43,526 bases of DNA from Vibrio sp. 10N.286.49.B1 (GTDB taxonomy: Bacteria; Pseudomonadota; Gammaproteobacteria; Enterobacterales; Vibrionaceae). The stretch spans positions 326,959 to 370,484 of the forward strand of contig NZ_MCUW01000089.1 of NCBI RefSeq assembly GCF_002873335.1. The letters are read 5' to 3'. Numbering within the stretch: position 1 is the first letter of the stretch; every line of letters begins with the position of its first letter. Made by a program: the position numbers and the translations under genes. Shown here piece after piece: positions 1-43,526 of the stretch. The notes under the pieces were generated by a model. It ran no database searches, was not told where the DNA came from, and saw nothing but the letters and a program-made list of their open reading frames with translations.

Positions 1-561
1 ATTCAAGTCGACATACGCCATTGCGGCGGCAAGGGCTTTTTCATCAAGCAACGCTTGGCTCTTGAAGCGGCTTTCCCAAAAGTGTCCTGTACAGTTATCT
101 TCTCGATTCGCCCGACATGCGATGTCGTAATTGAGCTCTTTCATGAACCAACTTAAGCTCCACAGCCTTTCTCGCCATACGTCAATGAGTTCAAGACACT
201 TGTCTTCCTCAGCTTGGTTGGTGAGTTGCTTAGTTTGCCAACGCTCTATGAGTACGGGTAATTTATGCTCACGCCCCCACTGCTCGACCACTTCATGCCG
301 TAACAATGCTAACGCTTTGTCTTTATTGATATGAAGCACCAGGTGATAGTGATTACTCATGATGGCGTAAGCGCAAACATCGATGCAGTATACCTCTGTC
401 AGAGCGTGAATTTTTCGCTCTATCCACTCTCTTCGATGTTCGTAGCTCGTGTTGGTGAGCGGGTCATCGCCGCACAAAAAACTGCGCCTCACACAACGTG
501 AGACGCAGTGGTAATACGAAGTCGCATCCACGGAAATAAGCTGTTTTCTGGCTGTTGTCAA
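1..561 (-). CDS. Y1-type (IS200-like/RAYT) transposase, 3' end off window
   Basis: Single-strand DNA transposase of the Y1/HUH superfamily, related to REP-associated tyrosine transposases. Translation from a TTG at 561 gives an open frame of 187 codons that runs off the left edge. An N-terminal YYHCVSRCVRR stretch is followed by the metal-binding HUH-type motif in MSNHYHLVLH. Near the window edge AMAYVDLN is the start of the usual YxxxNPxRA segment, which holds the probable catalytic Tyr. No ATG is available in this frame upstream, so the start is TTG or another rare codon and is uncertain. No IS ends were found, as expected for RAYT genes that act on separate short palindromes. Confidence 0.85.
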   Translation of the reverse strand, partial: MTTARKQLISVDATSYYHCVSRCVRRSFLCGDDPLTNTSYEHRREWIERKIHALTEVYCIDVCAYAIMSNHYHLVLHINKDKALALLRHEVVEQWGREHKLPVLIERWQTKQLTNQAEEDKCLELIDVWRERLWSLSWFMKELNYDIACRANREDNCTGHFWESRFKSQALLDEKALAAAMAYVDLN

Positions 562-670
562 AATGAGGTCCGCTATGAAGGTTTTAAATAACTTAGCAGT
601 TCTCTTTTAATGGGGTTGTTGGTGAGTCGGCGAATTGGGCAAAATCAAACTAATTTCATACTTTTGGTGT

Positions 671-724
671 GTGTCCTTTTAATCCTGCATGTGTCCTTTT
701 AATCCTGCACTTTTAATCCTGCAT
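671..724. repeat. 20-bp tandem repeat at the 3' end of the rep remnant
   Basis: The unit GTGTCCTTTTAATCCTGCAT occurs at 671-690 and again, with one change, at 691-710. A third, shortened copy lacking the first six bases lies at 711-724. The stop codon of the rep frame falls inside the third copy. The function is unknown; it could mark a recombination junction that replaced the original end of rep. Confidence 0.8.
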
Positions 725-1489
725 CAGCTCTGTCTGTTCAATCACTTCAGCAAGTGGCTTCTCAATCGCTCTTTTGTAAAAGTGTTTTTGCTTGATGTCA
801 TCTTCCATAGCAAACCGATTTCTCAGAGCATCAATACTAATTGCAAACTGGGCTTGCTTGCGACCCTTGAGGCTGTGAATCATCCAATGGTAGTATCGCA
901 TCGCCATTGATGATTTAAATTTAAGCATCTGACTTAAATTTACTTTTTTATAAGAATCCATGCCTACAATAAAAGACATAAATTCTTAAGAAAAAGAGAG
1001 CAATAGGCATTTTAATTTGGTGTCAGGACACTTAACGACAGACATGTACTCCGCCACTTTTATAGCCTCAGAAGGCTTATTAATATGATTTATGCGGATT
1101 TCTTTATTAACAAGCGAATTAGCCGCATTAATGATTGGGCTGTAAGACTTGCTCTTACTATCACAAGATATAGCTACGTGTATGTCAGTAAGCGGAAGCA
1201 ATATCGAGCGATGCTCAAGGGTTCCATGTTTGTGAATGTCATAGTATTCCGACGAAGACAGAAAGCGTCCGTCTTTGGCAAAGTATTCCGACACATCGAA
1301 ATGATTGATCACATAGTAAATCAAGCGTAGCTCTTGAAGTGACATGTGATAGTCAGCAAATACCCATTCACTCTTTAGCTTAAGTATGTCGCCACTGTAA
1401 GGACATGGTGGTGTCAAATCATGCAGATTAATTGACGGTAAGGCTTCTGTTTCTGGTTGGCGTTTTTCTGGTTGTTTTGTTTGATTCAT
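713..1489 (-). pseudogene. Rep_3-family plasmid replication initiator, broken by an in-frame TAA
   Basis: Winged-helix initiator of theta-replicating iteron plasmids (RepB/Rep_3 type). The first open segment (ATG at 1489, 167 codons) has the family's N-terminal helix MSLQELRLIYYVINHFD. It ends at TAA 986-988. The same frame, with no shift, continues two codons later and carries the second winged helix with MAMRYYHWMIHSLKGR, ending at 713. Other members have Gln or a similar residue in this context, so a single CAA-to-TAA change is the simplest explanation. Total length is about 258 codons, short for the family, and the C-terminus ends in a tandem repeat, so it may also be truncated. The 986-979 gap has an internal ATG, so a two-part product cannot be excluded. 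Confidence 0.8.
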
Positions 1490-1556
1490 AATTTTTATGA
1501 AGATTAGTGAATCAAACCTCCACCTTCAATAGCGATTCAAAATTATTCCTCATTTT

Positions 1557-1655
1557 TTGTAACTAAAAGCCCTATCCACTGTAACCGTAATCCTTTCTGC
1601 TGTAACCATAACAAACACTATTCCCCACATATTGTACCCAATACACTCTGTAACG
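1557..1655. repeat. Iteron-like repeats upstream of rep (possible dead replication origin)
   Basis: Copies of (C/T)TGTAAC followed by C or T occur with their G at positions 1559, 1581 and 1602, i.e. 22 and 21 bp apart, about two helical turns. A further CTGTAACG starts at 1648. They sit directly upstream of the rep start at 1489, where Rep_3 plasmids carry iterons. The rest of 1490-1844 shows no convincing gene; a 64-codon frame at 1671-1865 runs into a repeated element end and is not supported. Confidence 0.4.
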
Positions 1656-1844
1656 CTTGGTACTAGATGGCTACAGGCCGCCCTTATTATTTTTTCTTTT
1701 AAGATTTAGATTACTATCTACTACTAAGTCACGTGAAACAAGTGACAGAGAAATAGGTAAGCTATCCAAAGACAACACAGCAGCGACTTCGTCGCGATTT
1801 TGGAAAGAGTAGAGTTTTTGGTTAAAGTCGACACCTAATTGAAA

Positions 1845-1978
1845 CTCACTTTTGCCCCAAAACAAGCCAGAGCAGGATTGAGTCCAAATTCAAGGCTCGC
1901 AATTTGACTTACTTTTCCTCATGCAAAAAAACCTCTATCTATGTGGCCAAATTTGATAATCCACTACAGGCAAACATA
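1845..1978 (-). mobile_element. Element end 'A' (type 2 terminus, outer tip at 1978)
   Basis: Read on the minus strand from 1978 it begins TGTAGTGGATTATCAAATTT and continues into GGCCACATAG. About 100 bp further, the subterminal part matches the ends at 23,675 and 28,526: a shared AAAAGTAAGTCAAATTG block and a GGGGCA block about 115 bp in. The outer tip abuts a truncated oxidoreductase-like frame, so 1978 looks like a real insertion boundary with the element lying to the left. The matching opposite end is not in the window. No transposase family could be assigned. Confidence 0.6.
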
Positions 1979-2078
1979 GTCAGCACGACAGCTTCTGAGT
2001 TACTTGGAAGAGAAACAACTTCTGTAAGTGAATATATTCATGAGAACAGAGGCAAGTGGCTGCTATAGAATCGGTCTA
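1979..2078 (+). pseudogene. 3' fragment of an NmrA/SDR-like NAD(P)-binding oxidoreductase
   Basis: Immediately right of element end A, one frame reads ANIVSTTASELLGR, then ETTSVSEYIHENRGKWLL and a TAG at 2076-2078. This LxGRxxTSVxEYI...W pattern resembles the C-terminus of NmrA-like SDR oxidoreductases (azoreductase/quinone-reductase type). Only the last ~33 codons remain and the frame is cut exactly where the repeated element tip ends. The assignment rests on a short stretch. Nothing else recognisable was seen from 2079 to 2338. Confidence 0.5.
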
Positions 2079-2338
2079 CCTAACAAGTAAGTTATGAACG
2101 CTGCGTAGCTGGCGCGTAAACCCAAGTGCTGAACAAGCAAGAAGCCACTGATCTCTGGAAACCTAGTGATGCTGCTAACTGCAACAAAAACCGAAAACGG
2201 GGGCAGGTTTTGCCTTTTGCTCTACCATTCTTATTCGACATCTCTACTATACTAAAAAAATAAGCTCAGAAATGTTTGGAGCCTTCACATCGCGATAATC
2301 GCTGGCCAGGTTCAGCCCCAAAGTGAGCCACAGCCGAG

Positions 2339-3781
2339 CTAGAGTACTTCATACTGTTCAAGAGCAGTGTGTAAACAACAATCGTAATGTGCTATTTGCT
2401 CATTTGAAATCGCACCTCGTGGATTGATTTTAAAATCATTAAGTGATGTGTATTCTCTTCCGTCCTTTTGCTTAATAAAATCACTTTTTACTTGCTTAAG
2501 AAATTCTTGATTGATCATCAACTCTAAACCTTGTGCGGCTAAAACATGCGCCGCTTGCAAGCTTGCCTTTTGACCAATTGATGTTCCATTACAGGCCGTG
2601 CAACCCCATTGATGTGGTGGGATATACTTTGGCCACGATGCGTAGATGATTCCCATTGTTGGTACATTCCAACTAATATCACCAACATCTGATGATCCAC
2701 CAACTTCAACACCTTTTTGTACCGGTGTTACGTCAGTTGCAAGACCATCTTCCGGCTTTCCCATTTCTTTTTGTATTTTTTTTGCAAATTCTTGCTCTTC
2801 TTCGGTCCAGCTAATTGGGAAATAGCGTTTCATATGGTCGGTAATGGAATCAGCCATAACATCGTTAGGTAAGCAATCATAAATGCCACCAAGGTTCGTT
2901 ACTTCTGTTGTGGTTTGAGTTGATAGCGCTGCGCCTTTTGCAATATCTTCAAGCCATTCTTTATGCTTGCGAATATTTTCAGCGCTCTTACCACGATATC
3001 GCACCAATACTTTAGCATAGTCAGGAACAACATTTACGGCAGATCCGCCATTAAGGATCTGATAGTGTAAACGACTCGTAGGCTCTAGTTGTTCACGCAT
3101 CATATTAGCTGCGACTAAAAATACTTCCGCGGCATGTAAAGCACTGCGTCCTTCCCAAGGTGCGGTGCCTGCGTGAGCGGTAACGCCATGCCATTCAATC
3201 AATAAGTCTATCGATGCTGCCGAGTGGAAATTCACCGCGGTGTTAAGCATAGCTGGGTGATTATGTAGACAGGCATCTAACTCATTAAATAGCCCAGTTG
3301 CTGCCATATAGTTCTTACCATTTAAAGCTTCTTCAGCAGGACAACCGTAGACTTTTATAGTCCCAACAATATTCTCTTTTTCCATGTGATTTTTGAGCGC
3401 TATGGCAGCACCAATTGATGTAGCACCAATCAAATTGTGCCCACAGCCGTGTCCATTGGGATTGCCATTCTTAGAAGGCTGCTTTGTCGGTACGGTATCA
3501 TTGCCTAGATCGGGGAGTGCATCAAACTCAACAAGATAACCTAATACCGGTTTGCCAGTACCCCATGTCGCAACCCAAGATGTCGCGAGGCCTGCAATGT
3601 TACGTTTTTCAATGGTGAACCCATGGTTTTCTAATACAGCACTTTCTAGCGCAGAGCTTTGAAACTCTTCGTAGCTTAATTCAGCGAACTCCCAAACATT
3701 CGATGCGATGTCCCAGATTACGTCTGAAAGTTTGTTGACTTCGTTATCAATTTTTTTGTAATTAATCATGCGTTTACCCAT
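2339..3781 (-). CDS. M20-family amidohydrolase, AbgB-like
   Basis: Cytoplasmic metal-dependent amidase of peptidase family M20D. It resembles AbgB, the p-aminobenzoyl-glutamate hydrolase subunit, and other N-acyl-amino-acid amidohydrolases. The 480 residues are the usual length. Visible signatures: GYLVEFDALP (about 81-90, the catalytic Asp), HGCGHN (111-116, with the Cys and His that bind the metal pair) and PAEEALNGK (148-156, catalytic/metal Glu pair). The late segment PKYIPPHQW near residue 390 supplies the last metal-binding His. The start could be Met1 (3781) or Met5 (3769); neither has a strong ribosome site. No AbgA or AbgT partner lies nearby, so the physiological substrate is unknown. 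It stands alone, with a terminator upstream at 4056-4095. Confidence 0.85.
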   Translation of the reverse strand: MGKRMINYKKIDNEVNKLSDVIWDIASNVWEFAELSYEEFQSSALESAVLENHGFTIEKRNIAGLATSWVATWGTGKPVLGYLVEFDALPDLGNDTVPTKQPSKNGNPNGHGCGHNLIGATSIGAAIALKNHMEKENIVGTIKVYGCPAEEALNGKNYMAATGLFNELDACLHNHPAMLNTAVNFHSAASIDLLIEWHGVTAHAGTAPWEGRSALHAAEVFLVAANMMREQLEPTSRLHYQILNGGSAVNVVPDYAKVLVRYRGKSAENIRKHKEWLEDIAKGAALSTQTTTEVTNLGGIYDCLPNDVMADSITDHMKRYFPISWTEEEQEFAKKIQKEMGKPEDGLATDVTPVQKGVEVGGSSDVGDISWNVPTMGIIYASWPKYIPPHQWGCTACNGTSIGQKASLQAAHVLAAQGLELMINQEFLKQVKSDFIKQKDGREYTSLNDFKINPRGAISNEQIAHYDCCLHTALEQYEVL

Positions 3782-4055
3782 TAATTTTTATCTAGTGGAC
3801 CAGCGATATGGAGGTTAACGTGTCATTAACGTTCATGACCTCCTGCCTATAGAGCAAGAATACGGGGAATGAATACATTCAATAAATCCGCTAAGATGGA
3901 CGTCATCCTCAGTTTTACTGATCAAGTACGTTACCAATGAGATCCACTCAATCGAACACGGGCAAGACGAACAGCCCAACCACCGCGCTACGACAGTCTT
4001 TGTGATTGTTAGATTAGGAATTAGTGAATCCCTGTGTTCTGCTTTGTTGACGTGT

Positions 4056-4095
4056 AAAAAAGAGTCTCAGTGTTCGCACACTGAGACTCTTTTTA
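4056..4095. terminator. Bidirectional rho-independent terminator
   Basis: An 18-bp near-perfect stem (4056-4073 with 4078-4095; core GAGTCTCAGTGT/ACACTGAGACTC, loop TCGC), with A's on one side and T's on the other. It lies just downstream of the minus-strand exported-protein gene and separates it from the M20 gene. The remaining 3782-4055 shows no gene. Confidence 0.9.
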
Positions 4096-4111
4096 TTTAG
4101 TTTAGGTCATT

Positions 4112-4867
4112 CTAAAAATAGAATTTGTAGTTCGCCCACACAACGGTGTCGTCAATATCCATTGTTTTATTTTTTGATTCCATAGAGCCATAAGTATTAT
4201 CAACTTTTAACTGGCCCCAACGGGTTTTATCAGCAGAAAATGGCGTTGCAATCATAAGTGTTGATTTGACTAAAGAGGTTGTAATATCACCGTCGAGATA
4301 GTTGTATTCTGGCCATGCTCCAATATAAGTGCCATCATTACCGAGTTGATAAATCATGTAAAAAGCAGCAGAAACACCTAGCGCCTCTTTACTATCGGCA
4401 TCAAGGTAATCGGCTGATTTATCCGAATACTCACCTGCAGTGATCCCTAACCTTGGAAACAATTGTAGGCCTTTTACACCAGTATCGATGGCAACGACAC
4501 TTCCTAAGGAAGCAGAAGAAAACATGTCGTTGTCAATCAAATCGACCGATAAAGCGACTCGAGGAGCAATGGCATTTTCTGTTGTAAAGACATGAAAATA
4601 TTGGGCACGACTGTCTGAATACTTGCCTTCTTTATCCATTGTCGCTTCTACAGTCAACATACCCTTTTGACCGTTGTCAAAGTTAAAGTCCCCAGAAATA
4701 GAGCCTTTTAAAGAGCCTTGATTGTTAAGACCGAAATACGCTGAAGTGCTTGTTTCAGTCAAATCGGATGGGTTAGGAGTCGAGTCGTCAGCCATCAGTG
4801 GATTAGCGATGCTTAATGCAATAATTGAAAGGGTTAATTTAGTTAATTTTTTCACTACTATTACCAT
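4112..4867 (-). CDS. Exported beta-rich protein of unknown function, possibly outer membrane
   Basis: Not recognised as a named family. The protein has a Sec-type signal peptide (KKLTKLTLSIIALSIANPLMA, cleavage near Ala26 before DDS), then a beta-rich sequence with repeated short strands and many Asp/Asn turns. It ends in an aromatic strand WANYKFYF with a terminal Phe, as in outer-membrane beta-barrel proteins. At 251 residues it could be a small barrel or a periplasmic protein that docks to the outer membrane. The start is taken at the ATG 4867; a GTG at 4855 is also possible. It lies between the TRIC operon and M20 gene on the same strand, followed by a strong terminator. Confidence 0.7.
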   Translation of the reverse strand: MVIVVKKLTKLTLSIIALSIANPLMADDSTPNPSDLTETSTSAYFGLNNQGSLKGSISGDFNFDNGQKGMLTVEATMDKEGKYSDSRAQYFHVFTTENAIAPRVALSVDLIDNDMFSSASLGSVVAIDTGVKGLQLFPRLGITAGEYSDKSADYLDADSKEALGVSAAFYMIYQLGNDGTYIGAWPEYNYLDGDITTSLVKSTLMIATPFSADKTRWGQLKVDNTYGSMESKNKTMDIDDTVVWANYKFYF

Positions 4868-5111
4868 TATAGTTTAATTATGTCCTTCTTCACGTTGGGT
4901 CTGATTTGTCGCCCCTGTTTCCTTACACGATTAGTATTGCGTCGTAATTCAAGTTCACGTAATCGTCTGGGACGGATGGCATCATCACTAAGCGGTAATA
5001 GCAACAACTGTGGCCACTCAAGCCCACTATTGGCGCTCTTATAGGCTCGGTCACAGTCAACTTTAGCGAATTGGAACGTTGTACAGGTTACGGTAACCTG
5101 AAAATTTTCGT

Positions 5112-5145
5112 AAAAAAAAAGCCACTTTATTTTACAAAAGTGGCT
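5112..5145 (-). terminator. Minus-strand rho-independent terminator below the TRIC gene
   Basis: Stem AGCCACTTT/AAAGTGGCT (5120-5128 with 5137-5145), followed on the minus strand by a run of eight to nine U's (5111-5119). It ends the leftward transcript coming from 9298 through 5423. The 277 bp between it and the TRIC stop (5146-5422) shows no gene. A 93-codon frame starting inside the hairpin was rejected. Confidence 0.85.
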
Positions 5146-5422
5146 CATTGGGAGTTAAAGATATGGGGTAATTAATCGTGTTTCTTAAACGATAACTCGG
5201 GGGGATCCGTTTTTAACTTCATCTTTGTAAATCACCCCGGATTTTACAATAGTGTAATCAGATATTTTATATCATTATTAGGGATTATTTGATAAGGGCA
5301 GAAGTGAGCCGTGAAACAATCAAAGTTATTCGATAAAAAACTGTAACTGTCAGTTCTGAGTTATTCAAGTAGAAGAACAACACCGTGTAACTCGATAACA
5401 TCGCATCTATAGTAGTAGACTA

Positions 5423-6061
5423 TTACTTTGGATTAATAACAGCCCAATTTGGAACCACAAGATTTTTTTGAATCACAATGTGGCGTAAATAGATGATGAC
5501 CGCAGAAGAAACAACGGCGCTGACATCTGAAAAGCCAGGAGCATACGCTAATGTCAACGCGTGCATAGCCCCTCCTAGTGCAATAGGGATAGCATATAAC
5601 TCTCTAGATAAAATTAATGACGGCCTTTGTAAAAGCAGATCGCGTATGATTCCACCGCCTACTGCTGTCATTGTCCCTAAGATTACAGGAGCGATGGGTA
5701 AACCAAACCCAAAAGACCAGGCTTTTTCAGTACCTTGAATGCAAAACATAGCGATCGCAAAAGCATCAATATATAAATATGCTTTCGTTGTCCATTTTTT
5801 TTTCAAAAAAGAACGAGAATAAAATCCGATAATTGCAGCGACAATTGCAATGTATATATAAGAGATATCTTCTGACCAAAATATTGGCGCATCCAATAAG
5901 CAATCTCTAATAGTACCTCCGCCTACCGCAGAAATTATTCCTAGCACTATAATTGAAAATATATCAATTTGTTGTTTTGTAACTGCTAATACTGCAGATA
6001 TAGAAAACCCAGCAGTTCCAAGCACTGTTAAAAAATCAATAAAAGAAAAATGACTTAACAT
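5423..6061 (-). CDS. TRIC-family cation channel (YicG/UPF0126-like) membrane protein
   Basis: Inner-membrane protein of 212 residues with about seven hydrophobic helices, arranged as two homologous halves. Each half carries the family signature: AVGGGTIRD (about 45-53) and AVGGGIIRD (about 133-141). The GGG kinks and following Arg-Asp are what define bacterial TRIC (trimeric intracellular cation) channel homologues. It is the last gene before a strong terminator, 141 bp below the G3E GTPase gene on the same strand, so it may be co-transcribed with it. Its ion selectivity in bacteria is not settled; a link to metal supply for the neighbouring hydrolase is only inference. Confidence 0.88.
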   Translation of the reverse strand: MLSHFSFIDFLTVLGTAGFSISAVLAVTKQQIDIFSIIVLGIISAVGGGTIRDCLLDAPIFWSEDISYIYIAIVAAIIGFYSRSFLKKKWTTKAYLYIDAFAIAMFCIQGTEKAWSFGFGLPIAPVILGTMTAVGGGIIRDLLLQRPSLILSRELYAIPIALGGAMHALTLAYAPGFSDVSAVVSSAVIIYLRHIVIQKNLVVPNWAVINPK

Positions 6062-6202
6062 ATTTATCTCAAAATAAAAATGTGGGTAGATGACATTGCT
6101 TTAAATTAAAACCATGTCATCTTTAATCAGTGCTCGAGATCAAATCAACCTATTAACACTGATGAAGGTAGAATGCAATGAATTAATGGAAACTTAGAAA
6201 TC

Positions 6203-7279
6203 TTAGTTTTTAATACAACATTCCATTAGGTCAAACTCTAATTTACATCGATCTAATTCGCCTTTCTTGGAAATAAATACGATGTTTGACAGTTTATCCT
6301 GATTACCCCATACACCAGAATTTGAGAAACTCCACCGTGTCCCCACTCGTTGGTAGGTCACTTTATTATTTAAACTATCTGAAATGTACAGAATCCCTTT
6401 AGCACGAATTACAGTCGTTGGTAACTGATTGAAAAATGTACTTAGTTTATCGCGATCCATTGGAACAGATACAGTTAAACTAATACTCTCAAAGTTATCA
6501 GAGTGTGATTTATCTCCTATTGGGAATATTTTAATGGATTGGCCAGGCTCAGACAGTCCTAATATTGCTGCTGCAGGTACTTTGCCATATTCACTTTTCA
6601 GTATTGCCTTTTTTGGATACTGCTTTTCTAGGTACTCAATAACCTCAGTTCGAGTTTGCGAAGAAGCAATATCCAGCTTGTTTAACAGCAAAATATCCGC
6701 TGATTGCATTTGTCTGGATATTGTTCCAGCAGTGTACTCAGTTTCTACTTGAGTCAATAGTGTCTCAGCATCTAATACCGTAATTATTCCATCCAAATAT
6801 ATAGCAGGATTAACCAGTGCCACTTGAGCAATGCCATTGGGTTCAGCAATGCCACTTGCTTCTATGATGATCGCATCTGGCGCGTCTTCTTTCTCTGTTA
6901 ACTCCATCAAAGTCTTGGTTAAGTCTCCAGAAACAGCACAACATGCGCAGCCATTGGTGAGGCTAATCATCTCATCTGTTTTCGATTCAATCAGGTCTGA
7001 ATCAATATTGATTCGCCCAAAATCATTAACTAAAACGGCAAGCTTCATTCCATGAGGTGTATTGAGTATATGGTTTAAAGTCGTGGTTTTACCCGACCCT
7101 AAAAATCCACTCAGTATTGTCAAAGGTAGAGACTTTTTAGCTAATGTTGGTTTGTGTTTGCGCATTGCCATTGCGGCAAAAAACATTCCTGATAGAGCTC
7201 GACGACTTTCTTCCGTTTTAGTCTGAACATCTGAGTCTAACGCGCTCGCACCAGAATTTTGATCATCAAGTGGCTTCAT
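6203..7279 (-). CDS. COG0523 (CobW/YeiR/ZNG-like) G3E GTPase, putative metallochaperone
   Basis: GTP-dependent metal-insertion protein of the G3E/COG0523 family. Walker A is GFLGSGKTT (58-66). The diagnostic metal-binding motif is GCACC (110-114, the CxCC motif), followed by EASGIAEP and the guanine-specificity motif NKLD. A CobW_C-type domain ends in a Cys pair (LMECCIKN). An N-terminal extension of about 50 residues precedes the GTPase core and is longer than usual. The start codon lies 2 bp after the stop of the amidohydrolase gene, implying translational coupling. COG0523 proteins deliver Zn or other metals to client enzymes, so the adjacent metal-dependent amidohydrolase is the obvious candidate client (inference). 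No Zur box was identified. Confidence 0.9.
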   Translation of the reverse strand: MKPLDDQNSGASALDSDVQTKTEESRRALSGMFFAAMAMRKHKPTLAKKSLPLTILSGFLGSGKTTTLNHILNTPHGMKLAVLVNDFGRINIDSDLIESKTDEMISLTNGCACCAVSGDLTKTLMELTEKEDAPDAIIIEASGIAEPNGIAQVALVNPAIYLDGIITVLDAETLLTQVETEYTAGTISRQMQSADILLLNKLDIASSQTRTEVIEYLEKQYPKKAILKSEYGKVPAAAILGLSEPGQSIKIFPIGDKSHSDNFESISLTVSVPMDRDKLSTFFNQLPTTVIRAKGILYISDSLNNKVTYQRVGTRWSFSNSGVWGNQDKLSNIVFISKKGELDRCKLEFDLMECCIKN

Positions 7280-7281
7280 AA

Positions 7282-8946
7282 TTAGTCTTTCGCCTCAAAT
7301 TTGACTCCACCTTTTACGGTGCCCCAAATTGGAATGTCTTTGATAGATTTTGACTCAACGTCCAATGGGTTCTCATCAAGAACAGTAAAGTCCGCAAATT
7401 TACCCTGTTCGATGCTGCCTAATTTGTTCTCCATACCAAGAATGTAAGCCGCATCAATGGTGACAGCTCGAAGTGCTCTTTCTACGCTAATACATTCATC
7501 GGGTGCAACGACGGTTTCGCCATCTTCTGCGACACGATTAACAGCAGCATATACTGCAGTTAGAGGTAACATAGGGACAACTACTTGCGGATAATCAGAG
7601 TGCAAAGCAAAGGTGACACCTTCTCTTTCAAGTGTGGCTAAACGACCTACAGTATCTGAACGGTCAGGGCCATACGCATGGTTTCTATGCAACAAGCTAC
7701 GGTAATGCGAGAAATAGTTATTGACGCTAGCAACCCCTCCTAGGTTTTTTAGTCTACGAGCCTGCATTTGATTACTCATCGCGTAGTGCTCCACAGTAAA
7801 TCGATGATCAAAGCGCGGGTGTTTTGCTTGTAATTCGGCTAAAGCATCCAGCGTCAGATCAATCGCGAGGTCACCATTTGCATGACAATGTAGCTGAAGC
7901 CCTGCGTCCCAATATGGCTTCATTAGTTTTGCTAATTCGCTATCACCTGGTTGACCATTTGTGCCATCTAAAAACCCTGGAAAGCCCACCAACGATCCCA
8001 TCAGCGGAAATGAACCGTCACTCATGAATTTAATGCCACCAAAAAACAGGTCATCGGTTTCATTTTTCTTAAGCGTATCCATGAAGCTAGGGCCAGCAAC
8101 GCCAAACTTAGCATTCAGTGCAGCTCCGTAAGGCGTTAAACGCATACGAACCGGAAATTCAGAATCTTGCGTTGCGGCCTGATGGTCAGCAAGTTCAACA
8201 TCAAAATCAAGTACGCCGAACATCAAATCAGCAATCGTGGTGACGCCTGCTCGATTGGCAATATCAGCCATGAACTTAAGGCCACTGACACCGCTAGCCT
8301 CTGAAATTGTCTGCATTATCGGGATCAGTGCATGGCTACATGCTTCGGGTTCTGTCACTATTCCTTTCAAGCGACCATCTTCATAAAACTTAATATGAGG
8401 ATCGTTGGTATGTTGTGGAATATTAGAGAGCTCAAGCGCCGGACTGTTCATATAAACCAAATGTGGTGCCCAAGAAATCAGGTAGATTGGTCGAGTCGAG
8501 CTGATCTTATCCAAAGTGTCTCGTTCTAAAACACCGCCACCTTGCTTAGCCTCGTCGTATCCCCAAGCAATTAACGGAGTGGTAGGGTCTTTTTCTTCTT
8601 GATCCGCTTTGCGTAGAAAATCTAAAATTTCGTCACAGTTTTTTAGCGGTTTATTCAAGCCATTTCTTCCTGGCCAAGTTAGTGGACCAATAAAGTGCAA
8701 TGACATAAAACCAGACGACATCCAGCAATGAGAATGTGGTTCTATGAACCCGGGCAGGATAACTTTGTTTGCAAAAGTATTGTCCACTTCCCAATCATAT
8801 TGAGCCAGCCAAGGGGACATAGAATCAATGGTTCCTGTTGAGAGCACTTTTCCATCGAGTACCGCTACCGCGTCTACCTCTGGGCGACCAGGATCCATCG
8901 TCAGAACGTTCTTAGCTGTAAATACGGTTACTTTATTATTTTTCAT
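7282..8946 (-). CDS. YtcJ-type amidohydrolase (amidohydrolase_3 superfamily)
   Basis: Metal-dependent hydrolase with a TIM-barrel flanked by a small beta domain. Visible signatures: LPGFIEPHSHCW (the HxH metal motif after strand 1), LQLHCHANGD, VEHYAM and FALHSDYPQVV (late His and Asp ligands), and the C-terminal GSIEQGKFADFTVLDENPL typical of the superfamily. It has 554 residues from the ATG at 8946, chosen because AGGAAAAA lies about 8 bases upstream; an ATG at 8964 would add six residues. There is no signal peptide, so it is cytoplasmic. It sits between the small barrel-like gene and the CxCC GTPase on one transcript. The substrate of YtcJ-like enzymes cannot be read from sequence (N-substituted amino acids and cyclic amides are known for relatives). 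Confidence 0.88.
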   Translation of the reverse strand: MKNNKVTVFTAKNVLTMDPGRPEVDAVAVLDGKVLSTGTIDSMSPWLAQYDWEVDNTFANKVILPGFIEPHSHCWMSSGFMSLHFIGPLTWPGRNGLNKPLKNCDEILDFLRKADQEEKDPTTPLIAWGYDEAKQGGGVLERDTLDKISSTRPIYLISWAPHLVYMNSPALELSNIPQHTNDPHIKFYEDGRLKGIVTEPEACSHALIPIMQTISEASGVSGLKFMADIANRAGVTTIADLMFGVLDFDVELADHQAATQDSEFPVRMRLTPYGAALNAKFGVAGPSFMDTLKKNETDDLFFGGIKFMSDGSFPLMGSLVGFPGFLDGTNGQPGDSELAKLMKPYWDAGLQLHCHANGDLAIDLTLDALAELQAKHPRFDHRFTVEHYAMSNQMQARRLKNLGGVASVNNYFSHYRSLLHRNHAYGPDRSDTVGRLATLEREGVTFALHSDYPQVVVPMLPLTAVYAAVNRVAEDGETVVAPDECISVERALRAVTIDAAYILGMENKLGSIEQGKFADFTVLDENPLDVESKSIKDIPIWGTVKGGVKFEAKD

Positions 8947-8983
8947 ATTCTTTTTCCTATTCATGTTTGGTTAAGTTGTAGGG

Positions 8984-9298
8984 TTAGGCTTTAACTAAAT
9001 GCTTGCTACTCAGTAAATGAGTCTTGATTTCTAATACACTCGCAAGTGATGCAAGATCTTCAGTTTGCTTAAGACGCAATGGACTGATTAACCATTCTTC
9101 ATAAGATGACTCGAGGTCCCAGCAACAGTGAACCCAAGTGACCTGAGTGTTATCATTCGATTTTAAAATTTCCCCAAACTGAAAACCGGGGATAGACTCA
9201 GCAGCCTCTTCAATACAGCGTCGGTCAGTCCATACTTTTGCTACATCGCAATCACTTCCATCAACAGCGGTTATCATCATAAAAGAGTGAAAACTCAT
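8984..9298 (-). CDS. Small protein, possibly ferredoxin-like/dimeric alpha-beta barrel
   Basis: A 104-residue soluble protein heading the leftward operon. Not recognised with certainty. The pattern of two predicted beta-alpha-beta halves (FMMITAVDGSDCDVAKVW, then a Trp-rich strand VTWVHCCWDLESSYEEWL followed by a short Leu/Arg helix) recalls the antibiotic-biosynthesis-monooxygenase fold. No catalytic assignment can be made. It lies 37 bp upstream of the amidohydrolase start and directly opposite the divergent LysR gene, so it is probably the first gene under LysR control. Confidence 0.65.
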   Translation of the reverse strand: MSFHSFMMITAVDGSDCDVAKVWTDRRCIEEAAESIPGFQFGEILKSNDNTQVTWVHCCWDLESSYEEWLISPLRLKQTEDLASLASVLEIKTHLLSSKHLVKA

Positions 9299-9368
9299 AT
9301 TTCGTTATCTCTACATGGGTTGGGATAGGTGCTATTTTATAGGGGAAACATCAATTCACCTTATCGCT

Positions 9369-9391
9369 AAGTGAGGACGCGGTTCTCACTT
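9369..9391. promoter_or_regulatory. Candidate operator in the LysR/hydrolase divergent region
   Basis: A perfect 7-bp inverted repeat, AAGTGAG (9369-9375) and CTCACTT (9385-9391), with a 9-bp spacer, lies in the 235-bp region between the divergent LysR gene and the hydrolase operon. Interrupted dyads of this size are typical LysR-type recognition sites. The assignment is positional and has not been compared with other genomes. Confidence 0.45.
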
Positions 9392-9533
9392 TGTTAAGAG
9401 CAATGATGCAGAGAAACAGTGGTGGGGTTAGTGTTGTTCTCATCGTCAGTAAATAAGCGGGCTACGCGAATTACTCATAGTCAGATTTAAGTGATATATT
9501 TAGTCGATCTAACATACTTTTGGGGTACTACGG

Positions 9534-10445
9534 ATGAATTTTAGTCTCGAGCAATTGGTGGCTTTTGTTGCGGTTTATGAGGAACGCTCTTTTAGTAAAG
9601 CAGCAGCAAAACTTAATAAGCATCGCACAACAACCGGGCAGGTTATTGCTAACTTAGAAGACACACTTGCGGTTGAATTGTTGGTTCGAGAGGGGAAATA
9701 CGTAGAGCCGACAGAAGAAGGCCATTTGCTTTATCACTATGCAAAATCGATTATCGATCAATCTAATATCTTTGATAAAATTTCTATGAGTCTTGCCTAT
9801 GGTGAATTGGAATCTATCTCTATAGGTTACTCCAGTATGATACCGCTAGGTTTGTTGCACGCAATACGACGCCAGTTAACAAGTGACTTTCCTAACATGA
9901 AGGTGAACTTTCTAATTAGAAATAAAGCAGAATTGGAAGAAGAAATAAAGGAAGGAAGCATTCATTTTGGTATTGCAAATGTGCATCACGGTAAAGGGAT
10001 GTTCGATATGGACTCTCGTCTAATAGGTTACATTGAGTTCGTGCCTTTTGTGAAAAAAGGAGGTCTTCTCGCACAGATGCCTGCAGAGAGCACACTAGGA
10101 AAGCTGCGAAAAACCAAGCAATATGTTTTAGGGGCTTTTTCGCAGGAAAATTTGAAAGAAAAAGTAGTATTGTCAGCGGTACATGAAGAAGTCGACCAAC
10201 TCGCTTTAATCATAAAAATGTTGCAGGACGATAACTGCTGGGCATGGTTACCTAAAGTTTTATCTGAATCATCTTATACAACCGAACATTTACAGGTTTT
10301 GGACATTGAGCAACTAAAACACGGGCTAAAATTTCCTTTTGCATTGTGGAATCCACACTCCAAACCACTACTGCCCATTAAGAAATCAATAGTAAAGGCT
10401 GTAGATGAATATACACAACATTTTACAGACCTACTTAAGCACTAA
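9534..10445 (+). CDS. LysR-family transcriptional regulator
   Basis: A 303-residue LysR-type regulator. The N-terminal winged helix-turn-helix is seen in LEQLVAFVAVYEERSFSKAA, AAKLNKHRTTTGQVIANLED and ELLVREGKYVEPTEEG. A linker and a periplasmic-binding-protein-like effector domain follow (from about residue 90). The ATG at 9534 is preceded by a GGGG-containing ribosome site. It is divergent from the barrel protein-amidohydrolase-GTPase operon, the classical arrangement for a LysR activator of the adjacent operon. The effector is unknown; a substrate or product of the amidohydrolase would fit. Ends close to a bidirectional terminator shared with the convergent acylase gene. Confidence 0.9.
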   Translation: MNFSLEQLVAFVAVYEERSFSKAAAKLNKHRTTTGQVIANLEDTLAVELLVREGKYVEPTEEGHLLYHYAKSIIDQSNIFDKISMSLAYGELESISIGYSSMIPLGLLHAIRRQLTSDFPNMKVNFLIRNKAELEEEIKEGSIHFGIANVHHGKGMFDMDSRLIGYIEFVPFVKKGGLLAQMPAESTLGKLRKTKQYVLGAFSQENLKEKVVLSAVHEEVDQLALIIKMLQDDNCWAWLPKVLSESSYTTEHLQVLDIEQLKHGLKFPFALWNPHSKPLLPIKKSIVKAVDEYTQHFTDLLKH

Positions 10446-10494
10446 ACTGATGACAATGAATATGGTCGTTTATGTTTTTCTCTGATTTCAAGTA

Positions 10495-10532
10495 AAAAGG
10501 CCAATTTAGTCAAACTGACTAAATTGGCCTTT
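10495..10532. terminator. Bidirectional terminator between lysR-type gene and acylase gene
   Basis: A perfect stem AAAAGGCCAATTTAGTCA (10495-10512) with TGACTAAATTGGCCTTT (10516-10532) and loop AAC. A/T runs at both edges serve the two convergent genes. Confidence 0.9.
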
Positions 10533-10540
10533 GCTGTTAA

Positions 10541-11656
10541 CTACTTAATTTCAACAGAGTTTGCGTTGAATTCCGTTGGAATATCAAAGTACGATACTTT
10601 ACCCGTTGTAAAATCAATGTCTTCTAATTCTACCTTTACATACTCAGGGCTGTGGTATGACTTAATATACATAACCTTATTTTCTAAATCACTTGCCACT
10701 GTCCAAGCCACGGTTTGTGAGTAGTCCTTTCCATCAGTATGACGATACATTTTGTAACCGTTCGGGATTTCAAAAGTGTTCATAATGCTAATGGCAGCAT
10801 GAATACCCTCTTTGGCGCTATCGAAACGAGGCATTTCTTGGCTAAACCGTGCTGCACGAACAAATCGGTTAGCAGCCGTTGGTTCACCATCAAGAGATTG
10901 CAAGCTACCAACATCAAGACCACCAGCCGTTACCTTCTCGTTATTCTGTAGAGGAACAGCTTGATCTTGTGGTAGGTGTGTATAACGCTTCAAGTTTTCC
11001 TGGTGCCATTCAAAACGTGGGTTATTTGTGATCGTACCTAGCGGGTTATCGTGAACTTTCAATTCGCCATTGATGTATTCAATCACAACCGAATTGCCAT
11101 CAGCATCATTGATGTTGAAGTGAACTGTTGGTGAGAAATTCCAATCGTCAGCTTTCGGAACAATAGTCGCATCAATAATATTAGTATTTTTCAGTAGCTC
11201 AACAGCTTCATCAACCGTTTTTGCTTGTGAAAGCACATACGTTGCGATCTGCCAACCTGCAATTGATTCAGCGGATTCATCAGCACTATATTCACTCCAC
11301 TTTGCTGGCTCATACGGAAGGAAGAAAAATACGCCCGTCTGCAAACCATGCTCATTCAGACCTTCAGTGACGATATCTGAGTCATCACCCAGAGCAACCG
11401 TTGTTACCATGCCGTATTTAGCCTTCCAGGTTTTACCGTTAGCACCATCTGGCGTGTAGCCTTGGAAATCATGCCCACGTGGGTAGATCTTCCAAGACCA
11501 ATCGATCATTTCATCGCTGAACTCCATTGTTCGAGCTGCAACTACATCGCCGTTATCAGCGACCAAACGAATACCCGTACATGCGTCAGCCGCCGCTGAT
11601 GCTAAGAGCGAAGTGGCAAGGATTGATGCAGCTAGTTTTTTCATTTTAAATTTCAT
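10541..11656 (-). CDS. Secreted penicillin V acylase / choloylglycine-hydrolase-family amidase
   Basis: N-terminal-nucleophile amidase of the choloylglycine hydrolase (linear amide C-N hydrolase) family. A signal peptide ends ASAAADA just before Cys26; cleavage there exposes the catalytic N-terminal Cys in CTGIRLVADNG. The family Arg (AARTMEF) and the later TEGLNEHGLQTG, NNPRFEWHQ and TAANRFVRAARF blocks are present. 371 residues in total, normal for the Gram-negative periplasmic cluster. Relatives cleave penicillin V, and some cleave N-acyl homoserine lactones, rather than bile salts. The start at 11656 is supported by AAGG eight bases upstream. Convergent with the LysR gene, monocistronic. 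A role in acyl-amide scavenging or signal quenching is inference. Confidence 0.88.
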   Translation of the reverse strand: MKFKMKKLAASILATSLLASAAADACTGIRLVADNGDVVAARTMEFSDEMIDWSWKIYPRGHDFQGYTPDGANGKTWKAKYGMVTTVALGDDSDIVTEGLNEHGLQTGVFFFLPYEPAKWSEYSADESAESIAGWQIATYVLSQAKTVDEAVELLKNTNIIDATIVPKADDWNFSPTVHFNINDADGNSVVIEYINGELKVHDNPLGTITNNPRFEWHQENLKRYTHLPQDQAVPLQNNEKVTAGGLDVGSLQSLDGEPTAANRFVRAARFSQEMPRFDSAKEGIHAAISIMNTFEIPNGYKMYRHTDGKDYSQTVAWTVASDLENKVMYIKSYHSPEYVKVELEDIDFTTGKVSYFDIPTEFNANSVEIK

Positions 11657-12042
11657 TTTTATACCTTAGAAGCAGAACTTAACAAAATCTCAAACAGCGG
11701 AGCTATTCAACTCTATGAACTCAGGGAAGTACTGAACATACATGCCGTTTGGTGCAGCATATGCAAAGTAAACATCACCCATATAACTATTGTTGGTGTG
11801 ATCATTAACTCTTGCTGCTTGGTACTAATCTTAAGCGGATAAAATGATATGGTGAACTCACCTACCGAGGGTTTGGTCCTCACCTAAAAAGTGTTACGCA
11901 TGAATGGGAAGATCTGTGTGAGTGGCATAGTAAAAAGGATACTGTGGTCATGGCGAAATTTCGTTAGTTTTAACTAGAAGTTGGGTCTTCGGGAACAACG
12001 CTCATGGTTATGATTCAGATTGATTGTTGATTTTGGAGCCTG
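11657..12042. other. Gap without a confident gene
   Basis: 386 bp between the acylase start and element end B. The plus strand has a short open stretch from about 11,849 to 11,968 that ends in HSKKDTVVMAKFR and a TAG, which could be a gene remnant, but it has no recognised start or family. The rest should contain the acylase promoter; no clear boxes were identified. Confidence 0.5.
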
Positions 12043-12144
12043 TGTAGTGGATAAGTAAAATTGGCCACTACATTAAAGTTTTTGCTATACCCCAAGTAAT
12101 CCGTAAAACACTAATTTAGTCACCTATATAACACAGTTTTGTCC
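12043..12144 (+). mobile_element. Element end 'B' (type 1 terminus, outer tip at 12,043)
   Basis: Begins TGTAGTGGATAAGTAAAATT, then GGCCACTACA. Its first and last parts form an inverted repeat (TGTAGTGG/CCACTACA). For about 100 bp it aligns with the minus-strand readings of 22,152-22,051 and 26,635-26,534, sharing TTTTGCTATACC, CAAGTAATCCGT, CTAATTTAG and a closing TTTTGTCC. The tyrosine recombinase gene ends about 100 bp further in. End C at 22,152 is oppositely oriented, so B and C could bound one 10.1-kb unit. Confidence 0.6.
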
Positions 12145-12189
12145 AATTGTGTTTTATGAACGCAACCATCAAATTGCGTAAGGACTAAC

Positions 12190-12219
12190 GCCCCTTATCC
12201 TTTACAAGCACTAAGGGGC
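12190..12219. terminator. Hairpin downstream of the integrase gene
   Basis: GCCCCTTA (12,190-12,197) pairs with TAAGGGGC (12,212-12,219) across a 14-base loop, 28 bp past the integrase stop on the minus strand. There is no T-run, so it may be a weak terminator or another structure. Confidence 0.4.
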
Positions 12220-12247
12220 ACTCAAGCTGGTGAAATGAAGCTTCTAG

Positions 12248-14149
12248 TTAACTACCAAGCTCAAAAGGCAAAACACCCTTCAAAATCTCACTGACATCGT
12301 ATTCTTCGATCTTGTCTTTTAGCTGCCTATGAGAGATACGGCCACCATAGGTATCATCTGTAATATTGCCATTCTTGTGCCCAACAAGCTGCTTGAGCAC
12401 CATACAGTTTTTGCCACGCTTCTGAAAATCAAAAATAAACGAGTGTCGTAAACTATAAAGTGACTTATTTTGTCCTTTAAGCTTCATCGGCGTTGAAAAG
12501 TGATTATCGAACCAATCTTCCACTTTGCCGTAGTAGCCAGAGCTTTTAGTATACGTAAGGTCGGGGAATAGCATTCTGCCACTGCTCACAGAATCTATAT
12601 AGGCTTGAAACCCGAGTTTGAATAAGACATTAGGGACAGGGATATAACGAGCAGCACTATCATTCTTTATGCTTTGATCATCATCTTCTTCCTGTATGAC
12701 AAAGCACAACACCTCATCTATCTCTCTGACGTCTTTAACTCTAAGCTGGCAAATCTCATTTGGGCGAGCACCCGTCACCATTACAATCAGCATGATCCAA
12801 TACTGATAGTTTAAGCGTATTTTTTGCCTCGTATTTCGACCAATCTTTCCTTTGGTATACACAGGGTGCGAGAAGATTTCTTTTAGGTCTTCAACCGTAA
12901 ATGGATCCTTTTTATCTTTGTCACCATGAATATTATCAGGTGTGCGCCCCGTTTTTGACTTTGACTTACTAAGCCCCTCAAATGGGTTATACGCGATCTT
13001 CTGATGCTGAACAGCCCAACGATACAGTGTTGAAGCCCGCTCGATATCTCTCAACGCTTGCTCTTCCTTACGAACTGGCAGGCATAGCTCTTTGTTTTTA
13101 TCAATGATTTCATCGACACTTAATCCACCAAAGTGCTTTTTGTTTTTTGTGCCCCTAGCATTTTTAGGGAACAATTTAACCTGTGGAATGATTCGATTAA
13201 CATCATCTCGGCTGACGTTAGACATATCAGGAGACCCAAGCAATTCATGAACAAGGCGGCAGGCCGTCACAACTGCGTCCGCTTCCTTTTTACCCTTATT
13301 CAAGTTTGTTTTTTCAAGTTGGTAGCCTTCAATCACCATTTCAATATCGACAACAACCTCTGATTCAACACTAGGTTGAACTTGTACCTCTACTCGTTCT
13401 TCTGACTGGATAGGCTGCTCAAGATTTTCTGGTACTAGTTCTTGGCTTGACCAACAGTCATCAATGTTGAAGTCATCAGGCAAGGGCTGGGAAGCACCTG
13501 ACTCGTACTCTTGGATTGCCTTAAGAGCGGACTTAGCCCCATCAAGATTTAGTGAGTCAAGACATTGCTGAAAGTCCCGAGTGAATTGACACATTGCAAT
13601 GCAAATATTCTTCTTGTCTTCTCGGCAGTGCAGTGTGTCCAAATTGGATGGGAAGTCATACAAAGAAGCTATCTCGTCTGCAACTTGTATCGGGCTGGCG
13701 TCACGTTGCCATATGGACTCAATAACATCGATAGAGGGTATGCTGCTGTCATCTTTACGCAGAGCGATACGCTGCTTCTGCGCACGAAGTAGATTCGGGT
13801 TACGTTCAAGTAACTGAATATAGGTGGTTAGCTTAGAGAGTGTTTGCCGCTTGGTGGCCTCTAGGTACTCCGACATGTATGTATCGCCGAAGGGCGGCAG
13901 CTTGAGCGCGATGACACTTGAACCACTCGCCTGTCGTCTATCATCAAAACCGTGTTTATCTAACAACTCCAATCTCTCCCAAAGTACCTGCTGCATTTTA
14001 GATGCTTTTAATATAGCTGTATTGAATGAACGAGTGGATAGCGATTTCTTTATTTCACGCCCATTTGGGAAAAAAGATCGAAATCGAGCGGGAATTTGAT
14101 AACGGAAGTACCAGATACCTGAAGAAGAACGTTGAGTAAGATAGCGCAT
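12248..14149 (-). CDS. Large tyrosine recombinase/integrase
   Basis: Phage-type site-specific recombinase of about 633 residues, much longer than the usual 300-450. The N-terminus, with RSSSGIWYFRYQIPARFR, matches the DUF6538-type head seen on some genomic-island integrases. A long variable middle includes an acidic, Gln/Val-rich linker. The C-terminal catalytic domain shows the first Arg in VTGARPNEICQLRV, the second box as YSLRHSF (Tyr replaces the common first His), then LVGHKNGNITDDTYGGR with the nucleophilic Tyr. The ATG at 14149 is chosen; a GTG at 14161 is possible. No partner excisionase was seen. It lies just inside element end B and is the only recombinase inside the B-C interval that is not part of an IS. 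Confidence 0.88.
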   Translation of the reverse strand: MRYLTQRSSSGIWYFRYQIPARFRSFFPNGREIKKSLSTRSFNTAILKASKMQQVLWERLELLDKHGFDDRRQASGSSVIALKLPPFGDTYMSEYLEATKRQTLSKLTTYIQLLERNPNLLRAQKQRIALRKDDSSIPSIDVIESIWQRDASPIQVADEIASLYDFPSNLDTLHCREDKKNICIAMCQFTRDFQQCLDSLNLDGAKSALKAIQEYESGASQPLPDDFNIDDCWSSQELVPENLEQPIQSEERVEVQVQPSVESEVVVDIEMVIEGYQLEKTNLNKGKKEADAVVTACRLVHELLGSPDMSNVSRDDVNRIIPQVKLFPKNARGTKNKKHFGGLSVDEIIDKNKELCLPVRKEEQALRDIERASTLYRWAVQHQKIAYNPFEGLSKSKSKTGRTPDNIHGDKDKKDPFTVEDLKEIFSHPVYTKGKIGRNTRQKIRLNYQYWIMLIVMVTGARPNEICQLRVKDVREIDEVLCFVIQEEDDDQSIKNDSAARYIPVPNVLFKLGFQAYIDSVSSGRMLFPDLTYTKSSGYYGKVEDWFDNHFSTPMKLKGQNKSLYSLRHSFIFDFQKRGKNCMVLKQLVGHKNGNITDDTYGGRISHRQLKDKIEEYDVSEILKGVLPFELGS

Positions 14150-14150
14150 G

Positions 14151-14173
14151 TTTAGTACCACTATTTAGTACCA
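14151..14173. promoter_or_regulatory. Direct repeat at the integrase start
   Basis: TTTAGTACCA occurs at 14,151-14,160 and 14,164-14,173, a 13-bp period, covering the integrase start and leader on the minus strand. It could be an operator or recombinase arm site. Confidence 0.35.
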
Positions 14174-14429
14174 ATTGCTTTCTGAGCTATATTTAAGGGG
14201 TAATTACTTGATAAGTAAGGATAAAGAAGTATGTGGTTACAAGCAGGTTGCGTCCACCCATAAATTAAAAATCAATAACTTACAGTAAAGTTAAAACTAT
14301 AACATGTCCCAAATAAAAACCATAAAGCGTCCTAATATTTAATTCTTCATGACGTTCATCTTAACGATGAAAGAAAGTTACACCAAACAATACTTCGACC
14401 TACGCACTGAATAGCCACCACATCACAAT

Positions 14430-14461
14430 GGAACTGCAGCCGTTTGGAACTGCAGCCGTTT
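14430..14461. repeat. Perfect 16-bp tandem duplication
   Basis: GGAACTGCAGCCGTTT occurs twice without a gap (14,430-14,445 and 14,446-14,461). It lies in the 370-bp gap between the integrase leader and the IS5-type element; nothing else was seen in that gap. Confidence 0.85.
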
Positions 14462-14633
14462 ATAACAAACTTTTGGACATTTCCGAGTTACCAAGTATTT
14501 GAGAGTTTATTCTTTCGCATAACTTTATTTACCCCAAATACATTAGGGCGTGTTGATATTTCGTGAGTGTTTTTTGAACAGCATGGTAAAGAGTTATAAT
14601 TTGCTTCGCCAAAAGTAAACCATAACCAATACC

Positions 14634-14918
14634 ATGCCAAGAACAATGCTAACTGATATTCGCTGGGAACTGCTACTCCAAGTTATGAAAAGTACAGGTC
14701 GTATTTACGATAAAACTGAACATCGAATGACATTTGAAGGGATACTTTATCGAATGAGAACAGGTATTCCTTGGCGAGATCTACCCTCTGAGTTCGGAGA
14801 GTGGAGTACCGTTTACAGACGATTTATTCTTTGGTCAAAGAAAGGGGTTTTAGATAAACTTTTCAAAGCTAATCTAGCATGGCAGATTTTGAATGGGTCT
14901 TTCTTGATGGCTCTATAG
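14634..14918 (+). CDS. IS5-family transposase, N-terminal frame
   Basis: 94 codons holding the DUF4096-type N-terminal domain of IS427-group transposases, with RMRTGIPWRDLPSEFGEWSTVYRR. It overlaps the next frame by about 40 bases. In this group the two frames are normally joined by programmed frameshifting, and the join here would place KLFKANLA before DFEWVFLDGS. Confidence 0.85.
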   Translation: MPRTMLTDIRWELLLQVMKSTGRIYDKTEHRMTFEGILYRMRTGIPWRDLPSEFGEWSTVYRRFILWSKKGVLDKLFKANLAWQILNGSFLMAL

Positions 14919-15649
14919 TTCGAGCGCATCAGCATAGTACAGGTGCAGCTACTGAAAGCTCAGAGCAAATAGGAAAAAGTTGCGGGGGCAACTCAACCAA
15001 AATTCACTTAGCCGTAGATAGTGGTGGTCTGCCGATTTGCTTTGATTTATCAGAAGGACAACGCCACGATATAGTGCATGCCGAAAGCTTAGTTGAACAA
15101 CTCGATGAAGTTAATACTATCGTTTGTGATAAAGGCTATGACAGCGAACCTTTCCGTACTTTTGTGGTAAGGAAAATGCCGTGTGTGACTTTGGTGTTCG
15201 TAGATGGCTCGATTGTCCGAGCCCATCAACATAGCACTGGCGCAACGACTTGTGATACAGAGTGTATTGGTAAAAGCCGCGGAGGAAATACAACTAAAAC
15301 TCACTTGGTTGTTGATAGTGGTGGTCTACCCGTTTATTTCGAGCTTTCTGAAGGACAGCGACATGATATCACTCACGCTGAAAGTCTTGTCGACCACCTT
15401 AAAGAAGTTAACATGTTTATTGCAGATAAAGACGGTGATACAGTGATAGCTAAACGAAATTATGGGCAAGATATTGATAAAGACACGATGGATTGGTGTT
15501 TATATAAGTATCGTCATTTAGTAGAGAATGCATTCGCAAGAATCAAACACTATCGTTCAATATCAAGTCGTTACGATAAACTATCAAGAAACTATGCCAG
15601 CATGCTATCGCTGGCATTCCTAATAATGTGGTTACCAATGCATGCTTAA
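14879..15649 (+). CDS. IS5-family transposase catalytic frame with tandemly duplicated core
   Basis: 256 codons, DDE transposase. First copy: FLDGSIVRAHQHSTGAA (first catalytic Asp), GGLPICFDLSEGQRHD and VCDKGYDSE (second Asp), up to about residue 98. The protein then restarts with FVDGSIVRAHQHSTGAT, GGLPVYFELSEGQRHD and ADKDGDT, and ends with YRHLVENAFARIKHYR (catalytic Glu). The two copies lie about 297 bp apart and differ at many codons, so this is a fusion of two diverged copies rather than a recent duplication. The product is probably inactive. Confidence 0.8.
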   Translation: MADFEWVFLDGSIVRAHQHSTGAATESSEQIGKSCGGNSTKIHLAVDSGGLPICFDLSEGQRHDIVHAESLVEQLDEVNTIVCDKGYDSEPFRTFVVRKMPCVTLVFVDGSIVRAHQHSTGATTCDTECIGKSRGGNTTKTHLVVDSGGLPVYFELSEGQRHDITHAESLVDHLKEVNMFIADKDGDTVIAKRNYGQDIDKDTMDWCLYKYRHLVENAFARIKHYRSISSRYDKLSRNYASMLSLAFLIMWLPMHA

Positions 15650-15686
15650 AGGTAGCCTCCAAAGATCAACACGCCCTAGCAGTGAG

Positions 15687-17510
15687 TTACTGTCTTCTTC
15701 TTATTACAATCAATAAAAGTAGACTGAGGTAAGCAAATAAACCTAAAGAACCGCCACCACCGCCGCCGCCTACGCTAGGTGGCGGATCAATTGGCCCAAC
15801 AGAATTCTCGAATTTTTGAGCGCCGTAAGTTACTAAAGCAGGGTGTTTGGCTTCTATATTAACTAAAACATCCATTAAATTTATGCCGGTTATCTGTATT
15901 GATTTTGCAAGTTCATCTTCAACAAACGTTACATCGTGAGTTTGGATTAATTGACCGTTATCAGTAATCTTAATCGTGACCTCTACCGTTCCTGTGGACC
16001 CGTTTTCCCTCAAAAGATTAACTACACCAGATGTACAATCGGAGACGCATGTGACCGACGCGTTTAATATCTTCACTTTGCCCATGTTGCCGTATTGTGT
16101 TGGAGTGAAGGGGATAGTAATTTGATCAAAGTCGCCCAACTCTAACTTATACGGTGCGCTAAGCTCCAATTGCACGGTACTTGATGAGCGCAAAAGTCCC
16201 GATTTATAAGTGGTGAAATCTACGGTTTTTTGCGATTCTCCTATCGCAAACTCCACTTGCTTTTCCGAGTCAAAATCATAGCCGCTGTATACTTCGCTAC
16301 CGCCAAGTGCTCGTATTAATACAGATCCCTTTTGTGTCGAATCAGTTCTTACTACAGAAACACTAAATACTCCATCTTGATCCATAATGGCATTGGGTAC
16401 TGTACCTAAAGTAACCTCACCTGAAGCAACCTCGTTGCTATGTCGAGCATTAGTTATAAAGTTCCATGTGGAAGTATCTCCTACCTGTAGTGCGTCTCCC
16501 TTATCAATTATGCCTTGGTAAGGGGTTTGTCGTGGGGAGTTATGTAAAGAAGAAGTACCCAGATTAAAATGCAAGGTTTCTACACTATCCACTCCATATG
16601 ATGAGTTATTGATACCGCAAGGGATGTCATTAATTACAATCTCGGGGGATGAGTAAAATGGTATATCACTTTCATTGTTCACGCCTGAATACATAAGAGA
16701 CTTCTGACCGGAACACTCAAATCCAAAACCTAGAGTATCTTCTAAATCTAATGCGGGCTGGTTTCCGCGTTCATGCCCTAAGCCATTTGTATGCCCCACT
16801 TCGTGAGCGACTACATCTTCGCTAGTACAAATTGGATTATTCACATAAGCGACAGTACTAAAAATGTTGGTATTAGGCTTGTCTTCTCCCCAGCTATTGT
16901 AAGGTGCGTAGCCTGCCAATTGGGGGGCTGCGTTGGGTCTTGACCACGCACCATTAGCTACACCACATATGCTATACCCGCTATTGCTTTTTAAGTAGTA
17001 AGGAACTACTGATATAACACGGTCTACACCTAATTTTGTCCAGTCGTCCTTTATTAGGGAGCCGGTTCGCCCCATTGGTGATGTGGTACCGTCTGGCCTC
17101 CAGTTATCTACATCGAGACCAGCAATTATGGAGTTATACGTTACGACACTCATTTCATTTGCTTGGTATGTGGCGTAACCACCAGCGGTCCACTGATTGT
17201 CTGGTATTTCGACGAAACGTATTACTGCTGCTTCTTGCTGGAAGTGAACACAGGAGTTTCTTAACGCTTGGTTAGACACTTTAAGTTGATTATCCAACCA
17301 ATTAATTACGCTTTCTCGGCTGTCATAATTTAGTACGTCTTTTGTAATATAAAAAGCCAACCTTTGAGTATTTTCTGCGCCAACTTGTGTGTAATCAAAC
17401 GAGCATGTGGGAAGTTCAATTTTATTTGCTGACATGTTCGCGGCTTCCTGCCCCGAATACACATTTGCTGATAATAGAGTGATGGCCATTGCACTAAGAC
17501 ATTTGTTCAT
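15687..17510 (-). CDS. Secreted metzincin-type zinc metalloprotease with GlyGly-CTERM tail
   Basis: 607 residues with a signal peptide (cleavage after about residue 19). The catalytic zinc motif HEVGHTNGLGH at 236-246 matches HExxHxxGxxH, followed by a Met-turn candidate in KSLMYSG. The region from about 350 to 470 resembles Calx-beta-like domains (GVFSVSVVRTDSTQKGS). The C-terminus is a GlyGly-CTERM sorting signal: a Gly tract, then SLGLFAYLSLLLLIVI and RRRQ. Such proteins are processed by rhombosortase and exported by type II secretion. The start is supported by AAGGAG. Its 3' end lies 10 bp from the IS5 element. The upstream same-strand gene is a broken pilin-like gene, so the two may once have formed an operon. 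Confidence 0.88.
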   Translation of the reverse strand: MNKCLSAMAITLLSANVYSGQEAANMSANKIELPTCSFDYTQVGAENTQRLAFYITKDVLNYDSRESVINWLDNQLKVSNQALRNSCVHFQQEAAVIRFVEIPDNQWTAGGYATYQANEMSVVTYNSIIAGLDVDNWRPDGTTSPMGRTGSLIKDDWTKLGVDRVISVVPYYLKSNSGYSICGVANGAWSRPNAAPQLAGYAPYNSWGEDKPNTNIFSTVAYVNNPICTSEDVVAHEVGHTNGLGHERGNQPALDLEDTLGFGFECSGQKSLMYSGVNNESDIPFYSSPEIVINDIPCGINNSSYGVDSVETLHFNLGTSSLHNSPRQTPYQGIIDKGDALQVGDTSTWNFITNARHSNEVASGEVTLGTVPNAIMDQDGVFSVSVVRTDSTQKGSVLIRALGGSEVYSGYDFDSEKQVEFAIGESQKTVDFTTYKSGLLRSSSTVQLELSAPYKLELGDFDQITIPFTPTQYGNMGKVKILNASVTCVSDCTSGVVNLLRENGSTGTVEVTIKITDNGQLIQTHDVTFVEDELAKSIQITGINLMDVLVNIEAKHPALVTYGAQKFENSVGPIDPPPSVGGGGGGGSLGLFAYLSLLLLIVIRRRQ

Positions 17511-17599
17511 TCTGCTACTCCTTTAGATATTTGATATCAACCATGATAAAGATGGCCGAAAGGAAAATTAACGCCTTTTGTATTATTTCCCCCTATTGC

Positions 17600-18364
17600 C
17601 TAGGCGGCACATCGTGTAAACACTAGTGTTTTCGCATCATCAACTAATGGCTCTTCCCAGCCTAGTGTTCCTGTATCGGGTTCGTGTAATATCTTATTTT
17701 CACATTCCAGCCGAGCCCGTGAAAATAGCTTACGTTTGTAATGTGCCTATTTTAACAGCTTTGCTACTCCTGCCTACTAAATGACTGAGAGAGGTGTAAA
17801 TTTTGGGAGATAGACCACTTGGACAACTACTTGGTGCCGCAACAAATTCATTATTTCCAAAAAGACCGATTGTATCAAATGTACCATTTCTCAAAGATGC
17901 TGGGTTGCCATCACTTTTTGAGTAATCCCTAAAATGGATATCCCCTACATTCTCTATTTGGAACCCTTCAAACGAACAATCTGCGGTGGGTAAATTTGTG
18001 CAATCTCTTCTCGTTAACGCATCATGTGCTATTTCCAATTTAGCTGGACGATCAATTGGATTTAACGGGTCTGTGTTATCAACTGGCGTGAATGGTGTGA
18101 TTGTAATTGGAGAGTAGCTATGGAATCAGGCCACCTTGCTTCGACAGTTGGGTTGGGTTCGTTCGCTACATTATCAAGATTGTACTGTGCTGCTGCTTTG
18201 TAGATTGTATTTATTTTTGTTTCTACTGTTTTAAATAACCTTTCTCGTTCCGACATTTGTCGACTATGAATTTGTCCATCCATGATAACTGAGCTAATGG
18301 TTATTGCTAAAAGTAAGACTATAAACAAATGACCAAATCCGGACTGCTGTTTAATACTTCTCAT
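17600..18364 (-). pseudogene. Frameshifted type IV pilin-like gene
   Basis: The first frame (ATG at 18,364) has a class-III-like signal, QQSGFGHLFIVLLLAITISS, ending in an off-frame stop at 18,062. A +1 shift near 18,110 lets it continue as TITPFTPVDNTDPLNPIDRP and on to about 17,735. A second shift there leads to RARLECENKILHEPDTG and on to TRCAA, with a TAG at 17,600-17,602. The whole would be about 250 residues, suitable for a minor pilin or pseudopilin. After cleavage at G|F, residue 5 would be Phe, not the usual Glu, as in the non-Glu5 pseudopilins. Two frameshifts make it almost surely inactive. It lies 90 bp upstream of the GlyGly-CTERM protease. Confidence 0.7.
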
Positions 18365-18410
18365 CTTTGCTACCTTTCATTATGGGTTTTGTGGTGTCTC
18401 CCAACATCTG

Positions 18411-18682
18411 TTGTTATTGCGAGTCATTGCCGGAGAGCCCTGTTGTCAGGTGTGTCAGTCAGCTCTGCCATTCAAGCTTGCTAACGGTGAATATTATTGG
18501 GAAGAGGTTTCTATCTCAAAACAGATTGAATCATCACCTTTTTCCGATATAGTTCTTTGTCCGAATCACCTAGCGATGTATTTACATGCTAATGAGAGGA
18601 AACTCACCTGATAGAACAGATTGCGAAAGGTAAATCAACTAATCTTATAAAGGACACACACCTAAAAAGAAATCTGTTTTAA
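18411..18682 (+). pseudogene. Fragment of a Cys/His (HNH-like or zinc-finger) C-terminal domain
   Basis: The plus-strand frame reads AGEPCCQVCQSALPFKLANG, then YYWEEV and VLCPNHLAMYLHANE. A CxxC pair is followed by a CPNH pair, as in the C-terminal zinc-binding/HNH-like domain attached to several large prokaryotic proteins. No proper start exists; the frame is open upstream without a Met. A shift near 18,605 continues as HLIEQIAKGKSTNLI and ends at 18,682. It is therefore a remnant of a larger gene whose N-terminal part is gone. The family assignment is tentative. Confidence 0.45.
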
Positions 18683-19165
18683 TTTACAAACCGGATATGC
18701 GAGCGGATGAGTTCAGACTAGAACACCATTAATTATGAAACTCAAATAGTATCAACATGTTGTGTGAATCTAAAGAGAATTTCGGGACAGGACTACGAAA
18801 AGTTTCCGTATAAGCACCGAAAGTACGGAATAGATTAATTTGGTCTATTGCAATACTCGCTAGACTTTCAGTTCGTTGGGGCTAAGAAGTTTTGGGGCAG
18901 ATCTGAGTTACGGTGATCTACCCCGTCAGCACGGAAACAGCGCCTAACGTGTACTTCGCTCCAAAAAACTTTAAGTAATTGATTTTAATGTTACTTATAG
19001 GGAGCTACAGTGTGGTTTTTTATCACCTCGGATTGGCACATCTGCAATTGCGCTAGAATCGTCGATAGAGATCAGACGTCTAAAAGTATCCACAATGGGG
19101 CAGAATGTATGGTACCCCCCCGTTTTGCAAGTGAACCAGCAAAATAACAGAGTTGGATTACGCTA
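18683..19165. other. Gap with no gene seen
   Basis: 483 bp with no convincing frame. At 18,894-18,915 TTTTGGGGCAGATCTGAGTTA resembles the inner block of the type 2 element ends (GGGGCAGAAACAAGTTA at 23,784), so part of it may be a decayed copy. A run of seven C's occurs near 19,115. Confidence 0.5.
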
Positions 19166-20212
19166 CTACAAATGAGGCATGGTCTCTGGGTTTACTACCA
19201 GTAATTGGATCCACATCTTCTGGCAATTTTCTTTAGAATTCAGCCTTACGTTACGTACCCGACCTACCCACTTCTCTTCCCATTTAGCGGCACACATGTG
19301 CGCACCCGCATCTAACGTCTCTTTATAGATCCAGTGTTCCTGACCATCAGAATAGCGTTGCTTGGTTTCCATCGCCTTTTTTTGGAACTCAGGTGAAGCG
19401 GCAGACTCGTAAACAAAGCGCTTCATATCATCAACCATCTCTTTGTAGGTTTCAAAATGAGCACGGGTTGGCACCAAGCGCTCATGACCATTAATGATTA
19501 GCTCAAAGTCGTACGTATTAAGAACAATCTCAGGCAGTCTCCAGGTCATAATTGGGTCGATAGCTTCACCAAAATGGATCCACGGCGCAGCATCTGCGTG
19601 GAAAGTATCGGTGGCCAACAAAATTTTCTGTTGTGGAGCGTAAACTAAACTGTCAGCATGTGAATGCCAGTTGCGTTCAAAGTCTTTAAACTCAAGACGT
19701 AAACCGCCGGTCTCTAGTACATAACTATCCTTCCAAACAACGTCCGGAAGTGGACGTTGTGGGTCGTTGGCGTCTTTTAGAAGTTCTGCCGTTTCATCGT
19801 TACTAATCTTGACCGCAGTTTCAGGGAACAAGTGCATACCAAGGGCATGGTCACCATGGTGGTGTGAGTAAATCACATGGGTAATCGGCTTGTCTGTGAC
19901 TTCAGCAATCGCCTTTAAAGTGTGTGGTACCAAACCTGGTATTGCATCATAAACAACTACGCCGTCGTCAGTAACAAAAAAGACTTGATGTTCAAAATGG
20001 TCATGCACAAAATAGGTATTTTCGGCAATCCTGAAGTAGTTATAGCCACGCTCGGGCAATGACTTATAGGCGTAGTTTCTTATACTGTATTTCGCCTTCA
20101 TTGCTTCCAGGTCAAAGTCAGCCTTGGCGGATGTGCTCTGTTGAGCATTGGCGTAGCCAGCCATGGCAATTAAAAGGCTAGTCAGCGCAACTTTCTTGCC
20201 TATCTTGAGCAT
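19166..20212 (-). CDS. Secreted MBL-fold metallo-hydrolase
   Basis: 348 residues with a signal peptide (SLLIAMAGYANA, cleavage near 23). The metallo-beta-lactamase-fold zinc motif is YSHHHGDHALG (HHHGDH at 117-122). Further ligands are the His in RNWHSHADSLVYA, the Asp in LLATDTFHADAAPW and the late His in LIINGHERLVP. It is a periplasmic hydrolase. Substrates of this fold range from beta-lactams to lactones, alkyl sulfates and phosphodiesters, and the sequence does not decide. The ribosome site CAGGAGA supports the start. Its promoter region is abutted by the ISNCY-type element at 20,279. Confidence 0.85.
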   Translation of the reverse strand: MLKIGKKVALTSLLIAMAGYANAQQSTSAKADFDLEAMKAKYSIRNYAYKSLPERGYNYFRIAENTYFVHDHFEHQVFFVTDDGVVVYDAIPGLVPHTLKAIAEVTDKPITHVIYSHHHGDHALGMHLFPETAVKISNDETAELLKDANDPQRPLPDVVWKDSYVLETGGLRLEFKDFERNWHSHADSLVYAPQQKILLATDTFHADAAPWIHFGEAIDPIMTWRLPEIVLNTYDFELIINGHERLVPTRAHFETYKEMVDDMKRFVYESAASPEFQKKAMETKQRYSDGQEHWIYKETLDAGAHMCAAKWEEKWVGRVRNVRLNSKENCQKMWIQLLVVNPETMPHL

Positions 20213-20364
20213 ATTATTTCTCCTGTTGTTTGAACTACTTCGGCATAAAGATTATTTAATAGAACAACGTTTCATACGTGTCATTACTGAGGGATCTTGA
20301 CGGGATAAGTACCAATCGATTCTGTCATGCTCTTACATTTTAGTGCTGATTGATACTTTTCGCC

Positions 20365-20667
20365 TTACGCGTCGATATTCAGCGATAGCGATTTTTTAAT
20401 CCTAAGTTCTCTGGTGCTGAGATTTTCTTCCTTCCAGATATTTTTAATCGTACCAATACTCACAGTGATGTCGTGTTGTTTTAGCTCCATCGTGAGTTGC
20501 ATCAACGTCAGGTGTGGGTTCTGCAACGTCAGCTCGATAATTTTGTCTTCTGCATGCTCCGGTATGTGATTCTTACTGCGGTTTAAGGGCTTATTGATCC
20601 GCTTCAGCCCCATAGGCCCTTCCTCAGCCATTATTTCTGATAGGTGTAAAGGGATTGGCGAGAGCAA
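20365..20667 (-). CDS. C-terminal helix-turn-helix frame of the ISNCY-type transposase
   Basis: 100 codons overlapping the main transposase frame by 37 bases, in the -1 frame relative to it. It carries MGLKRINKPLNRSKNHIPEH and a helix-turn-helix-like LTLMQLTMELKQHDITVSIG. Its content continues the HTH tail of the main frame, so it is either reached by ribosomal frameshifting or reflects a mutation that split a longer protein. It is unlikely to be an independent gene. Confidence 0.6.
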   Translation of the reverse strand: MLSPIPLHLSEIMAEEGPMGLKRINKPLNRSKNHIPEHAEDKIIELTLQNPHLTLMQLTMELKQHDITVSIGTIKNIWKEENLSTRELRIKKSLSLNIDA

Positions 20668-21875
20668 CCAAGGATACGGGCTGCTTTAGATATACTACCT
20701 AACTGCTCCACTAGCTCTAAGGCTTCTATTTCCCGCTGAACTTCTTTACCATATTCACTGCATTTACGAGGCTCAACCAGCTCTGTAATATCTAGCCGAC
20801 GGTGGCCAAAATAGGCGGAGAATGTGCCATCGAACTGGCATCGGATCTCTACTTTTTGATTTTCAATGGAATAACGTATAGGCGAATCGATAACATACCT
20901 TTTGTTACCAAAACCAAACGTATGATCACGTCGTATTGTTCGGTATTCTTTCTGTACGCAAATGCTATTTAGATCTAAATCAGGAGGTAAGCGCTTAAAA
21001 GCAGAACGTGAACTTTTTGCCTGAACTCGAACCTTTTTATCCCAATAATTGGGGATAAACTCTTCTTGTAAATAACGATTCGCGCCTTCCATATCGGTAA
21101 TGTTGTGCAGTCGTAGCTCTGGTACCAGACTATCTTGGAACGTATCGAATGAGCGTTCAATGCGTCCCTTTCCTTGTGGTGAGTTAGCAAAGATAATTTC
21201 AATTCCAAGCTCCTCACAAGCTCGTTGCATCTGAGAGAAGTTGCTTCGCTTGGGACCACCGAAGATACCCGCTCTATCGACGTAGAGCGTCTTAAATACC
21301 CCTCGTTTCTCAATATAAGCTCTCATCACCCTCATGCACCCTTCGGTGGTCTCAGAGGGAAAAAACTGAGCATGAATATCACTGGTGGCGTCGTCAATCA
21401 TAGCGATCAAACAAGATTTATCATCACCAAACCAGCGATGAGGGCTCCCATCCATTTGAAGCATTAATCCTGGCAACGCCATGCGCTCTCGATACTTCCT
21501 GACTCGACTTCTGCGTCGCTTAGCACGTTTAACGTGATGGATGTCGTGGGCCCAAGAGCTTAACGTTTCACGCTTAATCGCGATCCCTTCATTCTTTTGG
21601 AGAACCTCGGAGAGATGCTGGAGGTTGAAATCAAAGTACTTGGTTTGAATGAGGTTTTGGACTTCTTTCTTGAGCGAATCAGGGATTTTATTGGCTGGAG
21701 AACGCCCTCGATTACCATGAATGATGAAGCGAATACCTTCTTTCCGATATTTGCTTAGATAACGCTCAACAGTTCTCCGAGACTTGCTAAGCAAGGTAGT
21801 GGCACTATTGATGCTGATTTTTCCATCGATAATTTTGCAGATAATATCGACAGTGAATTGGGATTTAGAATCCAT
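20631..21875 (-). CDS. DDE (rve) transposase of ISNCY/ISDol1 type
   Basis: About 414 residues. N-terminal HTH (ATTLLSKSRRTVERYLSKYR), then an integrase-core domain: first Asp in LMLQMDGSPHRWF, second in LYVDRAGIFGG, Glu in QGKGRIERSFDTF. A second HTH lies at the end (SISKAARILGCSRQSLYTY). The ATG at 21,875 is preferred to 21,884 because AAGGA lies eight bases upstream of it. All three catalytic residues are present. The frame stops while neighbouring-frame sequence continues the protein, see the overlapping tail frame. Confidence 0.85.
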   Translation of the reverse strand: MDSKSQFTVDIICKIIDGKISINSATTLLSKSRRTVERYLSKYRKEGIRFIIHGNRGRSPANKIPDSLKKEVQNLIQTKYFDFNLQHLSEVLQKNEGIAIKRETLSSWAHDIHHVKRAKRRRSRVRKYRERMALPGLMLQMDGSPHRWFGDDKSCLIAMIDDATSDIHAQFFPSETTEGCMRVMRAYIEKRGVFKTLYVDRAGIFGGPKRSNFSQMQRACEELGIEIIFANSPQGKGRIERSFDTFQDSLVPELRLHNITDMEGANRYLQEEFIPNYWDKKVRVQAKSSRSAFKRLPPDLDLNSICVQKEYRTIRRDHTFGFGNKRYVIDSPIRYSIENQKVEIRCQFDGTFSAYFGHRRLDITELVEPRKCSEYGKEVQREIEALELVEQLGSISKAARILGCSRQSLYTYQK

Positions 21876-22050
21876 ATAGAACATCCTTCGCCCCTTCTAA
21901 AGCTCCATTGATTACTTTAAAAGGTAAGCTAAATGAGTTCCGCCAAAATCCCTCGGTAGTTAATGTAATGACAAAGTCGCTTGGTAGTTACGATACGACA
22001 GAATTGCTTGGTGATCACAGAACAACGCTTCATACGACCTCAGGTCGCAC

Positions 22051-22152
22051 GGACAAAAATGTGTCATACACTTTGCTAAATTGGTATTTAATGAATTACT
22101 TAAGGTATTGCAAAAACTCTTACCTAGTGGCCAAGTTTAATCATCCACTACA
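22051..22152 (-). mobile_element. Element end 'C' (type 1 terminus, outer tip at 22,152)
   Basis: Minus-strand reading from 22,152 begins TGTAGTGGATGATTAAACTT, then GGCCACTAG, and aligns over about 100 bp with ends B and D, closing with TTTTTGTCC. It faces end B, so B and C bound 12,043-22,152 with TG...CA termini. The immediate flanks of B and C do not show a matching target duplication. The 1,69x-bp ISNCY element ends about 80 bp inside it. Confidence 0.6.
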
Positions 22153-22241
22153 CATGAATCCTGTTGATCAATCTGGAATCTGTAACTATGTTGATAGTGA
22201 TGAACTATTCACCACCATAGAATATTCTTGGAGACTCTACG

Positions 22242-22736
22242 ATGCACAAAGGAAAACTAACGCGTTATTTCATTGGGTTGATTTTTGCTTTCAACCTCAC
22301 TTTGGCCAACGCTGATGGTCAAGACCAAACTACGCAGACCTTAGAGGTTGCTCAGGCGTTCTTAATGGCTGCTGGCTCGGGTGACATGAACAAGCTAAAT
22401 GAATTGATGGCCGATGATTTTGTTTGGCATAATGAAGGTGACTCACAAATCCCTTGGATCGGCACATGGGAATCAAAGAAAACCGTTCTTGAAACCTTCC
22501 TGCCACGCTTTGGTGCAGGCTTAAAGGTAACCAGCTGGACAACTGACTACAGCTTTGTGAATGGTGACCAGGCTGTGTTTATGGGTACGATGAGTGCTAT
22601 AGCCAATGAAACTGGAAAGGATACTGGTGTATTCAGTTGGGCCGTTCGTGTACATGTTGAGGATGGCAGTGTTAAGGGTTGGAACTGGTTCGAGAACAGC
22701 TACGCAGTCTCTCAAGCCTATCATGACAAAAATTAG
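22242..22736 (+). CDS. Secreted NTF2/SnoaL-like protein
   Basis: 164 residues: a signal peptide (cleavage after NLTLANA) then a single NTF2-like alpha+beta domain with the typical opening VAQAFLMAAGSGDMNKLNELMADDFVWH and the closing strand KGWNWFENSYAV. SnoaL-like domains bind small hydrophobic ligands or act as isomerases/hydrolases; no specific reaction can be assigned. GGAG upstream supports the start. Convergent with another NTF2-like gene, with a hairpin between them. Confidence 0.75.
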   Translation: MHKGKLTRYFIGLIFAFNLTLANADGQDQTTQTLEVAQAFLMAAGSGDMNKLNELMADDFVWHNEGDSQIPWIGTWESKKTVLETFLPRFGAGLKVTSWTTDYSFVNGDQAVFMGTMSAIANETGKDTGVFSWAVRVHVEDGSVKGWNWFENSYAVSQAYHDKN

Positions 22737-22757
22737 GTCGTCATTCTCGAGTCATCA

Positions 22758-22790
22758 CTCTCAGTGGCAGTTGGTATATACCACTGAGAG
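22758..22790. terminator. Hairpin between the two convergent NTF2-like genes
   Basis: CTCTCAGTGG (22,758-22,767) pairs with CCACTGAGAG (22,781-22,790). There is no strong T-run, but its position between two convergent stops suggests a bidirectional terminator. Confidence 0.6.
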
Positions 22791-22803
22791 CGTTGAAAAT
22801 ACG

Positions 22804-23550
22804 TTAAAACTTACCGCCGTTTACCCATTCCACCTTAGGTGGCACAAGCTCTTGATTAACCCATAACTCTCTTATTTTACCCCCCTGCAAACTGAAAATA
22901 TCAAAACGAGCGATCTCTTGACCTTCTTGTTTTACTCGACTGAAAGCGACAACAAAGTTGCCTTGTCCGATGATCTTAAAGACGTGGTCATAGCTACCAA
23001 CATAGTCATCAAACACGCCAACCCCCTTTGAAGCATGAACAACTAGCTCATCTAGATCAATGTAATCGGCTAGCCTTTCACGGTGTCCTAACACCATTAC
23101 ATCGCACAAAAAATTGCGCACGGTTTCTTTATTGGTATCCGTTTTCTCAAGATCATGGATCTCCGTTGGACCGTTGACTGCATCATTGATAGAGCCAGCA
23201 ATAGGCTCAAAAGCCGAGATTACATCCCAATGTTCAATAATTTTGTCCAGGTTATCAGTATCGAATAGATCTGTGGTCACCCATTTTGCGTCACCATTGT
23301 TGATGTCCTGATATGCCTGTAAAAACACATACTGACCATCAACGATAGAGCGAACAATCTGAATATCCCTAATCGGGCAACGCACCAAAAAGGGCTCGAA
23401 GAATTCAATAAAGCCTTCGATGCCATTCTTCACACCGGTACTATGTTGCGTATAGCGTCGGCCTGTATTATCTCTCACAGCCTGTTGGATATTGCCATCA
23501 CGGATACCATCGAGATAAAGGTTAGATGCACTCTTTAGTTTTTTGCTCAT
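22804..23550 (-). CDS. Two-domain NTF2/SnoaL-like protein
   Basis: 248 residues, cytoplasmic, with two NTF2-like domains in tandem. The first (about 5-118) includes YTQHSTGVKNGIEGFIEFFE and IIEHWDVIS. The second (about 135-240) includes DELVVHASKGVGVFDDYVG and GKIRELWVNQELVPP. The His-containing YTQH and VVH motifs and the closing HWD/LWV strands are family hallmarks. Related proteins are annotated as predicted SnoaL-like aldol-condensation enzymes. The shared fold with the convergent secreted gene suggests a related ligand, but they are not close duplicates. Confidence 0.75.
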   Translation of the reverse strand: MSKKLKSASNLYLDGIRDGNIQQAVRDNTGRRYTQHSTGVKNGIEGFIEFFEPFLVRCPIRDIQIVRSIVDGQYVFLQAYQDINNGDAKWVTTDLFDTDNLDKIIEHWDVISAFEPIAGSINDAVNGPTEIHDLEKTDTNKETVRNFLCDVMVLGHRERLADYIDLDELVVHASKGVGVFDDYVGSYDHVFKIIGQGNFVVAFSRVKQEGQEIARFDIFSLQGGKIRELWVNQELVPPKVEWVNGGKF

Positions 23551-23674
23551 TCACAATCACCATCTTAAAGTCGGATGTTCTCATAAAAGTAGACCCCCAC
23601 TACATTTTGTTCAACTTCTGTACATCAGAGCACTTATCTGCCGAGTCACCGTCTTACATTAGAAAATGTCGGTC

Positions 23675-23801
23675 TGTAATGGATTAGCAAATTTGACCAC
23701 ATAGTTAGATGCTCTAGGCATGACGAAAAGTAAGTCAAATTGAGAGGATTGAAATCAGGTTCAATACCGAGCTAGCTCACTTTGGGGCAGAAACAAGTTA
23801 C
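23675..23801 (+). mobile_element. Element end 'E' (type 2 terminus, outer tip at 23,675)
   Basis: Begins TGTAATGGATTAGCAAATTT, then GACCACATAG, and aligns with ends A and F for about 125 bp, sharing AAAAGTAAGTCAAATTG with A and the CTTTGGGGCAG block with all. It faces end D at 26,635, so together they bound a 2,961-bp unit with one type 2 and one type 1 end. The rest of 23,551-23,892 holds no gene. Confidence 0.6.
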
Positions 23802-23892
23802 ATAATGCCTCGCCGATAAGCCTATAGACATTATCAAGCCAGCCAAGAATGACTGGCTACAATAGTTTTCACACAGTTATGTTGATGGCAAG

Positions 23893-24282
23893 TCAATCTA
23901 GCTGTTTGACGTAGATCGCTTTACCGCTAACAGTTTGCTCCGAAACAGGAATAAGATATTGATAGTCAGTTCCTTGCCCGCCAAGTAAAACGGAATTGTT
24001 GCTACCTGTTGTCTCAAGTATCACACCATTCGCCCCGACCAGTGCAGCTTGTTTTTTTAACTCTTCGACAGCGTAGTTAATCGAATCTTGCTTAGTTAAG
24101 CCAGCGTCACTAGCAGCATTAACTAAAGCAATGATTTCGTAAGATTCGGGAGTATTTACATACAAGCGCACTTGCTCTGGTAAAATGGCTTCTCTAGCTT
24201 CTCCAACAAGTATTGAAGACCCAGAAGCGCAGCCAAAAATCGTTAAAATAAAGGGCAAAATAAAAAGTTTCGTTGCTTTCAT
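23893..24282 (-). CDS. Small lipoprotein, unknown function
   Basis: 129 residues with a lipoprotein signal: hydrophobic FILPFILTIF and lipobox FGCA, Cys18 as the lipidation site. Ser at +3 rather than Asp at +2 suggests outer-membrane sorting. The mature domain has one helix-rich half (NAASDAGLTKQDSINYAVEE), the AALVGANGVILETTGS strand and the closing KAIYVK. This 'A.L.GANGV' pattern recalls the heavy-metal-binding/YbjQ or RcsF-like folds, but no confident family. It is cargo inside the E-D unit. Confidence 0.75.
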   Translation of the reverse strand: MKATKLFILPFILTIFGCASGSSILVGEAREAILPEQVRLYVNTPESYEIIALVNAASDAGLTKQDSINYAVEELKKQAALVGANGVILETTGSNNSVLLGGQGTDYQYLIPVSEQTVSGKAIYVKQLD

Positions 24283-24494
24283 TGAGAGAGTTTAATGATG
24301 AGAGTGGAACAACAATTATACCGCTCTCACAGCAATGTAGTAAGACTAGACATATGGTAGTTCTTGTAAGAAAGTATGTTGGGTCACTTATGCAGCAAGC
24401 TTCGGCACAAATAGGAATTAGATGACCTTATTGTTACGAAGCAGCTTGTTTCACAACTTTGTAAGAGGCTCTTAGGACAGTGAACAAAACACCA

Positions 24495-24929
24495 CTAACT
24501 CTCATTCCAGTGATACTCGATATCAACATGCATTGATACACCTTGATTCATCGCATCCCATAGAATTGGGGCAAACATCTTGAGTGTTTCTACATTGGAG
24601 TTTTGATAACTGATATTGTCTGGAGTAGCCTTATCAAGCTGAATCCACTGCTCGACTGTATACGCTTCCGCTCCTTGGTAGAGCCACTCACCCATATCTT
24701 CTCTAATCGTTTCTTCTAGACCAGTTTTGATAAAAACATGCCGACCTTCCCCTGTCGCACAGTAATCAATCACTATAATCTTCGATATATCAGAGATTAT
24801 TTTTTCTGACTCTTCATTAATTGAGCCGCATTCTTTATGACTAATAACAGCTAGTTCATCGGCATGCACGCTATAGGGTGTCATACCATCAACTAGCTCT
24901 TTTTCGATCATTGATTTCTTATTACCCAT
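24495..24929 (-). CDS. Unknown acidic soluble protein
   Basis: 144 residues, acidic, no membrane segment or signal. Not recognised. It has a conserved-looking core YCATGEGRHVFIKTGLEETI and ends in MHVDIEYHWNES, with several Trp and His. The size, acidity and location among mobile elements resemble immunity or small accessory proteins, but nothing in the sequence proves it. The frame has normal codon use and a plausible start at the ATG 24,929. It is separated from the lipoprotein gene by 212 bp. Confidence 0.6.
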   Translation of the reverse strand: MGNKKSMIEKELVDGMTPYSVHADELAVISHKECGSINEESEKIISDISKIIVIDYCATGEGRHVFIKTGLEETIREDMGEWLYQGAEAYTVEQWIQLDKATPDNISYQNSNVETLKMFAPILWDAMNQGVSMHVDIEYHWNES

Positions 24930-25153
24930 AGTCGTATTCCAATCTTGGGGGGATTATATATTTAGCGACACGTGATTGAGACTATTCTCCGTAAACACGC
25001 TATGATAGTACAGTAGCATCATAAAGAATTAGCAAGGAGTTTGTCATGCAGTTGGCTAGTAGGATTGTACAAAGCTATGTAAATTGGGTTGTGATCCGCA
25101 CCAGCAGTTTTGGACACTGAGTTAAGTGAGTACAATCACTAATGAGGTGAACC

Positions 25154-25438
25154 ATGACAAGCAAGAAGAAACGTATTATCCATTCTCCTGAATTTAAAGC
25201 AGAAACCCTGAAGCTGGCGGAGAAAGTGGGAGTCGCTGCAGCCGCAAGACAGCTCTCATTACATGAATCTCAGATCTACGGTTGGCGAAAAGCCACAAAG
25301 AAGAATTCTAATATTAGCCAACGAGAACAAGAATTGGCCGTTGAAGTCGCTAAGCTAAAGAGGCAGTTGGCAGAGCAAGCAGAAGAGCTAGAAATCGTAA
25401 AAAAGGCCGCCACCTACTTCGCGAAAAATCTAAAGTAA
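25154..25438 (+). CDS. IS3-family transposase OrfA
   Basis: 94 residues. Helix-turn-helix region HSPEFKAETLKLAEKVGVAA and SLHESQIYGWRK, then a leucine-zipper-like coiled coil (ELAVEVAKLKRQLAEQAEEL) for multimerisation. It provides DNA binding for the fused OrfAB transposase made by -1 frameshifting. Confidence 0.92.
   Translation: MTSKKKRIIHSPEFKAETLKLAEKVGVAAAARQLSLHESQIYGWRKATKKNSNISQREQELAVEVAKLKRQLAEQAEELEIVKKAATYFAKNLK
25399..25405 (+). other. Programmed -1 frameshift site (A6G)
   Basis: The heptamer AAAAAAG in the orfA frame near its 3' end is the usual IS3-family slippery site. Slipping back one base reads through the orfA stop as KKGRHLLREKSK and joins orfB, giving the OrfAB fusion. 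Confidence 0.7.
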
Positions 25439-25452
25439 ATTGCTATGAATTT

Positions 25453-26304
25453 ATGCTCGAACACCTGCTGAGTTTCAGTATTTCCCGTATGGCTAAGGTG
25501 TTCAGAGTTTCTCGAAGTGGGTTTTATTATTGGGTTGAGAATCGCCACAAGGCGATTCAACGTGAGACAGAGCGCCAAAAGCTTGATATCAAAGTAAAAG
25601 AAGCCTTTGACGTTAGCAAAGAACGAGATGGCTCAAGACGTATTCAGAAAGAACTGGCAGAGAGCGGTGATAACCATAATGTTAAGACCATTGCCGCCAG
25701 TATGAAACGTCAGGATTTAGTAGCGAAAGCAGCACGCAAGTTTAAGTGTACAACAGACAGTAAACATAAAATGCCCGTTGCTCCGAACTTGCTCGCTCAA
25801 GATTTTAACGCAACGGCTCCAAATCAAAAATGGGCAGGAGACATCACCTATGTTGCCACAAGCGAAGGCTGGCTGTACTTAGCCGTCATTATTGACCTCT
25901 ATTCAAGACAAGTTATTGGTTGGTCAATGAATACGAGAATGACGGCCTCACTGGTCTGCGATGCCTTATCAATGGCTTTATTTCGCCGAGGTTTCCCTGA
26001 GCAGGTTATTACTCATAGCGATCGAGGTAGTCAGTACTGTTCGAAAGACTATCGAGACCTCATAAGTAATTATAATCTAAGGCAAAGTATGAGTAGGAAA
26101 GGAAATTGCTGGGATAATGCTTGTGTTGAGAGCTTCTTTCATTCTATGAAAGTAGAAGCAATCCAATATGAACCTATCATGACGAGAGAGCAGATGCGTC
26201 AAACGATCTTCGAGTACATTGAGGTTGATTATAATCGAACGAGAAGGCACAGTGCTCTTGGGTACCTAAGCCCAATGAACTTTGAAAAACAAAATGTCGC
26301 TTAG
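25453..26304 (+). CDS. IS3-family transposase OrfB (DDE domain)
   Basis: 283 codons. HTH_21-type N-terminus (SRMAKVFRVSRSGFYYWVENR), then the integrase core with all catalytic residues: WAGDITYVAT (Asp), THSDRGSQY (Asp) and CWDNACVESFFHSMKVE (Glu). It ends with the family YNRTRRHSALGYLSPMNFE. It is normally made as a fusion with OrfA. Confidence 0.92.
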   Translation: MLEHLLSFSISRMAKVFRVSRSGFYYWVENRHKAIQRETERQKLDIKVKEAFDVSKERDGSRRIQKELAESGDNHNVKTIAASMKRQDLVAKAARKFKCTTDSKHKMPVAPNLLAQDFNATAPNQKWAGDITYVATSEGWLYLAVIIDLYSRQVIGWSMNTRMTASLVCDALSMALFRRGFPEQVITHSDRGSQYCSKDYRDLISNYNLRQSMSRKGNCWDNACVESFFHSMKVEAIQYEPIMTREQMRQTIFEYIEVDYNRTRRHSALGYLSPMNFEKQNVA

Positions 26305-26533
26305 TTAAGTGTCCAGTCTGACTGGAGCAGATCACGTACTAAAAGGTGCAACTTTATGGACACTTGATAACGATTTGGTATTAACTTAGAACTCAAAAAA
26401 TAACTGCAGAACAGATAGGCTTAATACCTTTAGCCAAAATCTTCGAGACCGATCGCAAACAAAGCTAGACACCTACTGATTTTCTTCCCCTTTGCAAATG
26501 CTTTCGTACTAACTCCTCGTACAACAAGGTTCT

Positions 26534-26635
26534 GGACAGGAATGAGTTATATAGATTACTAAATTAGCATTTAACGGATTACTTGAGGTACAGCAAAACC
26601 TTTAATGTAGTGACCAATTTCACTAATCCACTACA
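26534..26635 (-). mobile_element. Element end 'D' (type 1 terminus, outer tip at 26,635)
   Basis: Minus-strand reading from 26,635 begins TGTAGTGGATTAGTGAAATT, then GGTCACTACATTAAAGG. It aligns for about 100 bp with ends B and C, including CAAGTAATCCGTTAAAT and a closing CCTGTCC. It faces end E at 23,675. The 26,336-26,533 stretch between the IS3 element and this end holds no gene. Confidence 0.6.
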
Positions 26636-26893
26636 GCTCGAATAAATAGTATTCTCAAACGATAGATAGGGCATGACTCGTAGAATTGCCATTTATTGTA
26701 TAGGCCGTAATAAGACGGCGATAGTCTCTTAGAGATTAGAAACAAACCAATTGAACAAGAAGCTAAATATACTCTAGCAATAAAAATGTCATTGATTTTA
26801 TTTGTAAGCATTTGTTTATCAAGAACTATCCCTATAAAAATTAAGTGTATAATTTCGTTTTTATGAGCATATAGATAGGGTCTCTCATTTTAG

Positions 26894-27661
26894 ATGGGAC
26901 AGTTTAAAACTATGACTTCAGTTGACGTAAATATCGAAAAAGACAATTCAGCAACAGTTAATCAAATCGAGCGCGAGTATTACACGGGAGACACAAAATT
27001 CCTGTCCTTTGTAATCCCTTTGCTTGTATTCATCTCCGCGATTGTTTTCTTGAACCATTACGACATGCAACAACCCGCACCAAAACTTTACAGCACCTCA
27101 CCTGAGCCGCTTGGGGTGGCTTTCTTTCACGCAACTAGCGTATTTGGCGGGTTTATTTACCTAGTTATGCTGTTCTTAGCTTTTGGTGGCTCAATCAACA
27201 TGCGCAAGGTTGGTCAAGAGGTTACCACCTACTCAAATGGCAAGGTAATTGTCACTGACATTAAAGAGCGCATCTCTGATTTAGAAATCAAACGAGATAC
27301 AGTTGCAGGCAAAGGGATCTCAGTCGCACTAAAAGGCGGCACTATCACTGCATGTATTCCGGTTACTTATGTCGTTACATCAGAGAGCCTTGGTTTAGGT
27401 GTTAGTTATGTAAACTTGGGGTTCTTTATGTCCCTTGGTGCAATCGTCGCGACAGTCTTTTTTTCAGCAGCAGCTGGGCTTATTTTCTCTAGCATCTGCG
27501 GAATGATTAATGAAAATACTAAAAAGGTAGAGGAATACACAACCGAGTACGGGACTTTAGGAACAACTATCCAAAGAACGTTCTTCTGGTTGGTAAGTGG
27601 TGTAGTTCTTCATAAATTCTTGCCTGCAACATATAATTTAATCCTAGGTTTCTTTAGTTAA
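26894..27661 (+). CDS. Multi-pass membrane protein, unknown function
   Basis: 255 residues, not recognised. About four hydrophobic segments: FLSFVIPLLVFISAIVFL (about 36-53), SVFGGFIYLVMLFLAFGG (about 82-100), the paired FFMSLGAIVATVFFSAAAGL region (about 175-200), and a C-terminal FFWLVSGVVLHKFL. Between segments two and three lies a roughly 70-residue soluble part with YSNGKVIVTDIKERISDLEI. ATG at 26,894 or 26,912. A same-strand membrane gene follows after 183 bp. The pair lies between element ends D and F. Confidence 0.7.
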   Translation: MGQFKTMTSVDVNIEKDNSATVNQIEREYYTGDTKFLSFVIPLLVFISAIVFLNHYDMQQPAPKLYSTSPEPLGVAFFHATSVFGGFIYLVMLFLAFGGSINMRKVGQEVTTYSNGKVIVTDIKERISDLEIKRDTVAGKGISVALKGGTITACIPVTYVVTSESLGLGVSYVNLGFFMSLGAIVATVFFSAAAGLIFSSICGMINENTKKVEEYTTEYGTLGTTIQRTFFWLVSGVVLHKFLPATYNLILGFFS

Positions 27662-27844
27662 AGAAAACACTAACACTATAAATATCAGGTTCGTAAGACA
27701 CTGCCGCTTTGTCTCATAATTATTAACTGTACGTAAAAATAATCACGATTTCCGTCAGTTCTTCATCAGGCATTTATGACCTAAATGATGACATTATCAA
27801 ACAGTTGTAGACCTTTAAATAAAATTAATTTTGGATAAATAGCC

Positions 27845-28426
27845 ATGGCTAAGAAAGACATTTTTGTAGTAAGAGCGATTAACATAGAGTTCTCTAAAGG
27901 ACGTTACATTTTATTTAAGGACGGAACTGATACTCCAGAAATGGAGTGGGTTTCCTTTACAGACAAAGACACTGGACGTACACACAGACTGGAATGTGTG
28001 ATGACCACTCAGGGACTCTTGAATGCAATGATTGAATTTCAAGAAGCTGAACTGGAAATCGTATATTACCAAAACCCAAAAGAGAAACGCTCTTATATTG
28101 CTGGAGTTAAGACGTACGAGGTAGATGGTGAGCTGACTGGAACCCACTCAATGAATGAATACAGTAATTTAACAGTAAGTAATCTCGATGATTTCAAATC
28201 GAATCGAATCTTTACGTATTTCTTGTTCTTTTCTTTCTGCCTAGCAGCAGCATATACAACATTGAACTCATACGACCTATTGATGTCTTTGTCCTGTGGT
28301 GGTGCCGTTTTACTTGGTATTCTGTCATTCTTAAAGATGTTGACCATTAATGGCACCCATGACGTCTTTAATCGTCTAAATCAACAACTCAGAAAACACG
28401 GTTACGAGATTAAAAAGTCAAGCTAA
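27845..28426 (+). CDS. Membrane-anchored protein, unknown function
   Basis: 193 residues, not recognised. A soluble N-terminal domain of about 120 residues (beta-rich, with SKGRYILFKDGTDTPEMEWV and LEIVYYQNPKEKRSYIAGVK) is followed by two adjacent membrane helices (TYFLFFSFCLAAAYTTL and DLLMSLSCGGAVLLGILSFL). A short basic tail ends it. The topology is a cytoplasmic or periplasmic sensor-like head on a hairpin anchor. Same strand as the four-helix protein upstream, probably functionally paired. Confidence 0.7.
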   Translation: MAKKDIFVVRAINIEFSKGRYILFKDGTDTPEMEWVSFTDKDTGRTHRLECVMTTQGLLNAMIEFQEAELEIVYYQNPKEKRSYIAGVKTYEVDGELTGTHSMNEYSNLTVSNLDDFKSNRIFTYFLFFSFCLAAAYTTLNSYDLLMSLSCGGAVLLGILSFLKMLTINGTHDVFNRLNQQLRKHGYEIKKSS

Positions 28427-28525
28427 CCCAATGTTCACAAAATGCTCACCTAATGGTGGGCTTTAAATATAAAACACCTGCCCACTGGTCTGGTTGTAGA
28501 TATATGAACACGTAGAGACTAGGTG

Positions 28526-28650
28526 TGTAATGGATGAGTATATTTGGCCACATGGTTAGAGTGCAGGTACAAGAAAAAGCAAGGCAAATTGCTTCACCAT
28601 GGCTTGCTTGGTCATGCGACTCTAGCAAACAATGGGGCAAAGGCGAGTTA
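28526..28650 (+). mobile_element. Element end 'F' (type 2 terminus, outer tip at 28,526)
   Basis: Begins TGTAATGGATGAGTATATTT, then GGCCACATGG, and aligns with E and A, with AAAAAGCAAGGCAAATTG and AATGGGGCAAAGGCGAGTTA at the inner positions. The unit it starts would extend right, but only about 330 bp remain before ffs, and no partner end was seen. It is probably a stump. 28,427-28,525 holds no gene. Confidence 0.55.
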
Positions 28651-28735
28651 ACTCGCCTACTGAAACGTCTATGGACATAAATATTTTAGTACCTTTGCTA
28701 ATTTAGCACTTCATGAATAACTAAAAGTATGGAAA

Positions 28736-28774
28736 GTCGCTTACTCGAGTGTCCAGTATCTCTGGAGCAGATCA
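28736..28774 (+). mobile_element. Solitary right end of an IS3-type element
   Basis: GTCGCTTACTCGAGTGTCCA, then GTATCTCTGGAGCAGATCA, closely matches the right end of the complete IS3 element at 26,297-26,334 including the last orfB codons (GTCGCTTAG). There is no other part of the element here. It is a remnant left by deletion of an earlier copy. The stretch 28,775-28,979 shows no gene. Confidence 0.75.
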
Positions 28775-28979
28775 ATTTTAACCTGAGCTTGAACTTTGAC
28801 GATCGCAGACATCCAACACCACATCAAACGAAACTGGTATTAGTAGGTATAGTAGAAGAATTGCTATTGATCTAATGGAATCGAGATTAAGGGTAGAAGG
28901 TGAAACTGAGTACTTTGAGGGGATTTAGTATAGAAAGGAGTGCTATAGATATAAGTTATTTTGCAAACATCAGAAGGGT

Positions 28980-29083
28980 GGAAGCCCCAGCCACATCCCG
29001 GCACACAAGTCATCCGCTGCGGCTGCTTCCTTCCGGATCTGACCGAGTTCACGAACTATTGTTGCGGGAGGACCAGGGCCTCC
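28980..29083 (-). ncRNA. ffs: 4.5S signal recognition particle RNA
   Basis: The minus strand reads GGAGGCCCTGG at the 5' end, pairing with GGGGCTTCC at the 3' end. The conserved apical SRP domain has GGTCAGATCCGGAAGGAAGC followed by AGCCG, with the GGAA tetraloop and the Ffh-binding internal loops, then the GTGTGCCGGGATGT strand. Length of about 104 bases matches the E. coli RNA. It folds into a single rod that binds Ffh for co-translational targeting. Its 3' end faces the accessory region, an edge consistent with island insertion next to an RNA gene. Confidence 0.96.
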
Positions 29084-29212
29084 ATAGATTCTGTTGATTT
29101 TGCGCTAACGCTAAATCGTGGAAAGGATTATCAGGTATAGGCGCATTGAATGCAATAGCTGAACGGCATTTTTAGCAGAACTGCGGTTTAAGTGACTATA
29201 GATTAAACAAAA

Positions 29213-29238
29213 AGGCGTTAAAGCTAACTTTAACGCCT
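29213..29238 (-). terminator. Terminator of the membrane-protein gene
   Basis: AGGCGTTAAAG (29,213-29,223) pairs with CTTTAACGCCT (29,228-29,238). On the minus strand the stem is followed by TTTTTG, a standard rho-independent terminator for the gene ending at 29,269. Confidence 0.85.
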
Positions 29239-29268
29239 ATGTACATCAACCAAGGTTACTCTTTTTAC

Positions 29269-30009
29269 TTAAGGCTCTTGGTTCTCATGATCACTTCGTA
29301 AGATATAGTCAGTCATCCACGCGGTGCCTAGTAAGCAAAGCCAGACAACAAACACCGGCTTAGGCACATCGACACCCGGTACAACCACTAGGGCGGCGAA
29401 ACCCACACTCGGCAAGGTCCAACATAATAATTTGTTCCAGCGGAAGGTTTTAAGCTTCCCTAGGCTTTCCATCGAGGCAAGCATCCCTGTAAAGCACAGC
29501 GCGATGAGTGCCGCGTGTGGCAACCCTGCGGCCCAAATAGGGAGTATCAAAGCTAACGACCACCAGCTGTGCTTGTTGCTTCCTTTCCAATGACTTGCTG
29601 CATACCAAGCCACAAACACAGCAAAGCCTTGCACAAGGGTCACCATCGGGGTTCCCCCTAACTTCCCAGCCAATTGCGTCATCATTAACCCAACGTTTAA
29701 TGTAATAACGATAAGCCCAACTAAGCAGACAATCCAAATATTACTTCGTCTGGACGACGCCACCATAAACACTGGCAACAATATCCACACGGCGATAGAC
29801 ATCGCGATGGTTTGCATGGGTAGCGTTAATCCGTACACGACCATAGAGGCCAATAACGCTAAACCGGCCACTCCTCCTTGTGGAAGTATCCAAAGCGCGG
29901 GGATCATCAGTGCTAACACTGGAATATCCCCTTCCGTTACACTGATTGCTCTGGCGCAAACCATTGCAAGAAGACTTGTGATTATGAACTGAAACACTGA
30001 AAATACCAT
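29269..30009 (-). CDS. Integral membrane protein, unknown function
   Basis: 246 residues with about eight hydrophobic helices and little soluble sequence; no recognised family. Its N-terminus (FQFIITSLLAMVCARAIS) is a membrane anchor rather than a cleaved signal. Stretches such as ALMIPALWILPQGGVAGLAL and PIWAAGLPHAALIALCFTGM have small residues typical of transporters. It is divergent from the atl gene (51 bp) and ends at a strong terminator. Codon use and dense packing mark it as core genome. Confidence 0.8.
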   Translation of the reverse strand: MVFSVFQFIITSLLAMVCARAISVTEGDIPVLALMIPALWILPQGGVAGLALLASMVVYGLTLPMQTIAMSIAVWILLPVFMVASSRRSNIWIVCLVGLIVITLNVGLMMTQLAGKLGGTPMVTLVQGFAVFVAWYAASHWKGSNKHSWWSLALILPIWAAGLPHAALIALCFTGMLASMESLGKLKTFRWNKLLCWTLPSVGFAALVVVPGVDVPKPVFVVWLCLLGTAWMTDYILRSDHENQEP

Positions 30010-30060
30010 CGCTCCTCCCTATACCGATCCATGGCACAATGAACTAGGACAATATTCAGT

Positions 30061-30363
30061 ATGGAACAGTTTCGGACACAAATCTTTGCTGTGATTCACC
30101 AAATTCCACTCGGAAGTGTGACAACGTACGGGCAGATTGCAAAAATGGCTGGCTATCCGGGCTATGCAAGGCAGGTAGGTAAGGCGTTAAGCAACCTTCC
30201 TAAAGGCAGTGCCCTACCTTGGCATCGAGTGATTAATGGTAAAGGTGAGATATCATTGAGTGGCGATCGTTTTAGTGTTCAACGCGCTATGTTGATGGAA
30301 GAAGGGGTGATGTTCACCGCAACAGGTAAGATAAGTTTGAAGAAATTTGGGTGGCAGCCTTAA
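30061..30363 (+). CDS. atl: Alkyltransferase-like protein (ATL), MGMT-related
   Basis: 100 residues, the C-terminal half of O6-alkylguanine-DNA alkyltransferases. The active-site PCHRV is PWHRV here (Trp54), which defines the ATL family: it binds O6-alkylguanine in DNA and flags it for nucleotide excision repair but cannot transfer the alkyl group. The helix-turn-helix and arginine finger (GYARQVGKALSNLP) are present. Equivalent to E. coli ybaZ, which also lies close to ffs, ybaY and tesB, supporting conserved order. Confidence 0.94.
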   Translation: MEQFRTQIFAVIHQIPLGSVTTYGQIAKMAGYPGYARQVGKALSNLPKGSALPWHRVINGKGEISLSGDRFSVQRAMLMEEGVMFTATGKISLKKFGWQP

Positions 30364-30428
30364 AGGAATTGAACTACGCCTATTACGGCTAAAATTTTCG
30401 ATGTAGCGGTCTAATGATCCCGATGACT

Positions 30429-30455
30429 AAAGAGCCCTAACATAAGGGCCCTTTA
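30429..30455. terminator. Bidirectional terminator between atl and ybaY
   Basis: AAAGAGCCCT pairs with AGGGCCCTTT around the loop AACATA; it lies between the convergent atl and ybaY stops. Confidence 0.75.
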
Positions 30456-30464
30456 TGCCAAGAG

Positions 30465-30920
30465 CTATTTACCTTGTACCCCAATAAGTAATAGGTTCAC
30501 TTCTTGTGTTTTATTTTGGTCGGTAATAACTGGATAAGCGGTGTCGTTGATGAAGCGCAGCTTTCCATCAACTTCAATACGGGCACTGACACTGTATCGA
30601 TGTCTGCTATCAATATCGGCAGCGTTGTAACTCAATTCAAAATCAAATGGAACCTGTGCACCATCCGTCTCAAATGTCTGTTCCGCTATCATGGTGGCGG
30701 GTGCGTCGGCCAATGACACGTCTTGAAGTTTAATCGTTACAACAGCGTTCGGCGGTAAGGCAATTCGCTCACGGTAAGCCACCGACCCTTTTACTGACAT
30801 CATGCTCTTTTCCATAGCCGCCTGCGACGGTGCTGTTGTTTCAGATGTTGGGGCGGTTTGACACCCAACTAACGCTAATCCAAGTGCCGTTGTCATTAAA
30901 CCTGTTAGTATCTTTTTCAT
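30465..30920 (-). CDS. ybaY: YbaY-family outer-membrane lipoprotein
   Basis: 151 residues with lipobox LVGC (Cys20) after a Sec signal. The mature YbaY domain is recognisable by KGSVAYRERIALPPNAVVTI, LQDVSLADAPA, and a second strand set with FDFELSYNAADID and YPVITD. The family (glycolipoprotein-like, beta-sandwich) is conserved beside tesB in enterobacteria and vibrios; its function is not established. Located between atl and tesB, the same neighbours as in E. coli. Confidence 0.9.
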   Translation of the reverse strand: MKKILTGLMTTALGLALVGCQTAPTSETTAPSQAAMEKSMMSVKGSVAYRERIALPPNAVVTIKLQDVSLADAPATMIAEQTFETDGAQVPFDFELSYNAADIDSRHRYSVSARIEVDGKLRFINDTAYPVITDQNKTQEVNLLLIGVQGK

Positions 30921-31140
30921 AACGCCTCTCTATTAACTCGCCACATGTTACTGGTCGATGCCAGCCTCTATAAAATTAAAGATATCAGAAATTTACCCTT
31001 ACGTTGAACAAAAACAATCAACGTAAGCCTGTTTACTACCATTCCTACAAGGTGTCCCTAGAATCAAGTTAGTGCATAGCTTGACGAACAAACAGACAAA
31101 ATCCACACTGACAGTATCAACATTGAGTATAAGTGAATTT

Positions 31141-32001
31141 ATGAGTAAACCATTACGCGAATTACTGGAACTGCTTCAATTAGAAACACTGGACAAAGGC
31201 TTGTTTCGAGGCCAAAGCCAACACCTCGGACTGCCACAAGTGTATGGCGGACAAGTAATCGGCCAAGCATTGTCTGCCGCCCGTTACACCGTGCCAGATG
31301 ATCGCACCGTTCACTCTTTTCATAGCTATTTTCTCTACCCTGGTAATGCAGATAAGCCCATTATTTATGATGTCGAAAACCTGCGTGATGGGAGAAGCTT
31401 CAGCACACGACGAGTCAAAGCCATTCAAAATGGTCGCCCCATTTTTTACCTCACGGCCAGCTATCACGGTCATGCTCCAGGCTTTGAACATCAAACTGAG
31501 ATGCCTTCCGTCGAGGGGCCAGAGAACTACGCTTCTGAGTCTGAGTTAGCGGCGCGTATTGCGGATTTTCTGCCACCAAAAATTCGCGAAGTCTTTTGCA
31601 GTGAAGAAGCGATTGAGGTGCGCCCAGTTACGGTGATCAACCCTCTTAAGCCTGAGAAAGCAGAACCTACCCAAAAGCTTTGGATACGAGCCAATGGTGA
31701 AGTCCCAGAAAGCCCTTTAATACACCAATACTTATTAGGGTACGCTTCTGACTGGCGCTTCTTAACCACAGCATTACACCCACATGCGGTTTCCATGATG
31801 ACACCTAAATTTCAACTGGCGACCATTGACCATTCAATGTGGTTCCATCGTCCGGTGAAAATTGATGAGTGGTTGTTGTATTGCATTGATAGCCCCACCG
31901 CGAGCAACTCACGTGGTTTAGTCCGCGGTGAGATATTCAACCAGCAAGGTGACTTAGTTGCCTCAACGGTGCAGGAAGGTATGATGCGATTTGGCGAGTA
32001 A
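31141..32001 (+). CDS. tesB: Acyl-CoA thioesterase II
   Basis: Hydrolyses acyl-CoA to fatty acid and CoA; a double hot-dog protein. From the ATG at 31,141 it has 286 residues, the same as E. coli TesB. The catalytic triad falls at identical positions: Asp204 (YASDW), Thr228 (QLATID) and Gln278 (STVQEGMMR). This match fixes the start; an in-frame ATG at 31,072 would add 23 residues without a ribosome site or counterpart. It stands alone with its own terminator. Confidence 0.95.
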
Positions 32002-32051
32002 TACGACTAATATTGAGCGTTGCCCTTTAGCTCATATATAACGAAAGCCAA

Positions 32052-32078
32052 AAAGCCAGTAGACGTTCTACTGGCTTT
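32052..32078. terminator. Bidirectional terminator after tesB
   Basis: A perfect 12-bp stem AAAGCCAGTAGA/TCTACTGGCTTT with a CGT loop and A/T runs on both sides, between tesB and the convergent aldehyde dehydrogenase gene. Confidence 0.9.
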
Positions 32079-32120
32079 CTATTCGTTGCTATTCGGCTTA
32101 CTCCTACTTAACTAGGGGAA

Positions 32121-33560
32121 TTAGTTCGGGTATTTACCCCACTTTCTGTTAATCAAAAAATTAATCATGCGGCGGCTAAAGCCTGAATAAGGTGCACAGA
32201 GAAACCCAGTAGCGGCGATATTGCCTTGTATCATGACTGGGCGCATTTTAGACAAACTGTTGAAGCCCTCACGACCATGATAATGCCCCATCCCGCTCGG
32301 GCCCACCCCACCGAATGGCAAATCGTGTTGGCCCACGTGCAGCATCACATCGTTGATGGTGACCCCACCCGACAAGGTGTTTTCCAGCGTGGCTTTTTGT
32401 AGCGCTTTGTCGTTTGAAAACAAATACAGCGCTAATGGACGATCGCGCTCACTAATAAAGTGGTACACATCATCCATCGTTTTATACGTCAATATGGGTA
32501 AAATAGGCCCGAAGATTTCTCGCGTCATCACGGGTTCATTTGTCGCTGGAGAGACCACGAGATGAATCGGAAAACGTCGAGTTTCAGCATCCGGTTCACT
32601 GTCTGGAATCAGGTTGATAACTTCACCTGCGCCCTCTTTTGCAGACTGCAGCGTGTCTGACAGTCGTTGGAAAGAAACTGCATCAATCACCGACGTATAG
32701 TCGCGATGCTCAATACTTTTAAAGCGTTTCTTTACAATCGATTTTGCCGATTCCACGACAGCATCTAGTTTTTCTTCTGGTACAAATAAGTAGTCAGGTG
32801 CGACACATGTCTGACCTGAATTGTATACTTTACCAGCAAGGATACGCTTCATCGCTTTCTTGACATCATAATCAGACGCAATAATGGTCGGTGACTTTCC
32901 TCCTAGCTCTAAGGTTACAGGTGTCAGATTTTCTGCCGCTGACGCCATGACCTTGCGCCCTGTCGCCCCCGAGCCAGTAAAAATAAGATGATCAAACGCC
33001 AGCTTGGAAAATGCCGGCCCCGTTTCGCCAGTCTCAGCAATGAAACAGATTTCGTCTTCAGTGAAGGAGGACGAGAACGCTTGAGCAAGCGCGCGACAAA
33101 GGTGCTGAGAGTTTTCCGACATTTTCACCATCACTCGGTTGCCCGCTGCGAGCGCTGCAGTCATCGGCCCAATGGATAAAAATAATGGGTAGTTCCACGG
33201 GACAATCACCCCGACTACACCGATAGGCTGAGGCATAACACGGTTTTTAGCAGGTTTAAACCATATTGCGGTATGACGGGTTTTGGGCTTCATCCATTTT
33301 TTGAGATTTTTCCTTGCGTCAACCACACCATCAATAGAAGAGAAAAACTCGAGCAATGCTGTCTCTGTTGAAGACCGATGGCCAAAATCTTTTGCAATCG
33401 CTTCACAAAATAACGCCTGATTATCACGAATAATACGTTCTAGTTTAGACAGGTTATTAAGCCTCAATTCACGACTAATAAAAGGAGACTCTTTAAATGC
33501 CTGTTGTTGCTCGTGAAATCGTTCACGCATCAGTGTTTCATTGAGCTCTACTTGACTCAT
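32121..33560 (-). CDS. Coniferyl-aldehyde-dehydrogenase-type NAD(P)+ aldehyde dehydrogenase
   Basis: 479 residues of the ALDH superfamily, nearest in pattern to coniferyl aldehyde dehydrogenase (CalB) and related fatty aldehyde dehydrogenases. Rossmann contacts VIVPWNYPLF and ITFTGS-like DHLIFTGSGATGRKVM, the general base Glu in TLELGGKSPTI, and the nucleophile Cys in SGQTCVAPDY are present. The hydrophobic C-terminus (INFLINRKW) may bind membrane. It starts on the last base of the preceding alcohol dehydrogenase stop (TAATG), so the two are translationally coupled and probably act sequentially on an alcohol via its aldehyde. Physiological substrate not determined. Confidence 0.9.
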   Translation of the reverse strand: MSQVELNETLMRERFHEQQQAFKESPFISRELRLNNLSKLERIIRDNQALFCEAIAKDFGHRSSTETALLEFFSSIDGVVDARKNLKKWMKPKTRHTAIWFKPAKNRVMPQPIGVVGVIVPWNYPLFLSIGPMTAALAAGNRVMVKMSENSQHLCRALAQAFSSSFTEDEICFIAETGETGPAFSKLAFDHLIFTGSGATGRKVMASAAENLTPVTLELGGKSPTIIASDYDVKKAMKRILAGKVYNSGQTCVAPDYLFVPEEKLDAVVESAKSIVKKRFKSIEHRDYTSVIDAVSFQRLSDTLQSAKEGAGEVINLIPDSEPDAETRRFPIHLVVSPATNEPVMTREIFGPILPILTYKTMDDVYHFISERDRPLALYLFSNDKALQKATLENTLSGGVTINDVMLHVGQHDLPFGGVGPSGMGHYHGREGFNSLSKMRPVMIQGNIAATGFLCAPYSGFSRRMINFLINRKWGKYPN

Positions 33561-34753
33561 TATTCGACTCCTTCATCGACAAGTTTTTCTAATATTTGTT
33601 GGCACTCCGACAACGACATAACCTCTGGAACAGGGTACTCACCAAAGGCTTCTTTTATTGCTTGTTCGGCAATGCGCGGAATATCTTGTACCGTTAACTC
33701 TTTTACCGTTTTGGGGATACCAACGGTATCCAGCAGAGTTGTGATCGCGGTATTGAGCTGCTGGGATACACTCAGTTCGACCGTGTCTTTATAGCCCAGT
33801 TCTATCGCAAGCTGTGTCAGTCGAGCGTTATCTCTGTGTTGAATAAATTGAAGCACATGCGGTAAGACGATCGCGTTCGCTCGCCCATGGGGGACATGAT
33901 AAAAAGCCCCTAATTGATGAGCGATCGCGTGAACATAACCAATATATGTACGTGTAAATGCTAAGCCTGCTTCAAAGCTTGCCAGAGCCATTTGCTCACG
34001 TGCAGGCACGTTACCGCCATGATGATAAGCATCCGGCAAGTGGTTAACGATTTTATTAATCGCACCGACTGACCACGCTCGGGTTTGACTATTTGCATAC
34101 CCAGAGAGGTAAGACTCTATTGCGTGAGTCAATGCATCAATACCCGTTTCCGCAGTCACTTGAGCAGGCAGCCCAATCATTAGGCTTGGGTCAAGAATCG
34201 CGACTTTAGGCACTAATGACGGATCGGTTATCGAGCGTTTTTTACGTGCTTTAACATCGCTCACTACCGCCGCAACCGTGCACTCTGAACCCGTCCCTGC
34301 GGTCGTGGGAATGGCGATAATGGGCATTAAGCGCCGATGCACTTTTAACAGCCCAGGTAGCCTAGCAACATCTCTATTGGTTTTCACACTGGCTGCGATT
34401 GCCTTGGCACAGTCAATGGCTGAGCCACCCCCGAAGGCAATGACGCCATCATTAACGTGTTGCTGATAGTGGACGACACCACGCCTCACCATATCAAAAT
34501 CAGGATCTGGTGTTATTGCATCAAAGATAGAATAAACCACTCCAGCGTCATCGAGTGAACGTAATAAGCCATCAAGTAGCCCAAGCTTCATAAGGCTGCC
34601 ATCAGTCACAATACAAGGCGATGTAACCAACAGATCGCGGCAAACATCAGCAATATCGTTGACCTTTCCTAGCCCAGAAATGCAAATAGGTGTGGGCACG
34701 GGCACCATTTTTATAAACGGCTTTTTAATCGAGACCAAACATTGATGAAGCAT
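33560..34753 (-). CDS. Iron-containing (group III) alcohol dehydrogenase
   Basis: Fe-ADH family, about 397 residues. GGGSAIDCAKAIA is the NAD-binding loop. The metal ligands appear as Asp in ETGIDALTHAIESYLSGYAN, and His in THAIE, HAIAHQLGAFYHVPHGRANA. The start at 34,753 has AAGGA nine bases upstream; an upstream ATG at 34,795 lacks one. Coupled to the downstream ALDH gene by a one-base overlap. It likely oxidises an alcohol or reduces an aldehyde with NAD(P). Confidence 0.92.
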   Translation of the reverse strand: MLHQCLVSIKKPFIKMVPVPTPICISGLGKVNDIADVCRDLLVTSPCIVTDGSLMKLGLLDGLLRSLDDAGVVYSIFDAITPDPDFDMVRRGVVHYQQHVNDGVIAFGGGSAIDCAKAIAASVKTNRDVARLPGLLKVHRRLMPIIAIPTTAGTGSECTVAAVVSDVKARKKRSITDPSLVPKVAILDPSLMIGLPAQVTAETGIDALTHAIESYLSGYANSQTRAWSVGAINKIVNHLPDAYHHGGNVPAREQMALASFEAGLAFTRTYIGYVHAIAHQLGAFYHVPHGRANAIVLPHVLQFIQHRDNARLTQLAIELGYKDTVELSVSQQLNTAITTLLDTVGIPKTVKELTVQDIPRIAEQAIKEAFGEYPVPEVMSLSECQQILEKLVDEGVE

Positions 34754-34978
34754 ATCGACGTTCCTTGTCTTTATTGACGTAAGTCGAAACGTCATAGAGA
34801 GTGACTGTATTTATAGAGCGATTACTCGACGTAGGCAAGGTACCCAGAAAAGAGTTGAGAGCCAGATGACTAATTAAATACAAAGCCGATAAATAACGAC
34901 GATACAAATGAAAACCCATGACCGACGCTAAAGTCACTTGCTCACTGATGGCTAAGCCCTCAACGGACAAGCGTTCTA

Positions 34979-35440
34979 TTAGCGAATCGGCAGTGCTGTC
35001 GTGTACTTTAAGGGCTCCATCGCAAAGGTAGAGGTCACGTTAGAAAGCTCATCAATACTGTTTACTAACTTTTTATAGAAGTCATCGAAGCACTTCATGT
35101 CTTTTACTAAGACTTTTAGCATGTAGTCGTATTCCCCCGCCATGCGGTAGAACTCCATCACCTCAGGGAATAAAGAGACCGTATCGACAAATTCCTTGTA
35201 CCACTCATGAGAATGATTCGTCGTTTTAATCTGCACGAATGCCGTAAAACATAACCCTAATGACTCTGGATTTAACAGGGCCACACGCTTCGTAATAATG
35301 CCATTTTCTTCAAGCTTCTTTAGCCTTTTCCAGCAAGGCGTTGTCGTAAGGTTGACGGCTTCCGCCAATTCACTCAACGACAATGTACTGTCTTGTTGCA
35401 GCAATCCCAGTAACGTTTTGTCGATACTATCAATTTCCAT
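34979..35440 (-). CDS. Lrp/AsnC-family transcriptional regulator (DecR-like)
   Basis: 153 residues. N-terminal winged HTH ([38 protein letters not shown]), then a RAM domain ([28 protein letters not shown]). The ATG at 35,440 is preceded by GGGTGG. It is divergent from a cysteine-synthase-like enzyme. DecR (YbaO) and related Lrp-type proteins sense cysteine and activate cysteine detoxification, so cysteine-responsive control of the neighbour is likely but inferred. The 34,754-34,978 gap shows no real gene; an 81-codon frame there was rejected. Confidence 0.9.
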
Positions 35441-35488
35441 TAAACCACCCAAAAGAGAAAATAATGCTATTAAAGCTAATTATCACAG

Positions 35489-35521
35489 TAAATATAGCAA
35501 AGTTTTTCTCCCTAAATATAG
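35489..35521. promoter_or_regulatory. Direct repeat in the Lrp/PLP-enzyme intergenic region
   Basis: TAAATATAG occurs at 35,489-35,497 and 35,513-35,521, 24 bp apart, in the A/T-rich 123-bp region between the divergent genes. It is a candidate binding site for the Lrp-type regulator or overlapping -10 boxes. Weak evidence. Confidence 0.3.
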
Positions 35522-35563
35522 GTAAATTACAATCATAGAGACAAACCTTTAGGAAGCCTAATT

Positions 35564-36634
35564 ATGTGCACTGACCATCAATGGATAAACAACGCAATTC
35601 GTAAAATTGAAGCAGACTATCAACGCTCTGCTGATACCCATCTCATTAAGCTTGATCTACCAAGCATCGATGGCATCGATCTGTATCTAAAAGATGAAAG
35701 TACACACCCGACAGGTTCACTCAAGCACCGCTTAGCGCGCTCTTTGTTCTTGTATGCGATCTGTAATGGTTGGATTGGTCCAGAGACAACGGTTATTGAA
35801 TCTTCATCAGGCAGTACGGCGGTGTCAGAAGCTTATTTCGCACGATTGCTCGGACTCCCCTTTATCGCTGTTATGCCGAAGAGCACCGCATGCAAAAAAA
35901 TCGAACAGATTGAGTTCTATGGTGGTAAAGCGCACCTCGTTGATCGTTCTGACCAAATCTATGCGGAATCTCGCCGTCTTGCAGACGAACTCAATGGTCA
36001 TTATATGGATCAATTTACGTATGCAGAACGTGCAACTGACTGGCGTGGAAATAACAACATCGCCAACTCTATTTTTAGCCAAATGGAGTTAGAAGATCAT
36101 CCTATCCCTACATGGGTTGTGATGAGCCCAGGAACCGGTGGCACATCGGCTACGATAGGCCGCTTTATCCGCTACCAAAAGCACGATACGAAGCTATGTG
36201 TCGTTGACCCAGAAAACTCGGTTTTCCACGACTATTATAAAACGGGTAATAAGAATGTTACCGGCGATTGCGGCAGTAAGATTGAAGGCATTGGTCGCCC
36301 TCGCGCCGAGCCAAGTTTTATTCCGGGTGTTGTCGATGAAATGCGTACCATTCCTGATGCAGCCAGTGTTGCGACTATCCATTGGTTAGAAAAAGTCTTA
36401 GGACGCAAGGTTGGCGCCTCAACCGGTACAAACTTATTTGGTGCACTGCAACTTGCTTGTGAAATGAAAAAACGGGGAGAAACCGGCTCGATCGTCACAC
36501 TTCTTTGTGACAGTGGTGAGCGCTACCTTGACACCTATTACAATCCTGAATGGGTTCGTAATAATATTGGTGACTTGCAGCCATATCTTGAAAAGCTTGA
36601 AATATTTGAAGCGACAGGTGAGTGCAGCGCTTAA
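35564..36634 (+). CDS. Cysteine-synthase-family PLP enzyme, probable L-cysteine desulfhydrase
   Basis: 356-residue fold-type II PLP enzyme. The PLP Lys is Lys54 in [24 protein letters not shown] replaces the SGNTG substrate loop, and [14 protein letters not shown] binds the phosphate. The C-terminal [15 protein letters not shown] is typical of Cds1-like enzymes, which degrade cysteine to pyruvate, ammonia and H2S. TAGGAAG is the ribosome site. The divergent DecR-like regulator points to cysteine sensing, supporting a desulfhydrase over a biosynthetic synthase. The reaction is inferred, not proven. Confidence 0.85.
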
Positions 36635-36657
36635 TAAACGCCTCGTCACTAAGGCAG

Positions 36658-36702
36658 AAGCTAACAAGCTAACAAGCTAACAAGCTAACAAGCTAACAAG
36701 CT
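36658..36702. repeat. 8-bp short tandem repeat, 5.6 copies
   Basis: AAGCTAAC repeated five times and then AAGCT, perfect, between the PLP-enzyme stop (36,634) and its terminator. In a transcribed 3' region it may be hypervariable by slippage but lies outside any reading frame. Confidence 0.95.
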
Positions 36703-36712
36703 CAATGTTTCA

Positions 36713-36739
36713 AAAAGGAGTGACTGAGTCACTCCTTTT
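36713..36739. terminator. Terminator after the PLP-enzyme gene
   Basis: AAAAGGAGTGA pairs with TCACTCCTTTT around CTGAG, followed by a T-rich 3' edge; rho-independent and possibly bidirectional. Confidence 0.88.
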
Positions 36740-36832
36740 GCTATGTCGATGCTGGTCAGGTTGCTCTGACTGGGGATGAGCTCATGCAGACGTTAAAGAA
36801 GCTTTCCATTCTTTCTAGACGAGACACGTCAC

Positions 36833-37924
36833 CTAACGACTGTAAGAGTGCTTAACCTTCATTTGCGCCGCCGTAATGTAAGAGACAAGGTCTTGATAAG
36901 ATTGGTCCAACTGCTCGACGACCAGTAAGTCGCTTTCATCCTCCTCGATCAAGCGTAACCCATCATGAAACGATCTCGCCTTAGCGGAAAAATATTCTAG
37001 CGGTCCGCCCACTCTCGCCAATTGACGTGTCTCTTCATGATTCGCAACAACCAAGCCAAACGTCGTCTCAAGTTCACTGGTAAGTAACAAGGCCCGGTCA
37101 TAATCAGCGCCAATGAGTTTGGCATGGGCGGTGGTCCACATATTGGTATACTGAGCGATCCCGCTAGAGGCGTATATATCCACGGTACTTTTATAGATAA
37201 CATCCACGGTGTTCGATGAAAGCGACAGTATTGACTGAGTGTCTTGTACTATCTCCGCAGCGCCTACAAAGGCATCGGCAACTTGCGTCGAGACTTTTTC
37301 GATGTTTTCACCCGCTAGGTTAGTGCTAGATTCAATCCGCTCAACAAGACCTGAAATCTTACTAGCGGCTTCATTCGCTCGCCCTGCTAATGAGCGAACC
37401 TCATCCGCGACCACCGCAAATCCGCGACCATGCTCTCCTGCTCGCGCCGCTTCGATCGCCGCATTCAAGGCCAATAAATTGGTTTGTTCCGAGATTTGTT
37501 GAATGATACTGATGAATTGGCTGATATCAGCCGTTAGCATCTGCAGTGCATTCACCGTGCCCTTACTCTCTGCCGACGACTCAGATACAAGCTCAAGGGA
37601 GCGGAACATCGCTTCAAGCTGATGCTGCGTAGACTCAAAGACGCCCAACTTATTTTGCAACTGATCGCTTTGTTCAATCAAATCGTTGTTGGCACATTCA
37701 ATGCTCTGTGCAGCATTAACAAGATGTGGGACAACCATACCTAAGAAACGACGAGAGCGTGTTTTTTGATCTGTTAACGTAATGTGGAGATCCTTGACCT
37801 CCGCTTGTTTGATCTCAAGCTGTTGGGTCAGCGCTTCAATACGCGACGTTAATGCTTCTTTTTCTGCTTTCTCAGCCAGCATTTTTTGATGCGTTGCTGC
37901 TAATTTTTTCTTGGATACAAACAT
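36833..37924 (-). CDS. Soluble methyl-accepting chemotaxis protein
   Basis: 363 residues with no membrane segment or periplasmic domain. An N-terminal coiled coil ([20 protein letters not shown]) leads into a cytoplasmic signalling hairpin whose tip is [20 protein letters not shown] and [18 protein letters not shown], residues about 143-178. After it comes a helical region with [20 protein letters not shown] and [17 protein letters not shown] sequence, possibly a CZB-like or four-helix sensor, though the CZB Cys/His signature is not clear. It would couple to CheA/CheW and respond to a cytoplasmic cue. Not linked to other chemotaxis genes here. Confidence 0.9.
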
Positions 37925-38238
37925 ACAACCCTTAACCCATCACTGCTTATTCTTATATTCGCTACGCTAACACTCGATGCGAAATTATAAATAACGTGGC
38001 GAATAAGTTGTGATTACCGCCAATCCGGGTACCCCGATTAGGGTATAGCCAAGCTCGGTGTTACAAGGGCGCTAGGACAAATAGTGAGAGACAGGCATTG
38101 AGGGAGTATTACTAACAAGGAAGTAGTGTTATTAAAAAGAAAGCACTACTGTTAAAAAGGAACGCATTACGAAACACCTGCCGCCACTTTCTTGATATGA
38201 CTTGCGCATAAATAAAGCGCGGCTAGGTGTGAAAACGG
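37925..38238. other. Gap with no gene seen
   Basis: 314 bp between the MCP start and the DUF1244 stop. It holds the MCP promoter region and a short inverted GGGTACCCC; no RNA gene or frame is supported. Confidence 0.6.
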
Positions 38239-38553
38239 CTATTTTTGTTTGGCTTCGAATGCCGCTAGCTGTTCAGGCGTTGCCTTAGGTTGATGGTTTT
38301 GTTTCCACTCGTCATACGTCATGCCATAAACGCGCTCACGAGCATCATCAATATCCAGATCAAGCTCAGATTTTTCTGCTTCCGCCTTATACCATTTGCT
38401 AAAACAGTTTCGACAAAATCCCGCTTGGATCATTAAGTCGATGTTTTGAACATCCTTATTGGCATCTAGGTGGGCGAGCAAGCGACGAAATACCGCCGCG
38501 TCAAGCTTATCTTGTTGCTCTTGAGAGAGCGCTTTATATTTAAAATCAGCCAC
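38239..38553 (-). CDS. DUF1244-family protein
   Basis: 104 residues. The family core is LDAAVFRRLLAHLDANKDVQ and MIQAGFCRNCFSKWYKAEAE, with a conserved CxxC, then RVYGMTYDEWKQNHQ. Function unknown. It starts at a GTG (38,553), chosen because AAGGAAAG lies just upstream; the extra 18 codons to an upstream ATG in the open frame include the terminator of the RND operon and are not likely translated. Confidence 0.9.
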   Translation of the reverse strand: MADFKYKALSQEQQDKLDAAVFRRLLAHLDANKDVQNIDLMIQAGFCRNCFSKWYKAEAEKSELDLDIDDARERVYGMTYDEWKQNHQPKATPEQLAAFEAKQK

Positions 38554-38605
38554 TTTACTTTCCTTTTGATGGTGAGTTTTATTACTCAAGAGTACCCAAC
38601 AAAGC

Positions 38606-38636
38606 AAAAAATGCCCAGCATTTGCTGGGCATTTTT
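38606..38636 (-). terminator. Terminator of the RND operon
   Basis: AAAAATGCCCAGCA pairs with TGCTGGGCATTTTT in the 118 bp between the RND permease stop and the DUF1244 start. U-runs on both strands make it bidirectional in principle. Confidence 0.9.
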
Positions 38637-38671
38637 AATCGTAACAAACACGTTATTCGCTTGGAGAAAAC

Positions 38672-41600
38672 CTAACCGTGGCTGCTTCGCGCTTTCACGT
38701 CTTTATCGAGTGCCTTATTCAGTTCGGCCTCAACGTGACCTGGGGATTGTGTTTTCACCGAGATCAAGCGGTACATCGCAGGAATGACAAACAAGGTCAC
38801 CACGGTCGCAAACGCCATACCAAAGAAGATCACCGTACCAACAGCAACACGACTTTCATAGCCCGCGCCCGTCGACACAATCAGTGGGATTGCGCCAGCC
38901 AACGTGGTAAACGCTGTCATCATAATAGGACGTAAACGCCTCGCTGATGCGTCAATGATCGCCTGCTCAAAAGCAATACCTTTATCTCTAAGTTGATTCG
39001 CAAACTCGACAATCAAAATGCCGTTTTTAGTCACCATACCGATGAGCATAATCATACCAATCTGGCTGTAAATATTGAGCCCTTGTTGCATAATGACTAA
39101 GCCAAGGAAACCACCGAACACCCCCATCGGCACAGTAAACATCACCACTAGCGGGTTAATAAAGCTCTCAAACTGCGCAGCAAGGACCAAGTAAGCAACC
39201 AGCAAGGCCAACGCAAACACAACAAAAATACTCGACTGGTTTTCTTTAAAGTCTTTTGACTCTCCGGCATAGCTGATGGAGATATCGCCTGGAAGCATTT
39301 CTATCGCTTGTTGGTCCATAAAGTCCAACGCTTCTCCTAGGGTATAACCGTCGTTCAAGTTCGCCTTAATCGTGATCGCTTTCTGTTTATTGTAGTGAGA
39401 CAGTCGGGTCGACGATGCCACTTCATCAATATCGGTCACAGCGTCCAAGGTCACTAACTCACCAGATTGAGTCCGCATATAAATCTGGCTGAGATCGGCG
39501 GCGTTGTTAAAGCTGTTTTCATCTCCGCGCAAGTAAACATCATACTCTTCACCACGCTCAACATAGGTCGTCTCACTTTTACCACCAAGCATGATCTCAA
39601 GGGTATCAGAGATATCCGCGACGCTAATCCCTAGCTCCGCGGCTCGCTCACGATCAATCGTCACAACCAACTCAGGCGTTTTCTCAGAGTAATCTGTACT
39701 TGCTCCTTCCATCATCGGAGAGGCATCGGCACGCTGCTCCAATAGGTCCGCCCATTTTTGCAGCTCTGCATAATCGGAACCACCAATCACGAACTGAACC
39801 GGCTCACTAGAGCCACCTCTAAATCCAGGCATGAACGGATAGACACGTACATCGGCAATCCCTGTCAGCGCTTTACGCACCCGTCCGAGTGCTTCTGTCG
39901 CGGTCACATCTCGGTCATTCCAATCCTCAAGGATCATGATAACGAAACCAGTTTGGTCGCCCGCATTACCACCAAACGCTGGTGACTGAATGCTGAATGA
40001 TTTAAGGAACCCTTGCCCGAGTAAAGGCATGAGTCGCTCTTCTACGTCATCCATGTTGGCCGCCATGCGGTTATAGCTGGTGGCATCTGCACCACGAACA
40101 AACGCAAAGATTACCCCACGGTCTTCTTGCGGCGTAAGCTCAGCAGGAACCTGCTGCATCAATTGAAAGCTTCCCCCAACGCAGGCCAAAATGACGACAG
40201 GTGCCATCCATCGAAAGCGCAGCGCTTGCCCTAGCGCGCGTTTATAACCACGCTCTAGTTTTCTAAAACCTTTATCAACCCATTGGGTAAATCGATTCGG
40301 TTTCACGTTCGCTTTTAAGATCGTGCTACCAAGTACTGGTGTAAGCGTTAAGGCGATTAATGATGAAAAAATCACCGACATGGCCAGCAATACGGAAAAT
40401 TCTGTAAACAACAGTCCGATCATGCCATCCATAAATGAGATGGGTAGGAAAACCATCACCAACACGAGTGTGGTTGCCACGACGGCAAAACCAACTTCAC
40501 GGGTCCCTTTGTAAGCCGCTAATAACGGTGGTTCACCTTTTTCAATGTGATGGAAGATATTTTCGACCACGACGATAGCATCATCCACAACCAGCCCTAT
40601 CGATAGAATCAATGCCATCAGGGTAATTAGGTTGATTGAAAAACCAAAAAAGTACGCAGCAATAAACGATGCTATCAAGGATACCGGCACGGTAACGGCA
40701 GGAATTAATGTTGCTCTCGCTTGCCCTATAAAGATATACAGGACCAATATGACCAAACATCCTGTAATGAACAAGGTGTTGTAGACCTCGGAAATCGAGC
40801 GGTCGATAAATACTGTTGAGTCATAGTCAATGGCCAATCGCGTGCCTTCAGGCAAGAACTGCTGCATGCGTTCGACTTCTTTATGGACTAAGTCGGCCAT
40901 TTCCAAAGGGTTCGCATCGGATTGCGGCACAATGCCCATACTGACATTGACAACACCGTCACTCTTAAATGTCGAGTTCTCGTTTTCCGCACCAATGTAA
41001 ACATCAGCGACATCTTTAAGGTAAATCGGCGTATTATCGCTCGCGCGCTTCACCACTAAGTATTCAAAATCCACCGGCGTGTTATACGCTCGGGCAGTTC
41101 GTACCGACATCACCGTCGCATCGTTACGGACTTCTCCCCCTGGGCGCTCTATATTCTCAGAACTCAGCGCGGAGGTAATGTCGTCGGTTGTTACGCCGCG
41201 TCCCGCCATATAAGCAGGCTTTAGCTTGATGTACATCACTTGGTACAACCCACCAGAAATATCAACCGAACTGACACCTGAAATTAGACTAAAGCGGTCT
41301 AATAAGACGCGGTTGGTATAATCCGTAAGCTGAGTTCTGTCCATGACCGATGAGCTTAGGTTGATGTAAACGGAGGCCTCTCCACTGCCGTTGTTTTTGA
41401 AGACAAGTGGATCGTCGGCTTCATCCGGCAACGAACGTTGCGCTCGAGCAACAGCGTCACGAATATCGCTCACCCCAGAATTCAAATCATAACCGAGTTC
41501 AAACGTTACGGTGATTCGTGACATCCCATTTCGAGTGACCGACTCAATTTCATCAATACCACTGATACCGGAAAGCTGATCTTCAATTGTCGAGGTGATC

Positions 41601-41785
41601 TGGCTTTCAATGATGGTCGCTGATGCGCCTTCATAACGCGTTGAAATCGACACCACTGGGTTTTCAATGTCTGGCATTTCACGCACTGCCAGCTTATTGA
41701 ATGACACCAGACCAAATACACATAGAAGCAGGCTAAATACGACCGCAGCGACCGGGCGTTTTACTGAAATATCCGATAAAAGCAT
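38672..41785 (-). CDS. RND-family efflux permease (AcrB/MexB-like)
   Basis: 1,037 residues, inner-membrane proton antiporter of a tripartite pump. The N-terminus MLLSDISVKRPVAAVVFSLL is the HAE1-type start. Two large periplasmic loops alternate with 12 membrane helices, and the proton-relay Asp pair is in SIGLVVDDAIVVVENI (about residue 400, equivalent to AcrB D407/D408). QEDRGVIFAFVRGADATSYN is the porter-domain sequence. It belongs to the branch with short N-termini seen in Vibrio VexD/VexH-like and MexI-like pumps; the exact pump is not decided. Coupled to the adaptor by TAATG overlap. No TolC or regulator gene lies next to it. Confidence 0.95.
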   Translation of the reverse strand: MLLSDISVKRPVAAVVFSLLLCVFGLVSFNKLAVREMPDIENPVVSISTRYEGASATIIESQITSTIEDQLSGISGIDEIESVTRNGMSRITVTFELGYDLNSGVSDIRDAVARAQRSLPDEADDPLVFKNNGSGEASVYINLSSSVMDRTQLTDYTNRVLLDRFSLISGVSSVDISGGLYQVMYIKLKPAYMAGRGVTTDDITSALSSENIERPGGEVRNDATVMSVRTARAYNTPVDFEYLVVKRASDNTPIYLKDVADVYIGAENENSTFKSDGVVNVSMGIVPQSDANPLEMADLVHKEVERMQQFLPEGTRLAIDYDSTVFIDRSISEVYNTLFITGCLVILVLYIFIGQARATLIPAVTVPVSLIASFIAAYFFGFSINLITLMALILSIGLVVDDAIVVVENIFHHIEKGEPPLLAAYKGTREVGFAVVATTLVLVMVFLPISFMDGMIGLLFTEFSVLLAMSVIFSSLIALTLTPVLGSTILKANVKPNRFTQWVDKGFRKLERGYKRALGQALRFRWMAPVVILACVGGSFQLMQQVPAELTPQEDRGVIFAFVRGADATSYNRMAANMDDVEERLMPLLGQGFLKSFSIQSPAFGGNAGDQTGFVIMILEDWNDRDVTATEALGRVRKALTGIADVRVYPFMPGFRGGSSEPVQFVIGGSDYAELQKWADLLEQRADASPMMEGASTDYSEKTPELVVTIDRERAAELGISVADISDTLEIMLGGKSETTYVERGEEYDVYLRGDENSFNNAADLSQIYMRTQSGELVTLDAVTDIDEVASSTRLSHYNKQKAITIKANLNDGYTLGEALDFMDQQAIEMLPGDISISYAGESKDFKENQSSIFVVFALALLVAYLVLAAQFESFINPLVVMFTVPMGVFGGFLGLVIMQQGLNIYSQIGMIMLIGMVTKNGILIVEFANQLRDKGIAFEQAIIDASARRLRPIMMTAFTTLAGAIPLIVSTGAGYESRVAVGTVIFFGMAFATVVTLFVIPAMYRLISVKTQSPGHVEAELNKALDKDVKARSSHG

Positions 41786-42876
41786 TAGCTCGCTTCCTTC
41801 TCGCTAACTATGTCGGTCATGGTTTCTGTACGTTGAGCGGTAGGCTCAGCTTTCACTTCTTGAACTGAAGATCCATCACGCATGTTGACGATGCCCTGCA
41901 CTACGATTCGTTGACCAATCTCGACACCTTGTTCAATCACGACTTGGTTGCCAACGCGCGCGCCCAAAAAGACCTCAGTGCGGTGTGCTTTGCTATTCTC
42001 GTCGATGACATAGACAAAGCGTTTCGTGCCCGAATACTCAAGAGCCTGAACGGGGATAATCGGTGCTTCAATTGGAGGAAATGCCATATTAGCTTGCGCA
42101 AGCATGCCTGGCTTTAAGCGGTTTTCTTGGTTTTGGAAGTGAATACGCACACGCAAGTTTAGTGTTTCTTGGTTAACGCGTGTATCAACGGCAACCACCT
42201 CACCTTCAAACAGTCGATTTCCCCACGCCGATGTCTTCGCCGTGACGGCCATGCCTTTTTCCAGCATAGACAAGTAACGCTCTGGTACCTGCAGGTCAAG
42301 CTGCATCACTGATAGGTCATCTAACGTTAATAACTCAGTCCCCACGTTAACGAGCTTACCGCGACTAAAATCAATCAGGCCAACAGTACCAGAAAATGGT
42401 GCCTCGATATGCAAATCGTTTAAAGATGCATTGGCGGCATCTAAACGAGCATTGGCAATATCAACACTGGTCTTTTGTGCATCGATTTCTGTTTTTGTAA
42501 TCGCATTACTTGAAGCAAGACGTTGAAATTCGGTTAGTATTCGCTTTTCATCACGCAGATAAGCCTTCGCCTCGGCAACCGATGCTCGCGCTTTATCATC
42601 ATTAAGCAGTATTAACACTTGCCCTTGAGGCACCTTTTCATTAGCGGTGACATGTATTTCGTCCACGATCCCTGAAACCTCAGAAGCAATAACCACCGAT
42701 TGGTCGGCTTCTAACTTACCGACTAAAGACAGTGACTGAGAGACTTGGTGAATCGCAACCGCCTCCGTGACAACGGAAATAGCTTGAGCCCCAGGGCCGC
42801 GTTTTGCGTAGCTTGCAGAAGATGCACTAAGAATAGACAGTGCCAGCAAACCGATTATTGTTTTATTTTTTTTCAT
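41785..42876 (-). CDS. Periplasmic adaptor subunit of the RND pump (HlyD/MFP family)
   Basis: 363 residues: a signal peptide (SILSASSASYAKRG) and then the adaptor modules. Lipoyl half-motifs are VIASEVSGIVDEIHVTANEK and IEAPFSGTVGLIDFSRGK; a short coiled-coil hairpin comes between (FQRLASSNAITKTEIDAQKT); then a beta-barrel and the membrane-proximal domain. It forms the sleeve between the permease and TolC. The stop overlaps the permease ATG by one base (TAATG). It is the first gene of the operon; the promoter lies in the 420 bp upstream. Confidence 0.93.
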   Translation of the reverse strand: MKKNKTIIGLLALSILSASSASYAKRGPGAQAISVVTEAVAIHQVSQSLSLVGKLEADQSVVIASEVSGIVDEIHVTANEKVPQGQVLILLNDDKARASVAEAKAYLRDEKRILTEFQRLASSNAITKTEIDAQKTSVDIANARLDAANASLNDLHIEAPFSGTVGLIDFSRGKLVNVGTELLTLDDLSVMQLDLQVPERYLSMLEKGMAVTAKTSAWGNRLFEGEVVAVDTRVNQETLNLRVRIHFQNQENRLKPGMLAQANMAFPPIEAPIIPVQALEYSGTKRFVYVIDENSKAHRTEVFLGARVGNQVVIEQGVEIGQRIVVQGIVNMRDGSSVQEVKAEPTAQRTETMTDIVSEKEAS

Positions 42877-43296
42877 CGTATTTGTCTTTCAATATAGAAA
42901 CTATGGATATTCTAGCCGCTTATCAGCAATATAACGTCAAGAAGTGTAAATCTTACTGCCACTATTTATTTACATTTATTCAATCATCAAACCAGCCCGA
43001 AGACTTTTCATACAATACGCGACGGCGCTCTCATCTCCCACAGGAAAAACATTTCCTGATACACATATCATGGACTTAGTTCGTTTAAAAAACACTCACA
43101 ACACAGGATTAGTCCTTTTTTAACAGCAAAGTTAACGGTTGTGTAAGCGTAAAACGGCATTCGCGCAAGCAAGCTATTGGTCAATAATTAGGGGATAAAA
43201 CTGTCTTTTTAGGCACCTCTGTCCAAAAAGGCATCATTCAGTTCAAAATGCTAAGAAAAAACTTTACAGCTTTATGAAGTTTGCTATGATTCGCTC
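42877..43296. other. Gap before the tRNA-Tyr array
   Basis: 420 bp between the adaptor start (minus strand) and the tRNA repeat unit (plus strand). It should contain both promoters. No gene, TetR operator or RNA was identified. Confidence 0.6.
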
Positions 43297-43349
43297 CGCA
43301 CTTGAGTCGCTGCGTTGGGAAAACCGCGAAACAAGTATAAAACACCCTG
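43297..43349 (+). repeat. Leader of the tRNA-Tyr repeat unit, copy 1 (copy 2 at 43,474-43,526)
   Basis: CGCACTTGAGTCGCTGCGTT and the following bases to ACACCCTG are identical at 43,297 and 43,474, giving a period of 177 bp. The second copy reaches the window edge, so a second tRNA gene should start right after it. Confidence 0.92.
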
Positions 43350-43433
43350 GAGGGGTTCCCGAGTGGCCAAAGGGATCAGACTGTAAATCTGACGGCTCTG
43401 CCTTCGATGGTTCGAATCCATCTCCCTCCACCA
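43348..43433 (+). tRNA. tRNA-Tyr (GUA)
   Basis: Acceptor GGAGGGG pairs with CCCTCC before an encoded ACCA. Anticodon loop CTGTAAATC gives GUA. A long variable arm (CGGCTCTGCCTTCG) marks a class II tRNA, and GGTTCGAATCC is the T arm. 86 bases including CCA. It closely matches the E. coli tRNA-Tyr pattern. First of a tandem array. Confidence 0.97.
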
Positions 43434-43526
43434 TATTAGTTTGGTTGGTTGCAGTCAATGACAATCAAATGAACGCACTTGAGTCGCTGCGTTGGGAAAA
43501 CCGCGAAACAAGTATAAAACACCCTG

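Follow-up and report, generated by a model that had tools for sequence, protein, structure and literature searches.

Several mobile gene systems offer points of comparison for the locus described here. In the pdif modules of Acinetobacter plasmids, genes are bounded by short dif-like sites; these sites alternate in orientation, and dif itself has an 11-6-11 geometry. Conjugative plasmids of the pAQU type contain a region that recent papers describe as a hotspot of gene exchange, the accessible parts of which name no mechanism; this region may not be the same locus as the one we analysed. In strand-biased circularizing integrative elements (SE), repeats of 13-19 bp with a 6-bp spacer enclose intA, tfp, intB and srap.

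We analysed a 43,526-nucleotide stretch from Vibrio sp. 10N.286.49.B1 (contig NZ_MCUW01000089.1), hereafter the window, in which eight sites and four putative cassettes occur together with a 637-aa tyrosine recombinase and a stub of a Gamma-Mobile-Trio (GMT) island beside the 4.5S RNA gene (Table 1). A sequence-only reading had reported six copies of a repeat beginning with TGTARTGGATNA. All six are present, with exact matches at 1968(-), 12043(+), 22152(-), 23675(+), 26635(-) and 28526(+), the first tip having been placed 10 bp away, at 1978. Allowing one mismatch or fewer, TGTARTGGATNA occurs 8 times in the window against a shuffle mean of 1.62, and none of 100 shuffles reached 8. The division into two types also stands: aligning four copies of each, with one of the type 1 copies coming from elsewhere in the same genome, gave a type 1 block of 103 columns (mean column identity 90%) and a type 2 block of 132 columns (76%), with roughly the first 36 bp common to both. 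As reported, the copies are diverged.

Table 1 Features of the window.
Feature	Coordinates	Strand	Remarks
Putative cassette A, both arms	1841..12157	-	Bounded by sites, putatively mobile; M20 peptidase, glycine transporter, CobW, amidohydrolase, LysR and choloylglycine hydrolase genes
Cassette A 3' site, GGGGCA centre	1841..1870	-	
Cassette A type 2 arm	1841..1968	-	
Cassette A type 1 arm	12043..12144	+	
Cassette A 5' site, TGGACA centre	12128..12157	-	
637-aa tyrosine recombinase (DUF6538 + Phage_integrase)	12248..14161	-	Role uncertain; 5' end ~310 bp from site 14462
Putative cassette B	14462..18911	+	Type 1 and full type 2 arms not recognised; IS4/5-type transposase genes, GlyGly-CTERM protein, small ORFs
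Cassette B 5' site, TGGACA centre	14462..14491	+	Outside site-model training set
Cassette B 3' site, GGGGCA centre	18882..18911	+	Outside site-model training set
Putative cassette D	22049..23801	+	Two SnoaL-like genes
Cassette D 5' site, variant CGGACA centre	22038..22067	+	
Cassette D type 1 arm	22050..22152	-	
Cassette D type 2 arm	23675..23803	+	
Cassette D 3' site, GGGGCA centre	23772..23801	+	Outside site-model training set
Putative cassette F	26532..28651	+	255-aa and 193-aa proteins without Pfam match
Cassette F 5' site, TGGACA centre	26521..26550	+	
Cassette F type 1 arm	26533..26635	-	
Cassette F type 2 arm	28526..28651	+	
Cassette F 3' site, GGGGCA centre	28622..28651	+	
Partial type 1 arm (model positions 15-102)	28673..28760	-	Runs into IS3-like end; adjoins last site
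GMT island stub and 4.5S RNA gene	28775..29088	-	~First 55 bp of gmtY ORF and upstream region
4.5S (small SRP) RNA gene ffs	28982..29078	-	Insertion locus

The repeats are not confined to this locus. Two further full copies lie in the same genome (type 2 at C12:333036(-) and type 1 at C12:336784(+)); the remaining six exact TGTARTGGATNA matches fetched outside the window carry neither block. Across the genus, the type 1 model finds matches in at least 137 of 148 genomes (E≤0.01), and a search of phage records with the type 1 arm returned no match.

Types 1 and 2 had been taken for the two different ends of mobile units, with no matching transposase in the window, and our results agree on both points. 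The polarity, however, is reversed: TGTARTGGATNA had been read as the tip of an element with the unit inside, but it marks the boundary between a conserved arm and variable cargo, and in our comparisons the units actually end on the far side of the arms, at a 30-bp site. When tips in this genome are paired with their blocks pointing apart, every case (4/4) joins a type 1 to a type 2, whereas pairing them inward gives a type 1/type 1 pair. Where the same cargo occurs at two places, identity ends at the arm's far end, not at TGTA. A V. crassostreae sequence and an S. baltica plasmid match over 1,036 bp at 99.8% and break on the right after TGGGGCA, the left end being an IS3-like end and not a site, which is a poor fit; as a contrary case, the match between L029 and window positions 20550-22152 stops at the TGTA edge. 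We also considered a 12-kb duplication in G018 as a transposed element, which reaches past the sites and is uninformative on boundaries.

The sites look like tyrosine-recombinase sites rather than transposon inverted repeats. Each comprises 30 bp in a 12-6-12 arrangement, with consensus arms CTAACnCR/YGnGTTAG around a centre of TGGACA or GGGGCA. We built the site model manually, using 69 of 83 junctions; five of the 69 come from this window, and at least six of those excluded were poor fits or offset. Among 210 distinct sites (score ≥16), the centre was GGGGCA in 98 and TGGACA in 95. At one register, the left 8-mer of these sites, from the arm outside the model, agreed with the complemented right 8-mer in 4.1 of 8 positions, compared with 1.5-2.4 at the 12 others. 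Because re-pairing left and right arms between sites left the symmetry score unchanged (4.00), the symmetry belongs to the consensus and not to co-variation. The inverted arms, short conserved centre and breaks at that centre are those of a tyrosine recombinase substrate. The two ends of a cassette differ in centre, such that simple end-to-end excision would mismatch two of six bases. Within the window, eight sites with alternating centres score ≥14, against a shuffle mean of 0.53 and a maximum of 4 (100 shuffles). In 13 of 210 sites (none in shuffled sequence) the right arm recurs in inverted form a short way downstream, a number too small to build on.

Along an array, the order is TGGACA, cassette (median 2.1 kb), GGGGCA, joint (median 54 bp) and TGGACA again. 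Counting pairs of distinct neighbouring sites separated by 15 bp to 12 kb (score ≥14), we found 142 on the same strand and 10 on opposite strands in the fetched loci. All 55 TGGACA-to-GGGGCA pairs span at least 400 bp (median 2,101 bp), while the 45 GGGGCA-to-TGGACA pairs have a median of 54 bp and 34 of them are ≤120 bp apart; the alternation of centres is broken in 42 pairs. In 20 closed genomes, type 1/type 2 neighbours within 15 kb have the same direction in 39 of 40 cases, as do all 16 within 3 kb. A hairpin in the joint is common, not universal, since folding beat shuffles at z<-2 in five of eight joints tested and one had z=+0.2.

Related conjugative plasmids of the pAQU family carry different cassettes at one locus between flanks that are 98-100% identical. 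On the parA side, five alleles are identical through TTGGACA and diverge at the next base; on the NYN-gene side, identity begins at GGGGCA and runs rightward in eight alleles, whose left neighbours are of five different kinds, and the L169/L172 match likewise breaks after GGGGCA. Breaks at the edges of the centre, together with differing cassettes in these plasmids, therefore indicate that cassettes move. Genes interchanged at this locus, between one and the same pair of sites in closely related plasmids, include qnrS2 (quinolone resistance), a viperin-like operon, AbiE, a DarT-like gene, SIR2 and others. Differences among the pAQU records are also seen where no site is present (for example, L164 21,508-22,526). 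The sites, their direction, the grammar and replacement at this one plasmid locus are read directly from sequence, and we offer two-site exchange as a mechanism for the variability of the pAQU-type locus.

A tyrosine recombinase of ~197 aa accompanies some of the arrays. In 20 hand-picked loci (including G031, G161, G073 and G121, chosen for a nearby type 1 match, and the near-duplicates L207/L208), the start of its gene lies within 95-153 bp of a site in 13 cases, and all 42 sites 5' of it and all 10 sites 3' lie in one direction (score ≥14); the reversed-sequence control gave 0 sites in 373,517 bp. Arrays beside a recombinase reading away, as in integrons, were found among these loci and more weakly in a first set of the 30 top-scoring small-recombinase loci (score ≥12), in which a site lay 20-400 bp upstream in 12 and four of 28 sites were opposite in direction. 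Eight loci of a sub-branch with ~62% identity have no site nearby, and plasmids of Marinobacter and Rhizobium encoding ~55% relatives yielded one site of score 11.2 (the reversed control also giving one) and none, respectively.

The small recombinase has no close copy in the window genome (best E 4.3e-5), and among the window proteins scanned one tyrosine recombinase was recognised. The 637-aa protein matches only the NF040815 and XerD models, far under cut-off (26.4 and 22.6 bits), and has matches in 63 of 148 genomes (E≤0.001); a pattern-based scan of GTDB genome contigs confirmed no relative. We rejected it as a general driver: nine of the 14 loci fetched around such matches (L150-L163, 14 genomes) have no site at score ≥14, with several sites in L151, L156 and L160 and one each in L150 and L153. 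As the window lacks the ~197-aa protein and has the 637-aa recombinase in a similar place, its array may no longer move, or may depend on a recombinase supplied in trans.

We propose, with a probability of roughly 0.7, that the repeats belong to an integron-like cassette system comprising sites, arms and tyrosine recombinase exchange in the central hexamer. A cassette would consist of a TGGACA site, a type 1 arm (~100 bp), cargo genes, a type 2 arm (~125 bp) and a GGGGCA site, with other cassettes using the same sites without these arms; a short joint (~54 bp), often hairpin-forming, would then lead to the next TGGACA site. A tyrosine recombinase would swap DNA within the six central bases and, because the centre is asymmetric, cassettes would enter and leave in one direction and accumulate head to tail. 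The usual enzyme is most likely the ~197-aa protein, which would read away from a site ~95-170 bp before its start. From these sequence patterns we infer that cassettes excise as circles, which recombinase acts, that the arms and the hairpins in the joints have roles, and that the window's own cassettes are mobile.

That GMT recombinases (GmtY, GmtZ, GmtX) or SE integrases move the cassettes, the arrays being the cargo end of GMT islands, seems unlikely to us. In 19 GMT loci, 28 of the sites 3' of gmtX share a direction and 4 are opposite (score ≥12; the reversed control, covering 18 of the 19 loci, gave 9 sites in 327,297 bp). The window array also ends at a GMT stub beside ffs, which matches G015 at 91.5% over 319 bp, where an intact gmtYZX operon follows. 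However, seven of the 19 loci have no site, some are closely related (L104, L112 and L113 have one first site in common), no site (score ≥12) lies just upstream of the gmtY starts located, and GmtX occurs in 23 of 148 genomes (22 above cut-off), far from the spread of the type 1 arm. In G000 we found no match to gmtX, and the window retains only the beginning of the gmtY region. SE, suggested by the 637-aa integrase and inverted repeats, appear to fit neither the arrays nor the cargo nor the site.

We likewise doubt that the cassettes are dif-like modules moved by host XerC/XerD, as in Acinetobacter, with the small recombinase only a frequent cargo. The 12-6-12 geometry is near that of dif, and arrays without a close small recombinase exist, including in the window genome. 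Against this, the sites run head to tail where pdif sites would alternate (of 152 distinct pairs of neighbours, 142 share a strand), and their direction matches that of the small recombinase at 52 of 52 sites in the hand-picked loci and 24 of 28 in the 30 top-scoring loci.

An undescribed IS/MITE family with ~30-bp inverted repeats (TGTARTGG...GGCCACTACA) is very improbable: although a ~208-bp unit in which type 1 and type 2 are fused resembles a MITE with inverted ends and the L029 match stops at the TGTA edge, transposon insertions would not be expected to form head-to-tail arrays (39 of 40) and the other breaks fall at the arms' opposite ends. A loosely similar IS3 end in the window, together with the fused unit, had suggested an IS3-family element or MITE, a reading we dropped in view of the orientation and break points. 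Ordinary integron cassettes with unusual attC sites can be given just as little credence, for despite a resemblance in layout (a recombinase gene pointing away from the first site, cassettes arrayed head to tail, joints with hairpins) and genes annotated DUF3265, QnrVC6 and dfrA in one pAQU stretch, attC boxes are rare (of 210 sites, 8 have GTTRRRY and 5 have RYYYAAC), the small recombinase falls far under integron-integrase cut-offs (19.1 bits against 265 for TIGR02249; 63.4 against 220 for NF040815, described as a tyrosine recombinase/integron integrase model), and breaks coincide with the borders of the centre hexamer instead of G/TT.

Under the proposed integron-like system, cassettes of this kind would bring phage-defence and antibiotic-resistance genes to marine bacteria, a short searchable signature could resolve their defence islands into single mobile units, and the enzyme and site form a concrete candidate enzyme-substrate pair. 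The ~197-aa enzyme and the 30-bp site with two alternating centres might further constitute a second, integron-independent gene-capture system in Vibrio, Photobacterium, Shewanella and Pseudoalteromonas, one that forms and reshuffles defence and resistance arrays in chromosomes and conjugative plasmids and assembled part of the GMT-island cargo; for this broader claim we consider the balance even. The open literature searched, outside which the main GMT paper lay, yielded no description of these sites or cassettes.

SE, GInt and RIT elements are comparable in their Vibrionaceae and other gammaproteobacterial hosts, tyrosine recombinases and resistance cargo (PMC9345347, PMC10214605); in contrast to SE, the present system combines one small recombinase with arrays made up of many units. 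GMT islands have overlapping hosts, defence cargo and, in site-bearing loci, mostly one-direction sites behind gmtX, but gmtX is absent from most genomes with a type 1 arm (23 versus at least 137 of 148) and no site is found at the gmtY end. The pdif (Xer-dif) modules similarly place genes between short dif-like sites, whereas here the direction is constant, centres of two kinds alternate, and arms and a recombinase accompany the sites. Integrons, including the sedentary integrons of Vibrio and CALIN arrays, share a recombinase reading away from the first attachment site, head-to-tail cassettes of accessory genes and secondary structure near the junction. Unlike these, the system described here has a ~200-aa recombinase under every integron-integrase cut-off tested, a symmetric 30-bp site in place of attC, and cassettes, often of several genes, with conserved arms at both ends, in dispersed short arrays and plasmid loci.

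The six TGTARTGGATNA sites that the sequence-only reading had reported in the window were all recovered by sequence search, five at the coordinates claimed and the first with its tip at 1968, not 1978. Alignment also bore out two types of block behind the tips, type 1 spanning 103 columns and type 2 spanning 132, with approximately the first 36 bp common to both. Another contig of the same genome (C12) holds one further type 1 and one further type 2. Within the genus, 137 of 148 genomes matched a sequence model of type 1 (E ≤ 0.01; part of the candidates scored), and of 20 closed genomes all 20 had type 1 and 17 had type 2 (E ≤ 1e-4).

The tips had been taken for the outer ends of an element; hit direction and arm pairing instead reverse inside and outside. 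When hits in the 20 closed genomes were classed by direction, 39 of 40 neighbouring hits less than 15 kb apart shared direction (one pair in G018 enters this count twice owing to a duplication), the single exception being on a small circular plasmid. Transposon insertions would not give such same-direction neighbours and were rejected. In the window genome, tips whose blocks point apart pair a type 1 with a type 2 in 4 of 4 cases, and in several extracted arrays consecutive units adjoin with their blocks tail to tail, type 2 of the first against type 1 of the second.

A methyltransferase gene together with its type 2 arm occurs on both a V. crassostreae and a Shewanella baltica plasmid, the two copies matching at 99.8% over 1,036 bp; identity breaks on the right directly past TGGGGCA, where the arm has its far end, and on the left at an IS3-like end rather than a site. 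Where two loci share cargo at 83.9% (L023 and L030), the match breaks at the type 1 arm's far end. Window positions 20550-22152 are 88.6% identical to a stretch of another genome (G006, L029), with identity ending, unlike in the other comparisons, at the TGTA edge between arm and cargo. An rve-domain transposase gene adjoins the site at 22049 (window 20365-22152).

Nearly all of 83 listed far ends (49 type 1, 34 type 2) carry one motif, and a 20-bp weight matrix was built from 69 of them. Using this matrix, we identified 210 distinct sites at a score of at least 16 in the extracted loci, which align to a 30-bp design with outer arms CTAACnCR and YGnGTTAG, variable inner bases and a central hexamer, GGGGCA in 98 and TGGACA in 95. 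The matrix does not cover the left arm, which is therefore an independent finding. Mirror symmetry reached 4.1 of 8 at a single register, against 1.5-2.4 at 12 others, and remained at 4.0 when arms were re-paired between sites, so that it belongs to the consensus. Judged from sequence, a tyrosine recombinase very likely exchanges DNA within the central hexamer.

Among distinct neighbouring pairs, read in site direction, TGGACA preceded GGGGCA in 55, never less than 400 bp apart and with a median of 2,101 bp, and GGGGCA preceded TGGACA in 45 (median 54 bp; 34 at no more than 120 bp); the same centre type came twice running in 42. By strand, 142 pairs were alike and 10 opposite. The order of centres and their spacings thus define a cassette as the TGGACA-to-GGGGCA unit, with a short joint between cassettes; folding ability is common among the joints (z < -2 for 5 of 8 tested). 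The alternation of the two centres suggests that the moving unit would be a cassette plus its joint, bounded by like centres. We take the cassettes to be mobile units moving in one direction, with a probability of about 0.8. A PAGEV RNA match (80.9 bits) adjoins a cassette array in G168 (L072, 3118-3323).

In pAQU-type plasmids of Vibrio, the flanks of one locus, situated between parA and a gene with an NYN domain, are 98-100% identical. Across nine records (L164, L167-L174), of which L173 has only part of the region in common and is uninformative, five are identical base by base on the parA side through TTGGACA and diverge immediately after, and eight are identical on the NYN-gene side from GGGGCA on, with five different left neighbours. 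The records also differ at site-free places, for example L164 21,508-22,526. According to PADLOC and annotations, units at this locus include a SIR2-family gene, a viperin-like operon bearing a type 1 arm, a DarT-like gene, a UvrD-type helicase, a TPR protein, AbiEii, qnrS2 and a stretch that holds both QnrVC6 and dfrA. In V. alginolyticus pC704 (L174, 4900-5955), qnrS2 is the sole annotated gene between two sites, and this quinolone-resistance gene therefore seems to move as a cassette of this kind. The accessible parts of papers on pAQU-type plasmids describe a gene-exchange hotspot or variable region, which may not be the same locus, and name no mechanism (PMC12406693, PMC12753305).

On two of these plasmids a site is adjoined by a gene for a 197-aa tyrosine recombinase, whose sole Pfam match is Phage_integrase and whose Xer-type and integron-type NCBIfam matches fall far under cut-offs. 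Of 148 genomes, 64 have relatives at E ≤ 1e-20. Among 30 loci from this search, a site stands 20-400 bp upstream in 12, always in the same direction, and over the whole length of the 30 loci 24 of 28 sites agree in direction and 4 do not (score at least 12). For the 13 loci at 77% identity or more, the best upstream motif stands at 140-205 bp in that direction in 11, three of these scoring below 12. Twenty longer loci, hand-picked (four for a nearby type 1 hit; L207 and L208 are near-duplicates), gave agreement for 42/42 upstream and 10/10 downstream sites, with the first site at 95-153 bp in 13, and their reversed-sequence control gave 0 sites in 373,517 bp (score at least 14). Plasmid sites likewise agree with the direction of the recombinase gene in P. 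damselae (3/3), S. baltica (6/6) and Pseudoalteromonas (3/3; score at least 11). A sub-branch at approximately 62% identity (L188, L189, L191, L193-L195, L201, L203) had no nearby site, and its site or role may differ. We consider the small recombinase to be probably the enzyme.

Site 20-mers located in the window by the weight matrix
Position	Strand
1840	minus
12127	minus
14473	plus
18893	plus
22049	plus
23783	plus
26532	plus
28633	plus

These eight window sites (score at least 14) compare with a mean of 0.53 and a maximum of 4 in 100 shuffles; three (14473, 18893 and 23783) were absent from the matrix-building set. Centres alternate between TGGACA and GGGGCA in both runs, with one variant, CGGACA. 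Site direction reverses at a 637-aa tyrosine recombinase, whose closest relative among those found, in G162 at about 52-55%, likewise carries a type 1 arm on the 3' side; no sites surround its relatives in 9 of 14 extracted loci. Four putative cassettes, labelled A, B, D and F, are delimited by these sites and would be mobile, and the gaps at 18.9-22.0 kb and 23.8-26.5 kb, in the positions expected of short joints, contain transposons and other genes. Inside putative cassette B, a 607-aa protein (15687-17510) has below-cut-off matches to a GlyGly-CTERM family and to the metzincin protease Mep72. At the contig end (43297-43526), a perfect 53-bp direct repeat surrounds a tRNA gene (43349-43430).

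One plasmid hit lies close to gmtX and GapS6-type genes. Around gmtX in 19 loci of the Gamma-Mobile-Trio (GMT), some of them close relatives, downstream sites ran 28 in one direction and 4 in the other, with 8 further sites upstream and 7 loci without any; the reversed-sequence control gave 9 in 327,297 bp of 18 loci (all at scores of at least 12). The window array reaches 28774, where an IS3-like end joins sequence resembling a GMT island start: beyond this point identity is 91.5% over 319 bp to the island start in G015, which sits behind the 4.5S RNA gene (ffs) and has a gmtY-gmtZ-gmtX operon (NCBIfam). Running up to such sequence, the window array is probably what remains of a GMT-associated array at ffs. 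In G008, gmtX matches with identical scores stand at five places near contig starts or ends (L105, L106), as if the assembly were broken in repeated GMT copies.

Titles and abstract openings of the open papers searched yielded no description of such a system; the GMT paper of Mahata et al. 2024 lay outside this coverage. Gene content sets the cassette system apart from strand-biased circularizing integrative elements (SEs) and from GMT islands, and constant direction and the associated enzyme set it apart from pdif modules. It differs from the integron on both defining tests, enzyme family and attC boxes, but shares the integron's mode of working.
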